Assembly (NCBI RefSeq): GCF_000152745.1
Contig: NZ_CH672428.1
Location: forward strand, 740,916 to 804,915
Reading direction: 5' to 3'
Length of the DNA: 64,000 nucleotides
DNA from: Oceanicaulis sp. HTCC2633
Lineage (GTDB): Bacteria; Pseudomonadota; Alphaproteobacteria; Caulobacterales; Maricaulaceae
Position 1 is the stretch's first letter, and every line of letters begins with the position of its first letter. Of the stretch, positions 1 to 64,000 are shown one piece after another. The notes under the pieces are model-generated. The model saw only the letters and a program-made list of their open reading frames with translations, had not been told where the DNA came from and searched no databases. A program made the position numbers and the translations under genes.

Positions 1-1060
1 GGCCGATGCGCTCTTTCTTCTCTTTCACCGTGTTCAGCACGGTCTGCCCCGTGGACAGGGTGCCCGAATAGATGCGGCAGAAGGTGAGCGAGCCCACGAA
101 CGGGTCGTTCATGATCTTGAACGCCAGCAGGCCGAGCGGCTCGTCGTCCGACGCCTTGCGCACGATCGGCTCTTCGGTCTTCGCATCGATGCCCTTGATC
201 GCGGACACTTCCACCGGAGACGGCAGGAAGTCCACAACGCCGTCGAGCAGAGGCTGAACGCCTTTGTTCTTGAACGCGGTGCCGCACAGGATCGGGTTGA
301 AGGCCAGAGAGATGGTGCCCTTGCGGATCAGCTTCTTCAGCGTTTCCTCGGACGGCTCTTCGCCTTCCAGATACGCTTCCATGGCCGCTTCGTCCTGCTC
401 GACGGCGGTCTCGACCAGCATCTCGCGGTATTCAGCGGCCTGGTCGGCCAGCTCGTCACGGATGTCGCGCACTTCCCAGGTCGCGCCCAGGTTCTCGCCC
501 AGCCAGATCAGCTCTTTCATGGCGACGAGGTCGATCAGGCCCTCGAAGTCGCTTTCCATGCCGATCGGCAGCTGCACGCACAGCGGGTTGGCGCCCAGGC
601 GGTCCTTGATCATCTCGACGCAGTTGAAGAAGTCCGCGCCCAGCTTGTCCATCTTGTTGATGAAGATCATCCGCGGGACTTTGTACTTGTCCGCTTGACG
701 CCAGACGGTCTCGGTCTGGGGCTCGACGCCGGCGTTGGCGTCCAGGCAGCACACCGCGCCATCGAGCACCCGCAGCGAACGCTCGACTTCGATGGTGAAG
801 TCCACGTGGCCGGGGGTGTCGATGATGTTCAGACGCTTTTCTTTCCAGAAACAGGTCGTCGCAGCAGACGTGATCGTGATGCCACGCTCCTGCTCCTGCT
901 CCATCCAGTCCATGGTCGCAGCGCCATCGTGCACTTCGCCGATTTTGTGCGATTTGCCGGTGTAGTAGAGGATCCGCTCGGTCGTGGTGGTTTTACCAGC
1001 ATCGATGTGAGCCATGATGCCGAAGTTGCGGTAGTCCTCGATTTTATAGTCGCGGGCCAT
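1..1060 (-). CDS. fusA: Elongation factor G (5' part, cut by window edge)
   Basis: Translational GTPase that drives ribosome translocation and, with RRF, recycling. About 353 N-terminal residues are visible; the rest lies beyond base 1. The G domain is clear: P-loop AHIDAGKT near residue 17, the RGITI switch I motif, DTPGH and NKMD. ATG at 1058-1060 is preceded by GGGAGG-type Shine-Dalgarno sequence in the rpsG-fusA gap of 39 bp. It is third in the str operon (rpsL-rpsG-fusA), all read leftward. Domains II-V cannot be judged here. Identity is certain. Confidence 0.98.
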
Positions 1061-1099
1061 GGGGAGGGTCCTTAATCAGGATTCAAGCGTCAGCTGGAA

Positions 1100-1570
1100 T
1101 TACCAGCGGTAATGCGCGAACGCGCGGTTGGCTTCGGCCATCTTGTGCGTGTCTTCACGCTTTTTGACCGAGGAGCCGCGGTTGGAAGCGGCGTCCATGA
1201 GCTCAGCGGCCAGCCGCTCGCGCATGGTGTTCTCGTTGCGGTTCCGGGCCGCGGCGGCCAGCCAGCGAATGGCGAGCGCCTTGCGGCGATCCGGACGAAC
1301 CTCGACCGGAACCTGGTAGGTGGCGCCGCCGACCCGGCGGGAGCGCACTTCGATTTCCGGAGCCACATTGTCCATGGCTTCGTGGAAGACGCGAACCGGC
1401 TCGCGCTTCACTTTTTCCTCGATGATGTCGAGGGCGCCGTAGATGATGGCTTCAGCGGCGGATTTCTTACCGTCGATCATGATGTAGTTCATGAACTTGG
1501 TCAGATCGCGATCGCCGAATTTCGGGTCGGGAAGAATCTCGCGCTTCTCAGCGCGGTGACGACGAGACAT
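1100..1570 (-). CDS. rpsG: 30S ribosomal protein S7
   Basis: Primary 16S rRNA-binding protein of the small-subunit head, which nucleates assembly of the 3' domain and contacts E-site tRNA. The 156-residue length is the normal bacterial size. It begins [18 protein letters not shown] and carries the conserved [11 protein letters not shown] segment. It lies 12 bp downstream of rpsL and 39 bp upstream of fusA, so it is co-transcribed in the str operon. In E. coli S7 is the translational repressor of this operon; whether that holds here cannot be seen. Identity is certain. Confidence 0.99.
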
Positions 1571-1582
1571 GAACGCCTCTCC

Positions 1583-1954
1583 TTATTTCGGACGCTTGGC
1601 GCCGTATTTCGAACGACGCTGACGACGGTCTTTCACGCCCTGGGTGTCCAGAACGCCGCGCAGGATGTGGTAACGCACGCCCGGCAAGTCTTTCACACGG
1701 CCGCCGCGGATGAGCACGACGGAGTGTTCTTGCAGGTTGTGACCTTCGCCCGGAATGTAGCTCACGACTTCATAGCCGTTCGTCAGGCGAACCTTGGCGA
1801 CTTTACGAAGCGCTGAGTTCGGCTTCTTCGGGGTCGTGGTGTACACGCGCGTGCAAACGCCACGGCGTTGCGGGCACGCCTGAAGCGCGGGAACCTTGTT
1901 CCGCTTCGGCTTGTCTTTCCGCGGTTTGCGGATGAGCTGGTTAACTGTAGGCAT
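1583..1954 (-). CDS. rpsL: 30S ribosomal protein S12
   Basis: Decoding-centre protein of the 30S subunit and first gene of the str operon. The 123 residues include the [18 protein letters not shown] segment, which holds the Lys43-equivalent, and the [14 protein letters not shown] segment with the Lys88-equivalent. Both streptomycin-determining lysines are wild type, so no target-site resistance is suggested. ATG at 1952-1954. The roughly 500 bp upstream, up to the rpoC terminator, is noncoding and should hold the operon promoter. Identity is certain. Confidence 0.99.
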
Positions 1955-2160
1955 CAGGCCTCTATCCGTTCCTGTTCCTGTTTTCCCGTCCGGTTGCGTG
2001 ACGAAGACGCGAAAACCCGACCGGGGCGCGACGACTGTTGCCGTTCGTCCGCGGACGGTGTTGAAGCTTGTGTTTTTCTGTTCCGGGCGACGTCTAATCC
2101 AAACCCTCGCCCGCAGCGGACTCAGGACGGATTACGGCTCACCCCCGAAATCGAGCGCGG

Positions 2161-2189
2161 AACCTACTCAGGGCAGGCCATTCCGTCAA
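2161..2189 (-). promoter_or_regulatory. Candidate sigma70-type promoter for the str operon
   Basis: Read on the minus strand, TTGACG (2189-2184) and TAGGTT (2166-2161) are separated by exactly 17 bp, about 200 bp upstream of rpsL. The -35 box fits the alphaproteobacterial TTGAC preference; the -10 is a weaker match. The rest of the 1955-2400 gap shows no gene. Found by eye, so the call is tentative. Confidence 0.4.
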
Positions 2190-2400
2190 GATCACTGACA
2201 GGGGAAATTTGCAGGCCCGGCAAGTACCGGATATCGCCCGTCTTTCCCTGTCAACCAAGGGGTTCACACCCCCCTGCCCGCCTCACTCGCCTCATCGATT
2301 GCCGAATGCGGGCGGGACAGGCGCCGGATACAGGATTGATTTCCCCTTAACAAAAGCCGTCCGGGACGGCTGCGAATCCCTGAATGCGACCTTCACCAGC

Positions 2401-2432
2401 AAAAAGCCCGCCAGCATGCGCTGACGGGCTTT
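2401..2432 (-). terminator. Rho-independent terminator of rpoBC
   Basis: Downstream of rpoC the minus strand has a 13-bp stem (2420-2432 with 2403-2415, one G.U pair) around a 4-nt loop (2416-2419), continuing directly into a run of five T (2405-2401). It ends the rplKAJL-rpoBC transcripts before the separately promoted str operon. Confidence 0.88.
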
Positions 2433-2456
2433 CCGTTTTAGATCGGGGCGGGAACG

Positions 2457-6671
<4,215 letters not shown>

Positions 6672-6693
6672 GGTCCGTCTCCTTGACGGTGGC

Positions 6694-6731
6694 GGCGGCG
6701 GGGCCGGTTTGAGGGGGCCGGGCCCGCCGCC
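6694..6731 (-). promoter_or_regulatory. GC-rich hairpin in the rpoB-rpoC spacer
   Basis: A perfect 9-bp stem (6694-6702 with 6723-6731) with further CCGG self-pairing inside lies in the 107-bp gap between rpoB and rpoC. No T-run follows, so it is not an obvious terminator. It may be an RNA-processing or stabilising element. Function is inferred only from position. Confidence 0.35.
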
Positions 6732-6778
6732 TGATATCCGCTACGCGATCGCTCGCTCTCTTGTCTGATCCGGTCAGC

Positions 6779-10858
<4,080 letters not shown>

Positions 10859-11021
10859 TTCCGCTCCCTTCGCAGGCTCTACAGCCTGGCGCTTGCGTTA
10901 GGACCCTAAGGTCCCCCAAGACCCGCTCTGGTCAACCGCGCCTGGAACGAGGGGTGTTCCGTCGCGGTCCATCTGCAGGCCCCAGAACGGAACGACCTGC
11001 AGAGGAAACTTTAACGGCGTG

Positions 11022-11051
11022 ACGGGCGCGCGGGAATCCCCGCACGCCCGT
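11022..11051 (-). promoter_or_regulatory. Hairpin between rplL and rpoB (attenuator or processing site candidate)
   Basis: The 242-bp rplL-rpoB gap contains a 13-bp GC-rich stem (11022-11034 with 11039-11051, one G.U pair on the transcribed strand) with loop 11035-11038. A smaller 8-bp stem follows (10973-10980 with 10996-11003). Neither is followed by a T-run. In E. coli the equivalent gap holds an attenuator and an RNase III site; a similar role here is inferred by position. Confidence 0.45.
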
Positions 11052-11100
11052 ACGTCGTATTACGTCTTCGGACCAGAACCAAGCCCGGCCCGAATACGCC

Positions 11101-11475
11101 TTACTTGAGCTCGACTTTAGCGCCTGCGTCTTCGAGCTTCTTCTTGATGTCTTCAGCTTCGGCCTTGGCGGCGCCTTCTTTGACGGCCTTGCCGCCGGCT
11201 TCCACCAGTTCCTTGGCTTCTTTGAGGCCCAGGCCGGTGATGGCGCGGACTTCTTTGATGACGTTGATTTTCTTGTCGCCAGCGTCGACCAGGATCACGT
11301 CGAACTCGTCTTTCTCTTCAGCAGCAGCGGCTTCGCCACCAGCAGCCGGGCCAGCAACGGCCACAGCAGCGGCGGCCGGCTTGATGCCTTTTTCTTCAAG
11401 AAGGTCGTTGAGTTCTTTCGCTTCCAGGATGGTCAGCGACAGCAGTTCTTCGCAGAGTTTGGCGATATCAGCCAT
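11101..11475 (-). CDS. rplL: 50S ribosomal protein L7/L12
   Basis: Flexible stalk protein of the large subunit that recruits translational GTPases. The 124 residues show the N-terminal dimerisation helices, an Ala/Gly-rich hinge ([20 protein letters not shown]) and the compact C-terminal domain with [20 protein letters not shown] and [11 protein letters not shown]. It starts 50 bp after the rplJ stop codon. It is normally the most abundant product of the operon; the long gap to rpoB with hairpins fits differential expression. Identity is certain. Confidence 0.99.
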
Positions 11476-11525
11476 GGTTCAGTTCCTTGCGGTAATCAGG
11501 GTATCGGTTCGATGTGCAGAGACGA

Positions 11526-12041
11526 CTAGGCTTCGGCTTTTTCCCGGATGGTCTCGATCTGAGCGGCCAGCGTGTTGCCCGGCGCGGTGAGGCGCGAGAC
11601 GATTTCGCCAGCTTGGCCCAGGAGACGACCCGCGATGGCGCCGATAAGCTCTTCGCGAGACGGCAGTTTGGAGAGTGCTTCCACGCCCTTGGCGTCGAAG
11701 ATTTCCTCTTCCATGAAGCCGCCCACCAGGTCGAACTTGTCGTTCGACTTGGCGAATTCCACGACAACTTTCGGCGCAGCCGTGAAGTCTTCAGAATAGG
11801 CGATAGCGACCGGGCCTTCGAACATGTCGGAGGCGGCCTCGCCTTTCTGACCCTTCAGCGCGATCTTGGCGAGACGGTTGCGGACAACTTTCAGTTTGCC
11901 GCCCACCTCGCGCAGATCACCACGCAGCTTGGTCATTTCCGCAACGGTAAGACCCGAATAACGGGTCAGCACGACGGATCCGGCGCTTCCGAAGATTTCG
12001 GAAAGCTCCTCGACCGCCGCTTCTTTGGTCGTACGATCCAT
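11526..12041 (-). CDS. rplJ: 50S ribosomal protein L10
   Basis: Base of the L7/L12 stalk. I place the start at the ATG at 12039-12041 (MDRTTKEAAVEELSEIF, 171 residues). This matches the family length and has GGGAG upstream; the same frame stays open further upstream, but that stretch does not resemble L10. VVLTRYSGLTVAEMTKLR is the conserved N-terminal rRNA-binding region. It is followed by rplL after 50 bp. The L10-(L12)n complex usually represses its own mRNA through the leader annotated upstream. Confidence 0.97.
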   Translation of the reverse strand: MDRTTKEAAVEELSEIFGSAGSVVLTRYSGLTVAEMTKLRGDLREVGGKLKVVRNRLAKIALKGQKGEAASDMFEGPVAIAYSEDFTAAPKVVVEFAKSNDKFDLVGGFMEEEIFDAKGVEALSKLPSREELIGAIAGRLLGQAGEIVSRLTAPGNTLAAQIETIREKAEA

Positions 12042-12240
12042 TGCGGTCTCCCTTTTTGAGCCGCCCCCTATGGACGGCTCGCTCAAGCCGCCGCAGGTAA
12101 GCCTGCTCCACATCGGATCAGGCCGCCTTGCGGCGTTGGCCTGTCCCAGGGCTCGAACCGACCCTTCCAGCGCGAGGCGGAAGTATCGATTGTCGCTCTG
12201 TCTCACCCGGGGCCGGTTGGATTAAGAGGCGCGAAGCCTC
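12042..12240 (-). promoter_or_regulatory. rplJ leader, candidate L10 autoregulatory mRNA element
   Basis: Of the 313 bp between rplA and rplJ, roughly the last 200 nt of the transcript are GC-rich and rich in short complementary stretches, for example GAGCAGGCTTACCTGC just upstream of the rplJ ribosome-binding site. Proteobacterial rplJ leaders commonly bind L10 to shut off rplJL translation. A short stem GAGGC/GCCTC at 12226-12240 may be a weak terminator or attenuator. The class is inferred from position; I could not fold it computationally. Confidence 0.45.
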
Positions 12241-12354
12241 CCCCAGGATCTCGGACAGGTGGACCGGTTCATGAGCCGAAGCCCCCTTCCCGGTCCGGAC
12301 ATCCGTCAGGACGATCAGATCGCCCCGACGGAAACTCAGGTCCAGCGATTACGC

Positions 12355-13065
12355 TTACGCGTTTTCCGCCGGTGCAGACGCTTCAGCCACGTCCACTTTC
12401 ACGCCCGGGCCCATGGTGGAGCTCAGCGCGATGGCCTTGACGTACTGGCCCTTGGCGCCAGTCGGCTTGGCTTTCACCAGAGCTTCCAGCAGAGCGCGCA
12501 CGTTCTCGGCAATGGCGGCTTCAGAGAAGCTGGCCTTGCCGACGCCGCAGTGAACGATACCGGCTTTTTCAGCGCGGAATTCAACAGCGCCGCCCTTGGA
12601 CGCTTCGACCGCTTTGGTCACGTCCATGGTCACGGTGCCGACTTTCGGGTTCGGCATCATGCCGCGCGGACCCAGCACCTTACCCAGGCGACCGACCAGC
12701 GGCATCATGTCCGGGGTGGCGATCACCTTATCAAAGTTGATCTCACCGCCCTGGATCTGCTCGACCAGGTCTTCCGCGCCGACGACTTCGGCGCCAGCAG
12801 CCTTGGCTTCATCAGCCTTCGGACCACGGGCGAACACAGCCACGCGCATGGAGCGGCCGGTGCCGTTGGGCAGGTTGGCGACGCCGCGGACCATCTGGTC
12901 AGCGTGACGCGGGTCAACGCCCAGATTGACGGCCACTTCAATGGTTTCATCAAACTTGGCGGTCGCACGCTCCTTCACCAGCTTCACAGCTTCAGTGACG
13001 GTGTGCAGTTTTTCGCGGTCCAGACCTTCGCGGCCGGCGGCGATACGCTTAGCAATCTTGGCCAT
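12355..13065 (-). CDS. rplA: 50S ribosomal protein L1
   Basis: L1-stalk protein that moves deacylated tRNA out of the E site and typically represses translation of the rplK-rplA mRNA. The 236-residue length is normal. The family signature [19 protein letters not shown] is present near residues 125-145. It starts 2 bp after the rplK stop, so the two are translationally linked. About 310 bp of noncoding leader separates it from rplJ. Identity is certain. Confidence 0.99.
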
Positions 13066-13067
13066 GC

Positions 13068-13496
13068 TTACACCACCTCAAAGCCCATGGAGCGCGCAGA
13101 CCCTTCAATGATCTTGGTCGCAGCGTCCAGGTCGTTAGCATTCAGGTCCTTGAATTTCGCTTCCGCGATTTCACGGCACTGGGCCGCGGTCACGGTGGCG
13201 ATCGGCGCAGCCTTGCCGGCCTCGCCAGAACCCTTTTGAACTTTCGCGGCCTTCTTCAGGAAGAAGCTCGCCGGAGCGGTCTTCGTGATGAAGGTGAACG
13301 ATTTATCCTGATAGACCGTGATGGTGGTCGGGATCGGCATCCCTTTTTCCATCTCTTGGGTCTTGGCGTTGAACGCCTTACAGAATTCCATGATGTTCAC
13401 GCCGCGCTGACCCAGAGCCGGCCCGATGGGCGGCGACGGGTTGGCTGCGCCGGCGGGAACTTGCAGGTTGATGTAACCCGCGATCTTCTTCGCCAT
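13068..13496 (-). CDS. rplK: 50S ribosomal protein L11
   Basis: Protein of the GTPase-associated centre that binds 23S rRNA helices 43/44 and is needed for RelA activation. The 142 residues are of normal length. The proline-rich N-terminal segment [20 protein letters not shown] is intact, as is the C-terminal RNA-binding domain. The ATG follows an AGGAGG ribosome-binding site (GAGGACAGGGAC region). It is the first gene of the rplKA pair, 144 bp from nusG, with a hairpin between them. Identity is certain. Confidence 0.99.
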
Positions 13497-13547
13497 GTCC
13501 CTGTCCTCCTAACAGCGCCGCTAGCAGCGCCTGGGGATTGCACAATA

Positions 13548-13571
13548 AGCCGCGCTCATGAAAGCGCGGCT
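13548..13571 (-). terminator. Hairpin between nusG and rplK, probable (partial) terminator
   Basis: A 9-bp stem AGCCGCGCT/AGCGCGGCT with a 6-nt loop is followed on the minus strand by TATTGTG. The T-run is short, so termination may be partial. It would let secE-nusG and rplKAJL be expressed at different levels. Confidence 0.5.
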
Positions 13572-13640
13572 CCTCTCGATGGGCGGCGCGGTGCGGCCCC
13601 GGCATGGTCTTTCGCCGGAACCTCCCGCACCTGTCTACGA

Positions 13641-14174
13641 TCAGGCGATCTTCTCGACCTGAGCGTATTCCAGCTCGACCGGGGTGGCCCGGCCGAAAAT
13701 ATTGATGGCGACCTTGAGAACGCCCTTCTCGTCGTCCACTTCCTCGACGAGCCCGTTGAAGCTCTGGAAGTGACCGTCGATGACGCGCACGGTCTCACCC
13801 ACTTCGTAAGAGACAGTCGGCCGCGGACGCTCGGCGTCCTCTTCCATCTGCCCCATGATGCGGCGCACTTCAGCTTCCGGAACCGGGGTCGGACGGCGGC
13901 CCGAACCCAGGAAGCCCGTCACGCGCGGGGTGTCCTTGACGAGGTGATAGGCCTCGTCGGTCATGTCCATTTTCACCAGCACATAGCCGGGGAAGTATTT
14001 GCGCTCTGCGTTGACCTTGCGGCCGCGGCGCACCTCGACAACCTCTTCGGTCGGCACGAGCACTTCCTCGAACTTGTCCTCAAGCCCCTGCAGGGCCGCT
14101 TCGGCCTTGATCGCCTCGGCCACCTTCTTCTCGAAGTTGGAATAGGCGTGAACGATGTACCACTTTGCAGCCAT
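13641..14174 (-). CDS. nusG: Transcription termination/antitermination factor NusG
   Basis: Binds RNA polymerase, suppresses pausing, couples transcription to ribosomes and helps Rho. I choose the ATG at 14172-14174 (MAAKWYIVHAYSNFEKK, 177 residues), which gives the standard NusG start and puts it 4 bp after secE. The upstream in-frame extension overlaps secE and is not conserved in kind. The N-terminal NGN domain runs to about residue 115, followed by a KOW domain with GETVRVIDGHFQSFNGLVEE. secE-nusG pairing is nearly universal. Identity is certain. Confidence 0.98.
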   Translation of the reverse strand: MAAKWYIVHAYSNFEKKVAEAIKAEAALQGLEDKFEEVLVPTEEVVEVRRGRKVNAERKYFPGYVLVKMDMTDEAYHLVKDTPRVTGFLGSGRRPTPVPEAEVRRIMGQMEEDAERPRPTVSYEVGETVRVIDGHFQSFNGLVEEVDDEKGVLKVAINIFGRATPVELEYAQVEKIA

Positions 14175-14178
14175 TCGC

Positions 14179-14475
14179 TCAGGCTCCCAGACCCAGAAGA
14201 AGATTGACGACAAAGCCGATGATCGAATCGACCCCGAAGAAGAAGAGCGCCGCGAACGAGGCCATCACAACGACCATGATCGTGGAGACCAGGGTTTCAT
14301 TGCGCGACGTCCAGGTGACCTTGCGGCCTTCCTGACGCACCTCGCTGAAGAATTTCAGCGGGCTCGTCGTCCGCTTGCGGGCGGGCGGCGCAGATTGCGC
14401 AGCGCCTGCCTTGCCAGCAGCGCCGGTCTTGCCGGACGGACGGTTTTTCGTGTCTCGCGCCATGGCGTTCGTCAT
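14179..14475 (-). CDS. secE: Preprotein translocase subunit SecE
   Basis: Essential small subunit that clamps SecY in the Sec translocon. The 98 residues have a basic, Ala/Pro-rich N-terminus, the amphipathic helix FFSEVRQEGRKVTWTSRNET and one membrane span (about residues 64-90), the single-TM form common in alphaproteobacteria. ATG at 14475 is preceded by GAAGGGA; an internal ATG at 14463 is the alternative start. It sits between tRNA-Trp and nusG in the classical order. Confidence 0.97.
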   Translation of the reverse strand: MTNAMARDTKNRPSGKTGAAGKAGAAQSAPPARKRTTSPLKFFSEVRQEGRKVTWTSRNETLVSTIMVVVMASFAALFFFGVDSIIGFVVNLLLGLGA

Positions 14476-14516
14476 CTTCCCTTCGGCACGTCACCGATCA
14501 CGTGTTGCGGGCCTGG

Positions 14517-14589
14517 CAGGGGCGGAGGGGCTCGAACCCCCGACCTACGGTTTTGGAGACCGTCGCTCTACCAGCTGAGCTACACCCCT
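14517..14589 (-). tRNA. tRNA-Trp (anticodon CCA)
   Basis: A full cloverleaf reads on the minus strand. The acceptor stem is AGGGGTG/CGCCCCT, the D arm GCTC-AGCTGGTA-GAGC, the anticodon stem ACGGT/ACCGT around loop CTCCAAA, and the T arm has TTCGAGC. The anticodon is CCA. The discriminator is G and the CCA tail is not encoded. It lies 42 bp upstream of secE, where tufB-trnW-secE-nusG is a common proteobacterial order. Confidence 0.97.
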
Positions 14590-14721
14590 AGACCCAGCGG
14601 CCCGCGGCGCGTGCTCGCACCATCCATGTAGGGATTGCGCGCGCACAAACGAAGCGGGCCGTTATTCGGAAGCCGGTCTTTTAACGAGCCTGAGCCCAGA
14701 AGAAAAGCCCTTTTCCCATAT

Positions 14722-14753
14722 AAAAGCGGCGGGCCTCACACAAGACCCGCCGC
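14722..14753 (-). terminator. Terminator of the first TonB receptor gene
   Basis: GCGGCGGG (14726-14733) pairs with CCCGCCGC (14746-14753). On the minus strand the stem is followed by TTTTAT. It lies 28 bp after the receptor stop codon. Confidence 0.85.
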
Positions 14754-14780
14754 CCTTCAAATATGAGGTTCGATCAAGAC

Positions 14781-17700
14781 TTAGAAGGTCTTGCGCGCAC
14801 CCACATACCAGCGACGACCAATGGCGTCGTAGATGGCGCCGTCCGTGCCGGTGCCAGTGGAGTCAAAGCCTTGACCGTACTTGATGAACTCGTCGGTCAG
14901 GTTGTCCACGCCGAAGACCAGCTCGAGCTGGTTCTCGAACGCCCAGCGCACCTGCACGTCCTGGAAGGTCGCAGACGGGACCATGGCTTCAGACAGGTCG
15001 CCCGTGGCTTCCAGACGGGTTTCCGGCATCCAGTTCATGTCATAGGCGACGGTCAGCGGGCCGTTGCGGTAGACGGTGGAGAACAGGACTTCGTGCTCGA
15101 ACAGACCGGCGGTGTCGGAATAGTCGATCACCTCCGCGCCCGGGAACGCCTGCTGCTCCCACTTCTCCAGATAACCGTAGGTCAGGGTGAAGTTCAGATC
15201 GCCCAGACCCCAGCTGGAGTTGGTGAACACGTCGTTCAGGCCCAGGAAGTAGCTGGCCTGCACGTCGATGCCGGCGGTTTCGATGGTGGCCAGGTTCTGC
15301 TGCAGGGCGTTCAGCTCCTTGATGGCGCCGATGGACGGGCCGGAATTGTAACGCACGATGTTGGAGCAGAAGACGGAATTGGCGTTATAGGCGCCCGTGC
15401 CGTTGTCATAGCACTGGTTGACGGACGTCTGACGCGCAATCCCGGCGATCGCGTCTTCGATCTCGATGTTGTAGTAATCAACAGAGAGCGCGAAGTTGTC
15501 GATCCACTGATTGCCGAACTCCGGAGAGAAGACCGCGCCCAGCGTGATGGAGGTCGCCGTTTCCTCGGAGAGGTTCGGGTTGCCGCCGTTGAAGCCGGCG
15601 ATGCCCTGGATCTCGCCCTGGGTCGGGATGTAGAAGCCGTCCCGGTCCACACGCGCCGCAACGGACGGATCCGCAAAGCAGGCCTGGGCCAGCGAGGAGT
15701 TGACCGTGGAGGAGTCCACGCCGGAGGTGGCGTCGTCTGCGGCGTTGAAGAAGGCCGGATCGGAACCGGACAGGGTCAGGCCCGCACAGACGTCATCAGC
15801 ACCCTCAAAGGTCTCTGACGGCGGCTGGAACAGCTCGCCAATGTTCGGCGCACGCACGGATTCCGAATACTGCGCCCGGAAGCGAAGCATATCGATCGGG
15901 GTGTACTGAACGTTGGCGGCCCAAGCGAAGGTCTGGCCCACAGTGGTGTAGTCAGACGCACGCGCGGACAGGTTCAGACGCAGGTCCTCGACATACTGAC
16001 GCCCTTGCACAAGCGGGATTTCCGCTTCTGCGAAGAGCTCGGCCACCTGGAAGTCACCGTAAACGGCCGGAGACACGTTGCCGCCATTCAGGCCCGACTG
16101 GCTCAGCGCGTCCGGAACGCTCTCGGATTCCTCGGAGCGGTATTCCGCACCGACGACAACCTGGACATTCTCTTCCGCGAACGGGGACGCAAAGCCCAGA
16201 TCGCCGGACAGGAAGCCCGAATAGACCTGCTGGGTGATTTCCGCCTGACGCGAGGACGGGGCGTTGATGTAGGCGGCAGCCTCCGGCGAGATCGAGCCCT
16301 TGCCGAAGATATTGACCGGCACGCAGCCCTGAGCCCGCGCGATTTCATCTGCGCAGACGATTTCGCCGTTCAGCGTGGTCGCGTTGAGCGCCTGACGCAG
16401 GTTCAGGACGTTGACCTGACCCGAAGAGCGTTGCGACTGGGTCGTGCGACCCAGGTTGGCGCTGACTTCATAGGACCAGTTGTCCGTCAGATCCCCTTCC
16501 AGGCCGAACACGATCCGTGCGGTCTGGCGGGTGTTGGCGGAAGCGCGCTGACCGACCTCGGTCATACGACGCACGAAACCGACCACCAGATCCTCGTCGG
16601 CCACATCCTGGATGCCGTCGCCGTCAAAGTCGGCGGCGTCACGGGCCGCCTGGCGCATGGCCAGCGGGACGTAGGGGTTGAGGATGGAGATGCCGTTGGT
16701 GGAGCGGTCATAGACGCCGTCGCCGTCAACATCGACGAACTGGGCGGCGTTGTCGCCGAACACGTCATCAGAGGCCAGAGCGAACGGCTCCAGGGAGGAC
16801 GTGGTCTCGGTCGAGGCGTAGGTGCCCTCGAAGAAGAAGTTCATCTTCTCGTTCACTTCGTAGTTCACGAGCGAGGAGAAGGTGAAGCGTTCGGTCGGCA
16901 CGGCGATCGCGCGGTAGGCCTGACGGTTGAAGCCGTCGAGCGCGGAGCCGTCTGGGTTCGCGGAGGTGAAGGGACGCACCTGACCGGTGGTCTCGTCAAA
17001 CACCAGATTGGCCGCGTTCGTCGGCGTGCCGCCTGCGGACAGGCCCGGGATGAGGATGCGGCCGCGCTCGGAATAGGAAGAGTAATACGGGATCACGTCT
17101 TCCTGCCAGTTTTCGACGGTCGGGTCGAAATAGGCGCGAGACAGGCCGTCACGGTCCAGACCTTCACGGTCGCGGGCGTAGACGCCGTTCTCACGCGACC
17201 AGGTGGTGGAGACGACGGCATTGCCGCGGCCCTGGTCGAACATGGAGCCCATGGTCAGCGAGGCGCGGTAGGTTTCGTCATCGCCCTCGTCGGAGATGCC
17301 AGCCTGAGTGGAGGCGACAACACCTTCGAAGTCATCCTTCAGGATCACGTTCACGACGCCGGCGAGCGCATCGGAGCCGTAAACGGCGGACGCGCCGCCG
17401 GTGACGACGTCAACGCGATCGATCAGCTCGGTCGGGATGGAGTTGAAGTCCACATTGTTGGTGCCCGGCAGGCCCGCCACGAAGCGACGGCCGTTCATCA
17501 GCACCAGCGTGCGATCTTCAGTCAGGTTGCGCAGCTCAATGGTGTTTACACCCGAAGAGGCAACCGTGAAGTTGGAGTTGGTGGAGGTCAGCGAGGACAC
17601 GCCGACCGCCGGCAGGGTGCGCAGCAGTTCCGCGGTATTCACGGCGCCGGACAGTTCGAACTGCTCGGAGTTGAAGGTGTTGACCGGGGTCGCCTCGGTC

Positions 17701-17855
17701 ATGTTGCCGCGCTGAATGCGCGTGCCGGTCACCTGGATAATGTCTTGCTGGGCGTCAGCGCCCTCTTCCTGAGCCAGAGCCGGCGCGCTGACAGCGCCCA
17801 GACCAGCAAGCAGGCTTGAGGCCAGCGCCCAAGTCTTGAGATTCTTGTAGGACAT
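14781..17855 (-). CDS. TonB-dependent outer-membrane receptor
   Basis: Active transporter of a large or scarce substrate (siderophore, glycan fragment or similar), energised by TonB-ExbBD. The 1024 residues begin with a signal peptide ending ALA-Q near residue 29 and a TonB-box-like DIIQVTGTRI at 38-47. The plug domain follows, with ELLRTLPAVG and IDRVDVVTGGASAVYGSDA, then a beta barrel ending in the aromatic VGARKTF. Acidic DxDGDG loops occur in the barrel (DVDGDGVYD, DFDGDGIQD). The substrate cannot be told. It has its own terminator and a roughly 480-bp upstream region, and is paired with a second receptor on the same strand. Confidence 0.95.
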   Translation of the reverse strand: MSYKNLKTWALASSLLAGLGAVSAPALAQEEGADAQQDIIQVTGTRIQRGNMTEATPVNTFNSEQFELSGAVNTAELLRTLPAVGVSSLTSTNSNFTVASSGVNTIELRNLTEDRTLVLMNGRRFVAGLPGTNNVDFNSIPTELIDRVDVVTGGASAVYGSDALAGVVNVILKDDFEGVVASTQAGISDEGDDETYRASLTMGSMFDQGRGNAVVSTTWSRENGVYARDREGLDRDGLSRAYFDPTVENWQEDVIPYYSSYSERGRILIPGLSAGGTPTNAANLVFDETTGQVRPFTSANPDGSALDGFNRQAYRAIAVPTERFTFSSLVNYEVNEKMNFFFEGTYASTETTSSLEPFALASDDVFGDNAAQFVDVDGDGVYDRSTNGISILNPYVPLAMRQAARDAADFDGDGIQDVADEDLVVGFVRRMTEVGQRASANTRQTARIVFGLEGDLTDNWSYEVSANLGRTTQSQRSSGQVNVLNLRQALNATTLNGEIVCADEIARAQGCVPVNIFGKGSISPEAAAYINAPSSRQAEITQQVYSGFLSGDLGFASPFAEENVQVVVGAEYRSEESESVPDALSQSGLNGGNVSPAVYGDFQVAELFAEAEIPLVQGRQYVEDLRLNLSARASDYTTVGQTFAWAANVQYTPIDMLRFRAQYSESVRAPNIGELFQPPSETFEGADDVCAGLTLSGSDPAFFNAADDATSGVDSSTVNSSLAQACFADPSVAARVDRDGFYIPTQGEIQGIAGFNGGNPNLSEETATSITLGAVFSPEFGNQWIDNFALSVDYYNIEIEDAIAGIARQTSVNQCYDNGTGAYNANSVFCSNIVRYNSGPSIGAIKELNALQQNLATIETAGIDVQASYFLGLNDVFTNSSWGLGDLNFTLTYGYLEKWEQQAFPGAEVIDYSDTAGLFEHEVLFSTVYRNGPLTVAYDMNWMPETRLEATGDLSEAMVPSATFQDVQVRWAFENQLELVFGVDNLTDEFIKYGQGFDSTGTGTDGAIYDAIGRRWYVGARKTF

Positions 17856-18285
17856 TCATGTCTCCCCGAAATCAGAGGCAAGACCTGCTCAGGGCAGGTC
17901 ACGAAACAGGTCGCACTCGAAGCCGAGTGGATGCCCCACGGTAGGCGCCGCATATTTCGCCTTAAAAGTGAACTTTTCAGGGTGACGTGTTTGCGCAATA
18001 TCACTGTTGCAAATTTGCCCAATATACGATTTTGAATTGTGTTCTTATCCCCCAATATACCTCTTTATGTCCAGAATAGACATATTTTGTCCACAATATG
18101 GCAATGTGTCTAATTGGTAACTATTACCTCGGGGCAATGATCTCGAAAGCTTCCGGCAACAACCTGTGATGGATTTCCACGAAAGAGGCGCTTTCCCAAG
18201 CCTGCGAGGCTGTAACGCAGACGCCGGAGTACGGCTTTTCGCCGAACCGCCCGCCCCGGCGAGCATCAGCCTCGGACGAATCAAA
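17856..18285. promoter_or_regulatory. AT-rich control region upstream of the first TonB receptor
   Basis: No gene is seen here. The stretch 17960-18125 is strikingly AT-rich for this genome. It holds an inverted repeat AAAAGT-GA-ACTTTT (about 17964-17977), two copies of CCCAATATAC (about 18018 and 18052) and two of TGTCCAnAATA (about 18068 and 18088). These look like binding sites for a regulator of the receptor gene. No known operator is recognised. Confidence 0.4.
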
Positions 18286-18290
18286 ACGAA

Positions 18291-18313
18291 AGGGGCGGCC
18301 AGTGGCCGCCCCT
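18291..18313 (-). terminator. Terminator of the second TonB receptor gene
   Basis: A perfect 10-bp stem (18291-18300 with 18304-18313) with a 3-nt loop is followed on the minus strand by TTCGTTTT. It lies 25 bp after the receptor stop codon. Confidence 0.88.
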
Positions 18314-18338
18314 CTGCATGCCGGACGCGATGAACGCC

Positions 18339-21299
18339 CTAGAAGTTGGCTTTCACCGCCACCGTATAGGTGCGTCCCAGAATATCGTAGAGGCTGGGGA
18401 AGGTGTTGCCGCTGTTGAACGAGGTCGTGCCCGTATCGGAACCGATGATCGGAGGCTGCTCGTCCAGCAGGTTGTCGACGCCAAAGGACAGATTGACGTT
18501 CTCCGTCATGTACCACCGAGCCGTCAGATCGAAATAGCTGTAGGCATCAATGGAACGGAACTCTTCAAACAGGGCGGAGGCCTCGTTTGGCTGGGCGTCC
18601 AGGGAGCCGAGATAACGCCACAGCAGGCTCACGTCGAAATTGCCTGCGGTCCAGGTGGTCCGCTGCACGAAGCGGAGCTCCGGAACCGGATCGCAAGAGC
18701 TGCCGTAGAAGCCGTTACAATCGGTGACCGGGCTGAACTCGGCCGACAGACGCTCATTGGCCAGATAGTAGTTGGCGTTCAGGCCGATATTCAGGCTGCC
18801 GAAGCCGTCGGGCAAATCGATGTCGGTAGAGGCCGACAGCTCGAGACCTTCAGCCTTGCGCCATTCCAGATTGGTGATGAAGGCCTCAACGCCCGCACCC
18901 GCGGTGCTCAGACCGCCGCCGATCCGCTTGACGCCTTCGCAAGCCGCGTCATCGCCGACCACATAACAGGCGTCCAGAGCTTCCTGACCGGACAGCGTGC
19001 CGATGTAATCCTCGATCTTGATGTCATAGTAATCAAGCGAGATGGACGTGTTGGAGAACACGCCTCCCAGCTCCGGTTGCCACACGGCGCCCAGAGTGAA
19101 GGAGGTGGAGGTTTCCGGATCCGGCAGAATGTTCGGGTCGGTGCCTGTGAACACATTGATCTGCCCCGACACGATGTCGTTCACATTACCGACCTGGCTA
19201 TCACGCATGCCGGTAGCGATACAACGCGCACGCAACTCGGCGTCGATATTGCCGGCATTGGTGGACGAGCACGGATCAGACAGAGCGTTGTCCAGGCCCG
19301 TGGTCACCGGAGACGCCAGCTCACCCACGTTCGGCGCGCGAACAGCTTGCTGCTGCATGATGCGGAAGCGCAGCTGATCATTCACAGCCCAGCTCAGACC
19401 GGCTTTCCAGGTTTCGTTGCCGTCGCCAGGATCATACTCGGAATAGCGGAAGCCCAGTTCAGCCTGCAGGCTCTCCATGAACTGACGACCTTCGACCAGC
19501 GGGATGATAGCTTCGCCGAAGCCTTCATAGACGCTGAAGCCGCCCGCAATCGGCAGTTGGTTGCCGCCTGCGCCGCCCTGGCAACTGACCGGCGGAAGTT
19601 TCAGGCATTCATCCGGAATGAACTCGCCGTTTTCTTCACGATACTCGGCGCCGAAGGCCAGCAGGACAGAGTTTTCAGCAAACGGGCTGGTGAGAGGAAC
19701 CGAGCCGGACATGCTGGCGGATGCGATGGTCTGATCATACAGCTGCTGTTGCAGCGCTGTGGCGCTGGCGTAGGCGGCCGCTTCCGGAGTGATGGATCCG
19801 AACGGGCCGAAGATATTGATCGGCACGCACCCCGCGGTCACAGAACCGTCAGGGGTTTCACACTCGGTGTCGGAAATCGTGTTCAGAGCCGTCGCGACAT
19901 TGGCCACGTTGGTGTAGCCGCCGCGAACGGTGGTCCGGTCCGATTCCGCATACTGGAACGAGGTGTCATAGGTCCAGTCGCCGAAGAACAGGTCGCCACG
20001 CATGCCGACCACGATCTGGAAGATGTTGGAGTCGAAATCTTCCGATCGGGTGCCCAGTTCCAACGTGCGACGACGAACCGGAACGCTGATGGAATCGCCC
20101 ATATCCAGGACGCCATCGCTATTGCGGTCAATCACGCCCGCATCAACCAGGGTCAGAGTCGGATCCGCCGCCAGCTCGCCATTGATGTTGGCGATGATGC
20201 TCTGACGCGCAGAATCGGTCAGGAACGGATTCATCAGCGGGATTTCGAAGACGTTGCCGAACACGCCCGACGGAGCCACCTGCTGGCGGACATTCGTCGC
20301 AGAGAAGGTCGCACGGGTATAGAAATCAAAGTTGTTGTTGATTTCGTAGTTGCCGACCGTCGTGAACGAATAGCGTTCCTGCGGGGTCTGGTAATAGTTG
20401 TACGGGTTGAAGTTGAACCGCGTGCAACGGCTGCCGAGCGATCCGTCAGCGCGGAATTGCAAAGAGCCGCCAACCAGGTCGAGCACCGCCGGCATGGAGG
20501 TGGTGGAACCCGAGCCGGACACGCCGACGACATTCGGGCTCTCGCATTCTGCGGGTGGTGGAACGATGGAGCCGTCCAGCCCCGAGCCATTGGTCGAACT
20601 CACCCCGACGATGCCGAAATCGCGATCGCCCAGAAGCACGCCTTCGCGACGGGTATAGTTCGCGCCGAGCATGACATGGCCAGCGCCGTTGTCGAACTGG
20701 GTGCCGAGCAGCGTGTCGAGGGAATAAACCTCGCCGTCCGCGTCTTCCGTGATCGAAGTGGAGCCCGAGACTTCCAGGCCTTCGAAGTCATCGCGCAGGA
20801 TGAAGTTGATCGCGCCCGCCATGGCGTCGGAGCCGTACACGGCAGAGGCGCCGCCGGTGACGATGTCGATCCGCTCCACCATGGAGGCCGGCAGGGTCTG
20901 GATGTCGACAAGCCCATTATAGTTGTAGGGCACCATGCGCTTGCCGTCGATCAGGATCAGCGAGCGTCCAGAGCCCAGCCCGCGCAGGTTCACCGTGGCT
21001 GCGCCAGCGGTGCCGTTGTTGACGTTGGCGCCATCCCCGGGAATGGTCACGGGCAGGTCCCGGAAAACCCGCTCGAGCTCAGGCGTCAGTTGGAATTCAA
21101 GCTCCTGCTGACCGATGGAATTCACCGGGCTTGTCGCAACCACATTGGGCGCCTGGATGCGCGTGCCCGTCACCGTGATGGTTTCGGTATTCGCGTCATC
21201 ATCCTCTTCCTGGGCCAGAGCCGAGGGCGCTGCCATGGCCATGCCGGACAGCATGGTCGCGCAGAGCAGAGTTCGAGTCAGTGCTTTGCTTCGAAGCAT
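18339..21299 (-). CDS. TonB-dependent outer-membrane receptor
   Basis: Second receptor of the same broad family, 986 residues. The signal peptide ends ALA-Q near residue 30, followed by an acidic spacer and TonB-box-like TITVTGTRI at about 40-48. The plug contains MVERIDIVTGGASAVYGSDA, the same wording as in the neighbouring receptor, so the two are related. The barrel ends in TYTVAVKANF with a terminal aromatic residue. One calcium-loop-like DRNSDGVLD is present. It is transcribed toward the other receptor but ends in its own terminator, so they are probably separate units. The substrate is unknown. Confidence 0.95.
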   Translation of the reverse strand: MLRSKALTRTLLCATMLSGMAMAAPSALAQEEDDDANTETITVTGTRIQAPNVVATSPVNSIGQQELEFQLTPELERVFRDLPVTIPGDGANVNNGTAGAATVNLRGLGSGRSLILIDGKRMVPYNYNGLVDIQTLPASMVERIDIVTGGASAVYGSDAMAGAINFILRDDFEGLEVSGSTSITEDADGEVYSLDTLLGTQFDNGAGHVMLGANYTRREGVLLGDRDFGIVGVSSTNGSGLDGSIVPPPAECESPNVVGVSGSGSTTSMPAVLDLVGGSLQFRADGSLGSRCTRFNFNPYNYYQTPQERYSFTTVGNYEINNNFDFYTRATFSATNVRQQVAPSGVFGNVFEIPLMNPFLTDSARQSIIANINGELAADPTLTLVDAGVIDRNSDGVLDMGDSISVPVRRRTLELGTRSEDFDSNIFQIVVGMRGDLFFGDWTYDTSFQYAESDRTTVRGGYTNVANVATALNTISDTECETPDGSVTAGCVPINIFGPFGSITPEAAAYASATALQQQLYDQTIASASMSGSVPLTSPFAENSVLLAFGAEYREENGEFIPDECLKLPPVSCQGGAGGNQLPIAGGFSVYEGFGEAIIPLVEGRQFMESLQAELGFRYSEYDPGDGNETWKAGLSWAVNDQLRFRIMQQQAVRAPNVGELASPVTTGLDNALSDPCSSTNAGNIDAELRARCIATGMRDSQVGNVNDIVSGQINVFTGTDPNILPDPETSTSFTLGAVWQPELGGVFSNTSISLDYYDIKIEDYIGTLSGQEALDACYVVGDDAACEGVKRIGGGLSTAGAGVEAFITNLEWRKAEGLELSASTDIDLPDGFGSLNIGLNANYYLANERLSAEFSPVTDCNGFYGSSCDPVPELRFVQRTTWTAGNFDVSLLWRYLGSLDAQPNEASALFEEFRSIDAYSYFDLTARWYMTENVNLSFGVDNLLDEQPPIIGSDTGTTSFNSGNTFPSLYDILGRTYTVAVKANF

Positions 21300-21700
21300 A
21301 AGTATCTCCCCGCTTCATGTGAAAACAAAGCCGTCCGCACCTCCCCTTTTAAAAGATGCTGACAGCCTATGCATGAGCGCCCCTTTGCACACGCAAAAGG
21401 GGTGCAGGGAAAGCCTATTCCCCTGAAAAGAGAGTGGTCAACCAAGGATTGTGGCCCCAATCCCCCTTATGGGGAACGGTGACAGAGTGATCACAGTTTT
21501 TCCAACAGGTCACTGAAGCCGGAATTCATTCCGCTTGGGGGGCTTCTTGTAAATGAACTTTGAAATAGGCGAACCTTTTGTGCGCCTTATGCGGGCAAGG
21601 CCGAATCCGCCTCATCCCGGAAACAGCAGATGCGCGCCTCACGACGAGCAACAATCTGTGCGGGAGCTCTTTCTATGAGCTTCGCTTGTGAAGGCTTTCA
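21300..21700. promoter_or_regulatory. Noncoding region upstream of the second TonB receptor
   Basis: No convincing gene in this stretch. It contains an inverted repeat CCCCTTTGC-ACAC-GCAAAAGGGG (21380-21402, one bulged A) about 80 bp upstream of the receptor start. A GTGATCAC palindrome lies near 21488. The former could be an operator or a leader hairpin. Assignment is by eye. Confidence 0.35.
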
Positions 21701-21710
21701 TCCCACATGC

Positions 21711-21741
21711 AAAACGCCCCGGAGCGGGGCTCCGGGGCGTT
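21711..21741 (-). terminator. Terminator of tuf
   Basis: A 13-bp perfect stem (21713-21725 with 21729-21741) with a 3-nt loop runs into GTTTTG on the minus strand. It lies 35 bp after the tuf stop codon. Confidence 0.9.
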
Positions 21742-21775
21742 CTGTCAGCTTGCGCTGTCGAGTGAAGCGTAAGGC

Positions 21776-22951
<1,176 letters not shown>

Positions 22952-23161
22952 TGTCGTGGACCCTCAAGCTGGAACATGGATTTGCGGCGCTTGCATCAGC
23001 CGACGGTCCGACTGCTGAACGATGCGCCAGGGCGATTGCGCGGGGCATAGCGCCCGTTCTCGTCCAAGGCAAGGGAGAAAGCGTCCGGAGCGCAGGCTTC
23101 TGCAGATGAAGGCGCCCGCCCACCGCCTCTGCGCCGGCTTTCCAGACTGTTGGAACGAAGG

Positions 23162-23195
23162 CCCAGCCTCAGCCGTTTTACCGGCCGAGGCTGGG
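23162..23195 (+). promoter_or_regulatory. Strong hairpin upstream of the NAD(P)-binding gene
   Basis: CCCAGCCTC pairs with GAGGCTGGG, extended inward by GCC/GGC after one mismatch, with an 8-nt loop. On the plus strand it is followed by ATTTGTCTC and, 34 nt after the stem, by the start codon of the next gene. It could be a leader hairpin for that gene; there is no proper T-run. The direction of action is uncertain. Confidence 0.35.
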
Positions 23196-23228
23196 ATTTG
23201 TCTCATGCCGTCATGAAAGGAGAACACC

Positions 23229-23870
23229 ATGCGTATTCTCATCGCTGGCGCGACCGGCCTGACCGGCCGCCATCTGACTCGCAAGATCCAGCAATCGGGC
23301 CGCACTCCGGTCGCCCTCGTCCGCAAAAGTTCTGATCTCGGCGCCCTGCCTTCAGGAACGGAGACCCGCACCGCCAACCTCGTCAGCCTGCCTGACGATG
23401 TGGCGGAGGGCATGGATGCGGTCATCTTTGCGGCGGGCTCGGGCGGCGACACCCCGGCGGAGCTGACCGACAAGATCGACCGCGATGGCGCCATATCCCT
23501 GATCGAGAAGGCCAAGCGCGCCGGAGCGCGCCGCTTCGTCATGCTCAGCTCGGTCGGAACCGACAATCCTGAAGAAGGCCCGGAAGGCCTGCGTCATTAT
23601 CTGAAGGCCAAGAAGGCGGCCGACGAGCATCTTCAGACCGCGGGCATAGACTTCGCCATCGTGCGTCCGGTCTCCCTCACCAACGATCCCGGAACAGGTA
23701 GCGTCGAGGTTTCGCCCGAGCAGGTCAGCGGCTCTGAAATCCCGCGTGAGGATGTCGCCGAGGTGCTGGAACGGTGCGTCAGCGTTTCTGAAGCTTCAGG
23801 CGCGGTTTTTCAGCTCAGCCAGGGCAAGGACTCCATCAGCGACGCCATGGCGCATGTGAAAGCGGCCTAG
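23229..23870 (+). CDS. NAD(P)-binding Rossmann-fold protein (atypical SDR)
   Basis: A 213-residue atypical short-chain dehydrogenase of the NAD(P)H-binding YwnB/YhfK type. The dinucleotide motif GATGLTG is at 7-13, the core has FVMLSSVG, and the family-typical YLKAKKAADEHLQ follows before an AIVRP strand. The tyrosine and lysine spacing recalls the SDR active site, but the substrate is unknown. ATG follows AAAGGAG at an ideal distance. The gene converges on kefC, and their stop codons overlap by 4 bp. Confidence 0.85.
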   Translation: MRILIAGATGLTGRHLTRKIQQSGRTPVALVRKSSDLGALPSGTETRTANLVSLPDDVAEGMDAVIFAAGSGGDTPAELTDKIDRDGAISLIEKAKRAGARRFVMLSSVGTDNPEEGPEGLRHYLKAKKAADEHLQTAGIDFAIVRPVSLTNDPGTGSVEVSPEQVSGSEIPREDVAEVLERCVSVSEASGAVFQLSQGKDSISDAMAHVKAA

Positions 23871-25831
23871 TCCGGCGCGTCCGGGTCGGAGCGCGCCTGG
23901 TCGCGCTCCACCCGTACATCCTTGGGCGTCGGCGGCGACCAGCGCCGATCATTCATCGCGCCCAGAACACGCCCGCCTCCGCTCAGCTCATCCTGCTGCC
24001 GGGCGAAGACCTCACGGGCCCGGGTCACGAAGGCCAGGTTCTTGTGGTTGGGAATTTCCGGATCATAGACTTCAGCCATCTCGCGCAGCATCTTGCGGTC
24101 TTCCTGAACAAAGGCGCGTGACATCTGTTCAGCGTCGAACGCATGCGCTCCCAGCGCCTCGAAGGCGCTGCGGCCGATCCGGACGCTCGAATCAAATGTT
24201 TCCCGGATCATGTCCCGACACCCCACCGCATACAGGTCATAGACATGTTCGCGCGAGACGGCTCTCGCGATCACGTGAACATGCGGGTGATGCTTGCAGA
24301 CATGGCGGACCAGCTCGGTGATCTGGTCACGATTGTTCAGGGCCACGATCAGCAATTTCGCCTTTTCGATGCCCGCGGCATGCAGCAGGTCCGGACGCGT
24401 GGCGTCGCCAAAGAAGACCTTGAATCCGAACGCCCTCAGCGCCTCAAGCTGGCTGGAGGAATAGTCGAGCACGGTCGTCTCGTGGCCATAGGCGCGCAGC
24501 ATGCGGTTGACGATGCCGCCCACGCGGCCGTGACCGGCGATGATGATCTCGGCATGGGAATCGATCTCGTCCGCCTCGGCGGGCCGGGTCTGCTTGGCCA
24601 TGAGGGCGCAGATCCGGTCATAGAGCACGAACAGGCCGGGCGTGAGCAGCATGGAGAGCGCCACCACCAGCAAGAGCTGGCTCGACACCGTCTGCGGCAG
24701 GATGCTCTCAGACACGGTCAGCGTGAGCAGAACGAAGCCGAATTCGCCCGCCTGCGCCAATCCCAGCGTGAACAGCCAGCGGTCCGAACCGCCAATGCGG
24801 AAGGCGAGGCTGAGAGCAAACAGGATCAGCGCCTTGATCACGATGAGCCCCAGCGTCATCGCCAGCGTGGTCCACAGCTGGTCAGCCAGGAGCTGGAAGT
24901 CCACGGCGGCGCCCACAGTGATGAAGAACAGGCCCAGCAACAGACCGCGAAACGGATCGATATGGCTTTCGAGCTCGTGCCGGTATTCGGAATTGGCCAG
25001 CACCACGCCCGCCAGAAACGCGCCCAGCGCCGGAGACAGACCGGCCAGCGTCATCAAGAGGGCGATTCCCACCACCAGCATCAGGGCGGCGGCGGTGAAC
25101 AGCTCGCGCAGGCGCGCCATGGCGATGAAGCGGAAGAGCGGCCGGGTCAGATAGCTGCCAATGCCCACGACGATCGCGATGGCCGCAAGACTGACCAGCC
25201 CCTTCGCCCATCCTGGCAGATGCTCGAACGGCGCGAGATCGCCACCCGCGCCATGCCCGCCGGCCGCGTCGGCGCCATGCGCGCCCGCGCCATGGGAGGC
25301 CACGCTCGCGACCAGGTCCGGCGCTGAGAGGAGCGGAAACAGCGCCAGCATGAAAATGACGGCGATGTCCTGAAACAACAGCACGGAGAAACTGCTGCGG
25401 CCGCCATCCGAACTCATCAGCCCGCGCTCGGTCAGGGTCTGCAGCACAATGGCGGTCGAGGACAGCGCCAGGATGAAGCCGATCGCCACCCCCTGTCGCC
25501 AGGGCAGTTCAAGGAACAGGCACACGCCGAACACGACAAGCGCCGTGATCCCGACCTGCAGACCGCCCAGCCCCAGAAGACGTCCGCGCATCTCCCACAG
25601 GCGCCGCGGCTCCAGCTCCAGCCCGACAATGAACAGCATCATCACCACGCCGAACTCGGCGAAATGCTGGATGGCGATCACATCCACATGCAAAAGCCCA
25701 AGGATCGGGCTCAGCACAATTCCGGCCAGCAGATAGCCCAGCACCGACCCCAGGCCGAGTTTCGACGCGATGGGCACGGCCAGAACGCCGGCGCCCAGAA
25801 ACAGGGTCGTCAGCAACAGGAAATCACCCAT
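23867..25831 (-). CDS. KefC-like monovalent cation:proton antiporter with RCK/TrkA-N domain
   Basis: Inner-membrane CPA2-family antiporter, likely K+/H+. About 390 residues of hydrophobic segments (Na_H_exchanger fold) are followed by a linker and a cytosolic TrkA-N domain with IIIAGHGRVGGIVNRML near residue 430. I start at ATG 25829-25831 (MGDFLLLTTL, 654 residues), which has GGGGAG upstream and overlaps the upstream flavoprotein gene by 8 bp. That is the classical ancillary-protein/KefC pairing. A His/Gly-rich loop (HGAGAHGADAAGGHGAGG) interrupts the membrane domain. Glutathione gating as in E. coli KefC is possible but not shown. Confidence 0.9.
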   Translation of the reverse strand: MGDFLLLTTLFLGAGVLAVPIASKLGLGSVLGYLLAGIVLSPILGLLHVDVIAIQHFAEFGVVMMLFIVGLELEPRRLWEMRGRLLGLGGLQVGITALVVFGVCLFLELPWRQGVAIGFILALSSTAIVLQTLTERGLMSSDGGRSSFSVLLFQDIAVIFMLALFPLLSAPDLVASVASHGAGAHGADAAGGHGAGGDLAPFEHLPGWAKGLVSLAAIAIVVGIGSYLTRPLFRFIAMARLRELFTAAALMLVVGIALLMTLAGLSPALGAFLAGVVLANSEYRHELESHIDPFRGLLLGLFFITVGAAVDFQLLADQLWTTLAMTLGLIVIKALILFALSLAFRIGGSDRWLFTLGLAQAGEFGFVLLTLTVSESILPQTVSSQLLLVVALSMLLTPGLFVLYDRICALMAKQTRPAEADEIDSHAEIIIAGHGRVGGIVNRMLRAYGHETTVLDYSSSQLEALRAFGFKVFFGDATRPDLLHAAGIEKAKLLIVALNNRDQITELVRHVCKHHPHVHVIARAVSREHVYDLYAVGCRDMIRETFDSSVRIGRSAFEALGAHAFDAEQMSRAFVQEDRKMLREMAEVYDPEIPNHKNLAFVTRAREVFARQQDELSGGGRVLGAMNDRRWSPPTPKDVRVERDQARSDPDAPD

Positions 25832-26450
25832 GACCCGTCTCCCCGTCATTCAGGACCGCGTCGAGCGTTCCGGCTTGCAGAATGTGGACCTCCCGCGCCC
25901 GCTCATAGTCGTAATGACCTTCACGCAGACCGATCAGCAGGCGCTTGTAGCCGTCTTCATGCACCTGAAGCCGCTCATCCTCGGCCGCCTTCAGCGCCTC
26001 ATAGAGCACATAGGGCGGCAGGAAGCGCATCTGGCACAATCGTGCGGCCTGCTCGAGCGGGGTCAGGAAGGTGCGCAGCGGATAGTGCTGGAAGCCTTCG
26101 GATGAATACGCGTCTTCCGGCGACGAGGTCGTGATGGCGCAGAGCAGCGCCTTGCCCTTCAGAGCCTCCCCGCCCTCGCCATAGGCGAAGCCGTGTTCGA
26201 GCACGAGATCGATCCAGTCTTTCAGGAGCGAGGGCGTGGAATACCAGAACAGCGGGAACTGGAAGACGATGACGTCATGCTCCAGCAACCGGTCCTGCTC
26301 GGTTTCGATCTCGATATCGTGGCGGGGATAATGCTCGTAAAGGTCGATATAGGTGATGCCCGCCAGATGACTGACTGTCTCCGCCATCCCCAGATTGGCT
26401 CGCGAATAGCGCCGTCCGGGATGGGCGAAATAGACCAGTATGCGTGACAT
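25824..26450 (-). CDS. KefF/MdaB-like NAD(P)H oxidoreductase, ancillary to the antiporter
   Basis: Soluble flavodoxin-fold quinone reductase type, 208 residues. It begins ILVYFAHPGRRYSRAN (the FMN/FAD phosphate loop region) and carries FQFPLFWYSTPSLLKDWIDLVL, the hallmark of the NQO1/KefF family. The stop lies inside the start of the kefC-like gene (8-bp overlap), so the two should be co-translated. In E. coli, KefF binds KefC and is needed for full efflux activity during electrophile stress. The neighbour makes the same role likely here. Confidence 0.9.
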   Translation of the reverse strand: MSRILVYFAHPGRRYSRANLGMAETVSHLAGITYIDLYEHYPRHDIEIETEQDRLLEHDVIVFQFPLFWYSTPSLLKDWIDLVLEHGFAYGEGGEALKGKALLCAITTSSPEDAYSSEGFQHYPLRTFLTPLEQAARLCQMRFLPPYVLYEALKAAEDERLQVHEDGYKRLLIGLREGHYDYERAREVHILQAGTLDAVLNDGETGHG

Positions 26451-26540
26451 GCTTCGCCCCTCTCACCCCGGATGACCCGTTCAAGTCAGCATGCCGCGCT
26501 TCGGGTGCAGAGTGCAATCGGGCTGGACGAGCGCTGGGCG

Positions 26541-27227
26541 CTACTCCCCCACCTCAACGCTGATCCGCTGCTGCGCGCGATCAAGCACGCCCTGGGACAG
26601 GCCGGCCCAGAGCGGGCCTTTCAGGCGGGTTTCGATGATCTCGTCCATGGTGGCGCCCGTGGGTTCGAGGTCCTCTATGTAGATGATCATCAGCTCTTCG
26701 CGCGGATCATTGGGATCGATGACGTGCTTCATGGTCGCGTTGATGGTTTCCGCCGGCAGGGCATAGCCCGCATCGGCCAGGACAGCCCGCATCATGGCGT
26801 TGTCGGAACCGGGCTCGGGCGTATCCCCCTCGCCTTCGCCAAAGCGCGCCCGTACGAAGAATTCGGCTTCTCCAAGCTGACGCCGCTCCAGATCGGACAG
26901 GTGAAAGTCATACCCCGCATTGGGCAGGCTTGGCAGATAGGCCTCGAACTGAATCCAGTAGAGCCGGTCGACAATGCGATCCTCGCCTGCCTCCACAAAC
27001 AGATGCATCTCGGCATCCACCGCATCATGGAGCGCCCAGCGCTGCGCCCCGACATGGACCGCCTCGTCCGGCACGCTGATGCGGGCGTCAGGCTGGTAGG
27101 GCGAAGACAGGCTGGCGCCGTCGACCGTGCGCATGGGCGCTGGCCAGGTCCGCGCCTCCAGACACGCCGCTCCGGAGCAGGCATTGAGGACGGCTGTCAG
27201 GGCGAGCGTGCAGATAGTCAGGGGCAT
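26541..27227 (-). CDS. Hypothetical secreted protein, possible lipoprotein
   Basis: Unrecognised 228-residue protein. The N-terminus MPLTICTLALTAVLNACSG looks like a lipoprotein signal with cysteine at 17 (LNAC, an imperfect lipobox). The remainder is soluble, acidic and has no repeat or membrane segment. Codon usage and GC look like the chromosome. It ends about 90 bp upstream of the kefF-like gene, but no functional link is evident. It is the last chromosomal gene before the genomic island. Confidence 0.65.
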   Translation of the reverse strand: MPLTICTLALTAVLNACSGAACLEARTWPAPMRTVDGASLSSPYQPDARISVPDEAVHVGAQRWALHDAVDAEMHLFVEAGEDRIVDRLYWIQFEAYLPSLPNAGYDFHLSDLERRQLGEAEFFVRARFGEGEGDTPEPGSDNAMMRAVLADAGYALPAETINATMKHVIDPNDPREELMIIYIEDLEPTGATMDEIIETRLKGPLWAGLSQGVLDRAQQRISVEVGE

Positions 27228-27367
27228 TCAGAGCGGTCTCCGTCTGGCTGAGGCAAGACCCAGCAGACCCGAGGCAGGCCGCAAACCCTAGTGAAGCATC
27301 GGTAATATGAGGCTCGCGCGCAAAGTCGCTGCGCGTTCCAGGGCCGTCAAAGGAAGAAGAAGAAGAA

Positions 27368-27383
27368 TGGAGCGGGTGATGGG
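27368..27383. repeat. Left attachment site (copy of tRNA-Gly 3' end)
   Basis: TGGAGCGGGTGATGGG matches the complement of the last 16 nt of tRNA-Gly, including CCA. The matching bases stop exactly at both sides. It lies in the 319-bp gap between the lipoprotein gene and the integrase. Confidence 0.82.
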
Positions 27384-27508
27384 CTTCCGCACCCTGTCCA
27401 GCAATGTCCAAGCCTGTTCAACGTACCCGGTTTTCACTCTGATTCTATTGAGCAATTCAGACCCACCTGTCCAAGGCGATATCAGAAGGCCTACGGGTTT
27501 CCAGCCCG

Positions 27509-27532
27509 ATTGTGAGTAGAAATGTGAGTAGA
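27509..27532 (+). repeat. Left copy of 24-bp subterminal repeat, possible integrase arm sites
   Basis: Two direct copies of TGTGAGTAGA separated by AA, preceded by AT. An identical 24-bp sequence in the same orientation lies near the other end at 52982-53005. It ends 14 bp before the integrase ATG. Tandem 10-bp sites inside both att sites fit arm-type binding sites of a lambda/P4-type integrase, and the left copy could let the integrase control its own gene. Confidence 0.6.
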
Positions 27533-27546
27533 GAGCTGAGCCAGCC

Positions 27547-28767
27547 ATGCCCCTGACAGATGCCAAAATCCGGGCCCTCAAGCCTGCCGACACCCTATAC
27601 CGCGTATCAGATTCCAACGGACTCTCGATTGAAGTGACTCCGAAAGGAGACCGATACTGGCGCTTCCGATACCGTTTCAACGGCAAGGCCCAGATGATGG
27701 GCTTGGGACGATACCCTTCAGTCAGCCTCAAGAAAGCCAGATCAAAGCGCGATCATTATAGAGAGCTGCTGGATGAAGGCCTGAACCCTTCTTTAGAGCG
27801 GCAAACAAGACAACAAGAACTGGCGCAACTTGAACAATCCTCCTTCGGCTCGATAGCGACGGAGTTCTTGCGCAAACGCGAGACCGAAGGCGCGGCGCCT
27901 GCAACGCTCAAGAAACTACGCGCGCTCCTTCGTTTGCTTCTCCCTGATCTCGCGCCCCTACCCATTCAGGAAATAACTGCCCCGCAGCTCTTGCAGGTTC
28001 TGAGAGCCACAGAGTCGCGCGGCAAGCATGTCGTCGCCACCGAAGCGCGCGCCCTAGCAGGCCGCATCTTCCGTTACGCCATCGCGACCGGACGATGTGA
28101 ACAAGACCCCAGCTATATGCTCCGTGAGGCACTGGTGACGCCAAGGGTCAAAGGTTACGCGGCCATCAGAGAGCCAGAAGCCTTTGGCGCTCTTCTCGCA
28201 CGTATCGAGACTTACGAAGGCGACACTCTGATCAAGAATGGCCTCCTTCTGCTTGCCCATACATTTGTACGGCCAGGCCAGTTGCGTTTGGCCCAATGGG
28301 AGGATTTTGACCTTGAAGCGGCTCTATGGCGTGCGCCTGCAGACCGTACGAAAATGTCCCGCTTTCATATCACGCCGCTCTCCAGCCAAGTCGTCTGTCT
28401 CATCAAGGAAATGCACCGCAACAAGGCAGACGACACACTGGTAATGGGCTCCCGCGTCAAACCCGGCCACCCCATCAGCGATATGACGTTCAACAAAGCT
28501 CTGCGCTCCCTCGGTGTGATGGGTGATGTTCATGTTGCTCACGGATTTCGAAAGTCCGCGAGCACCATGCTCAATGAGCAGGAGTACAATTATGACTGGA
28601 TCGAACGCCAGCTTGACCACGTGAGTCAAAACCGCATCAGAGGCATCTACAACGCCGCCCAATATCTGCAAGGGCGAACACGCATGATGCAGGAATGGTC
28701 CGATTATCTGGACCGTCTGAAAGATGACGGCACGCGGGCCAACCACCTTGTTCCTGCGGCTGAGTAA
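27547..28767 (+). CDS. Tyrosine recombinase/integrase, P4 type
   Basis: Site-specific recombinase, probably responsible for insertion at tRNA-Gly. The 406 residues start with the DUF4102 arm-binding domain of P4-type integrases (about 1-90), then a core-binding domain and the catalytic domain. The catalytic set is visible: Arg242 (HTFVRPGQL), His332 and Arg335 (HGFRKSAS), His358 (QLDH) and Tyr368 (RGIYNAAQYL). The gene appears intact. It is read into the island, 163 bp from the left att copy and 6 bp before a degenerate paralogue. Confidence 0.93.
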   Translation: MPLTDAKIRALKPADTLYRVSDSNGLSIEVTPKGDRYWRFRYRFNGKAQMMGLGRYPSVSLKKARSKRDHYRELLDEGLNPSLERQTRQQELAQLEQSSFGSIATEFLRKRETEGAAPATLKKLRALLRLLLPDLAPLPIQEITAPQLLQVLRATESRGKHVVATEARALAGRIFRYAIATGRCEQDPSYMLREALVTPRVKGYAAIREPEAFGALLARIETYEGDTLIKNGLLLLAHTFVRPGQLRLAQWEDFDLEAALWRAPADRTKMSRFHITPLSSQVVCLIKEMHRNKADDTLVMGSRVKPGHPISDMTFNKALRSLGVMGDVHVAHGFRKSASTMLNEQEYNYDWIERQLDHVSQNRIRGIYNAAQYLQGRTRMMQEWSDYLDRLKDDGTRANHLVPAAE

Positions 28768-28773
28768 GCTCAA

Positions 28774-29697
28774 ATGCACTTCAAAAGAGACCTCAGCTTT
28801 CGCAACATCGCGATCGACTATCTGATCGATTGCGAGTTCCGGGGCGCCGCTCCCGCGACGCTCAAAAAGATGGAGAGCCTGCTACGCGTTTTGTTACCAG
28901 TCCTGGGGCCCTGGGACATATCAGAGCTCACCGCAAAACGGCTGCTGGTCGCGCTCAAATGGAAGGTCAAACGAGGCAGGCATGACACTGTCAGAGACGC
29001 CATCAAGCTGACCAATCAGATCATCAAATATGCGATCGAGACGGATCGGTTTGAGGGTGACAATGAGTGTGATTTTCTCCTCTACCATCTGCCCAAGCGG
29101 AAGAGGAAAGGCGTGCGTCCGGCCCGAAGTTCGCAGGCTTTGGGCAACCTGATTTCAAGCATCAAAACCTACCATGGAGATCTACTTGTGCGGGCGGGAT
29201 TAATGGCGCTCGCACATACATTGGTCATGCCCATGCGCGTGCGATTTGCGCGTTGGGAAGACCTTGATCTTGAGGCAAGGCTCTGGCGCTTGCCCACTCA
29301 CGGAAAGAGCCCTGAGCGGTTAGTTCGGCTCTCCGAACAGGCCGCTTCAATTTTCGTGGATACCGCACGGTTTCGAACGCCTCGCTCCGAATGGATATTC
29401 AGCTCATTGCGCCAACCCAACTACCCTGTCAGTGACATGACATATACCAGCGCACTGCGTGCGCTCGCCCATGACGAGAAGCCATTTTCCGGAAGCAGTT
29501 TCCGCAAGTCGGCAAGGCATCATCTGAAGCGTTTTGGGTATACGCCAGCCGCGATCAACCGGCGCCTTTCAGGCCTGAATCCTGATGTGCTGGAAAGCTC
29601 AAATGAGTACGAACAGGCGCTTGAAATGTCGCAAACCTGGTCTGATTTTCTGGAAGCCTTGCCTGCCCAACCGCACCAGCCTCCGTCACACGTGTAA
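28774..29697 (+). CDS. Integrase-like paralogue lacking the arm domain and catalytic residues
   Basis: 307 residues clearly homologous to the preceding integrase (shared GAAPATLKK, WEDLDLEARLWRLP, SDMTYTSALRAL). It starts at the core-binding domain, so the N-terminal DUF4102 arm domain is absent. At the catalytic positions Arg is Met152, His is Ser241, the second His is Gly267 and Tyr is Asn277; only the second Arg (Arg244) remains. It should therefore bind DNA but not cut it. The frame is uninterrupted, with 6 bp between the genes, so the pair is co-transcribed. It could be a regulatory subunit or a decaying copy. Confidence 0.75.
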   Translation: MHFKRDLSFRNIAIDYLIDCEFRGAAPATLKKMESLLRVLLPVLGPWDISELTAKRLLVALKWKVKRGRHDTVRDAIKLTNQIIKYAIETDRFEGDNECDFLLYHLPKRKRKGVRPARSSQALGNLISSIKTYHGDLLVRAGLMALAHTLVMPMRVRFARWEDLDLEARLWRLPTHGKSPERLVRLSEQAASIFVDTARFRTPRSEWIFSSLRQPNYPVSDMTYTSALRALAHDEKPFSGSSFRKSARHHLKRFGYTPAAINRRLSGLNPDVLESSNEYEQALEMSQTWSDFLEALPAQPHQPPSHV

Positions 29698-30118
29698 CGC
29701 GAGCGCCGGGCCCGATTTGGACCTGGGAACAGATAAGGTACACATCGCAAATCTTCCCGCGACAGGATAGAGCTTTGATAAGTCTGCCACATCCCGATTT
29801 GGGTACAGGGTGTTCCTTATTCGATTCTCACTATTCAAACGCCAATCGAGCCTTAAATTTCATTTATTTCAAAAGGTTGACGCAAGGCTCAACCCTTGAG
29901 CGCACCGTGCATATTGTGTGATCAAGTACGCCGCTCATGCGGTGGCGACCTTCGGCTTCCAAATTACTCCTGACACACTCCGCAAAAGCGTTGTCGGGTA
30001 CGTCTCAGAACATGTACGGCAGCCTCAGGGAAATCATCGCTCTTACACGGCGAAACTTGTTCGCGTCTCGTCGCAACCATACGCTCGCAATTGAGCGCAA
30101 CTGCTAGGCGATTCTTCC
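29698..30118. promoter_or_regulatory. Noncoding region with overlapping inverted repeats
   Basis: No gene seen. At 29874-29900 two inverted repeats overlap: GGTTGA...TCAACC and GCTCAA-CCC-TTGAGC. They are preceded by AT-rich sequence (29850-29875). They could form an operator or alternative hairpins ahead of the large downstream gene, whose ATG is at 30119. Confidence 0.35.
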
Positions 30119-33100
30119 ATGCACATTTCTGCCCGACAACTCGCTGATTGGGCGAGCACGCCGCAGGCCCGCTCAGAGCTTCCACGTATTATCCGTCGCC
30201 TCTCGGCCAGCGCCGGATCGGTCACCGCACTCAGCATGCCGGCAGGCGCCTCCGTGCAAGCGCCGGGCTGGGATGGAGAGCTTCTGAGCACAGAGGGAGA
30301 TCCCTGGGTGCCGTGTGGGCGATCGTTCTGGGAGCTGAGTTGTGAAGGCAGTTCCGCTGGCGCAATAACCCGAAAAGCCAACCGCGATTATTCGAAGCGA
30401 ATGGAGGAAACGCCTGCCTCGGTTCGACAGAACTCAACGTTCATATTTGTCACCGCGCGACACTGGTCGACGAAGGCGAAATGGGTCACTGAACAACGCC
30501 AACAGGGTCTTTGGGCGGATGTCCGCGGCTATGACGCCGACGACCTTGAAGCCTGGCTCGAACACAGACCCGCCGTCAGTCTGTATCTCGCCAGTCAACT
30601 CGGTCTGGCGGGGCCCGGAGTCGCACCCCTTGAACGCTTCTGGTCAGGCTGGGCGGATCAGTGCGCCCCGGCTATTTCCAGACCAGCCCTTCTGGATCAT
30701 CGGGAAGCCACCAAAGGACTTCTGCTGCAGACGATAACATCAGAACTGGCCAAGCCCTCGCCGGTCTCCCCGATCCCGATATGGGCGGACAGCGCGGGAG
30801 AAGGCGCGGCTTTCGCCTGCGCGTCTCTGCTTGATGACCTGCCGCTCTCTCGCGAGGCGGTAGTCGTGACCAGCGAGGAAGGCTGGCGGTTTGTAGAGAC
30901 GAACGAGACCATCAAAATCGCCATTGCAACACGGCCCGAATTTTGTGAGGCGCCGCCGCAAAGGCGCGGCCTTGTAATCGTGGTCCCACATGCTTCGGGT
31001 GAGAGCTTGAATGCGCGGCAGGTGGATGACTCGCCCGACGCCCCCAGCCGGATCAAACTTGACCGGGTGGAACACCACCAGTTTCGCGACACACTCATCG
31101 CAATGGGGGTTGAGAACAGCGACGCAGAAAAGCTGGCCAACTCAACAAGCCGGTCCTGGTCGATCTACAGGCGCCTGCGAGCCACCAATACGGCCATCAC
31201 TCAGCCCAAATGGCCCCTCCGCGCCCCGACCGCCCTGCTCCCGGCGCTCAGCCTTATAGACGGATGGGTCGCAGGCAATCTGACTGACGAGGCGATCGTT
31301 TCTGACATCACAGGCCTTGATATTGAAACGATTGAGCGAGAACTCGCGGGTATCGCACGCTGGGACGACGCCCCGATCATGCGGATCGGGAAGGTCTGGA
31401 AAGTGCGATCCCGGCTAGAGCTCCTCTTGCTGTACGGGCCCCAACTGACGCGCGGCCAGCTTGAGCGTTATTTCACCCAGGCGGCCGAGCTTCTCAGCGA
31501 TCTGGATCCCACGCTCGAACTCCCCGCAGACAAGCGTCACGCTGCCCAGATCTATGGCAAGACGCGCCCTGAATCGCCCTTGTTGCGGCGGTCCTTGCTG
31601 GGCGCTTTGCCCATGCTTGCGGTCCGCGGGCGGGAGCTTGAACCCCTTGCCTCCCTTGATGTTGAGGGCAGAGTTCAGAGGGTTGTCCGAGACGCACTGA
31701 TAGACGCCAGCCCAGAACAATGGCTCTCCCGCACCTCAGACTTGCGCAGTCTGGCGGAAGCGGCGCCCGACGCGTTCCTGGACGCCGTCCTGAGCGATCT
31801 TCGCCGTCCCGGACCCGCTATCAAAGCATTCTTCAGCGAGTCCGATAGCGATCCGCTCTGGGGCAGGAGATGGCATGTGGACCTTCTCTGGGCGCTGGAA
31901 CTGCTGGCCTGGGCGCCCCAACGGCTGGAGCGTGTCTGCGACGCGCTGTGCCAACTGTCGAGTTTCAAACTACCAGACAACCTCTCCAATCGCCCTTTTA
32001 ACTCGCTCATCAGCGTTTTCAGATCGTGGATGCCTCAAACCGCGGCAACGCTTGAACAGCGCCTGAAGGTACTCGACCGCCTCATCGCGAAGCATCCTGA
32101 CCTTGGATACGAGCTTATCAATAAGCTCCTATATACAGGTCACGATTACGCCACACCCTCATCTCGCCCAGTCTGGCGGGAGGAGGACGCCGGCGCCGGG
32201 CGCGGCGTGTCCCCTAAAGAGCGAAATGATGCCCTGTGCGCCTTCGCAGACCGAGAGGTCAGCATGGCTCATGGCGTCCCGGAGCGACTGGCAGCCCTTT
32301 TAGACAAGATCGACAATCTGTCGGATCGATGGGCGGATCCGATCCTCGCCGCTATTCGCGACATCGGGAGCGAAAAGCCCGGTGATGACGCCCTCGCCCT
32401 CTTGCGTGACGCTATACGCAAAAAAGCTGCACAGGCTCCTGAACTATCGCGATGAAAGTGACGCCGGCGCCTCGATCCTGATCGAACAACTGCAAGAACT
32501 TTACGCGCTCACCGAGCCGGATGATCTGAGTTGGCGTCATGCCTGGCTGTTCGAGAACAGCTGGGTCGATCTGCCCGCCTTTAAGCGTCTTGAAGACTAC
32601 AAGGCGGAAGACGCTCTGAGAACTGAGCACCGCAAACAGGCCCTTCAGGAGATTCTGGACCATTCCGGCCTGGCTGGCTTGCTTACCCTCGCTGCGCACA
32701 AGACCGATGCCTATCTGATTGGCTGCACTCTGGGTCAACTGGACGCCGCTCCTCCCCTCGATGAAGTCGTGACCTTTCTCGTGTCTCGACAGAACGGGTA
32801 TCTGAGACAGGACCCGATAGGCCAGCTGACCTCAGGGTATCTCAACCACATCCTGAAGTCAGGCGAGGCTGAGCCCCTTGAACGCGTCCTGCTCCTCGCG
32901 CGCGAGGCGGGTCACGATGCAGACAGGCTTGGACGTCTGCTGAGCTGCGCGCCACAGCGCGCATTCGTATGGGATTTTCTGGAGAGCCAACCGGCCGACG
33001 TTCAGGCCAGCTATTGGCGCTCTGCGACGCCTTACTTTCTTCAAGACGCCGGTTCAGACCGCGCAGAGACAATCATCAATTGCTTGCTCGATGCGAAACG

Positions 33101-33932
33101 GCCTTACACCGCCTTGAATGCCCTCAAGGGACAATTTGATACTGTCTCAGCTGACACGCTGGCCAGAATTCTGGAGGCCATCGCCCAGTCTCAAGACGAT
33201 GAGGAACGCTGGCCCCTTGATAGCTATAGCGTGACAGAAGCGATCAAGGCGATTGAGAACGGCGACGGCGTTGCCGAACATCGCATCGTCCAACTCGAGT
33301 TTCTCTTTTTCAGAGCCTTGAGCTTTGGCCGGTGGAGTGAGGCCAAATCCCTCTACCGTGCGATCACGACCCAACCCGCTCATCTGATCGAGCTTATCAA
33401 GATGGCCTTCAAGGAACGCTCCGCTGAAGCCAGAGACATGACGGATCAGGAGGTGTTCAACGCCGAAAACGCACTTGATATCCTGATGGATGGCAAAGCC
33501 TATCCAGGACTGGATGAGACCGGAACGATCCGCCCCGACATTCTGGATCGATTTGTCGACGAATCCCTGGCTCTGGCGGAGGCGTGTGACCGGCGCGAGA
33601 TAACGGAACAGATCATCGGCCAGATGCTGTCTCACGTTTCGGACGGATCAGACGGCGTCTGGCCGCATGAGGGCGCCAGAGCGCTGCTGGATCGTGAAGC
33701 GTTTGAGGACCTGCGACTAGGTTTCGTCATTCAAATCCACAACAACAGGGGCGTGCATTCCGCCACAGACGGCGCGGAAGAGCGCGCGCTGGCCGCCCGC
33801 TATCGCGCCCATGCGGATGCCTTGATGCTGGACTGGCCCAGACTGGCGGGCGCGCTCAACTCTGTGGCCGAGGACTATGAACGGCAGGCGCAGCGAGAAA
33901 GCGTCGAGAGCCGCTTGCGGCGGGAGATTTGA
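30119..33932 (+). pseudogene. Large uncharacterised protein of ~1270 residues, split by a +1 frameshift
   Basis: Two overlapping frames (30119-32455, 778 residues; 32382-33932, 516 residues) read as one protein if one A is removed from the AAAAAA run at 32420-32425, giving ...LRDAIRKKLHRLLNYRDESD. The N-terminal part has GWDGELLSTEGDPWVPCG, then TPASVRQNSTFIFVTARHW and YDADDLEAWLE. I remember wording of this kind from large uncharacterised proteins in defence or accessory islands, but I cannot name the family. No Walker A motif is seen. The C-terminal half is helical and leucine-rich. It may be a true mutation, an assembly error or a slippage site. Confidence 0.6.
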
Positions 33933-33990
33933 GCCCACTCGGGCAGGCCAGACGCGCTTCGCCTGAACCGCCGTCTCACCGCGCAAGTCT

Positions 33991-34242
33991 CATTCGCCGA
34001 GAAAGACGGCCGCCAGACCAGATCCTCGCCGCTGAGCGTGCTGCCGAGGCTTTCACTGAGGGTCTGACCCACGTCGTTCGACGTGAAGTCATACGCGACC
34101 TCCGCCCCCGCGCCATTACACGCCGAGGCCGCAGCGCCGGTCAGATTGATGTCATGACAGCGGATATCCCCGCGCGCGGAATAGCCAAAGAGCGCCGCCC
34201 CGCCATTGGCGTAGCTGACGCTCTGCCGGCGCGACTGGGCGT
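33991..34242 (-). pseudogene. Orphan RHS core fragment (252 bp)
   Basis: This stretch matches 35951-36202 inside the RHS gene base for base in length (constant offset 1960), with about 20 mismatches by my count, i.e. about 92% identity. Translated on the minus strand it reads SRRQSVSYANGGAALFGYSA and so on, then loses the RHS frame. No start, export signal or C-terminus is attached. It is probably a remnant of a duplicated or displaced RHS C-terminal cassette. The rest of 33933-34321 shows no gene. Confidence 0.8.
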
Positions 34243-34321
34243 ACGTCAATTAACTTCCATTGACCACCCAAACAATGAGCGCAGTAAAAAAGCCAGAATA
34301 TTAGATTGCAAACCCTAAACA

Positions 34322-34624
34322 CTATTCGTCTACAAAAGAAACTAATATTGGGATATCACCACCTCCAATATCATAAGAATTTAAACCGCATCTGGCTCTT
34401 GCTTGAATTTGCTCACCCCCCGTATATATGACACTACCCTCAAAGCTCTCAATATTGGATACTATTGATTCAACCTCCACAGAATTAAATGTATCTTTTG
34501 AGAAGCCAAATTTTTGAATAGTGTATATGCAATAGTCTTCACCATTAAGACGAGAAACCGCACTGCCATTGCCACATGATGCAGTGAATACAAGCAGGAC
34601 AAAAATCCAAAAGCCTTTAATCAT
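34322..34624 (-). CDS. Small putative lipoprotein, candidate immunity protein to the RHS tip
   Basis: 100 residues starting MIKGFWIFVLLVFTASCGNG, a good lipoprotein signal with cysteine at 17. The rest is a small soluble domain without recognised family. The start codon comes 1 bp after the RHS stop, so translation is coupled. The DNA is far more AT-rich than the neighbourhood: 34321-34380 has 19 G/C of 60, against 34 of 60 at 36001-36060 in the RHS core. Position, size, coupling and composition are those of an immunity gene for an exchangeable toxin tip; an envelope location would suit a periplasm-acting toxin. The function is inferred. Confidence 0.6.
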   Translation of the reverse strand: MIKGFWIFVLLVFTASCGNGSAVSRLNGEDYCIYTIQKFGFSKDTFNSVEVESIVSNIESFEGSVIYTGGEQIQARARCGLNSYDIGGGDIPILVSFVDE

Positions 34625-34625
34625 T

Positions 34626-37600
34626 TTAGTACTCCGGACTTAGTGTAGGTATTGTACCGTTCAGGACTTCACGCGGGATACCTCGATAGGGCGTAATACG
34701 ATACCACAAGACCTGATTAAGCCCTGCATCCATTTCAACATGCACCCTATAATTATTGTAGTTCTTGTTATCAATCCAAATACTACCTGGAGTCTCAAAA
34801 CCAACATATCGCCTACTTCTAAAGGTCCCTATTTTCTCCCCCATCACGACCCTAGAGACTGAAAGATTAAAGGTTACTGTTGTATCAGGCAAGAACTGGT
34901 CAGCAAGAAATGTTTCAACACTTCGACGCTCCAACATTTCAGCGGCTTCATCAACATTTCGAATAAGCACTCGCCCGTAGGCTGCGGCCCCTCGAATATC
35001 CACAGCGTCCCCATAAGGCCAGACAGTAACCATCATACCTGAAACGTCAGCGGGCATCTCGAAGCTCGCAGCACGGGCGCTAATTTGGGATGACACACCT
35101 TGAATTGTAGGAAGTGAACGCGCCGATGCCTCTGGATCACTATGACCCCTTTGATCAGATAAGCTGCCCAGATTCAATTTTCCGCTGCAATTCGCGCCTT
35201 CCCGATTGTCTCCATTCTCATCCTTGATCCGTGTTCCGCACAAGCCGCTTGAGTCTCGCAGGTTCACCGGATCATTGCCCACATAGGCGTAGAGATTCAT
35301 CTGGTCGGCATAGCCGATGGGATCGGTCTGCAGAAAGCGCCCCAACTCCGGATCGTAATACCGCGCCTTGTAGTAATAGAGCCCGGTTTCCGGATCGAGT
35401 TTCTGCCCCGTAAACCGGAACGGGAAGCCGCCATCGCCCTCGCCCGCCTGGCCGAAGGGGGAGTAGGTGTGCGTGTCGATCACCGCGCCCGCACTATCGC
35501 TGATCACAATCGTGGAGCCCAGACGGTTGGGATGCGCCCAGCGTTCGCGGTCGCCCGCAGGCAGGCTCTGATCGATCATCAGGACCGCTTCATCGACCGA
35601 GCCTGGCAGGCGCACATAGCGCCGGAGCAGGGTCGCGCCGTCATATTCGGCGATCTCCTGATTGGCGGCGAACTCAGTGTCCCCGGCGTCGAGATAGCCG
35701 AGGCCGCCCATATAATAGAACTGGCTGGTCAGATTGCCGGGCGCGATCTTCTCTGCCCGCGTGCCGTCCGCGTAATAGCGGTAATCGGTCGTGCCCGTGC
35801 CCGAGACCGTCGCCGTACGCAGCACATTCTCGGCGTCGAAGACATAAGACCGGCCCCGCCCATCCGAGGTGAGATTGCCATTGCCGTCATAGCTGAGCGT
35901 CGTCCCCGCGACAGTCGTGTACTGGTTCAGGCCGTTTACGGCGTAATTATCATTGGCCGAGAAGGACGGTCGCCAGACCAGATCCTCACCGCTGAGCGTG
36001 CTCACAAGGCTTTCACTGAGGATCTGCCCCACGCCGTTCGACGTGAAGTCATAGGCGATCTCCGCCCCCGCGCCAGTACACGCCGAGGCCGCAGCGCCGC
36101 TCAGATTGATGTCATGACAGCGGATATCCCCGCGCGCGGAATAGCCAAACAGCGCCGTTGAACCATTGGCGTAGCTGACGCTCTGCCGGCGCGACTGGGC
36201 GTCATAGGCGATACTGGCGAGGCGCCGCCCCGCAGACGCGCAGGGATCGTTAAAATTCGCCGCGCCCTCTTCGGCGCAGACCACCCGGTTCAGCGCGTCA
36301 TAGCCATAGGCCACCCGGCTGGCGTCAGGATAGGTGAGCTCAACAAGATTGTTCGCCACGTCATAGGCGTAAGACACCGCAAGCCCGTTCTGATGGGTTT
36401 GGGATGTGATCCGCCCGAACGTGTCGTACTGATAGCCCAGCGTCAGCCCGTCATGCACCGCCGTTGTGCGCAAGCCCATCGGATGGGCATAGGCATAGGA
36501 ATGGGTGACGGTGCGGCCGTTGGCCGAGTGGGTCGGCGCGCCGGGGACATGCCGGTCCAGAAGCTGACCCAGGGCGTTATAGTTGTAATCGATCACATCG
36601 CCACGACGGGTGCGCTTGCTGGCCATGAAATCAAGCCCGTCATAGCCATAGGCCTCGTAATCAGAGCTGGACCAGGTGCCCGGCGTCGTCGGCGAGGGGA
36701 AGTTCACCTGCGTCAGGCGGTCATGGGCGTCATAGGCGTATTTGGTGACATTGCCGCCCGCATCCATGATCGTGTCGATCTGGCCGGTGGAGGTGTAGGT
36801 GGTGTGGCTGTAGCACACCTGTTGCTGGCCCTGGGCGGCGAGCGTTCGCATCTGGGCGCAGTCAAGCGTTGAGCCCGTGCCATTATCATTGCCCGCCCAG
36901 GCCTGAATGACTGTCTCGATCTGATTGAGGGCGGTGTAGACTTGGCGCGTGCGGCGCCCTTCGCCATCCTGGGTGACGATGGGCCGGTCCAGCGCATCAT
37001 ACCAGGTGTAGCTGGTGTGATTGTCAGGGTCGCGCACCGAGTAAAGACGCTGGCGCGCATCATAGGTATAATCCGTGCTGGCGATCACGGTGGCGCCCAC
37101 CAGCTGCTCGGTCAGATCCAGCAGGCCGTGACTGTTATAGGTGTGGCGCACATCCGCCCCGAGGGGCGCATCAATAAAGACCGGCGCAGCGGCGTAGGAG
37201 CCATCGGCTTGCAGTGCGCCGTCATCCGGCCCGCCAAAGCCCAGATAGGTCGTTGTGGTGACATTACCGCGCGGATCCGTGACCCGGCGACGATTGCCCG
37301 ACAGATAGGCGGTCGTGACGCTGGAATAAGGCTGGACGCTGGCGTCAAAACCGTTGGCCGTGAGACGCGCGGCGATGACGCGGCCCAGGCCATCATATTC
37401 GGTCAGCGTGCCGACAATCGCGGTGGATGCGCTGTTTGACGGCAGGGATTCAAACGTCACCCGATTCAGCGCGTCATAGGTGCGCCGGCTGATGCGGGTC
37501 TGCCCCGTGCTGGTGTCGGAGATTTCGTCCTGCACCGGACGGAGGAAACCATCATACCGGATGACCGTCTGAAGATCGCCGCGCGTGATGGTCTGAACCA

Positions 37601-39785
37601 GCCCCTGGCTCGCGCCCGGCACATAACTGATCGTGGTCGGAGCGGAATACTGGCCGGAGACATTGGGCGGGGTGACCCCGCTAAGCCAACCGGTCGCGGT
37701 ATAACTGTAGCTCGTCGTGAAGCCATTGGCATTGGTGCGCGTGCTGACCCAACCATTATCGTCAATCGTCTGGGTGAGAACCACGCCATCAGGCCGGGTG
37801 ATCGTCTCGGCCTGACCGCGCCGCCAGTCATCCAGACTGACCTGCTGGTTCAGCGCATCGCGCACCCAGGCGAGCGCGCCTTGCTGGCCGCTCGTCGTGT
37901 GATAGCCGAAGGTGGCGTAAAGCGAACCGTAACGGTCCTCGCGCGTAACACGGCCGAGCGCATCATAAGTGAAATCCTTCCACAGGATCCCGTTGCGCGT
38001 CACGGTGTCCGTGAGACCCAGAATCCAGTGGTTGAGATTGTGGGCGTAAGTGGTGGCGATGATCCGGGAGCCCGATTGAACAGAGCTCGACCGGGTGACG
38101 CTCACCGGGTTGCCGAAACTGTAGTTCGAGGCGGTTTGCGTCGTGTTGAACGCTCGCAGCGTGGTGTAGGAATCCCCGTCCTGGGACAGGACCTCGGTCG
38201 TGACATGGCGCGGACGGTCGAACTTCGCGGCGTTCTCGTTGAGCAAGAGCTGGGAGCCCAGCGAAGCCTCTGCAGTCATCGTGTAGTCCACGGAGCGGAC
38301 CAGCACGCCGTCAGCATAGGTTTCCGTGCGTGACAGCATGCCTTCAAACAGGCCGCCGCGGTGATAATGCGTGCGCAAACGCTCACCCGTCGGCAGCGTC
38401 ACCTCGCCCCATTTCGTGGCCGGAATCGCCCCTGAGGTATAACCCGAATAGGCATAGGTCCACGTGACGGGACTGGCGCCGCGATCGCTCAGGCTGCGTG
38501 AGATCAGCGACATGTGGTCGTAATAGGGTTTGTCATCGGCCAGATGATCGGAAATGCAGCTCGCGGTCATGCTGTCATTGATCACATCCCCTTTCAGATG
38601 ACGGGTTTCACGGAAGGTGAAACTGCCTGTCACGCCATCGGGATGGGTGACCGAGATGGTGTAATCGGGCGCTGCGCAATCATGTTCCGAGCGCGCGCCT
38701 GATCCGAATGCGTTCATGCTGAACGACCAGGACCGGTTATCGGGCAGCGTGACCGTTTCAAGCAGGGAGCGCCCGTTCACCAGCGTATAATCGTACACCC
38801 AGTCCCGACCGTTGACGCTGACGGTGGTTACAAGACCGTCCGAGCGTCGGGTGAGCGTGATCTCGCGTCCGTCATTGGAATGAATCCGCGTCAGGCGGTT
38901 CTGGGCGTCATACTGGTAGCGCACCCAGTTGCCGTTCACATCGGTGACCTCGGTGGCCAGCAACACGGCATCCACCCGGCCAAGCGCGCTGCTCTTCTCA
39001 CCCTGGGTGACGGGAATGGCCGTCTGCGGCGCCCAGTCAAACAGATCAAAACGGTATTGGTCGCCATTGGGCGCGTGGGCGATCATGCCGCTTTGCGCGC
39101 CTGTGGCTGTGGCGCACTCGAACCACCAGAAATCGCGTGTCACCGCGACGGCTCCGCTGGGCCAGCTCACCCCGGAAGGAGAGGCCAGCAAGCGCTGGGA
39201 CCCGCGACCCGGCACGGTCATCGTCATGCCATTGGAGATCTGGTACCCCTCGAAGAAGGGGTCCTCGAGCGACGGCGCATCGCCCGGAAATGTGTAGAAC
39301 GCGCCTGCAGGCAGCGGCAACGCACACATGTCCGGCCCTGTGCTGGCGGCGGTATAATGGCGCGACAACTCGGTCAGCTCGATTCTGGGCAGCTCGAGAG
39401 TCCAGTCCGAGAAATCGTTCGAGATCGTTCCGCCAAAGGTCAGCGCATCAAGGTGAGGAAACGGGAAATCCTGGCCCCTTGATCGACGCAAGGCGACCTC
39501 GAGCCCGGAGTTCCCGGGTATTGAAACATCCACATGTTCAAAGCTGACCGACCCGGTGTTCAGATCAACGCTATCCCCCAACAGACCATCTGAATGCATC
39601 TGGAGGCGGTCTTCAACATTGGCCCGCTTGATATGCTCGACCGCAATCGTGGCGGGCGGCGCCTCCTCCTCTCCGCCGCCCTGCGCCTGAGCGTTGGACG
39701 CGCCCAATGCGCAAGCGGCGAGCACGCACGCCAGGGTGCTGACACAAGATTGAAGCATGGACTGTTCCAGTATTCTGATCCGCAT
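34626..39785 (-). CDS. RHS/YD-repeat protein with variable C-terminal tip, probable secreted effector
   Basis: 1719 residues. The N-terminal export signal has hydrophobic residues 11-34; both an LAAC lipobox (Cys25) and an AQA cleavage site are possible. Many YD repeats follow (for example YQYDAQNRLTRIHSNDGREI and YDALNRVTFESLPS), forming the RHS shell. The RHS core ends with FTGQKLDPETGLYYYKARYY, RFLQTDPIGYADQMNLYAYV and GNDPVNLRDSSGL. About 204 residues after this form an unrelated tip coded by AT-richer DNA. ATG 39785 has GGGGG upstream. It lies 12 bp after the Ig-repeat gene, downstream of the T2SS operon. Toxicity and T2SS export are inferred. Confidence 0.88.
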   Translation of the reverse strand: MRIRILEQSMLQSCVSTLACVLAACALGASNAQAQGGGEEEAPPATIAVEHIKRANVEDRLQMHSDGLLGDSVDLNTGSVSFEHVDVSIPGNSGLEVALRRSRGQDFPFPHLDALTFGGTISNDFSDWTLELPRIELTELSRHYTAASTGPDMCALPLPAGAFYTFPGDAPSLEDPFFEGYQISNGMTMTVPGRGSQRLLASPSGVSWPSGAVAVTRDFWWFECATATGAQSGMIAHAPNGDQYRFDLFDWAPQTAIPVTQGEKSSALGRVDAVLLATEVTDVNGNWVRYQYDAQNRLTRIHSNDGREITLTRRSDGLVTTVSVNGRDWVYDYTLVNGRSLLETVTLPDNRSWSFSMNAFGSGARSEHDCAAPDYTISVTHPDGVTGSFTFRETRHLKGDVINDSMTASCISDHLADDKPYYDHMSLISRSLSDRGASPVTWTYAYSGYTSGAIPATKWGEVTLPTGERLRTHYHRGGLFEGMLSRTETYADGVLVRSVDYTMTAEASLGSQLLLNENAAKFDRPRHVTTEVLSQDGDSYTTLRAFNTTQTASNYSFGNPVSVTRSSSVQSGSRIIATTYAHNLNHWILGLTDTVTRNGILWKDFTYDALGRVTREDRYGSLYATFGYHTTSGQQGALAWVRDALNQQVSLDDWRRGQAETITRPDGVVLTQTIDDNGWVSTRTNANGFTTSYSYTATGWLSGVTPPNVSGQYSAPTTISYVPGASQGLVQTITRGDLQTVIRYDGFLRPVQDEISDTSTGQTRISRRTYDALNRVTFESLPSNSASTAIVGTLTEYDGLGRVIAARLTANGFDASVQPYSSVTTAYLSGNRRRVTDPRGNVTTTTYLGFGGPDDGALQADGSYAAAPVFIDAPLGADVRHTYNSHGLLDLTEQLVGATVIASTDYTYDARQRLYSVRDPDNHTSYTWYDALDRPIVTQDGEGRRTRQVYTALNQIETVIQAWAGNDNGTGSTLDCAQMRTLAAQGQQQVCYSHTTYTSTGQIDTIMDAGGNVTKYAYDAHDRLTQVNFPSPTTPGTWSSSDYEAYGYDGLDFMASKRTRRGDVIDYNYNALGQLLDRHVPGAPTHSANGRTVTHSYAYAHPMGLRTTAVHDGLTLGYQYDTFGRITSQTHQNGLAVSYAYDVANNLVELTYPDASRVAYGYDALNRVVCAEEGAANFNDPCASAGRRLASIAYDAQSRRQSVSYANGSTALFGYSARGDIRCHDINLSGAAASACTGAGAEIAYDFTSNGVGQILSESLVSTLSGEDLVWRPSFSANDNYAVNGLNQYTTVAGTTLSYDGNGNLTSDGRGRSYVFDAENVLRTATVSGTGTTDYRYYADGTRAEKIAPGNLTSQFYYMGGLGYLDAGDTEFAANQEIAEYDGATLLRRYVRLPGSVDEAVLMIDQSLPAGDRERWAHPNRLGSTIVISDSAGAVIDTHTYSPFGQAGEGDGGFPFRFTGQKLDPETGLYYYKARYYDPELGRFLQTDPIGYADQMNLYAYVGNDPVNLRDSSGLCGTRIKDENGDNREGANCSGKLNLGSLSDQRGHSDPEASARSLPTIQGVSSQISARAASFEMPADVSGMMVTVWPYGDAVDIRGAAAYGRVLIRNVDEAAEMLERRSVETFLADQFLPDTTVTFNLSVSRVVMGEKIGTFRSRRYVGFETPGSIWIDNKNYNNYRVHVEMDAGLNQVLWYRITPYRGIPREVLNGTIPTLSPEY
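34629..35240 (-). other. C-terminal tip domain of the RHS protein (candidate toxin)
   Basis: About 204 residues following the conserved DSSGL end of the RHS core. It contains MMVTVWPYGDAVDIRG, SVETFLADQFLPDTT and VHVEMDAGLNQVLWYRITPY. I recognise no catalytic motif or named toxin family. The coding DNA becomes AT-rich within this stretch and stays so through the following small lipoprotein gene. Confidence 0.55.
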
Positions 39786-39797
39786 GACCGCCCCCGG

Positions 39798-42665
39798 TTA
39801 GAAGCCTGGCAGGCAGATAAATCCGCCGCAGCCACCTGTTACATTCACGGTCACGGTCGCCGTATCTGTACCGCCTTGCCCGTCACTGATGGTGTAGTTG
39901 AAAGTGTATGAGCCAGCCTGCTGCGGTGCGAAGTAACTCACCGCTTTCTGGTCCGGCATCACCTGGGCGCTCGCCCCTCCGCTCACAGCGCTAACGCCTG
40001 TCACCAAGAGATCATCATCATTGAGATCGGTATCGTTGCTGAGAACAGGCAACACCAGGATCTCACCCGCGGTCATGGAATATGTGTCATTGACCGCGTT
40101 CGGGGCCTGGTTCGGCGGTGCGCTCGTGGTCACAGTCACGGTCGACGTATCGCTGCCCCCGCGACCATCAGACACCGTATAGGTAAAGGTCGAGCTCGCG
40201 GGACCCATCGGCGCGACAAATCGCGCCTGGTTGCCATTCCTGCTCACAGAACCCCCACCCGAAACGCTTGACACGCTTGCAAGCGAGAGGCTGTCGCCAT
40301 CCGGATCGCTGTCATTGCCCAGAACGCTGAAGTTCGTCGTAGAGCCGGACGCCACCGTATAGCTGTTATCGACGGCTATAGGCGCCTGGTTCGGCGGTGC
40401 GCTCGTGGTCACAGTCACGGTCGCCGTATCGCTGCCCCCGCGACCATCAGACACCGTATAGGTGAAGGTCGAGCTCGCGGGCCCCGTCGGCGCGACAAAT
40501 CGCGCCTGGTTGCCATTCCTGCTCACAGAACCCCCACCCGAAACGCTTGACACGCTTGCAAGCGAGAGGCTGTCGCCATCCGGATCACTGTCATTGCCCA
40601 GAACGCTGAAGTTCGTCGTAGAGCCGGACGCCACCGTATAGCTGTTATCGACGGCTATAGGCGCCTGGTTCGGCGGTGCGCTCGTGGTCACAGTCACGGT
40701 CGCCGTATCGCTGCCCCCGCGACCATCAGACACCGTATAGGTGAAGGTCGAGCTCGCGGGCCCCGTCGGCGCGACAAATCGCGCCTGGTTGCCATTCCTG
40801 CTCACAGAACCCCCACCCGAAACGCTTGACACGCTTGCAAGCGAGAGGCTGTCGCCATCCGGATCACTGTCATTGCCCAGAACGCTGAAGTTCGTCGTAG
40901 AGCCGGACGCCACCGTATAGCTGTTATCGACGGCTATAGGCGCCTGGTTCGGCGGTGCGCTCGTGGTCACAGTCACGGTCGCCGTATCGCTGCCCCCGCG
41001 ACCATCAGACACCGTATAGGTAAAGGTCGAGCTCGCGGGCCCCGTCGGCGCGACAAATCGCGCCTGGTTGCCATTCCTGCTCACAGAACCCCCACCCGAA
41101 ACGCTTGACACGCTTGCAAGCGAGAGGCTGTCGCCATCCGGATCGCTGTCATTGCCCAGAACGCTGAAGTTCGTCGTAGAGCCGGACGCCACCGTATAGC
41201 TGTTATCGACGGCTATAGGCGCCTGGTTCGGCGGTGCGCTCGTGGTCACAGTCACGGTCGCCGTATCGCTGCCCCCGCGACCATCAGACACCGTATAGGT
41301 GAAGGTCGAGCTCGCGGGCCCCGTCGGCGCGACAAATCGCGCCTGGTTGCCATTCCTGCTCACAGAACCCCCACCCGAAACGCTTGACACGCTTGCAAGC
41401 GAGAGGCTGTCGCCATCCGGATCACTGTCATTGCCCAGAACGCTGAAGTTCGTCGTAGAGCCGGACGCCACCGTATAGCTGTTATCGAAGGCTATCGGCG
41501 CCTGGTTCGGCGGTGCGACCACGTTGATGTTGAAGCCACAATTCACCGTACCCCAACGTCCGTCATTAATTCGGCAGTTCAGGATCGCCTGCCCCGTGGA
41601 GGACGGGGCCTTGAGATGAATCGTCTGACCGTCCTGGCTGATCTCGGCTCGATCGAAAGCCAGCAAGAGCACGTACACATTTTCAAACTGCAGCTGATCC
41701 CCATCCGGATCAGACGCGCCGAGGTCCACCAAGGTCAGATCAAGTTCCTCACCGGGAGCCATTTCAATCGAAGGTGGCATTGGGGAGGTCAGAACAGGTT
41801 TGCGGTTGACCGTCAGGGTCAGCTGGGCCGCATCCTGCTGACCGGAAGCGTTTTCAACAGTGTAGCGGTACACCTCGGCTTGATAGGCTCCCGAGGTCGG
41901 ATAGCTCCCATTGTCTATGATGCGAACACGGTTGTTCACGACAGATGCCGTACTATTGCCAGATACTCGCTCAACCGAAATCAAGGTCAAACCCGTCCCG
42001 GCATCATTCGCCAGGACATCAAAGCTCTTGGTCTCGCCGACAACCATGAAACCCGTATCACCCGTCGCGAAATCGCCCGGTGTGGGATCTGGGTCAGGAC
42101 CGGGATCAGGGTCAGGATCGGGATCGGGATCGGGATCGGGATCGCCGCTTGTCTGAACCGTGAGTTGAACTTGGGCCTCATCTGTCAGGCCGAACGCATC
42201 CTCAATGCGATAAGAGAACCCATAGTTTCCGTTTACTCCAGGCGCCGTGATCCGAACCTGCCGACGATCATCTTGAAGCTGCACGCCTAGAGCGCCCGAG
42301 GAGGCGGCAGGCACAGAGCCCTGAGTGACAGAGACAATGCGGATGGGATCGCCATTGGGGTCATCATCTGCGCTTCCGCTCCCGTGAACGGCGAGCAAGT
42401 CAAAGAGCCCGGTCGCCCCAGGAGCAAGGACAATCGTGTCACTGGCAGCTACCGGAGGCTGATTGCCGGCGCAACTCCCATCGCCCGCAAGCACGATCCG
42501 CTCGGTGCGGTTCCCCGCAGCGTCATAGAAATACCGGATAGTGGAGCAATCGCTATAGCTTGCACGGATGAGCCGGCCTCGTTCGTCATATTGATAAGAT
42601 TGGGCGGCCGCATGAGAGGCGCAAACGACAAAAAGCGCCCATAAGGCAAGCGACCGAACAATCAT
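39798..42665 (-). CDS. Secreted Ig/cadherin-like repeat protein with N-terminal YD repeat
   Basis: About 955 residues from ATG 42663-42665, which has GAGGGGGA in front. The signal peptide MIVRSLALWALFVVCASHAAA is followed by two YD-type stretches (YQYDERGRLIRASY, IRYFYDAAGNRTERI), as in RHS proteins. A chain of Ig-like tandem-95/cadherin-type domains with DSDPDGDSLSL calcium-loop motifs comes next, including five almost identical 93-residue copies. A (DP)n linker lies near residue 185. It ends GGCGGFICLPGF with no membrane anchor or sorting signal. It probably acts as an extracellular adhesin or scaffold. It lies between the T2SS operon and the RHS gene on one strand. Confidence 0.85.
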   Translation of the reverse strand: MIVRSLALWALFVVCASHAAAQSYQYDERGRLIRASYSDCSTIRYFYDAAGNRTERIVLAGDGSCAGNQPPVAASDTIVLAPGATGLFDLLAVHGSGSADDDPNGDPIRIVSVTQGSVPAASSGALGVQLQDDRRQVRITAPGVNGNYGFSYRIEDAFGLTDEAQVQLTVQTSGDPDPDPDPDPDPDPGPDPDPTPGDFATGDTGFMVVGETKSFDVLANDAGTGLTLISVERVSGNSTASVVNNRVRIIDNGSYPTSGAYQAEVYRYTVENASGQQDAAQLTLTVNRKPVLTSPMPPSIEMAPGEELDLTLVDLGASDPDGDQLQFENVYVLLLAFDRAEISQDGQTIHLKAPSSTGQAILNCRINDGRWGTVNCGFNINVVAPPNQAPIAFDNSYTVASGSTTNFSVLGNDSDPDGDSLSLASVSSVSGGGSVSRNGNQARFVAPTGPASSTFTYTVSDGRGGSDTATVTVTTSAPPNQAPIAVDNSYTVASGSTTNFSVLGNDSDPDGDSLSLASVSSVSGGGSVSRNGNQARFVAPTGPASSTFTYTVSDGRGGSDTATVTVTTSAPPNQAPIAVDNSYTVASGSTTNFSVLGNDSDPDGDSLSLASVSSVSGGGSVSRNGNQARFVAPTGPASSTFTYTVSDGRGGSDTATVTVTTSAPPNQAPIAVDNSYTVASGSTTNFSVLGNDSDPDGDSLSLASVSSVSGGGSVSRNGNQARFVAPTGPASSTFTYTVSDGRGGSDTATVTVTTSAPPNQAPIAVDNSYTVASGSTTNFSVLGNDSDPDGDSLSLASVSSVSGGGSVSRNGNQARFVAPMGPASSTFTYTVSDGRGGSDTSTVTVTTSAPPNQAPNAVNDTYSMTAGEILVLPVLSNDTDLNDDDLLVTGVSAVSGGASAQVMPDQKAVSYFAPQQAGSYTFNYTISDGQGGTDTATVTVNVTGGCGGFICLPGF
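40103..41497 (-). repeat. Five tandem 279-bp repeats inside the Ig-like gene
   Basis: Units begin at 40103, 40382, 40661, 40940 and 41219, each exactly 279 bp (93 codons) and nearly identical at DNA level; the outer units carry a few substitutions. The near identity implies recent expansion or gene conversion and predicts copy-number variation between strains. Confidence 0.95.
42085..42150 (-). repeat. Hexanucleotide repeat coding for an Asp-Pro linker
   Basis: A run of GGATCG/GGGTCA-type hexamers (plus-strand view) encodes alternating Asp-Pro with two Gly substitutions. Length changes in multiples of 6 bp would keep the frame and alter only linker length. Confidence 0.8.
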
Positions 42666-42748
42666 GAGATTCCCCCTCAAATCCCGTAAAAAGAGATTTG
42701 TGAGGCAGAAAACACCGATTGAGGCGCATCGCGCAAGGGGCGACTAAC

Positions 42749-42783
42749 AAAAAATTTATCACCTGCGGCGCGCAAGCTCGCAG
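42749..42783 (-). terminator. Weak terminator-like hairpin after the T2SS operon
   Basis: CTGCG/CGCAG arms (42763-42767 with 42779-42783) are followed on the minus strand after about 8 nt by TTTTTT. The stem is short and imperfect, so read-through into the Ig-like and RHS genes is plausible. It lies in the 147-bp gap after the gspC-like gene. Confidence 0.3.
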
Positions 42784-42812
42784 TCTTCCGGATTAATCGA
42801 CCCGAGGTTTCA

Positions 42813-43268
42813 TCAATCAAACAAGCTGATAGTCTGTGTCTGCTCGCCTTCAAATCGCACAGAGTCCAGCCCTATAAAGGCGACACGTCCCGCTTCGGTC
42901 TCGCTCCCGACCTGGAGTGTGCTTTCAACGCCATCCAGCAGCACAACCGCAGATCGCTCGCCATTTTCGACAACAATACCGATCAGATCGATGACGACAT
43001 CTCTTCTGGGCGGCGTCGGAGCAGGCTCTGGGGCAATCACCGGACGTGCATAAGGCTCGCGGTCAGGCGAAAAGGGCGAGCCTAGAGACAGAGCGACCGG
43101 GTCTGGCTCAGCCCGATTCTGGACAGGGACCGGAATGCGCTCCGCAGCCCACGTATTTTCAGACAAATCTTCAGGCGAAAATGGCGCGAACACGCCCGAA
43201 ACGGCCACAGCCAAAAGCGCCACAGCCGCCAAACCTGGGTAAATCTCTGCGCGAAAATGGCGCATCAT
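42813..43268 (-). CDS. GspC-like T2SS inner-membrane protein
   Basis: 151 residues: a short cytosolic N-terminus, one membrane span (about 10-30), a Pro-rich periplasmic linker and a C-terminal domain DLIGIVVENGERSAVVLLDG followed by a GSETEAGRVAFIGLD stretch. This has the look of the GspC homology region, which links the inner-membrane platform to the secretin N0 domain. No PDZ domain is present, so it is a short GspC. Its ATG overlaps the gspM-like stop (ATGA). It is last in the T2SS operon. GspC is the best guess from domain and context. Confidence 0.65.
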   Translation of the reverse strand: MMRHFRAEIYPGLAAVALLAVAVSGVFAPFSPEDLSENTWAAERIPVPVQNRAEPDPVALSLGSPFSPDREPYARPVIAPEPAPTPPRRDVVIDLIGIVVENGERSAVVLLDGVESTLQVGSETEAGRVAFIGLDSVRFEGEQTQTISLFD

Positions 43269-43780
43269 TCCGCCCCCTCCCGGTCAACGAGAACCACGAA
43301 CTCCGCAACAAGCGCGAGCGTATCTTCCGGGCGACGCAAACCTATGACCTCGACAGAGAGCGACCGGACTTGAACAGGCTGCAGGTCTTCACTGAGACGG
43401 TTGAGCGCCTCATCCAGGTCAATGAGATCACCTCGCCCCTCTACGCGAACAACAGCCCAGCTAAAGCCGCTCTCTTCAGTCTCAATCTGCGAAGCGTATC
43501 GCGCTCCCTCAAAGCCCTCAAAAGCTCGCCTTACGCCTTGGTCTAGTCGGGAAAGGACAAACGACGGGTCCCCCGAGACAGACGCAAACTCAATATCGCG
43601 CACTTCAGGAAAGCGTCTCGCCAGCTCTGAGGATTGGTCTTTTAGGCGTTCCAGCCTGTCTTTCTGCGACTGTACGGAGGCAAACCGGTCGAACAGCGTG
43701 GAAGCGGGTTGTAGAAAAACGAAAACGAACAGCGTTAGCAGTATCAAACCAGCAGCGGCTTTGGAGACAGATGGGGTCAT
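43265..43780 (-). CDS. GspM-like T2SS inner-membrane protein
   Basis: 171 residues with an N-terminal membrane span (about 9-27), a coiled-coil stretch (VQSQKDRLERLKDQSSELAR) and a periplasmic ferredoxin-like domain, the GspM/PilO-type layout. GspM stabilises GspL in the assembly platform. The ATG overlaps the gspL-like stop and its own stop overlaps the gspC-like start (both ATGA). Sequence similarity is weak, as usual in this family; the order L-M is the main support. Confidence 0.75.
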   Translation of the reverse strand: MTPSVSKAAAGLILLTLFVFVFLQPASTLFDRFASVQSQKDRLERLKDQSSELARRFPEVRDIEFASVSGDPSFVLSRLDQGVRRAFEGFEGARYASQIETEESGFSWAVVRVEGRGDLIDLDEALNRLSEDLQPVQVRSLSVEVIGLRRPEDTLALVAEFVVLVDREGAE

Positions 43781-44697
43781 TCCGACGCCTCCTCAGAGAG
43801 ACGTTGAAACTGCAGCCCGGCGCTCTCGGCGCTGCCTGTGACCTCAGTGGAGCGCCACCAGCCCCCGATCTGAACATCAACGCTTTCGGGCGCCTCCTCG
43901 CGAAACACCATTCCCAAATGGTCTGGGGACCAGGTCAGACTTCTCAGAGCGGCAGCCGGGGGAAGGTCTTGCATGATCGCGGTCAAATCAGACCGAAGGG
44001 TCGAAATCGAGCTATAGTCCAAACCCGCCCCGAGGGCGCTATTCAGCTCAGCCTGGGATAAAGCGTCCCGTAACTCCACAAGGTGAGTTCGGGCTTTAGC
44101 TTCACGCTGGGTCAAGAGGTCGCTTTCACGCTCAAGCGCGCTGTTCCAGCTGACCAGGGCCAGCCAGAGGGCGCCCGTAAGAGCCGCCCAGCTCCCGTAA
44201 CTCAGCCCCAGTTGGCGAATATGGCGTTTATAACCGGCCTCGCTCAGGACCTTTAGTTCCGGTTCGCTCTCAAGCGCAAAACTGACCGAGCGAGCGCCCC
44301 CTTTCAGAAGCTCCTCGGTCCAGGCCTGAAGATCGGAATTGCGGAACGCGACAATGGCATAACGGGCGCTCTCTTCCTTTTGCTCTGGAGTTTCTCCCAT
44401 CACCACAGTCAGCTGACGGGGCGGAAGCGGCAACAGGGAGTCCAGCTTAAGCGCCAAGCCCCGCTTGTGCTGATCGGCTTCGCCCTGCGGCAAGGTCATG
44501 CGAGTGCGAAAACCAAGATGATCTGGCATCAGGCAGAGAACATCCCGCCCCTGAACGGACACCTGATGGCGTTCACGCCAGCCTATGCGTTGTTGTGCCG
44601 GCTCCAGAAGCGCACGGACTTCCCGAAGCCACCACCGCAAGGCCCGTTCATGGAAGCTGACTTTGGCGTAGGGGGTGGGCTGATACTCAAATCTCAT
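43777..44697 (-). CDS. GspL-like T2SS assembly-platform protein
   Basis: About 306 residues from ATG 44695-44697 (MRFEYQPTPYAK), which overlaps the gspJ-like stop as ATGA; a GTG at 44706 is the alternative. A cytosolic N-terminal part of about 155 residues is followed by one membrane span (ALTGALWLALVSW), a helical linker and a small periplasmic domain. GspL recruits the GspE ATPase to the membrane. It is shorter than typical GspL (about 400), so the cytosolic actin-like part is reduced. The family call rests on topology and operon position. Confidence 0.72.
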   Translation of the reverse strand: MRFEYQPTPYAKVSFHERALRWWLREVRALLEPAQQRIGWRERHQVSVQGRDVLCLMPDHLGFRTRMTLPQGEADQHKRGLALKLDSLLPLPPRQLTVVMGETPEQKEESARYAIVAFRNSDLQAWTEELLKGGARSVSFALESEPELKVLSEAGYKRHIRQLGLSYGSWAALTGALWLALVSWNSALERESDLLTQREAKARTHLVELRDALSQAELNSALGAGLDYSSISTLRSDLTAIMQDLPPAAALRSLTWSPDHLGMVFREEAPESVDVQIGGWWRSTEVTGSAESAGLQFQRLSEEASE

Positions 44698-45188
44698 CAG
44701 CGACACCGTTTCGCGACGCTGTCATAGCGGCAGTTGAAAGGAATCTCTCGCGTCCTTGGAAAAGCGATAAGCAGCTGATTGTTCTGAGCGGATGCAAGCG
44801 TCATGACATGATCGTTAAAGCTCCAGTCCGCCGCAACGATCTGAACAAGATCGCGTTCAAGACTGACGCCATTATGCGTCAGGCTTAGTGAGGCGGCGCC
44901 CTCCGGCTGAAGCGCGACCTGGAGCACTGAGTAATCCCCTCTTCGCAGTTCAAGCGCGTCAGGAGCCAAGCTCCCGGCATCGCTATCTGCTGCTTCCAAA
45001 AGGCTCAGGAACCGGTCAAGGCTGCGATACTCACGCAAGGTTTCGACTGAGCCCGTTACGCGGTGATAGGCGCGCGCGGTAAGCGACAGAAGCTGACCGA
45101 CCGAGACGATCAAAGTGCTGGCCACAGCCAGCGCCACAAGCATTTCCGTAAGCGTGAAACCTGCCTGGTTTTGGTCAGTCTTCTTCAT
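44697..45188 (-). CDS. GspJ-like minor pseudopilin
   Basis: 163 residues from ATG 45186-45188. A type IV pilin-like signal is cut after Gly10: QAG|FTLTEMLVALAVASTLIVSV, with Glu at mature position 5. The C-terminal part is a globular beta-rich domain. The start overlaps the gspI-like stop by 14 bp. As third of the small pseudopilins it would join the I-J-K tip complex. GspH is the alternative assignment. Confidence 0.75.
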   Translation of the reverse strand: MKKTDQNQAGFTLTEMLVALAVASTLIVSVGQLLSLTARAYHRVTGSVETLREYRSLDRFLSLLEAADSDAGSLAPDALELRRGDYSVLQVALQPEGAASLSLTHNGVSLERDLVQIVAADWSFNDHVMTLASAQNNQLLIAFPRTREIPFNCRYDSVAKRCR

Positions 45189-45558
45189 CTTCAAACCCCC
45201 GACGATACCCGACCAGGGAGACGCTCCTGATGTCCTGCCCCACACGCCATGGGACTTCGATGCGGACCTCAAAGACATCATCGCCAATCGCCAGAGGCGA
45301 AATAGTGCGCGTCCAGACCAGACCGTCCTCACCATAGGGGCCTTCCGTCGCCAGCTCCGCCGGGTCGCCGGTTCGCGCGCTCCAAAACAGCGTCTCCGCC
45401 ATCTGGAGCGCAAAGAAACGCTCTTGCGCTTCGGTGCTGGCGCGAACAGCCGTTCGCACGCCCGCCAGGACGCCGACTGCCGCGGTGGCGACCACGACAA
45501 ACGCGACAACGGTCTCGACCAGAGAAAACCCGTCTTCTTTCGATGGCTGTGTTCTCAT
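45175..45558 (-). CDS. GspI-like minor pseudopilin
   Basis: 127 residues from ATG 45556-45558, which overlaps the gspF stop as ATGA; the longer upstream frame is rejected. Prepilin signal EDG|FSLVETVVAFVVVAT has Glu at mature position 5, followed by a small domain with VWTRTISPLAIGDDVFEVRI. The size and place between F and J fit GspI, which initiates the pseudopilus tip. Confidence 0.76.
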   Translation of the reverse strand: MRTQPSKEDGFSLVETVVAFVVVATAAVGVLAGVRTAVRASTEAQERFFALQMAETLFWSARTGDPAELATEGPYGEDGLVWTRTISPLAIGDDVFEVRIEVPWRVGQDIRSVSLVGYRRGFEDEED

Positions 45559-46757
45559 CAGATCACCCCATCGCCAATACTCGCGAGCCCGCCCAGGAAG
45601 CTGGTCATCACCCACGCAAGAAATCCGCCCATAGCCACGATCAGCGCTGGTCCTGCTGCCGCAGCCAGGCGGTCGAGACGTCGAAGCGCACGCCCCAACA
45701 TGATTTCGCTGGCGCGCACGACCATGGGCCCGAGCGTGCCCGTCTCTTCGCCGACCATCGCGAGGTGGCTGATTTCATGGGGCGCGTCTTTGACCGCCAT
45801 CAGGGCTCCCGCCATGCTGGCGCCATCGCGCAGCGCCTCGCCGCAGACCTCAAGTTTCTTGCGCCAATATGCGTTGGCCACGGTCGCGCGCGCGAGATCC
45901 ACAGCTTTCGCCGCCGGCGTTCCCCCTGCGAGCAACGCGCCTAGCGTCTGGGCGAAAGCGCCGATATTGAGGTCCCTGACAACACCTTTGACCAAGGGGA
46001 TACGCGCCCGCAGGACCGCCAGCGCAAACTTGACCGCCGGTCTTTGGAACACCCAGACAAGACCCGCGCTGACAGCGATGAGCGCCAGAACGACAACGAC
46101 CGCCTGCTCACGCACAAAAGCCCCGAAGCCCAGCACCATGCGCAAGCCATCTGCCTTGCCGTTGGTCGTCTCGGCCAATAACGGCTCCAGAGCCGGGCCT
46201 GCGACGAGAGACAAGGCGATCACGGCAAAAAGCGAGAGCACAAGCAGGAAGCTCGGATAGGCCATCGCGGATCGCAGGCGTTTGACGAATTCCGCCTGAC
46301 TGCGCAGCACTTTCGCGCCTGCCCTCAGGGTCAACTCAAGCTCACCTGACAGCTCACCAGCCTTGGCGAGCTCGGCGGCGAGCTGGATATCATTCGCGTC
46401 GTCCACACGGGCGGCTGCGCTCAATTCAGCCCCGGCGTCCAGACGATCCGCCATGAGGCGCGCCAGCCTTGCAACTCGCGGCGTCACCGCCTCACCGGAC
46501 AAGACATCGAGCGCTCGGCGCAAAGGCACGCCGGCCTTATGAAGCGCGGCGAGATCATCCATGAAGTCCGCAAGCTCCAAGCGGCCGGGACGCGCGGAAT
46601 CCAGAAAGCGCAGCAAGCCTCTAGCATCCGCAATCCGAACCGCGAGCTCGCCGCGGCCTTCGAGAATGCGCGCGGCGTCCTCTGGAGATGCGGCTTCAAC
46701 GAGCCCTTTGCGGGCCTGTCCCGAGCGTGTCAGAGCGCTATAGCGATATCGGGTCAT
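45558..46757 (-). CDS. gspF: T2SS inner-membrane platform protein GspF
   Basis: 399 residues with the usual GspF/PilC pattern: two cytosolic helical domains, each followed by membrane spans (about 170-190, 220-235 and 370-390). The N-terminal YRYSALTRSGQARKGLVEA is the family opening, and GEETGTLGPMV near residue 340 corresponds to the conserved GE.SG..G motif. It couples GspE ATP hydrolysis to pseudopilus growth. Its ATG overlaps the gspE stop by 4 bp. Confidence 0.93.
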   Translation of the reverse strand: MTRYRYSALTRSGQARKGLVEAASPEDAARILEGRGELAVRIADARGLLRFLDSARPGRLELADFMDDLAALHKAGVPLRRALDVLSGEAVTPRVARLARLMADRLDAGAELSAAARVDDANDIQLAAELAKAGELSGELELTLRAGAKVLRSQAEFVKRLRSAMAYPSFLLVLSLFAVIALSLVAGPALEPLLAETTNGKADGLRMVLGFGAFVREQAVVVVLALIAVSAGLVWVFQRPAVKFALAVLRARIPLVKGVVRDLNIGAFAQTLGALLAGGTPAAKAVDLARATVANAYWRKKLEVCGEALRDGASMAGALMAVKDAPHEISHLAMVGEETGTLGPMVVRASEIMLGRALRRLDRLAAAAGPALIVAMGGFLAWVMTSFLGGLASIGDGVI

Positions 46758-48412
46758 GAGCTCAGAACCCGCATCAGTTCAGTCGGCGACGTCTGCCCCG
46801 TCCTGACCTTCAGCACGCCATCCTCTATGAGGGAGTTCGGCATCAACCGCTTGGCGTGGGCCGAGAGATCTTCGTGTTGCCTGATCGATTGGGCGAAGTC
46901 CTCATTGGCCTGAAAGGCTTCCGCAATCACGATTCGCCCTTGATAGCCGGTCTCAGAGCAATAGGCGCAGCCCTTGCCCTCGAACACCGCCTCCCCTGCT
47001 TCGAGCCCCAGAGCTGCGGCCTCGCTTGCTGTGGCCTGACTCTCGGTCTTGCACTCCGGGCAAAGCCGTCTGACCAGACGCTGGGCGACAACGCCCCGCA
47101 GACAGGCCGACAACTGAAACGCCTCAACGCCCATATCAAGAAGGCGCGGCACTGCCCTGCTCGCATCGATCGTGTGAAGCGTCGCGAGCACCAGATGCCC
47201 TGTCAGTGCAGCCTGGATGGCCGTCGCTGCGGTCTCGCCATCGCGAATTTCTCCCACCAGAATGACGTCCGGATCCTGCCGCAAGAAAGCACGAATAGCC
47301 GAGGCGAACGTCACTCCTGCTTTCGGGGCGGTCTGGACCTGTGTGACGTGCTCGAAATGGAACTCCACCGGATCCTCGACCGTGATGATCTTGCGATCAT
47401 CCCTGTGCAGCGCCTCAAGGGCGGCGTAGAGGGTGGTCGTCTTTCCCGACCCGGTTGGGCCGGTCACAAGAAACAGGCCATGCGGCCATTCAATTGCGCC
47501 GTTCAGCAGATCAAGCTGACGTGGCGAAAAGCCGAGCTTGTTAAAATCGAGCTCGACCCCGCCCCGGTCCAGGATCCGCATCACGGCCGCTTCACCATGA
47601 ACGGACGGCACAATGGAGACGCGGATATCAATAGGCCGTCCCGCAACGACGACCGTCGTCCTGCCATCCTGTGGCGCGCGACGCTCACCTAGATCAAGAT
47701 CCGCAAGGACCTTCACACGCGCCATGACGGCATTGGCGGCTTCCAGGCGTTCCATAGCGACCGTGTGGAGCACGCCATCAATGCGATAACGCACGGTCAG
47801 CGCATTGGGTCTGGGTTCAATATGAACGTCTGACGCTCGCGCTTCGACAGCGCGCATCAACCAGTCTGCGACGCGGCGCGCGACCGGGGCGTCGCGATCA
47901 AACTCAAGGGCATTCCTCAGCGCATCATCTGCGCGGTCGCTGTTCTCCAGCTGCCACCCCTCGCCGCCCTCTTCAAAGAGCTGGCTGTGAAGACGTCGCT
48001 GATCGCCCGCTTTTAGAACCCCGATCCGCATCTCGCGGCCCAAAGCAAAACGCAAACCGGAAATCGCTGCGTCATCGAGCGGATCAACAAGCCCGATCTC
48101 GGCCCAGTCTTCATCACAATCGAGGAGCAAAGCGCGTCGCGCGCGCAGAAAAGCTTTGGAAACCCGCCGCTCCTCTACCAGCGCCAATGCACTCTCACTC
48201 ACCTGTGGCTTGGCCAGAGGCAATCCTGTGAGCGTTGAGAATGCCGACTGGAGCTCACCGTCATCAAGCGCGCCGAGCCTGTTGAGCACCAAAGGTCTGG
48301 GCTCGCCGCGCGTCGCCATGGCCTTTGCGACCATATCTTCGGATATAGCACTTACCAGACCGCGCTCGCTCAGCCAGCTGCAAACCGCATCGTATGTAAG
48401 GTGATCACCCAT
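46754..48412 (-). CDS. gspE: T2SS ATPase GspE
   Basis: Cytosolic hexameric secretion ATPase, 552 residues. An N-terminal N1E-like domain leads to the Walker A motif GPTGSGKTTTLY at 318-329, the Asp box IITVEDPVEF, Walker B DVILVGEIRDGETA and the His box TGHLVLATLHTIDA. The tetracysteine zinc site CPEC (451-454) and CAYC (482-485) marks it as GspE rather than a PilB variant or PilT. It lies 24 bp after gspG and overlaps gspF. All catalytic motifs are intact. Confidence 0.96.
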   Translation of the reverse strand: MGDHLTYDAVCSWLSERGLVSAISEDMVAKAMATRGEPRPLVLNRLGALDDGELQSAFSTLTGLPLAKPQVSESALALVEERRVSKAFLRARRALLLDCDEDWAEIGLVDPLDDAAISGLRFALGREMRIGVLKAGDQRRLHSQLFEEGGEGWQLENSDRADDALRNALEFDRDAPVARRVADWLMRAVEARASDVHIEPRPNALTVRYRIDGVLHTVAMERLEAANAVMARVKVLADLDLGERRAPQDGRTTVVVAGRPIDIRVSIVPSVHGEAAVMRILDRGGVELDFNKLGFSPRQLDLLNGAIEWPHGLFLVTGPTGSGKTTTLYAALEALHRDDRKIITVEDPVEFHFEHVTQVQTAPKAGVTFASAIRAFLRQDPDVILVGEIRDGETAATAIQAALTGHLVLATLHTIDASRAVPRLLDMGVEAFQLSACLRGVVAQRLVRRLCPECKTESQATASEAAALGLEAGEAVFEGKGCAYCSETGYQGRIVIAEAFQANEDFAQSIRQHEDLSAHAKRLMPNSLIEDGVLKVRTGQTSPTELMRVLSS

Positions 48413-48436
48413 GGGCGGAGCCCATCCGCCCCGCCA

Positions 48437-48883
48437 TCAAGGATAGCTGATGTCTGTCGCCCGGCCTTCTCCGCCGGCAGCGCCGTCGGCGCCGTAGGAC
48501 ACAATAGACGGCGGAACGTTGTCAGAGTCAGAGGGCACAATGACATAAGGATTGCCCCACGGGTCATTGAGTGTGCGCTCAGAGCGGACATAAGGGCCGC
48601 TCCAGCCCTCGATATCAGACGGCGCCGTAAGAAGCGCTTCAATTCCCTCTTCCACAGTGGGGTAGCGGCCAACATCCACAAAAAACTCATCCATCGCAGC
48701 TGCAAGCGTTCCGGCTTGAAGGGCTGCTGAACGCTCCTGGCTCGTATTAAAACGGCCTAGTACAGCGGGCGTGATCGCAGCCGCCAGAATGCCCAGCACC
48801 GCAATGACGATGACCAGTTCGGTCAGTGTGTACCCAGCCTCTTTCGACGGTTTCGCTTCTTGCCGTGTCTCTTGAATGCTCAT
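48437..48883 (-). CDS. gspG: Major pseudopilin GspG
   Basis: 148 residues with prepilin signal KEAG|YTLTELVIVIAVLGI, Glu at mature position 5. The globular part has the GspG features AMDEFFVDVGRYPTVEEGIEAL and LNDPWGNPYVI. It would polymerise into the piston-like pseudopilus. It needs cleavage by a prepilin peptidase, which is not encoded in this island. It lies 12 bp after the gspK-like gene. Confidence 0.94.
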   Translation of the reverse strand: MSIQETRQEAKPSKEAGYTLTELVIVIAVLGILAAAITPAVLGRFNTSQERSAALQAGTLAAAMDEFFVDVGRYPTVEEGIEALLTAPSDIEGWSGPYVRSERTLNDPWGNPYVIVPSDSDNVPPSIVSYGADGAAGGEGRATDISYP

Positions 48884-48895
48884 CCCTCACCCCTC

Positions 48896-49597
48896 CTATC
48901 CGCAAGCGTTTAATTGCCCGCGATCAATCAAGCGCCAATCCATCATCCGCGACGGATCAAAGCGGTCCCCAGTCATCAACAGAACCATGTCCGCCATCTG
49001 ATCCTGCCCCTGCTCCACAGCCAGGAGCCTGATCCGCGTACCCGGCGTCGGCCTGTCAAACACGCCCTCGCGATCAACCCCTTCGCCGAATCTGCGGCGA
49101 CCGCCGAACACAGTGAAACCAGCCCTCAGACATTCTGTGACACGGGCATCTTCAAATGACAAATCCCCAATCAGGCGTATTGGCGTCCCGCTCTCACGGG
49201 CCGTTTCGACCTGACTCATCAGTGCCTGGACATGAGAAGTGTGGCTCAGCAGGTCTTGAGCCTGGGTCTCGATCATGTCGAGCTCGGCGTAATTGAGATC
49301 GAGCTTCTCGCTCTCCCACTCAAGCGACACATCAAAACTCACGCCCTCAATCGACAGCGTCTGCCGGGCATCATCAAAGCGCAAAGTCCGTGCGTCGGGC
49401 TCCTTGGTTAGCTCTGCGGCTGTTAGGACAGCCACGGATTCATAGAGCAGCATCATCTGGACACGCTCTTCTTCCGCACGGACTCGGCGAAGCTCCCCGA
49501 CTGCGATCATCAAAATACCTGTCGCAAGCGCCCCCAGTATGATCATAGAAATGGTCGCGCTGGCGAGGATATATCCGTCTTCGCCTGACCGGCTCAT
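48896..49597 (-). CDS. GspK-like minor pseudopilin
   Basis: 233 residues with prepilin-like N-terminus GEDG|YILASATISMIILGAL. The mature residue 5 is Ser, not Glu. Lack of Glu5 is characteristic of GspK, which caps the pseudopilus tip. The stretch EKLDLNYAELDMIETQ recalls the GspK segment after the pilin helix. It is shorter than usual GspK (about 300). Its ATG overlaps the gspD stop (ATGA). The position between D and G is unusual; K normally follows J. Confidence 0.68.
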   Translation of the reverse strand: MSRSGEDGYILASATISMIILGALATGILMIAVGELRRVRAEEERVQMMLLYESVAVLTAAELTKEPDARTLRFDDARQTLSIEGVSFDVSLEWESEKLDLNYAELDMIETQAQDLLSHTSHVQALMSQVETARESGTPIRLIGDLSFEDARVTECLRAGFTVFGGRRRFGEGVDREGVFDRPTPGTRIRLLAVEQGQDQMADMVLLMTGDRFDPSRMMDWRLIDRGQLNACG

Positions 49598-51570
49598 TGG
49601 AACTCTTCAAGTCGGAGGCGCAGACGCTCAAGGGCGGCCGGCAAAGCCAGCCAGACATCCGAGGGTTGGCTCGGATCCGTGATAACAGTCGGCTTGAGCA
49701 GAATGACCAACTCTGTGCGATCAACGCTCTCGCTGTCGGATCCGAAGACGCGGCCAACAACCGGAAGCTCCCGCAGAACTGGCACCCCGCGCTCATTGGT
49801 CGTGCGTGTGGTCGCAATCAGACCGCCCAGCGCCACCGACTGCCCTGACGGCACGAGGAGTGTCGACGTGATCCGGCGCTGGCGAATGGTGGGCGAGTCG
49901 ATCCCAGAACTGCTGGTCTGCACCACAGACGAGACTTCCTGAGTGATGTCGATCTCGACAATCCCGCCAGCACGTACATGGGGCGTCACGCTCAGAATGA
50001 CGCCGGTATCGCGATAGGCGGTCTGATTGACAATAGGCGCGTCCGGATTGGTCACAGAGACGGCGCTCTGGGTGATGACCGGCACCTGGTCGCCCACTTG
50101 CAACTCGGCTTGCTGGTTATGCAGCGCCATCACATTCGGCCGAGAGATGACCTCGATCTCCGTGACTGCGTCGAGCATGTTCAGCGTCGCTTCAATATCT
50201 GTGTTGAGATAGGTCGCGGAGAAACCGGGAAAGACAGACGCGGCGGTCCCGTCTGCATTGTCGGCGAAACGCACGTCAATCTGCTCGCTGGGTGCCGCGC
50301 CCCAGTTCACGCCAAACCGAAACTCATCCTGCAGGCTGACCGAGATGATCGCCGCTTCAATCGAGACTTGCGCTCGCGGCTGATCCAGCAGCTCCACAAG
50401 GTCGCGCACTTCAGAAATGCGTGCCTCTGGACCGCGCGCAATGATCTTGTTTTGGCTCGGCACGGCGCTGATCTGCAGGCGGTCCTCGTCATTGTAGGAC
50501 TGGGAAGAGCTCTGGCTCGAACGTGAGGCTGAGCCCGTGTTCACGCCTGAAGCATTTCCACCATAGACCCCGCCATACTGCCCGTATCCCAACAGCTCCC
50601 GAACCGCCGAGACAAGCTCCTCAGGGTCGGCATGACGGACCGTATACACAAGCTGGCGCGGATTACTGGACGCGCGGCGCGGCTGATCAAGTTCCCGAAC
50701 CCAGCGCTCGACCAGAGCGATGCCATTAGGTCTTGCCGAAAGCACCGCGAGAGCGCTGATCCTGTCCAACGCAATCAGTTCAATCGTTGATGCGTACGGC
50801 CCGAGTAGCGGTTCAATGTCCTGGATCAGGTCAGACGGCGCCGTTGACTGAAGCGGGATGAGACTTGTCGAAATCTCATCAAGCCAGTCCACATCCATCA
50901 GAGCTAGCGCTTCCGATGCGGCGGTGAGCGCCGCAGCTTCCCCTCTGACGACAATCACTTGCCTTTGATCATCAGCCAATACGACCTGAGCGCCTGTTCC
51001 AAGGGCGTTCAAAAGCGTCTCCACATCAGAGGGATGGGCCTGCTCCAAACTCAGCATGGCAACGCCGGCCCCGGCCGGCGCGGCCTGCCCTGGCGTCAGA
51101 ATGACAGAAGCCCCTTGTTGCTGACCTCCGCCTCTGACCACGGCGATAAAGTCGCCTCGATCAATCAATGAGATCGATAGAGGGGCCAATACATCGCGGA
51201 GATTCTGCAACGCATCGCCGCGGGTCGCAACATCCTGCATGCGCAAGGTCACTTGGCCCTGAACGTCCGGCGCGATCGTAAAGTCAGTCTGTAGATGCTC
51301 ACCCAACACCTGATTGATCACGGTGGCGATGTCGGCATTTCGATACACAAGGGAAAACGGACCGCCCGGCAAGGTATCTGCGCCCCCCACCCCCGCCTGA
51401 TCAAATGGTTTGAAGAATTCTCCGCGGCCAATCTCATGCACAGGCGCCTCATGCTGTGGCACCGGCTCATCCCCGACGGCTTGTTGGACCTGCGCGGAGG
51501 CGAATTCAACCCACAGGCACGCCATCAGACACACCGCTCCGACAACGGCAATTTCGCCAAGCTTCGACAT
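49594..51570 (-). CDS. gspD: T2SS secretin GspD
   Basis: Outer-membrane secretion channel, 658 residues. A signal peptide (cleavage near FASA-Q, residue 26) is followed by an N0-like domain (about 70-145), N1-N3 modules separated by a Ser/Gly-rich loop (GGVYGGNASGVNTGSASRSS), and the C-terminal secretin domain with VISRPNVMALHNQQAELQVG and QSVALGGLIATTRTTNERGV. It is the first gene of the T2SS operon, 145 bp after the alpA-like gene on the same strand. No pilotin gene is seen. Confidence 0.95.
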   Translation of the reverse strand: MSKLGEIAVVGAVCLMACLWVEFASAQVQQAVGDEPVPQHEAPVHEIGRGEFFKPFDQAGVGGADTLPGGPFSLVYRNADIATVINQVLGEHLQTDFTIAPDVQGQVTLRMQDVATRGDALQNLRDVLAPLSISLIDRGDFIAVVRGGGQQQGASVILTPGQAAPAGAGVAMLSLEQAHPSDVETLLNALGTGAQVVLADDQRQVIVVRGEAAALTAASEALALMDVDWLDEISTSLIPLQSTAPSDLIQDIEPLLGPYASTIELIALDRISALAVLSARPNGIALVERWVRELDQPRRASSNPRQLVYTVRHADPEELVSAVRELLGYGQYGGVYGGNASGVNTGSASRSSQSSSQSYNDEDRLQISAVPSQNKIIARGPEARISEVRDLVELLDQPRAQVSIEAAIISVSLQDEFRFGVNWGAAPSEQIDVRFADNADGTAASVFPGFSATYLNTDIEATLNMLDAVTEIEVISRPNVMALHNQQAELQVGDQVPVITQSAVSVTNPDAPIVNQTAYRDTGVILSVTPHVRAGGIVEIDITQEVSSVVQTSSSGIDSPTIRQRRITSTLLVPSGQSVALGGLIATTRTTNERGVPVLRELPVVGRVFGSDSESVDRTELVILLKPTVITDPSQPSDVWLALPAALERLRLRLEEFQ

Positions 51571-51715
51571 TGTATGCAGTATTCCCCTGCCGCCCGATAA
51601 AAGCGGTCAGGAGACATTATCGGAGAAAACCAAGCCGACAATCAACCAATAAGGGAAGCTCTGATCCACGAAACCTGTGGACGCGTATGTTTCAGAGATA
51701 GCAAAAGCAGTGCTG
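51571..51715 (-). promoter_or_regulatory. Leader/promoter region of the T2SS operon
   Basis: 145 bp between the alpA-like gene and gspD. It holds inverted repeats CCGATAA/TTATCGG (51594-51600 with 51617-51623) and TCCAC/GTGGA (around 51665-51681). They may be operators or form a leader hairpin. No confident -10/-35 pair is seen. Confidence 0.35.
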
Positions 51716-51916
51716 TCATTTAGCGGCAGTACAAGCGTTCATCCATTGCCGGACATCTTCCCGACTCCACGCCACCCGCCTTGCCGCCAAACGTCGAGGC
51801 CTTGGAAACCTTCCCGCATCCACCAACGCATAGATCGTAGATCGGCTAAGCGAGGTGAGTTTTGTCACCTCTTTGATTTTCAGCATTTGCTCGGTGGCGT
51901 CCGGTTCAGAAGTCAT
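51716..51916 (-). CDS. AlpA-family transcriptional regulator
   Basis: 66 residues from ATG 51914-51916 (MTSEPDATEQMLKIKEV). The helix-turn-helix of AlpA/MerR-like excisionase-type regulators is clear: LKIKEVTKLTSLSRSTIYAL followed by VDAGRFPRPRRLAARRVAW and SREDVRQWM. Such proteins control integrase genes or excision in P4-like elements. It is divergent from the ribbon-helix-helix gene (112 bp apart) and upstream of gspD on the same strand. Confidence 0.88.
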   Translation of the reverse strand: MTSEPDATEQMLKIKEVTKLTSLSRSTIYALVDAGRFPRPRRLAARRVAWSREDVRQWMNACTAAK

Positions 51917-51955
51917 GAGTTTCGATCCCCTTGTTTGAGATTGCTTTACAGACCT

Positions 51956-51971
51956 GGTGCAATTCTGCACC
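51956..51971. promoter_or_regulatory. Inverted repeat between alpA-like and RHH genes, operator candidate
   Basis: GGTGCA-ATTC-TGCACC, a perfect 6-bp inverted repeat with a 4-nt spacer, sits in the 112-bp divergent intergenic region. It could be bound by either flanking regulator. Confidence 0.45.
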
Positions 51972-52028
51972 CCAGACCTCCTAGACCGAAGTCAGCTTGC
52001 GTTCCAAGGTTACTGAAGAGCAAACGCC

Positions 52029-52916
52029 ATGCCCGCTTTCAAAGACACAGATGCCGACGGTAAGACGCAAAAAAACGAACCGCGAAAAGGTATTACATTC
52101 CGCTTCCCGAGCCCTCTTTATGATGAGTTGAGCGCTTCCGCCGAGAGAAACCAGCGAACGATCACGCGTGAAATAGAAGTCAGGCTTACCCGGTCGGTCG
52201 ATCAAGATGTAGGACGAGGGGGGCGGGAAATCGCGGCTTTTCTTGACCATCTTGGGGCAATGGCCCAGCTGATAAGCTCTCAGATGGAAGGTGAAAGCCC
52301 TGCAGCGCGAATAATCGCTATTGAGCAAGCTTTTCTATCGTCCATTACTCGGTTTCTAAGGCTTCCACTCGAAGAAGCACGAGAAGCGTTAACCGGACAG
52401 ATCCAGCAACCAGATCCAGACAAGTATCATGCTGCACTATCTGCGCGTCAGGAGGCTGGGGCAGCTTCCACGTGTGAACAAGAAGCGGTGCCGCTTGCCT
52501 TAACCCATGCGGTAGCTCCTGGCGTGCTTGAGTTCGCAATGGAGCCCCCTACACGGACAATCGCGAATATACAGAGCTTGTTATACCGGCGGGCAATATT
52601 GGAACGGGCCGGTGTATCCCCACGAGACTACGCGCTCGTCATTCATGACTTCGAATTCAGCAAAGTGAGCTTTCCTGCTTCAAGCTCGGACGCGCTTAAG
52701 AACGGGGCGGTCGATGGTCTGAAACAGGAACAGCTCTATGGCCTCAGAGCCCATCCCGTCACATCTGAGGAATGGGACTGGGCTGAAAATTACGACTCTT
52801 GCCTAGCTCAATATCACGATATCGAAAAGGAGACGCTCAGCGCTCAACTGACTGCAAAAGGAGCGCTTCAACTGATCGAAGATCGCTATGGGTTCAAATT
52901 TACGGGCAACCCTTAA
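52029..52916 (+). CDS. Ribbon-helix-helix (Arc-type) DNA-binding protein with C-terminal domain of unknown function
   Basis: 295 residues. Residues about 20-57 (KGITFRFPSPLYDELSASAE, RNQRTITREIEVRL) form an Arc-like ribbon-helix-helix. The remaining 230 residues match nothing I recognise; they are soluble, with no membrane segment. It is divergent from the alpA-like gene and is the last gene before the right att site. It probably regulates the element. The ATG has only a weak purine stretch (GAAGAGC) upstream. Confidence 0.7.
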   Translation: MPAFKDTDADGKTQKNEPRKGITFRFPSPLYDELSASAERNQRTITREIEVRLTRSVDQDVGRGGREIAAFLDHLGAMAQLISSQMEGESPAARIIAIEQAFLSSITRFLRLPLEEAREALTGQIQQPDPDKYHAALSARQEAGAASTCEQEAVPLALTHAVAPGVLEFAMEPPTRTIANIQSLLYRRAILERAGVSPRDYALVIHDFEFSKVSFPASSSDALKNGAVDGLKQEQLYGLRAHPVTSEEWDWAENYDSCLAQYHDIEKETLSAQLTAKGALQLIEDRYGFKFTGNP

Positions 52917-52981
52917 CCGCCCCCCCTTAACAGCTCATGTGAAATCAAGGAGCATGCTCACCATCAAACTCAGCGGTTGCT

Positions 52982-53005
52982 ATTGTGAGTAGAAATGTGA
53001 GTAGA
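52982..53005 (+). repeat. Right copy of 24-bp subterminal repeat
   Basis: Identical to 27509-27532, same orientation: two TGTGAGTAGA units separated by AA, preceded by AT. It lies 55 bp inside the right att site. Confidence 0.6.
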
Positions 53006-53060
53006 ACCTCGGCCGAGCCCAAACAAAGCTCTAATAAATCAATGCTTTTCGGGAGGGCGC

Positions 53061-53076
53061 TGGAGCGGGTGATGGG
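53061..53076. repeat. Right attachment site inside tRNA-Gly
   Basis: TGGAGCGGGTGATGGG, the 3' end of tRNA-Gly including encoded CCA, repeated exactly at 27368-27383. The tRNA stays intact, as is usual for tRNA-targeting integrases. Confidence 0.82.
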
Positions 53077-53134
53077 AATCGAACCCACGTATGCAGCTTG
53101 GAAGGCTGCCGTTCTACCATTGAACTACACCCGC
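53061..53134 (-). tRNA. tRNA-Gly (anticodon TCC)
   Basis: The cloverleaf reads on the minus strand. The acceptor is GCGGGTG/CACCCGC, the D arm GTTC-AATGGTA-GAAC, the anticodon stem GCAGC/GCTGC around loop CTTCCAA, and the T arm has TTCGATT. Anticodon TCC. The CCA tail is encoded. The 3' end is the island integration site. It lies next to tRNA-Tyr, as in the tyrU-glyT-tufB type of arrangement. Confidence 0.96.
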
Positions 53135-53224
53135 GCCGGGACCGACTTGATAGCGCGGCCCGCCTGCCCTTGTCGAGACGGCACAGGCGGCTGAGTTGCA
53201 GATGGAAGTGAGGGGGAAGATTTA

Positions 53225-53255
53225 GGCTTGCCCAGACGAAGCTCGCGCAGCGAGC
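53225..53255. repeat. Repeat copy 1 flanking the GIY-YIG gene
   Basis: 31 bp containing GGCTTGCCCAG and the palindromic core GCTCGC-GCA-GCGAGC. It matches 53617-53647 at 29 of 31 positions in the same orientation. Confidence 0.75.
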
Positions 53256-53257
53256 CC

Positions 53258-53494
53258 TCAGAGACGCTTCTTCGCAAACGCTCTTCCCGAACCGGATTTA
53301 AGATAGGTCTCAAATTCTAGCGCCCGAGCGCGATCTTCAAACCCGATATAGGTGCGCAGCTTCCATGGTCTGCACTTGGATGTATGTCTCACCTGTCCAT
53401 CATTGTGGGACGACAACCGCTTTTTCAAATCCTGAGTTTGGCCGACGTAGAAGTGAGCCCCACAACGCGATTCAAGGATGTAGACATAATGCAT
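53258..53494 (-). CDS. GIY-YIG domain protein, stand-alone
   Basis: 78 residues consisting of little more than a GIY-YIG nuclease fold. It opens MHYVYILESRCGAHFYVGQT, which gives the paired YVYIL and FYVGQ strands. It goes on to LKKRLSSHNDGQ and carries GFEDRARALEFETYLKSG with the metal-binding Glu. Such proteins are often annotated as UvrC-like or UPF0213. It lies between tRNA-Gly and tRNA-Tyr and is flanked by a 31-bp direct repeat, suggesting mobility. The role is unknown. Confidence 0.88.
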   Translation of the reverse strand: MHYVYILESRCGAHFYVGQTQDLKKRLSSHNDGQVRHTSKCRPWKLRTYIGFEDRARALEFETYLKSGSGRAFAKKRL

Positions 53495-53616
53495 GCGTCA
53501 CCTCTAACGCATGCTGTGTCCTGACCCTGATTGATTATATCGCGAAACTGAAACGCCGGTAGTCCGCTTTCGCCTACGGCTTCAGCGCGACATCCTTCGC
53601 TCGAATGAAAGGTACG

Positions 53617-53647
53617 GGCTTGCCCAGCCAAAGCTCGCGCAGCGAGC
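53617..53647. repeat. Repeat copy 2 flanking the GIY-YIG gene
   Basis: Second copy of the 31-bp element with the GCTCGC-GCA-GCGAGC hairpin core, 392 bp from the first and 7 bp from the 3' end of tRNA-Tyr. Confidence 0.75.
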
Positions 53648-53653
53648 GAATGA

Positions 53654-53739
53654 TGGTGGAGGGGGCTGGATTCGAACCAGCGTACGCCGAAGCGGGCAGA
53701 TTTACAGTCTGCTGGATTTAACCACTCTCCCACCCCTCC
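53654..53739 (-). tRNA. tRNA-Tyr (anticodon GTA)
   Basis: An 86-nt class II tRNA on the minus strand. The acceptor is GGAGGGG/CCCCTCC, the anticodon loop contains GTA (GACTGTAAATC), and there is a long variable arm (CCCGCTTCGGCG) and a T arm with TTCGAAT. CCA is encoded. It is divergent from rlmB. Confidence 0.96.
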
Positions 53740-53880
53740 ACAGGGTCCGCATCCGCGGCGACGACTGATTGGGAGCTCAGCCGCCGGGCCATTTCGAGGA
53801 TCTACCGCATCAAGCGATTGCGCCGGAGCGCCAAGGGCTTTAACGAGGCCGCTCCCCGATTTGGAGCGCGGACTATAGTC

Positions 53881-54684
53881 ATGGCTTTTCAACGGCGCAA
53901 CACCGATAAAAAGGGTTCTGCAGCGCGAAATGCAGCCCGGCGAGACAGCCCCGATCAGGGCTGGATCTGGGGCCGCCATGCGGTCCTGGCCGCCCTGGCT
54001 AACCCCAAGCGAAAACACATCTCTTTGCATGTGACGCGCAACGCCGCGACCGAGCTGGACGACACGTTCAGGAAGCTTGCGGACATCGAATTGCCCGGTC
54101 AGATCACGTCCCGCCTGCCCGACGGCGCGGTGCACCAGGGCTTTGCCCTGAAGACCAGCGCGCCGCCCGCGGAATCACTCAACGCCGTGCTGGAGCCGAC
54201 CCACGGTCTTCTGGTGGTGCTCGACCAGATCACCGATCCGCACAATGTGGGGGCCATCCTGCGCTCCTGCGCGGCCTTCGGCGTGCGCGCCGTCATCTGT
54301 CAGGACCGCAAATCCCCGCCCTTCTTCGGCGCGCTGTGCAAGACGGCGGTCGGCACTGCGGAGACGATCCCGCAGGTCCAGGTGACCAACATCGCTGACA
54401 CGCTGATCGCGCTGCAGGAGGCCGGACGTCATGTCATCGGGCTGGCTGGCGAGGCCGAGGCGCGGCTGGGCGACGAGATCGCCGCCCATGCCGGACCGGG
54501 TCTGGTGCTGGTTCTGGGCGCTGAAGGGTCGGGTCTGCGCCCGCGTGTGGCCGAGCATTGCTCTTCACTGGCGCGTATTCCCATGGGTCCCAAGGCGGAA
54601 AGCCTCAATGTGTCGAACGCGGCGGCGATCGCATTGTATGAGGCGTCCCGCTTTGATCCCCGGATCAATCCGAAACCGGAATGA
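53881..54684 (+). CDS. rlmB: 23S rRNA (guanosine-2'-O-)-methyltransferase RlmB / SpoU-family
   Basis: SpoU-type SPOUT methyltransferase, 267 residues from ATG 53881 (MAFQRRNTDKKGS); longer in-frame extensions are less likely. The N-terminal L30e-like substrate-binding domain starts WIWGRHAVLAAL. The catalytic domain has motif 1 LDQITDPHNVGAILRSCAAF, motif 2 LVLVLGAEGSGLRP and motif 3 IPMGPKAESLNVSNAAAIAL with the knot. It modifies G2251-equivalent in the P loop of 23S rRNA in E. coli. A related TrmH-like substrate cannot be excluded. Confidence 0.9.
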   Translation: MAFQRRNTDKKGSAARNAARRDSPDQGWIWGRHAVLAALANPKRKHISLHVTRNAATELDDTFRKLADIELPGQITSRLPDGAVHQGFALKTSAPPAESLNAVLEPTHGLLVVLDQITDPHNVGAILRSCAAFGVRAVICQDRKSPPFFGALCKTAVGTAETIPQVQVTNIADTLIALQEAGRHVIGLAGEAEARLGDEIAAHAGPGLVLVLGAEGSGLRPRVAEHCSSLARIPMGPKAESLNVSNAAAIALYEASRFDPRINPKPE

Positions 54685-54686
54685 CC

Positions 54687-55724
54687 TTACCGGCCGGTGG
54701 TGAAATCGCCGCCGCCCGAGGTGTGGATGCGGCGCTCGCCGGTCACCGTACGGATATAGGCGTCCGACCCGCCGCTGATGCGCAGATCCACATCCTCGGC
54801 CGTGCCGCCGAACCACAGATCGGAGGATCCGGCGAGGACGGCTTCCACACTGATCGCGCGGCCCTGCTCGATTCGGATATCACCGGACCCGCCGCTGGAG
54901 ACGTTGAGCACGCCATCCATGCTGGCGACCGTCAGGTTGGACGAGCCAGAGCTGCGCACATGAACGTCGGACGTTGCGCCGACGCTGAGATCGCCGCTGC
55001 CGGATGCTGCGTAATGCACGCCGGACGGAGCATTGCCGATCTCGACATTGCCGGAGCCGGACACGCTGGCGTCCAGGCTGGCCACATGGCCGGCGCGCAC
55101 ATGGCCGGACCCGGAAATGCCGATCTCCATATCGCTGCCCACATCCCCAAGCTCAACATCGCCGGAGCCCGAAACCGCAAGCTCCGCCGTTTCGCCGATA
55201 TCACGAGCCGTCAGGGCGCCGGAGCCCGACAGCGCGGCCTGCAAGGCGCCGCCAACTTCGCCGATGCGGGCATTGCCCGAGCCGCGAATGGCGAGACGGG
55301 CGTCATTGTCCACATCACCGGCAGACAGTGACGAGCAATGCGAGAGTTCGATATCGAGACGGGATGAATCCCCCATTTCAGCCCGCACAATGGACTCACC
55401 CAGTTCAATGGCCGCCGGCGCGGGCGTGGTGATGATCAGGACCGGCAGATCATCAAAGGATTTCGCGTCCCGCCGGCTGCGTCCGACACGCTGCTCGCGC
55501 CAGCCGCCATAGCACTGCACGCGACGCATGCTCACGCCGCCGTCAATCGCGAGCTCACCGCCCGAATTGCGAATATCCGCCCGGGTTTCCCCGGAGTTTT
55601 CAATGCGGGCGTCCAGCGTGGCGCCTTCAACCACGCGAACCGTACCGATGAAATTTTCAATCTCGACAACCGGAGCGCCGCCCGCTTGCATCGCCGTCGC
55701 CAGCGCCAGAACCATGACCGTCAT
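54687..55724 (-). CDS. Secreted GIN/DUF2807-type beta-helix protein
   Basis: 345 residues from ATG 55722-55724, chosen because GAGGG lies 8 bp upstream; ATG 55736 is the alternative. The signal peptide is MTVMVLALATAMQAGGA. The rest is a regular series of S/G-rich strands such as LAVSGSGDVELGDV and ASVSGSGNVEIGN, each about 19-20 residues, typical of the putative auto-transporter adhesin head (GIN) domain. It is probably periplasmic or surface located; the function is unknown. Its 3' end nearly touches rlmB (convergent, 2 bp). Confidence 0.82.
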   Translation of the reverse strand: MTVMVLALATAMQAGGAPVVEIENFIGTVRVVEGATLDARIENSGETRADIRNSGGELAIDGGVSMRRVQCYGGWREQRVGRSRRDAKSFDDLPVLIITTPAPAAIELGESIVRAEMGDSSRLDIELSHCSSLSAGDVDNDARLAIRGSGNARIGEVGGALQAALSGSGALTARDIGETAELAVSGSGDVELGDVGSDMEIGISGSGHVRAGHVASLDASVSGSGNVEIGNAPSGVHYAASGSGDLSVGATSDVHVRSSGSSNLTVASMDGVLNVSSGGSGDIRIEQGRAISVEAVLAGSSDLWFGGTAEDVDLRISGGSDAYIRTVTGERRIHTSGGGDFTTGR

Positions 55725-55849
55725 ATCGACCCTCATTCGTTGAGTTTTATTGTCAGACCGGCTCCGGATGTCCCCCCGATCGCCGACCCTGCCTGCATGC
55801 TGAACGAACACACCCCACGACAACATTGCAGCAGTCTAAACTTTTCGCC

Positions 55850-57553
55850 ATGTCGCTCCTGTCGACAGACACCGCGCATCGCGCTTTGATGCGCGTCATG
55901 AGACATCACGCCCCCCGCTCCGACCTTTCCACCCATACTGTCGCCAATCAGTCCGAGCCGCTTGTCGGCGTGAACTGGTATGCGGATGACGCCATGCTCA
56001 AGAGCGCGCTGTCGCGCAATGGCGCGGATGTGCATGCCGAACGGCTGTCGTCCATGGGCGCCGAGGTCGGATCGGACGGCGTGCAGGACCTGGCCCGGAT
56101 GGCCAATGAAAACCCGCCCAGGTTCAAACCCTTCGACCGGTTCGGTCACCGAATTGACGAAGTGGAGTTCCATCCCGCCTATCACGCGCTGATGGAGTTG
56201 GGGCTGGGGCATGGCGTGTCCTCCGCCGCCTGGACGGTGGAACAGGCGCCGCATTCGCTGCATGCCGCCCTCTTGATGCTGATGGGCACGGCTGACGCCG
56301 GCGTGTGCTGCCCGCAATCGATGACCTATGCGAGCGTTCCCGCCCTGAGGAAGTCTGACTGGACCGGCCCGTGGATCCAGGGCGTCACGGCGGGGCGGTA
56401 TGATCCACGCTTCCTGCCGCCGGAAGAGAAGGTCGGGCTTACGCTGGGCATGGCCATGACCGAGAAACAGGGCGGATCCGACGTGCGCGCCAACGCCACT
56501 CGGGCGGAAAGTGCGGACGGCGACATCGTCACCCTGACCGGTCATAAATGGTTCTGCTCGGCGCCCATGAGCGACGGATTCCTGACCCTCGCCTATGAAG
56601 GGGATGGGGATGACGCCCAGCTCAGCTGCTTTCTCGTCCCGCGCTGGACCCCGGACGGCGAGCGCAACACGATCGAGATCCAGCGCCTGAAGGACAAGCT
56701 GGGCGACAAGTCCAACGCCAGCTCGGAGATTGAATACAAGCAGGCCTGGGCCCGCCGGGTGGGCGAACCCGGCCGCGGCGTCCGCACCATCATCGAGATG
56801 GTCAACCATACGCGCCTGGACTGTCTGGCGGGATCGGCGGGCCTCATTCGAAATGGCGCCGCCTATGCCGTCTGGCATGCAGATCGTCGCAGCGCTTTTC
56901 AGCGGCGTCTGATCGACCAGCCGCTCATGCGAGAAGTTCTGGCCGAAATGGCCATGGAGGCCGAAGCCGCGCTCGCCCTCGCCTTCCGCGTCGCCGAGAG
57001 CTTTGACAAGGCGGACAGCGATCCCAACGAAGCGGCGTTGGCGCGGCTTCTCACGCCTATCGCAAAATACTGGATCTGCAAGCGGGCGCCCTATCTGACC
57101 TATGAGGCGATGGAGGCTCATGGCGGCGCCGGCTATGTGGAAGAGCACCCCCTGCCCCGCATGTTCCGCCAGAGCCCGCTCAATGCGATCTGGGAAGGGT
57201 CGGGCAATGTCATTGCGCTCGATGTGCTGCGCGCCCTGGCGCGCGACGAAGCCGCGCGCGAAGCGCTGACCGCCGAGCTGGCGCCCGCCTATGGCCGTCA
57301 CCCCGCGCTTGATGCGCGCCTGAACGCCCTCACAAGAATGGCGGCCGGAGGGATTGGCGAAGCGGACGCCCGCCGGTTTGCGGAATGGGCCGCGACCGCG
57401 CTGACCGCCAGCACCCTGATCCGGGCCGGGCTGGACCCTGCGGCGGACGCCTATATCGGTCGCCGCATTGCGGAAAACCCGACTTCGCTCGGCGCTGGCG
57501 AAGCGGCCATTGATCATGAATGGCTGATCAATCGCGCCCGGCTTGCCGTCTAG
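55850..57553 (+). CDS. AidB-like acyl-CoA dehydrogenase family flavoprotein
   Basis: About 567 residues from ATG 55850 (MSLLSTDTAHRAL); a TTG at 55826 is the alternative. The FAD-binding signature GLTLGMAMTEKQGGSDVRAN and GHKWFCSAPMSDGFL mark the AidB branch, followed by the C-terminal helical domain with EAHGGAGYVEEHPLPR and NAIWEGSGNVIALDVLR. E. coli AidB is induced by alkylation stress and binds DNA; here only the fold is certain. It stands alone, convergent with the next gene. Confidence 0.88.
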   Translation: MSLLSTDTAHRALMRVMRHHAPRSDLSTHTVANQSEPLVGVNWYADDAMLKSALSRNGADVHAERLSSMGAEVGSDGVQDLARMANENPPRFKPFDRFGHRIDEVEFHPAYHALMELGLGHGVSSAAWTVEQAPHSLHAALLMLMGTADAGVCCPQSMTYASVPALRKSDWTGPWIQGVTAGRYDPRFLPPEEKVGLTLGMAMTEKQGGSDVRANATRAESADGDIVTLTGHKWFCSAPMSDGFLTLAYEGDGDDAQLSCFLVPRWTPDGERNTIEIQRLKDKLGDKSNASSEIEYKQAWARRVGEPGRGVRTIIEMVNHTRLDCLAGSAGLIRNGAAYAVWHADRRSAFQRRLIDQPLMREVLAEMAMEAEAALALAFRVAESFDKADSDPNEAALARLLTPIAKYWICKRAPYLTYEAMEAHGGAGYVEEHPLPRMFRQSPLNAIWEGSGNVIALDVLRALARDEAAREALTAELAPAYGRHPALDARLNALTRMAAGGIGEADARRFAEWAATALTASTLIRAGLDPAADAYIGRRIAENPTSLGAGEAAIDHEWLINRARLAV

Positions 57554-57554
57554 A

Positions 57555-58112
57555 TCAGGATTTGATCAGCGGTTTGGTATCTGAAGGCCCGACGGACGTG
57601 ACCTGCGGCTTCTTGCCGGTGAGGGTTTCGCCCAGCGCCTCACACTGCTCAATCACCACGACCTCAAAACCGGCAGCCGCTTTCTCCCGGTCGGAATCCG
57701 GGAGACGATCCGCTGCGGCTCCCATCAAGGTGACAGCCGCCGCCAGAACATTGACGACCTGTACCACGGCCTTGCCGACAGCCTTGAGCCTGATCCCGAT
57801 CCGCATGATGACGCTGCCGGCGCGCGCCTCCAGCAGCTCCACGCTCAGCTCGTGCTGGCTATCAAATTCGAGTTCGGAAGCGCCGGACCACCACTCATCT
57901 TGAGTGCTCAGCGCCTCATGCAGCCAGGCCTCAAGGCGGGGCCTGATCATCTGACGGAACGTTTCTGCATAAGCTTGCGGATCATCGGTTTGCGCATCGA
58001 GACGCACCTCAAGCTCGAGACGCATCTCGAACTCGTCATCTCCGCCCTCGTCCATCCAGAGGCGGTTCCCTCCCCCGGAGCCATTCGATTGCGGTAGAGA
58101 ATAATCAACCAT
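57555..58112 (-). CDS. Hypothetical protein
   Basis: Unrecognised 185-residue protein with an acidic N-terminal part (DEGGDDEFEMRLELEVRL) and a hydrophobic helix near residues 108-135 (AVGKAVVQVVNVLAAAVTLM). No signal peptide. It converges with the aidB-like gene, whose stop lies 1 bp away. ATG at 58110-58112. A single membrane or membrane-peripheral helix is possible. No function is suggested. Confidence 0.6.
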   Translation of the reverse strand: MVDYSLPQSNGSGGGNRLWMDEGGDDEFEMRLELEVRLDAQTDDPQAYAETFRQMIRPRLEAWLHEALSTQDEWWSGASELEFDSQHELSVELLEARAGSVIMRIGIRLKAVGKAVVQVVNVLAAAVTLMGAAADRLPDSDREKAAAGFEVVVIEQCEALGETLTGKKPQVTSVGPSDTKPLIKS

Positions 58113-58284
58113 GTGCGCCCCCAGCCACCCGATATGAGAAGTATTTACAACCCAGAATAAAAGAGCAAGACCATTCGCTCTTCACCTCGAAAGGCCGCGT
58201 CCCGGACGCGCGAGCGAACGCGACTTGCCTGTGCGCATGGAGATCGGCTAACCGCCCTGTTGAACAACTGGAGGGGGAGACGGC

Positions 58285-59667
58285 ATGTCGGCGCTGACGA
58301 TCGGGCTGATCGCCTACATTATCCTGCAAATGGGCATCGCCTATTGGGCGTCGCGCAAGATCGCCGGGGATTCCGACTATCTGGTCGCGGGCCGGCGCCT
58401 CGGCGTTTTCACGCTTGGGGTCTCGCTGTTCGCCACCTGGTTTGGCGGAGAGACCGTGATGGGGGCCAGCGCCGCCATCGCCAATGAAGGTTTGGCCGGC
58501 GCGCGCGCCGAACCGGTTGGATACGCGCTGTGTCTGGTCGCGTCCGCCCTCTTCGTGGCCGGCGCCATGCGCGCCAAGGGCTATATGACCCTGGCGGACT
58601 TCTTCCGCGAGCGCTTCGGCAAGCGCGCCGAGGTCACGGCAGCGCTGGTCGCCATCCCGACTTCCATCATCTGGGCCGCCGCCCAGCTCATCGCTCTCTC
58701 CGCCCTTCTGAGCGCAGTGACAGACCTGCCGGTGACGGCCACGCTGCTGGGCGCCGGAACGCTGGTGATCGCCTACACATTGATGGGCGGTCTGTTGGGG
58801 GATGTGGTCACCGATCTCGTCCAGACGATCGTGGTTCTGGCGGGGCTTCTGATCATGATGGTGCTGCTGCTGCAGCGCACGGATGGGCTCGCCAATGGCT
58901 TAGCCCTGATCGACCCTGCCCAGTATGTCCTCGTGCCGCCCGGAGAAAGCTGGATCGAACGCATCGACGCCTTCGCCATCCCGATCCTGGGCTCCATTGT
59001 CGCCCAGGAGATGATTGCACGCTTTCTGGGGGCCAGAACCGCGAAGACAGCCGTTCGCGGCGGTCTTCTGGCCGGCGGCCTGTATCTGTTGTTCGGCGCC
59101 TTCCCGCTGGTCTTCGGCCTCATCGGCGCAGGGGCCGGATTTGACCCCGCAGCAGGCGATCTCTACCTGCCGCTCATGGCGGCTGAGCTGATGCCCAGCG
59201 CCCTGTTTGTGGTGTTCGTCGGCGCGCTGTTCTCCGCCGTTCTGTCCACTGTGGATTCCGCGCTTCTCGCGGTTTCCGGCCTGGCCAGTGAAAACCTCTA
59301 TGGGCGGCTGCGCCCCAACGCAAATCCGCAGGAAAAGTTGATCGCCGCACGCGCACTGACCGTTGTCGCCGGTCTCGCCGCCCTGATCGTCGCCTTTTCC
59401 GGGGACAGCATTTACGGGCTGGTGGAGCTGGCCAGTTCGCTGGGATCCGCAGGCCTGTTCGTGTCGCTCCTGATCGGTTTGCATTTCCGCTTCGGCGGCG
59501 AATGGAGCGCCCTCGCCGCGCTGGCCGCCGGTCTGGTGACGATCTGGCTTGCGGACTTTGTTCTCGTCATCCCCGGCGGGTTTCTGCTGTCGATCACGAT
59601 GGCCGCCATCGCCTATCTCGGCGTCGGCTTTCTGGCGCCGGGCACAGCGGCTGCAAGCGCCGAATAG
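58285..59667 (+). CDS. Sodium:solute symporter (SSS) family transporter
   Basis: 460 residues, about 13 membrane spans. It starts MSALTIGLIAYIILQMGIAY; RKIAGDSDYLVAGRRLG and SLFATWFGGETVMGAS are the characteristic first loops of the family, and FSAVLSTVDSALLAVSGL holds the sodium-site Ser/Thr helix. It imports an organic solute with Na+; the substrate (amino acid, carboxylate or sugar) is not predictable. GAGGGGGA precedes the ATG. It ends in a terminator shared with the convergent gene. Confidence 0.92.
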   Translation: MSALTIGLIAYIILQMGIAYWASRKIAGDSDYLVAGRRLGVFTLGVSLFATWFGGETVMGASAAIANEGLAGARAEPVGYALCLVASALFVAGAMRAKGYMTLADFFRERFGKRAEVTAALVAIPTSIIWAAAQLIALSALLSAVTDLPVTATLLGAGTLVIAYTLMGGLLGDVVTDLVQTIVVLAGLLIMMVLLLQRTDGLANGLALIDPAQYVLVPPGESWIERIDAFAIPILGSIVAQEMIARFLGARTAKTAVRGGLLAGGLYLLFGAFPLVFGLIGAGAGFDPAAGDLYLPLMAAELMPSALFVVFVGALFSAVLSTVDSALLAVSGLASENLYGRLRPNANPQEKLIAARALTVVAGLAALIVAFSGDSIYGLVELASSLGSAGLFVSLLIGLHFRFGGEWSALAALAAGLVTIWLADFVLVIPGGFLLSITMAAIAYLGVGFLAPGTAAASAE

Positions 59668-59668
59668 A

Positions 59669-59703
59669 CGCCGGGGCGGACTGTGTCCGCCCCGGCGCTT
59701 TGT
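59669..59703 (+). terminator. Terminator between the two convergent transporters
   Basis: A 13-bp perfect stem (59669-59681 with 59685-59697) with a 3-nt loop is followed by CTTTGT on the plus strand. It may also serve the opposite gene, although no T-run follows on that side. Confidence 0.75.
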
Positions 59704-59718
59704 CCCAGGAGATCGGGC

Positions 59719-60858
59719 CTAGCCCAGAATGCTGAACACCAAAGTGCCAAGCACTGTGCCCAGCGCATAGCCGAGAACGCCCACGAGAACGCCCGGCGTC
59801 ACAAGATCGCGCCAGCCTTTCGCCGCCGCGAGCGCCGGAGCCGTGGTGGCGCCCAGAATTGCGGCGTTCGACGCGATGATGATCTCGGGCAGGGACAGCT
59901 TGCAGAACTTCGCCAGCGTGAAGGCGATCCCGGTGTGGATGGACAGAAGGATCGCGATATAGGCGATGATCATCGGCGCATTGGTGACGAGCTGGACGAC
60001 GTTGGCGCCCGCCGCGATGGCGGCGAAGAACAGGAAGGCGAACACCACGCCGAGTTCAAACCCGCCATGAAGTTTCGCCATCCGGTTCGGGATTGCGGTG
60101 GGCAGAACCAGGGCCAGCACCGTGATGATCACATAGCGCAATTGCGGCTGACCGCTCAGCCGGGTCAGGAAATCGCCAACCGCCACGACGATCAGCGCAT
60201 AGGCCAGAGTCAGTCCGAGGCTCAGAGGCGTTGCGCGACCCTCGCTGGCCTCACCGGATTCCTCGACTTCACCCGCCGTATGATCACGCTTGACGAAGCG
60301 CCTGGCGATGAAGGCGAAACCGGGAAGGATGGCGAGCAATCCCAGATAGGCGGCGCTGGCCATATTGTCAGCGGCCAGCATGGCTGAAACGATGCCGGGC
60401 GCCGTCTCGGCGAGGCCTGTCACATCCGTCAACGCGGCGAAGTTCACCGAGCCGCCCACATAGGAGGCGGTCAAAGAGGACGCGATGCCGACCTCATGCT
60501 CGCCGAGCGGCAAGACGAAAGCGGCGACCAGAGCGCCCACCAGCGTCGCGAACGCCGCGATCAGGAAGGCGCCTGTCATGCGGGTCGTTTCAAAGAAGAT
60601 GCGCTTGAGGTCCGCCTTCATCAGGAACAGCGGGATCAGCACCGGGACGGCATAGGTGAATACAAAACCGTAGGCGGGCGCATCAAAGGGCAGAAGGCGC
60701 AGATTGGACGCCAGAATCGCCAGGAGGATCGTCCAGACCGTGCCGGTCAATAGCGCGCCGAACTTCGTCTTTTCCAGAAGGAAGCCGGCCGCGGCGATGG
60801 CGGTCAGGCCCGCCATGACCGCGAGATTGTTGTCTGCGGGGATCAGGGATGCGTCCAT
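59719..60858 (-). CDS. DUF819 family membrane protein
   Basis: 379 residues, about 11 membrane spans, of the DUF819/YjcL family. Markers are VPVLIPLFLMKADLKRIF and SLTASYVGGSVNFAALTD near residues 85-150 and the C-terminal AILGATTAPALAAAKGW. It is likely a transporter; its position next to a peptidase and a RidA protein suggests amino-acid or peptide metabolism, which is inference. It lies 17 bp downstream of the ridA-like gene and is probably in one operon with it. Confidence 0.85.
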   Translation of the reverse strand: MDASLIPADNNLAVMAGLTAIAAAGFLLEKTKFGALLTGTVWTILLAILASNLRLLPFDAPAYGFVFTYAVPVLIPLFLMKADLKRIFFETTRMTGAFLIAAFATLVGALVAAFVLPLGEHEVGIASSLTASYVGGSVNFAALTDVTGLAETAPGIVSAMLAADNMASAAYLGLLAILPGFAFIARRFVKRDHTAGEVEESGEASEGRATPLSLGLTLAYALIVVAVGDFLTRLSGQPQLRYVIITVLALVLPTAIPNRMAKLHGGFELGVVFAFLFFAAIAAGANVVQLVTNAPMIIAYIAILLSIHTGIAFTLAKFCKLSLPEIIIASNAAILGATTAPALAAAKGWRDLVTPGVLVGVLGYALGTVLGTLVFSILG

Positions 60859-60875
60859 GATGGAGTCCTGGGGTT

Positions 60876-61292
60876 TTAGGCGCCGGGCGGGATCACCGCG
60901 TCGGCTTCAATTTCAATGATGAAATCAGGGCCGGCCAGCGCCGCGACCCCGATCATGGAACAGGCCGGCGGAAAGTCGGCGAACACCTTGCGGTGCGCCT
61001 GCCCGACCGCCCTCTGCGTTTCAAGGCTCATATCGATCACGAACAGGCGCGTTCGCACCACGTGGCTGATATGGGAGCCCGCCTTCTCCAGCGCTTGCGC
61101 GATGATTTCAAGACATCGTGAGGTCTGGGCCCCGGCGTCTCCCGGGGCGAAAGGCTGACCGGCGTCATCCACGGCGACCGTGCCCGCCACGAACACCTGA
61201 TCGCCCACACGCACGGCGCGTCGATAGGCGACCAGGTCTTCCCAGGGCGCGCCCGTGGTGACGCGTAGACGGTCCCGCCCCGCCTCGCTCAT
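60876..61292 (-). CDS. RidA/YjgF family protein
   Basis: 138 residues. RidA enzymes hydrolyse reactive enamines/imines made by PLP enzymes. It contains the family strand VFVAGTVAVDDAGQP, a conserved arginine in VVRTRLFVID, and PPACSMIGVAALAGPDFIIE near the C-terminus with the carboxylate-binding Glu region. Its ATG overlaps the stop of the M20 hydrolase (ATGA), so they are co-translated. It belongs to a subgroup other than classic RidA. Confidence 0.88.
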   Translation of the reverse strand: MSEAGRDRLRVTTGAPWEDLVAYRRAVRVGDQVFVAGTVAVDDAGQPFAPGDAGAQTSRCLEIIAQALEKAGSHISHVVRTRLFVIDMSLETQRAVGQAHRKVFADFPPACSMIGVAALAGPDFIIEIEADAVIPPGA

Positions 61293-62629
61293 CCCTCCTC
61301 GCCCTGCGGCACGCCGTTGGCGAACAGATCGAGCGCAATCGCGACCATGCCTTCAGAGGATACCGTCACGGCGCCTTCGCCATCGGGATAGAAGAAGGGC
61401 GAGTGGTTGGCCGGCGGGGTCTCGCCGCGCGCCTGATACTCGTCCCACACGGTCTGCGGAGCGCCGCCGACCCAGAACATGAAGATCGGCACGTCCTCAT
61501 CGGTGCGGCCATAGCGGGAAAAGTCCTCGCCCCCGGTCACCGGATCCGCCGTCGCGACAGCGTCCTCGCCGAACCGGGCGGCCAGGACGGCGCCGGCCTG
61601 ATCGGACAGGGCCGGGTCATTGTAGAGCGCCGGCGTATAGGTCTCCTCGACCTCCATCACCGGCATCAGCTCCTCCGGCAGGCCTGCGGCCATCGCCTGA
61701 CCGCGCGCGATGCGCTCGATCCCGCTGATCAGACGCTCGCGCACCTCATCGGTATAGGAGCGCACGGTGATCTGAAGATGGGCTTCATCGGAGATGATGT
61801 TGTGCTTGGTCCCCGCATTGAAGGCGCCGACCGTGACGACCCCGGTTTCAAACGGCGACAATTCGCGGCTGACCAGCGTCTGCAGGTTGGTCACGATCTG
61901 GCTGGCCAGCACCACCGGGTCCTTGCCCAGGTGCGGCGACGCGCCATGGGCGCCCACTCCGCGCACATACAGATCGACCGAGTCCACATTCGCCATGGCC
62001 CAGCCCGGCGCATAACGGATCACGCCCGCCGGCATATAGCCCCAGGTATGATAGGAGACGACGGCGTCCGGCGTGGGAAAGCGCTCGTACAGGCCATCTG
62101 ACAGCATGGCGAGGGCGCCCAGCCCCACTTCCTCGGCTGGCTGGCCGATCAACACCAGCGTGCCGGACCAGTCATCGCGGTTCTGGCTCATATAGCGAGC
62201 CGCCGCGACCAGAGAGGTCATATGGGTGTCGTGCGCGCAGGCATGCATGACCGGGAAGGTGTTGCCCATCCGGTCCTCGCCCATCACTTCAGACGCATAA
62301 TCGACCGGCGTGTCCTCTCGAACAGGCAGACCGTCCATATCGGCGCGCAGCATGATGGTCGGCCCCTCGCCGTTTTCCATCACGGCGACGACGCCTGTGC
62401 GACCCACGCCTTCGGTCACCTCGAACCCGGCGTCGCGCAGCTCCTGCGCCAGACGCGCGGCGGTTTCGGTCTCCATGAAGGAGAGTTCCGGGTTTTCGTG
62501 GAAATGCTCGTAGAGCGATTGCAGATGATTGTCCCAATCCGCGCTGATGGCGGTGCGCAGATCATCCTGCGCAAGGGATGGTGCGGTCAGCGCCAGCCCA
62601 GCGGCGGCGGCCATGAACAAATGACGCAT
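61289..62629 (-). CDS. M20 family metal-dependent amidohydrolase, exported
   Basis: 446 residues with a signal peptide ([15 protein letters not shown]). It is of the peptidase M20D/amidohydrolase (hippuricase, N-acyl-amino-acid hydrolase) type. Metal and catalytic residues are visible in LRADMDGLPVREDT, MHACAHDTHM, GQPAEEVGLGA and VTGGEDFSRYG. It would act in the periplasm on N-acyl amino acids or small peptides. It heads a likely operon with the ridA-like and DUF819 genes. Confidence 0.92.
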   Translation of the reverse strand: MRHLFMAAAAGLALTAPSLAQDDLRTAISADWDNHLQSLYEHFHENPELSFMETETAARLAQELRDAGFEVTEGVGRTGVVAVMENGEGPTIMLRADMDGLPVREDTPVDYASEVMGEDRMGNTFPVMHACAHDTHMTSLVAAARYMSQNRDDWSGTLVLIGQPAEEVGLGALAMLSDGLYERFPTPDAVVSYHTWGYMPAGVIRYAPGWAMANVDSVDLYVRGVGAHGASPHLGKDPVVLASQIVTNLQTLVSRELSPFETGVVTVGAFNAGTKHNIISDEAHLQITVRSYTDEVRERLISGIERIARGQAMAAGLPEELMPVMEVEETYTPALYNDPALSDQAGAVLAARFGEDAVATADPVTGGEDFSRYGRTDEDVPIFMFWVGGAPQTVWDEYQARGETPPANHSPFFYPDGEGAVTVSSEGMVAIALDLFANGVPQGEEG

Positions 62630-62715
62630 AGTGCGACTCCCCGATTATCTGGGCGGCATTGCAGACCGCCAGCCCGGAGAGGTCAACGCATAAAGGTAAG
62701 GCTGCTTGCGACCGC

Positions 62716-63207
62716 CTAGTCGAACAGGGCGTCCGCCGCGGCCTGGGCGGCGGCGCTGTCATCAATGCCCTCGCCCTCGATACGACCCTGCACCGCGGCT
62801 CGCGCCGCCGCCAGCAGGGATTCGATCTCGCTTCCCGCCATGGCGGATGCGCCTGCGAAATCGCCGTCCCGGACCTTGTCCTGCGCGCGTTGCAACTCGA
62901 CATTCACGGCCGCAACGATGGTTTCCAGATGCGCCTTGAGCGCGTAGTCGACCGCTGCATAGGCCGCGATCACCGTTTCCTTGCCCACATAATTGGTGCG
63001 CTCGAAATGCTCCTCATAGCCCACAGGCTCCCAGGCCAGCACGTCTTCGGCGAAATCGGGCATATCGGGCAGCATTTCAAGAAGCATGACCACTTCATTG
63101 AAATGGTTGAGATAGTCGGTCGCGAGCCCGGTGTCGGGATGCACGTTGGCGGCTTTCAGCGCGTCCGCTGACAGCACCCCCTCGCCCAAGGTCGCCGCTT
63201 CGCTCAT
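62716..63207 (-). CDS. Conserved hypothetical protein next to metG
   Basis: 163 residues from ATG 63205-63207 (MSEAATLGEGVLSADAL); a TTG-started longer frame to 63246 is less likely. It is acidic, helical, with no signal or membrane segment. HFNEVVMLLEMLPDMPDF and NYVGKETVIAAYAAVD are the most distinctive stretches. It lies 95 bp downstream of metG on the same strand. No function is suggested. Confidence 0.7.
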   Translation of the reverse strand: MSEAATLGEGVLSADALKAANVHPDTGLATDYLNHFNEVVMLLEMLPDMPDFAEDVLAWEPVGYEEHFERTNYVGKETVIAAYAAVDYALKAHLETIVAAVNVELQRAQDKVRDGDFAGASAMAGSEIESLLAAARAAVQGRIEGEGIDDSAAAQAAADALFD

Positions 63208-63302
63208 GGCTAGCCCCATCGTCCAGTCAGGCGCTGACAATGCCAAGTCAGCCTAAACGAAAGACTAACCGTAATGTGGGAATTCAGCGTCGCAGTTCGC
63301 CT

Positions 63303-64000
63303 CTAGCTGGCGCCGCCAAAGCGCTCTGACCATTCGGCCACCTGATCATCCTCGATCTTGGCGAACAGGATATCGGCCGGTTCAAAGCTGCGACCCGGCT
63401 CCAGCGCGGACAGCATCGCCTTTGCGTCGCCCGTGGGCCAGTCCTGCGCGCCCTCAAGACCCAGCGCCGCCAGGATCTTGCCCGCAGCCTGAGGAATGAC
63501 CGGTTGCGCCACGATGGCGCACAGACGCACCAGATTGATCCCCATGCGCACGCCCAGCGCGGCCTGGTCCTTGTCGGTCTTGAAATGCACCCAGGGCTCG
63601 GCCCTGGTCAGGTATTCATTGCCCGCCGCCCAAAGGGCGCGGGTCTCGGCTGCGGCCTTGCGGAACTCCATCGCCTCGTAATGGCTGGCGATGTTGGCAA
63701 GGCGCGTTGCGACTTCGGTCTCTAGCCAGGCTTCCGCCTCGCCCGGCGTTCCGCCCTCGGGGATGACGCCTTCAAATCGCGAAGCGCCGAATTTGAGAAT
63801 CCGGTTCACGAAATTGCCCAGAACGTCAGCCAGATCCTTGTTCACGCTCGACTGGAAATGATCCCAGGTGAACTGGGCGTCAGAGCCCTCGGGGCCATAG
63901 GCCGTCAGATACCAGCGCCAGTAATCGGCCGGCAGCAATTCGAGCGCCTGATCCATGAAGACGCCGCGCTTGTTGGAGGTGGAGAACTTGCCGCCATACC
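63303..64000 (-). CDS. metG: Methionyl-tRNA synthetase (C-terminal part, cut by window edge)
   Basis: About 232 C-terminal residues are visible. The class I signature loop KFSTSNKRGVF (KMSKS-type) lies at 63957-64000 in the minus-strand frame and continues into YWRWYLTAYGPEGSDAQFTW and NKDLADVLGNFVNRI. The helical anticodon-binding domain follows. The protein ends SERFGGAS without a tRNA-binding (Trbp111) extension. The N-terminal catalytic part lies beyond base 64000. Confidence 0.95.
   Translation of the reverse strand, partial: YGGKFSTSNKRGVFMDQALELLPADYWRWYLTAYGPEGSDAQFTWDHFQSSVNKDLADVLGNFVNRILKFGASRFEGVIPEGGTPGEAEAWLETEVATRLANIASHYEAMEFRKAAAETRALWAAGNEYLTRAEPWVHFKTDKDQAALGVRMGINLVRLCAIVAQPVIPQAAGKILAALGLEGAQDWPTGDAKAMLSALEPGRSFEPADILFAKIEDDQVAEWSERFGGAS

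What the first reader, a model, noticed from the sequence alone, without database searches (positions are those of the whole stretch)
34322..51570. A mobile type II secretion system bundled with an RHS effector cassette
Inside the tRNA-bounded island, ten overlapping T2SS genes (D, K-like, G, E, F, I-, J-, L-, M-, C-like) are followed on the same strand by a secreted Ig-like repeat protein, a signal-bearing RHS protein and a small coupled lipoprotein. T2SS are normally chromosomal housekeeping exporters, and RHS toxins are usually linked to T6SS or other routes. A compact T2SS travelling with an RHS cassette suggests a dedicated contact- or surface-toxin delivery system. I know of no described equivalent, but I could not search.
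Basis: partly seen in the sequence, partly recalled or inferred. Interest (0 to 1): 0.88.

Follow-up and report, generated by a model that had tools for sequence, protein, structure and literature searches.

The report
Secretion machine paired with modular toxin
A bacterial protein-export machine sits on a mobile DNA island beside a large modular toxin-like protein and a small companion protein, and the same grouping recurs in many related bacteria, which suggests that this branch of the machine is dedicated to such toxins, although export itself has not been tested.

Summary
Window 51570-42813 (- strand) encodes a divergent, compact type II secretion (T2SS) operon, D-K-G-E-F-I-J-L-M-C. A Sec-signal YD/Ig protein, a Sec-signal RHS protein and a small lipoprotein follow. 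All lie on an integrase-bearing island with borders at 27368-53076: tRNA-Gly att repeats, and an empty site in a congener. T2SS and RHS are linked beyond chance: 19 of 90 accessory gspD genes in the order have an Rhs core within 20 kb (1.19 expected). They cluster by descent: in the window's GspD clade 19 of 22 readable contexts carry RHS or a YD partner, against 6 of 62 outside. A recurring companion is a secreted protein whose mature part begins with one YD pair (17 of 23 RHS-bearing loci). Linked RHS C-termini vary, and a few match known toxin domains; the window's own matches none. A T6SS sheath gene is absent from 25 of 26 such genomes. Best reading: a T2SS branch specialised for RHS polymorphic toxins in Alphaproteobacteria. 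Export, the partner's role and killing are inferred. Eight full-text searches on this link, in open-licence papers only, showed no description in their listings. Zhang 2012 files signal-bearing RHS toxins under 'T2SS/Sec' without neighbour genes.

The parts
27368..27383 (.). attL: 16-bp copy of the tRNA-Gly 3' end, next to the integrase
   Evidence: exact direct repeat of 53061-53076; empty site in same-genus L140
27509..27532 (.). 24-bp repeat near the left end (possible integrase arm site; inferred)
   Evidence: exact copy at 52982-53005
27547..28767 (+). tyrosine integrase (Arm-DNA-bind_3, Phage_int_M, Phage_integrase)
   Evidence: Pfam
28774..29697 (+). second, shorter integrase-like ORF
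   Evidence: Pfam Phage_int_M and Phage_integrase
30119..33932 (+). two overlapping ORFs (778 and 516 aa) of unknown function inside the island
   Evidence: no Pfam match at E 0.01; one weak PADLOC match for the first
33978..34242 (-). RHS gene remnant, 91% identical to 35938-36202
34322..34624 (-). 100-aa lipoprotein, probable immunity protein (by place and lipobox seen by eye)
   Evidence: 1 bp after the RHS gene; no family match
34626..39785 (-). RHS protein, 1719 aa, Sec signal; Rhs core at aa 1441-1515, then about 200 aa of unknown C-terminal domain (putative toxin)
   Evidence: TIGR03696 93.5 bits against 32.5, PF05593; PDB relatives are RHS/Tc shells
39798..42665 (-). YD/Ig partner: Sec signal, one YD pair, then Big_9/tandem-95 repeats (ORF runs to 42680 if the TTG is used)
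   Evidence: Pfam Big_9 and RHS_repeat at 31-61; homologous N-termini beside other RHS-linked T2SS
42813..43268 (-). GspC-like
   Evidence: weak: NF041515 E 0.0022; profile touches PilP at E 0.62
43265..43780 (-). GspM-like
   Evidence: NF040576 E 2.4e-5, below cut-off
43777..44706 (-). GspL
   Evidence: AlphaFold model matches PilM and GspL/EpsL folds
44697..45209 (-). GspJ-like minor pseudopilin (start uncertain)
   Evidence: N_methyl; prepilin domain above cut-off
45175..45615 (-). GspI-like minor pseudopilin (start uncertain)
   Evidence: TIGR01707 best match, below cut-off
45558..46757 (-). GspF
   Evidence: PF00482 113 bits; TIGR02120 best
46754..48412 (-). GspE ATPase
   Evidence: PF00437 422 bits, MshEN; TIGR02533 best
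48437..48883 (-). GspG major pseudopilin
   Evidence: TIGR01710 above cut-off
48896..49597 (-). GspK-like
   Evidence: place between D and G, size, prepilin-like start; no family match
49594..51570 (-). GspD secretin
   Evidence: PF00263, PF03958 x3, PF21305
51716..51970 (-). AlpA-type regulator
   Evidence: PF05930 59.5 bits
52029..52916 (+). 295-aa protein, marginal TraY-like match
   Evidence: PF05509 E 0.0015, below cut-off
52982..53005 (.). 24-bp repeat near the right end
53061..53134 (-). tRNA-Gly (tcc); its 3' end 53061-53076 is attR
   Evidence: ARAGORN, att repeat

Best explanation
The operon is a dedicated export machine for RHS polymorphic toxins. The RHS protein and its YD/Ig partner are sent to the periplasm by Sec (signal peptides seen). 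The RHS protein folds there into its usual closed YD-repeat shell around its C-terminal toxin (inferred from the family). The partner docks on it, perhaps through its single YD pair, as a cap, targeting tag or surface adhesin (inferred). [quoted passage not shown] The lipoprotein encoded 1 bp downstream would protect the producer (inferred). Cell-to-cell killing is the likely use (inferred). The whole set travels on a tRNA-Gly island (shown).
For: Linkage: 19 of 90 accessory gspD genes have an Rhs core within 20 kb, expected 1.19. Descent: window GspD clade 19 of 22 readable contexts with RHS or YD partner against 6 of 62 outside; GspE tree agrees. Breadth: RHS or YD partner within 10-kb flanks in 23 of 80 named relatives, 9 of them loci already counted, the rest in further alphaproteobacterial orders. 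Partner: YD-pair protein in 17 of 23 RHS-bearing loci. Sec-type start found by a crude rule in 16 of 21 complete linked RHS proteins. T6SS sheath gene absent from 25 of 26 genomes with such loci. Toxins: of 32 linked RHS C-termini, single members match Tox-GHH, Ntox24, ribonuclease, HNH, HINT and an M15 peptidase. Contiguous same-strand layout.
Against: No experiment. Three clade members (G186b, G207, G294) have no RHS even in wider flanks. Most RHS proteins in the order lie away from any accessory T2SS, so RHS does not need one. Order and strand of the RHS genes relative to the T2SS vary. The YD partner was not found in 6 of 23 RHS-bearing loci. Downstream genes have a hydrophobic or lipoprotein-like start in only 19 of 31 cases by a crude rule, so immunity is not uniformly periplasmic. 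The window's own C-terminal domain matches no known toxin and its model is poor (pLDDT 41.6). No secretion signal shared by RHS and partner was identified.
Confidence: 0.7

Rival explanations
1. The T2SS serves mainly the YD/Ig adhesin or other surface proteins; the RHS gene shares the locus but leaves the cell by another route.
For: The YD partner is present without RHS at G229, G246 and G116. T2SS are known to place adhesins and lipoproteins on the surface (abstract starts of PMC9245377 and PMC12802150 seen).
Against: RHS-bearing loci outnumber YD-only loci (16 against 3 in the window clade). G229, G246 and G116 have Rhs cores elsewhere in their genomes, and the G229 and G116 stretches end at contig ends. 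Six RHS-linked loci have no recognised YD partner.
Confidence: 0.12
2. Hitch-hiking: T2SS and RHS are neighbours because both are frequent cargo of the same integration hot spots.
For: The window copy is on an integrase island. Recombinase, integrase or AlpA genes lie by a few other copies: G076, G297, G008, G112, G363.
Against: The association follows the T2SS lineage rather than islands in general. The same small YD partner recurs in genomes of several orders. In the window the genes are contiguous on one strand without mobile genes between them.
Confidence: 0.1
3. The machine is not an exporter but a short type IV pilus-like surface fibre, with RHS or YD/Ig displayed on it.
For: GspD, GspE and GspF fall below their NCBIfam equivalog cut-offs; L-like also matches PilM; H is missing.
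Against: For D, E, F and G the best NCBIfam models are T2SS models; GspG passes its cut-off; a GspD-type N0 domain is present.
Confidence: 0.06

Closest known systems
Type II secretion system (Gsp/Xcp/Out)
   Same: Secretin with N0 domain, GspE/F, GspG major pseudopilin, minor pseudopilins, GspL fold
   Different: Compact and divergent; D, E, F below equivalog cut-offs; no GspH recognised; no own prepilin peptidase; neighbour cargo is RHS plus YD/Ig, not hydrolases
Txc T2SS of Pseudomonas paraeruginosa (genomic island RGP69; PMC12369383, passages read)
   Same: An extra T2SS on a genomic island with a dedicated neighbouring substrate (chitin-binding protein CbpE)
   Different: Substrate and regulators differ; no RHS described in the passages read
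RHS polymorphic toxins filed as 'T2SS/Sec-dependent' by Zhang et al. 2012 (PMC3482391, passages read)
   Same: Signal peptide, RHS repeats, variable C-terminal toxin; an inactive transglutaminase-like N-terminus and Ig domains also occur in linked relatives here (Transglut_core in G410)
   Different: There the label rests on the signal peptide, and the table lists no signature neighbour genes; here an actual Gsp operon is genetically coupled
T6SS Rhs effectors and Tc toxin BC shells
   Same: RHS shell and core (PDB relatives)
   Different: Sec signal, no PAAR match at E 0.01, and no T6SS sheath gene in this genome

Membership tests
Type II secretion system | GspD-type secretin with N0 domain | tested here: met
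   PF00263 147 bits; PF21305 29.2 against 27
Type II secretion system | GspG major pseudopilin | tested here: met
   TIGR01710 104.9 against 88.85
Type II secretion system | GspD, GspE, GspF over the NCBIfam equivalog cut-offs | tested here: not met
   336.5 against 351.35, 511.7 against 630.25, 178.9 against 424. These cut-offs are for naming; the best models are still T2SS. I file it as a divergent T2SS-type machine, not as a typical member
Type II secretion system | GspL, GspM, GspC inner-membrane platform | tested here: inconclusive
   L by fold; M weak and C very weak
Type II secretion system | GspH minor pseudopilin and GspO prepilin peptidase in the operon | tested here: not met
   no separate H ORF recognised; peptidases only elsewhere in the genome
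Type II secretion system | secretion of a periplasmic substrate | not testable with these tools
   needs a gspD mutant
RHS polymorphic toxin | Rhs core domain | tested here: met
   TIGR03696 93.5 against 32.5
RHS polymorphic toxin | C-terminal domain with known toxin fold | tested here: not met
   window: no Pfam or NCBIfam match beyond the core, poor model; a few linked relatives have one
RHS polymorphic toxin | adjacent immunity gene | tested here: inconclusive
   lipoprotein 1 bp downstream; function untested
T6SS-dependent Rhs effector | PAAR domain and a T6SS in the genome | tested here: not met
tRNA-targeted integrative island | integrase, tRNA att repeats, empty site in a relative | tested here: met

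The most novel reading that the evidence does not exclude
A branch of T2SS found across Alphaproteobacteria, mostly in bacteria without T6SS, is a dedicated weapon that exports RHS toxin shells, with a new small secreted family (a signal peptide followed at once by a single YD pair, with or without Ig repeats) acting as the shell's cap or secretion tag.
Probability: 0.45. Interest if true: 0.9.

Novelty: new variant of a known kind. Interest (0 to 1): 0.78.

Why it matters
RHS toxins with Sec signals are widely annotated, but how they cross the outer membrane of bacteria without T6SS is open; the 2012 survey only lumps them as 'T2SS/Sec' (PMC3482391, passages read). A T2SS branch that is genetically tied to them makes the route directly testable, would give T2SS a role in bacterial antagonism, and offers the YD-pair partner as a handle on T2SS substrate recognition, which is poorly understood (abstract start of PMC7949064 seen).

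Tried and rejected
Function of the window RHS C-terminus: Pfam, NCBIfam and a single-sequence AlphaFold model gave nothing usable, so no fold search was run on it. PDB profile searches with K-, L-, M- and C-like alignments gave no T2SS match at a useful E-value; only L was rescued by fold. A 'periplasmic immunity everywhere' argument was dropped: 12 of 31 downstream genes lack a hydrophobic start by my crude rule, which also counts inner hydrophobic stretches. 'All RHS-linked copies are on islands' was dropped: a phmmer search with the window integrases hit no ORF in the other 93 stretches, not even the G076 integrase that Pfam recognises, so that search says little; recombinase, integrase or AlpA genes were seen by Pfam at only five copies that I checked by hand. 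tRNA-Trp at 14514 as island border was rejected.

Counting rules and their weak points. (18 of 39) mixed in three loci (G074, G116, G121) not drawn from the list; G074 and G121 were fetched partly because an Rhs core was already seen on their contig. One search repeats the test on all 90 hits alone and is the number to use. In both I left out Rhs matches below the family cut-off, except that one row of 31.4 bits (34.8 with its neighbours) was kept, and I ignored contig ends. Trees are quick searches with SH-aLRT only. The labels were set by hand: one of its three 'unknown' rows (G186b) later proved to have no RHS. In one search six labels were set by hand, nine rows on short contigs were set aside, G116 and G121 were added to the set, and the window's canonical GspD, a partial sequence on a long branch, counts among the rows without RHS. 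Without G116 and G121 the figures are 18 of 21 against 5 of 61. For 51 of the 90 hits only about 20 kb were read for YD partners, for most of the others up to 40 kb.
Full report
What is there. On the - strand from 51570 to 42813 ten genes, mostly overlapping, encode a compact T2SS-type machine. GspD, GspE, GspF and GspG are clear by profile. GspL is supported by fold. I and J have prepilin starts. M, C and K are weaker assignments. D, E and F are below the NCBIfam equivalog cut-offs, so the machine is a divergent branch. No GspH was recognised; the three prepilin peptidase matches of the genome lie elsewhere. After 132 bp come a YD/Ig protein, the 1719-aa RHS protein and a 100-aa lipoprotein, spaced 12 and 1 bp. 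The RHS gene is the only Rhs core in the 3.17-Mb genome. The genome has two other GspE-type genes of similar size, at 2499149 and 1581909, plus two more distant ATPases; the first sits in a D-E-F operon.

The island. A 16-bp copy of the tRNA-Gly 3' end lies at 27368-27383, beside a tyrosine integrase, and its partner is the tRNA end at 53061-53076. A 24-bp repeat lies inside each border. In a same-genus genome (G096, L140) window 26016-27383 and 53059-53255 are contiguous with an 18-bp overlap at the tRNA end. In a second congener (G084, L141) window 25326-26479 is followed within about 100 bp by the tRNA-Gly. The island is therefore 27368-53076, 25.7 kb.

Is the pairing more than chance? The window's GspD was searched in 398 genomes of the order; 79 had a match at E up to 1e-45, 90 hits in all. 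Rhs cores were then located in those genomes. Of the 90 gspD hits 19 lie within 20 kb of an Rhs core over the cut-off; random placement in the same genomes predicts 1.19. An earlier count on 39 loci gave 18 against 0.59, but three of those loci came from elsewhere.

Does it follow descent? In a tree of 93 GspD proteins the window lies in a branch of 25 rows (SH-aLRT 95): 16 with RHS, 3 with only a YD partner, 3 on short contigs, 3 with neither (G186b, G207, G294; wider flanks checked). Outside it 6 of 62 readable rows have RHS, five of them in one neighbouring branch. Fisher's test gives about 6e-11, or the same without the two added rows; relatedness makes such a figure too small, so the tree itself is the better argument. 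The GspE tree (40 rows) puts 15 RHS, 2 YD-only and 3 unlabelled rows with the window, none labelled 'none'; one of the unlabelled (G186b) was later shown to lack RHS.

How wide is it? Of 80 named relatives (capped list) 23 have RHS or a YD partner within the 10 kb or less held on each side. Nine of these are loci already counted. The others include Brevundimonas, Asticcacaulis, Caulobacter, Aquibium, Hoeflea, Phyllobacterium, two Mesorhizobium, Nitrospirillum, Defluviicoccus and Sphingomonadales. Fifty-seven of the 80 show neither, many on short contigs and many in Hyphomicrobiales, so the link is not universal among T2SS of this wider kind.

The YD partner. Beside RHS there is often a secreted protein whose mature part begins with one YD pair, of the form YxYDxxGRL...YxYDxxGNR, ending after some 45 residues in the smallest cases or running into Ig-like repeats in the largest; ORFs range from 70 to 1511 aa. 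Of 26 linked loci (window included) 20 have it. Three of these are counted as linked by it alone, so the fair figure is 17 of 23 RHS-bearing loci. In G297 one of two hits has the YD pair near the end of the ORF instead. I did not measure how often this partner stands by RHS genes away from T2SS.

The toxins. Behind the conserved Rhs core the C-termini of 32 linked RHS proteins diverge (13% mean column identity). Single members match Tox-GHH, Ntox24, ribonuclease, HNH, HINT and an M15 peptidase; most, including the window's, match nothing. Of 21 complete linked RHS proteins 16 have a Sec-like start by a crude hydrophobicity rule. Downstream genes: 19 of 31 with a hydrophobic or lipoprotein-like start by the same rule, 12 without, and 3 RHS genes with no ORF found.

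Alternative routes. The T6SS sheath protein VipB is absent from 25 of 26 genomes with such loci, this genome included; only G246 has it. No PAAR domain was matched in the window RHS at E 0.01.

Prior knowledge. Eight full-text searches around T2SS and RHS and one on Txc were run on open-licence PMC papers only; I judged the listed titles and abstract starts. None described a T2SS-RHS coupling. Zhang 2012 (PMC3482391, passages) uses 'T2SS/Sec-dependent' for toxins with a signal peptide and gives no signature neighbour genes. Island-borne T2SS are known (Txc, PMC12369383, passages). Caulobacter crescentus T2SS and its neighbour gene elpS are known (PMC2996285, outline and abstract).

Reading. 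The shown facts are gene content, island borders, linkage and its clustering by descent, signal sequences and toxin-like C-termini in some relatives. That the T2SS exports the RHS protein, that the YD partner caps or tags it, that the lipoprotein is immunity, and that the purpose is killing of other bacteria are inferences.

Noticed in passing
window 30119-33932 (+): Two overlapping ORFs (778 and 516 aa) in the island next to the integrases, without Pfam match; the first has only a weak PADLOC match (PD-Lambda-4_A, E 0.0081). Possibly an undescribed defence or regulatory pair.
   Followed up: partly
window 33978-34242: RHS remnant 91% identical to part of the intact RHS gene, as expected from RHS tip exchange.
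   Followed up: partly
window 40080-41495: Five copies of a 300-nt stretch at 279-nt spacing, at least 95% alike, in the YD/Ig gene: Ig repeat number may vary.
   Followed up: no
L042, L053, L059, L062, L067: Another accessory T2SS type in five genomes (G169, G382, G273, G165, G249), each with an ORF of about 1900 aa beside it and no RHS: a second recurring T2SS-cargo pairing.
   Followed up: no
L051/L052 and L074/L075: T2SS operons in G071 and G075 with ORFs of about 2700 and 1040 aa on either side, no RHS.
   Followed up: no
window 28774-29697: A second, shorter integrase-like ORF directly after the integrase.
   Followed up: no
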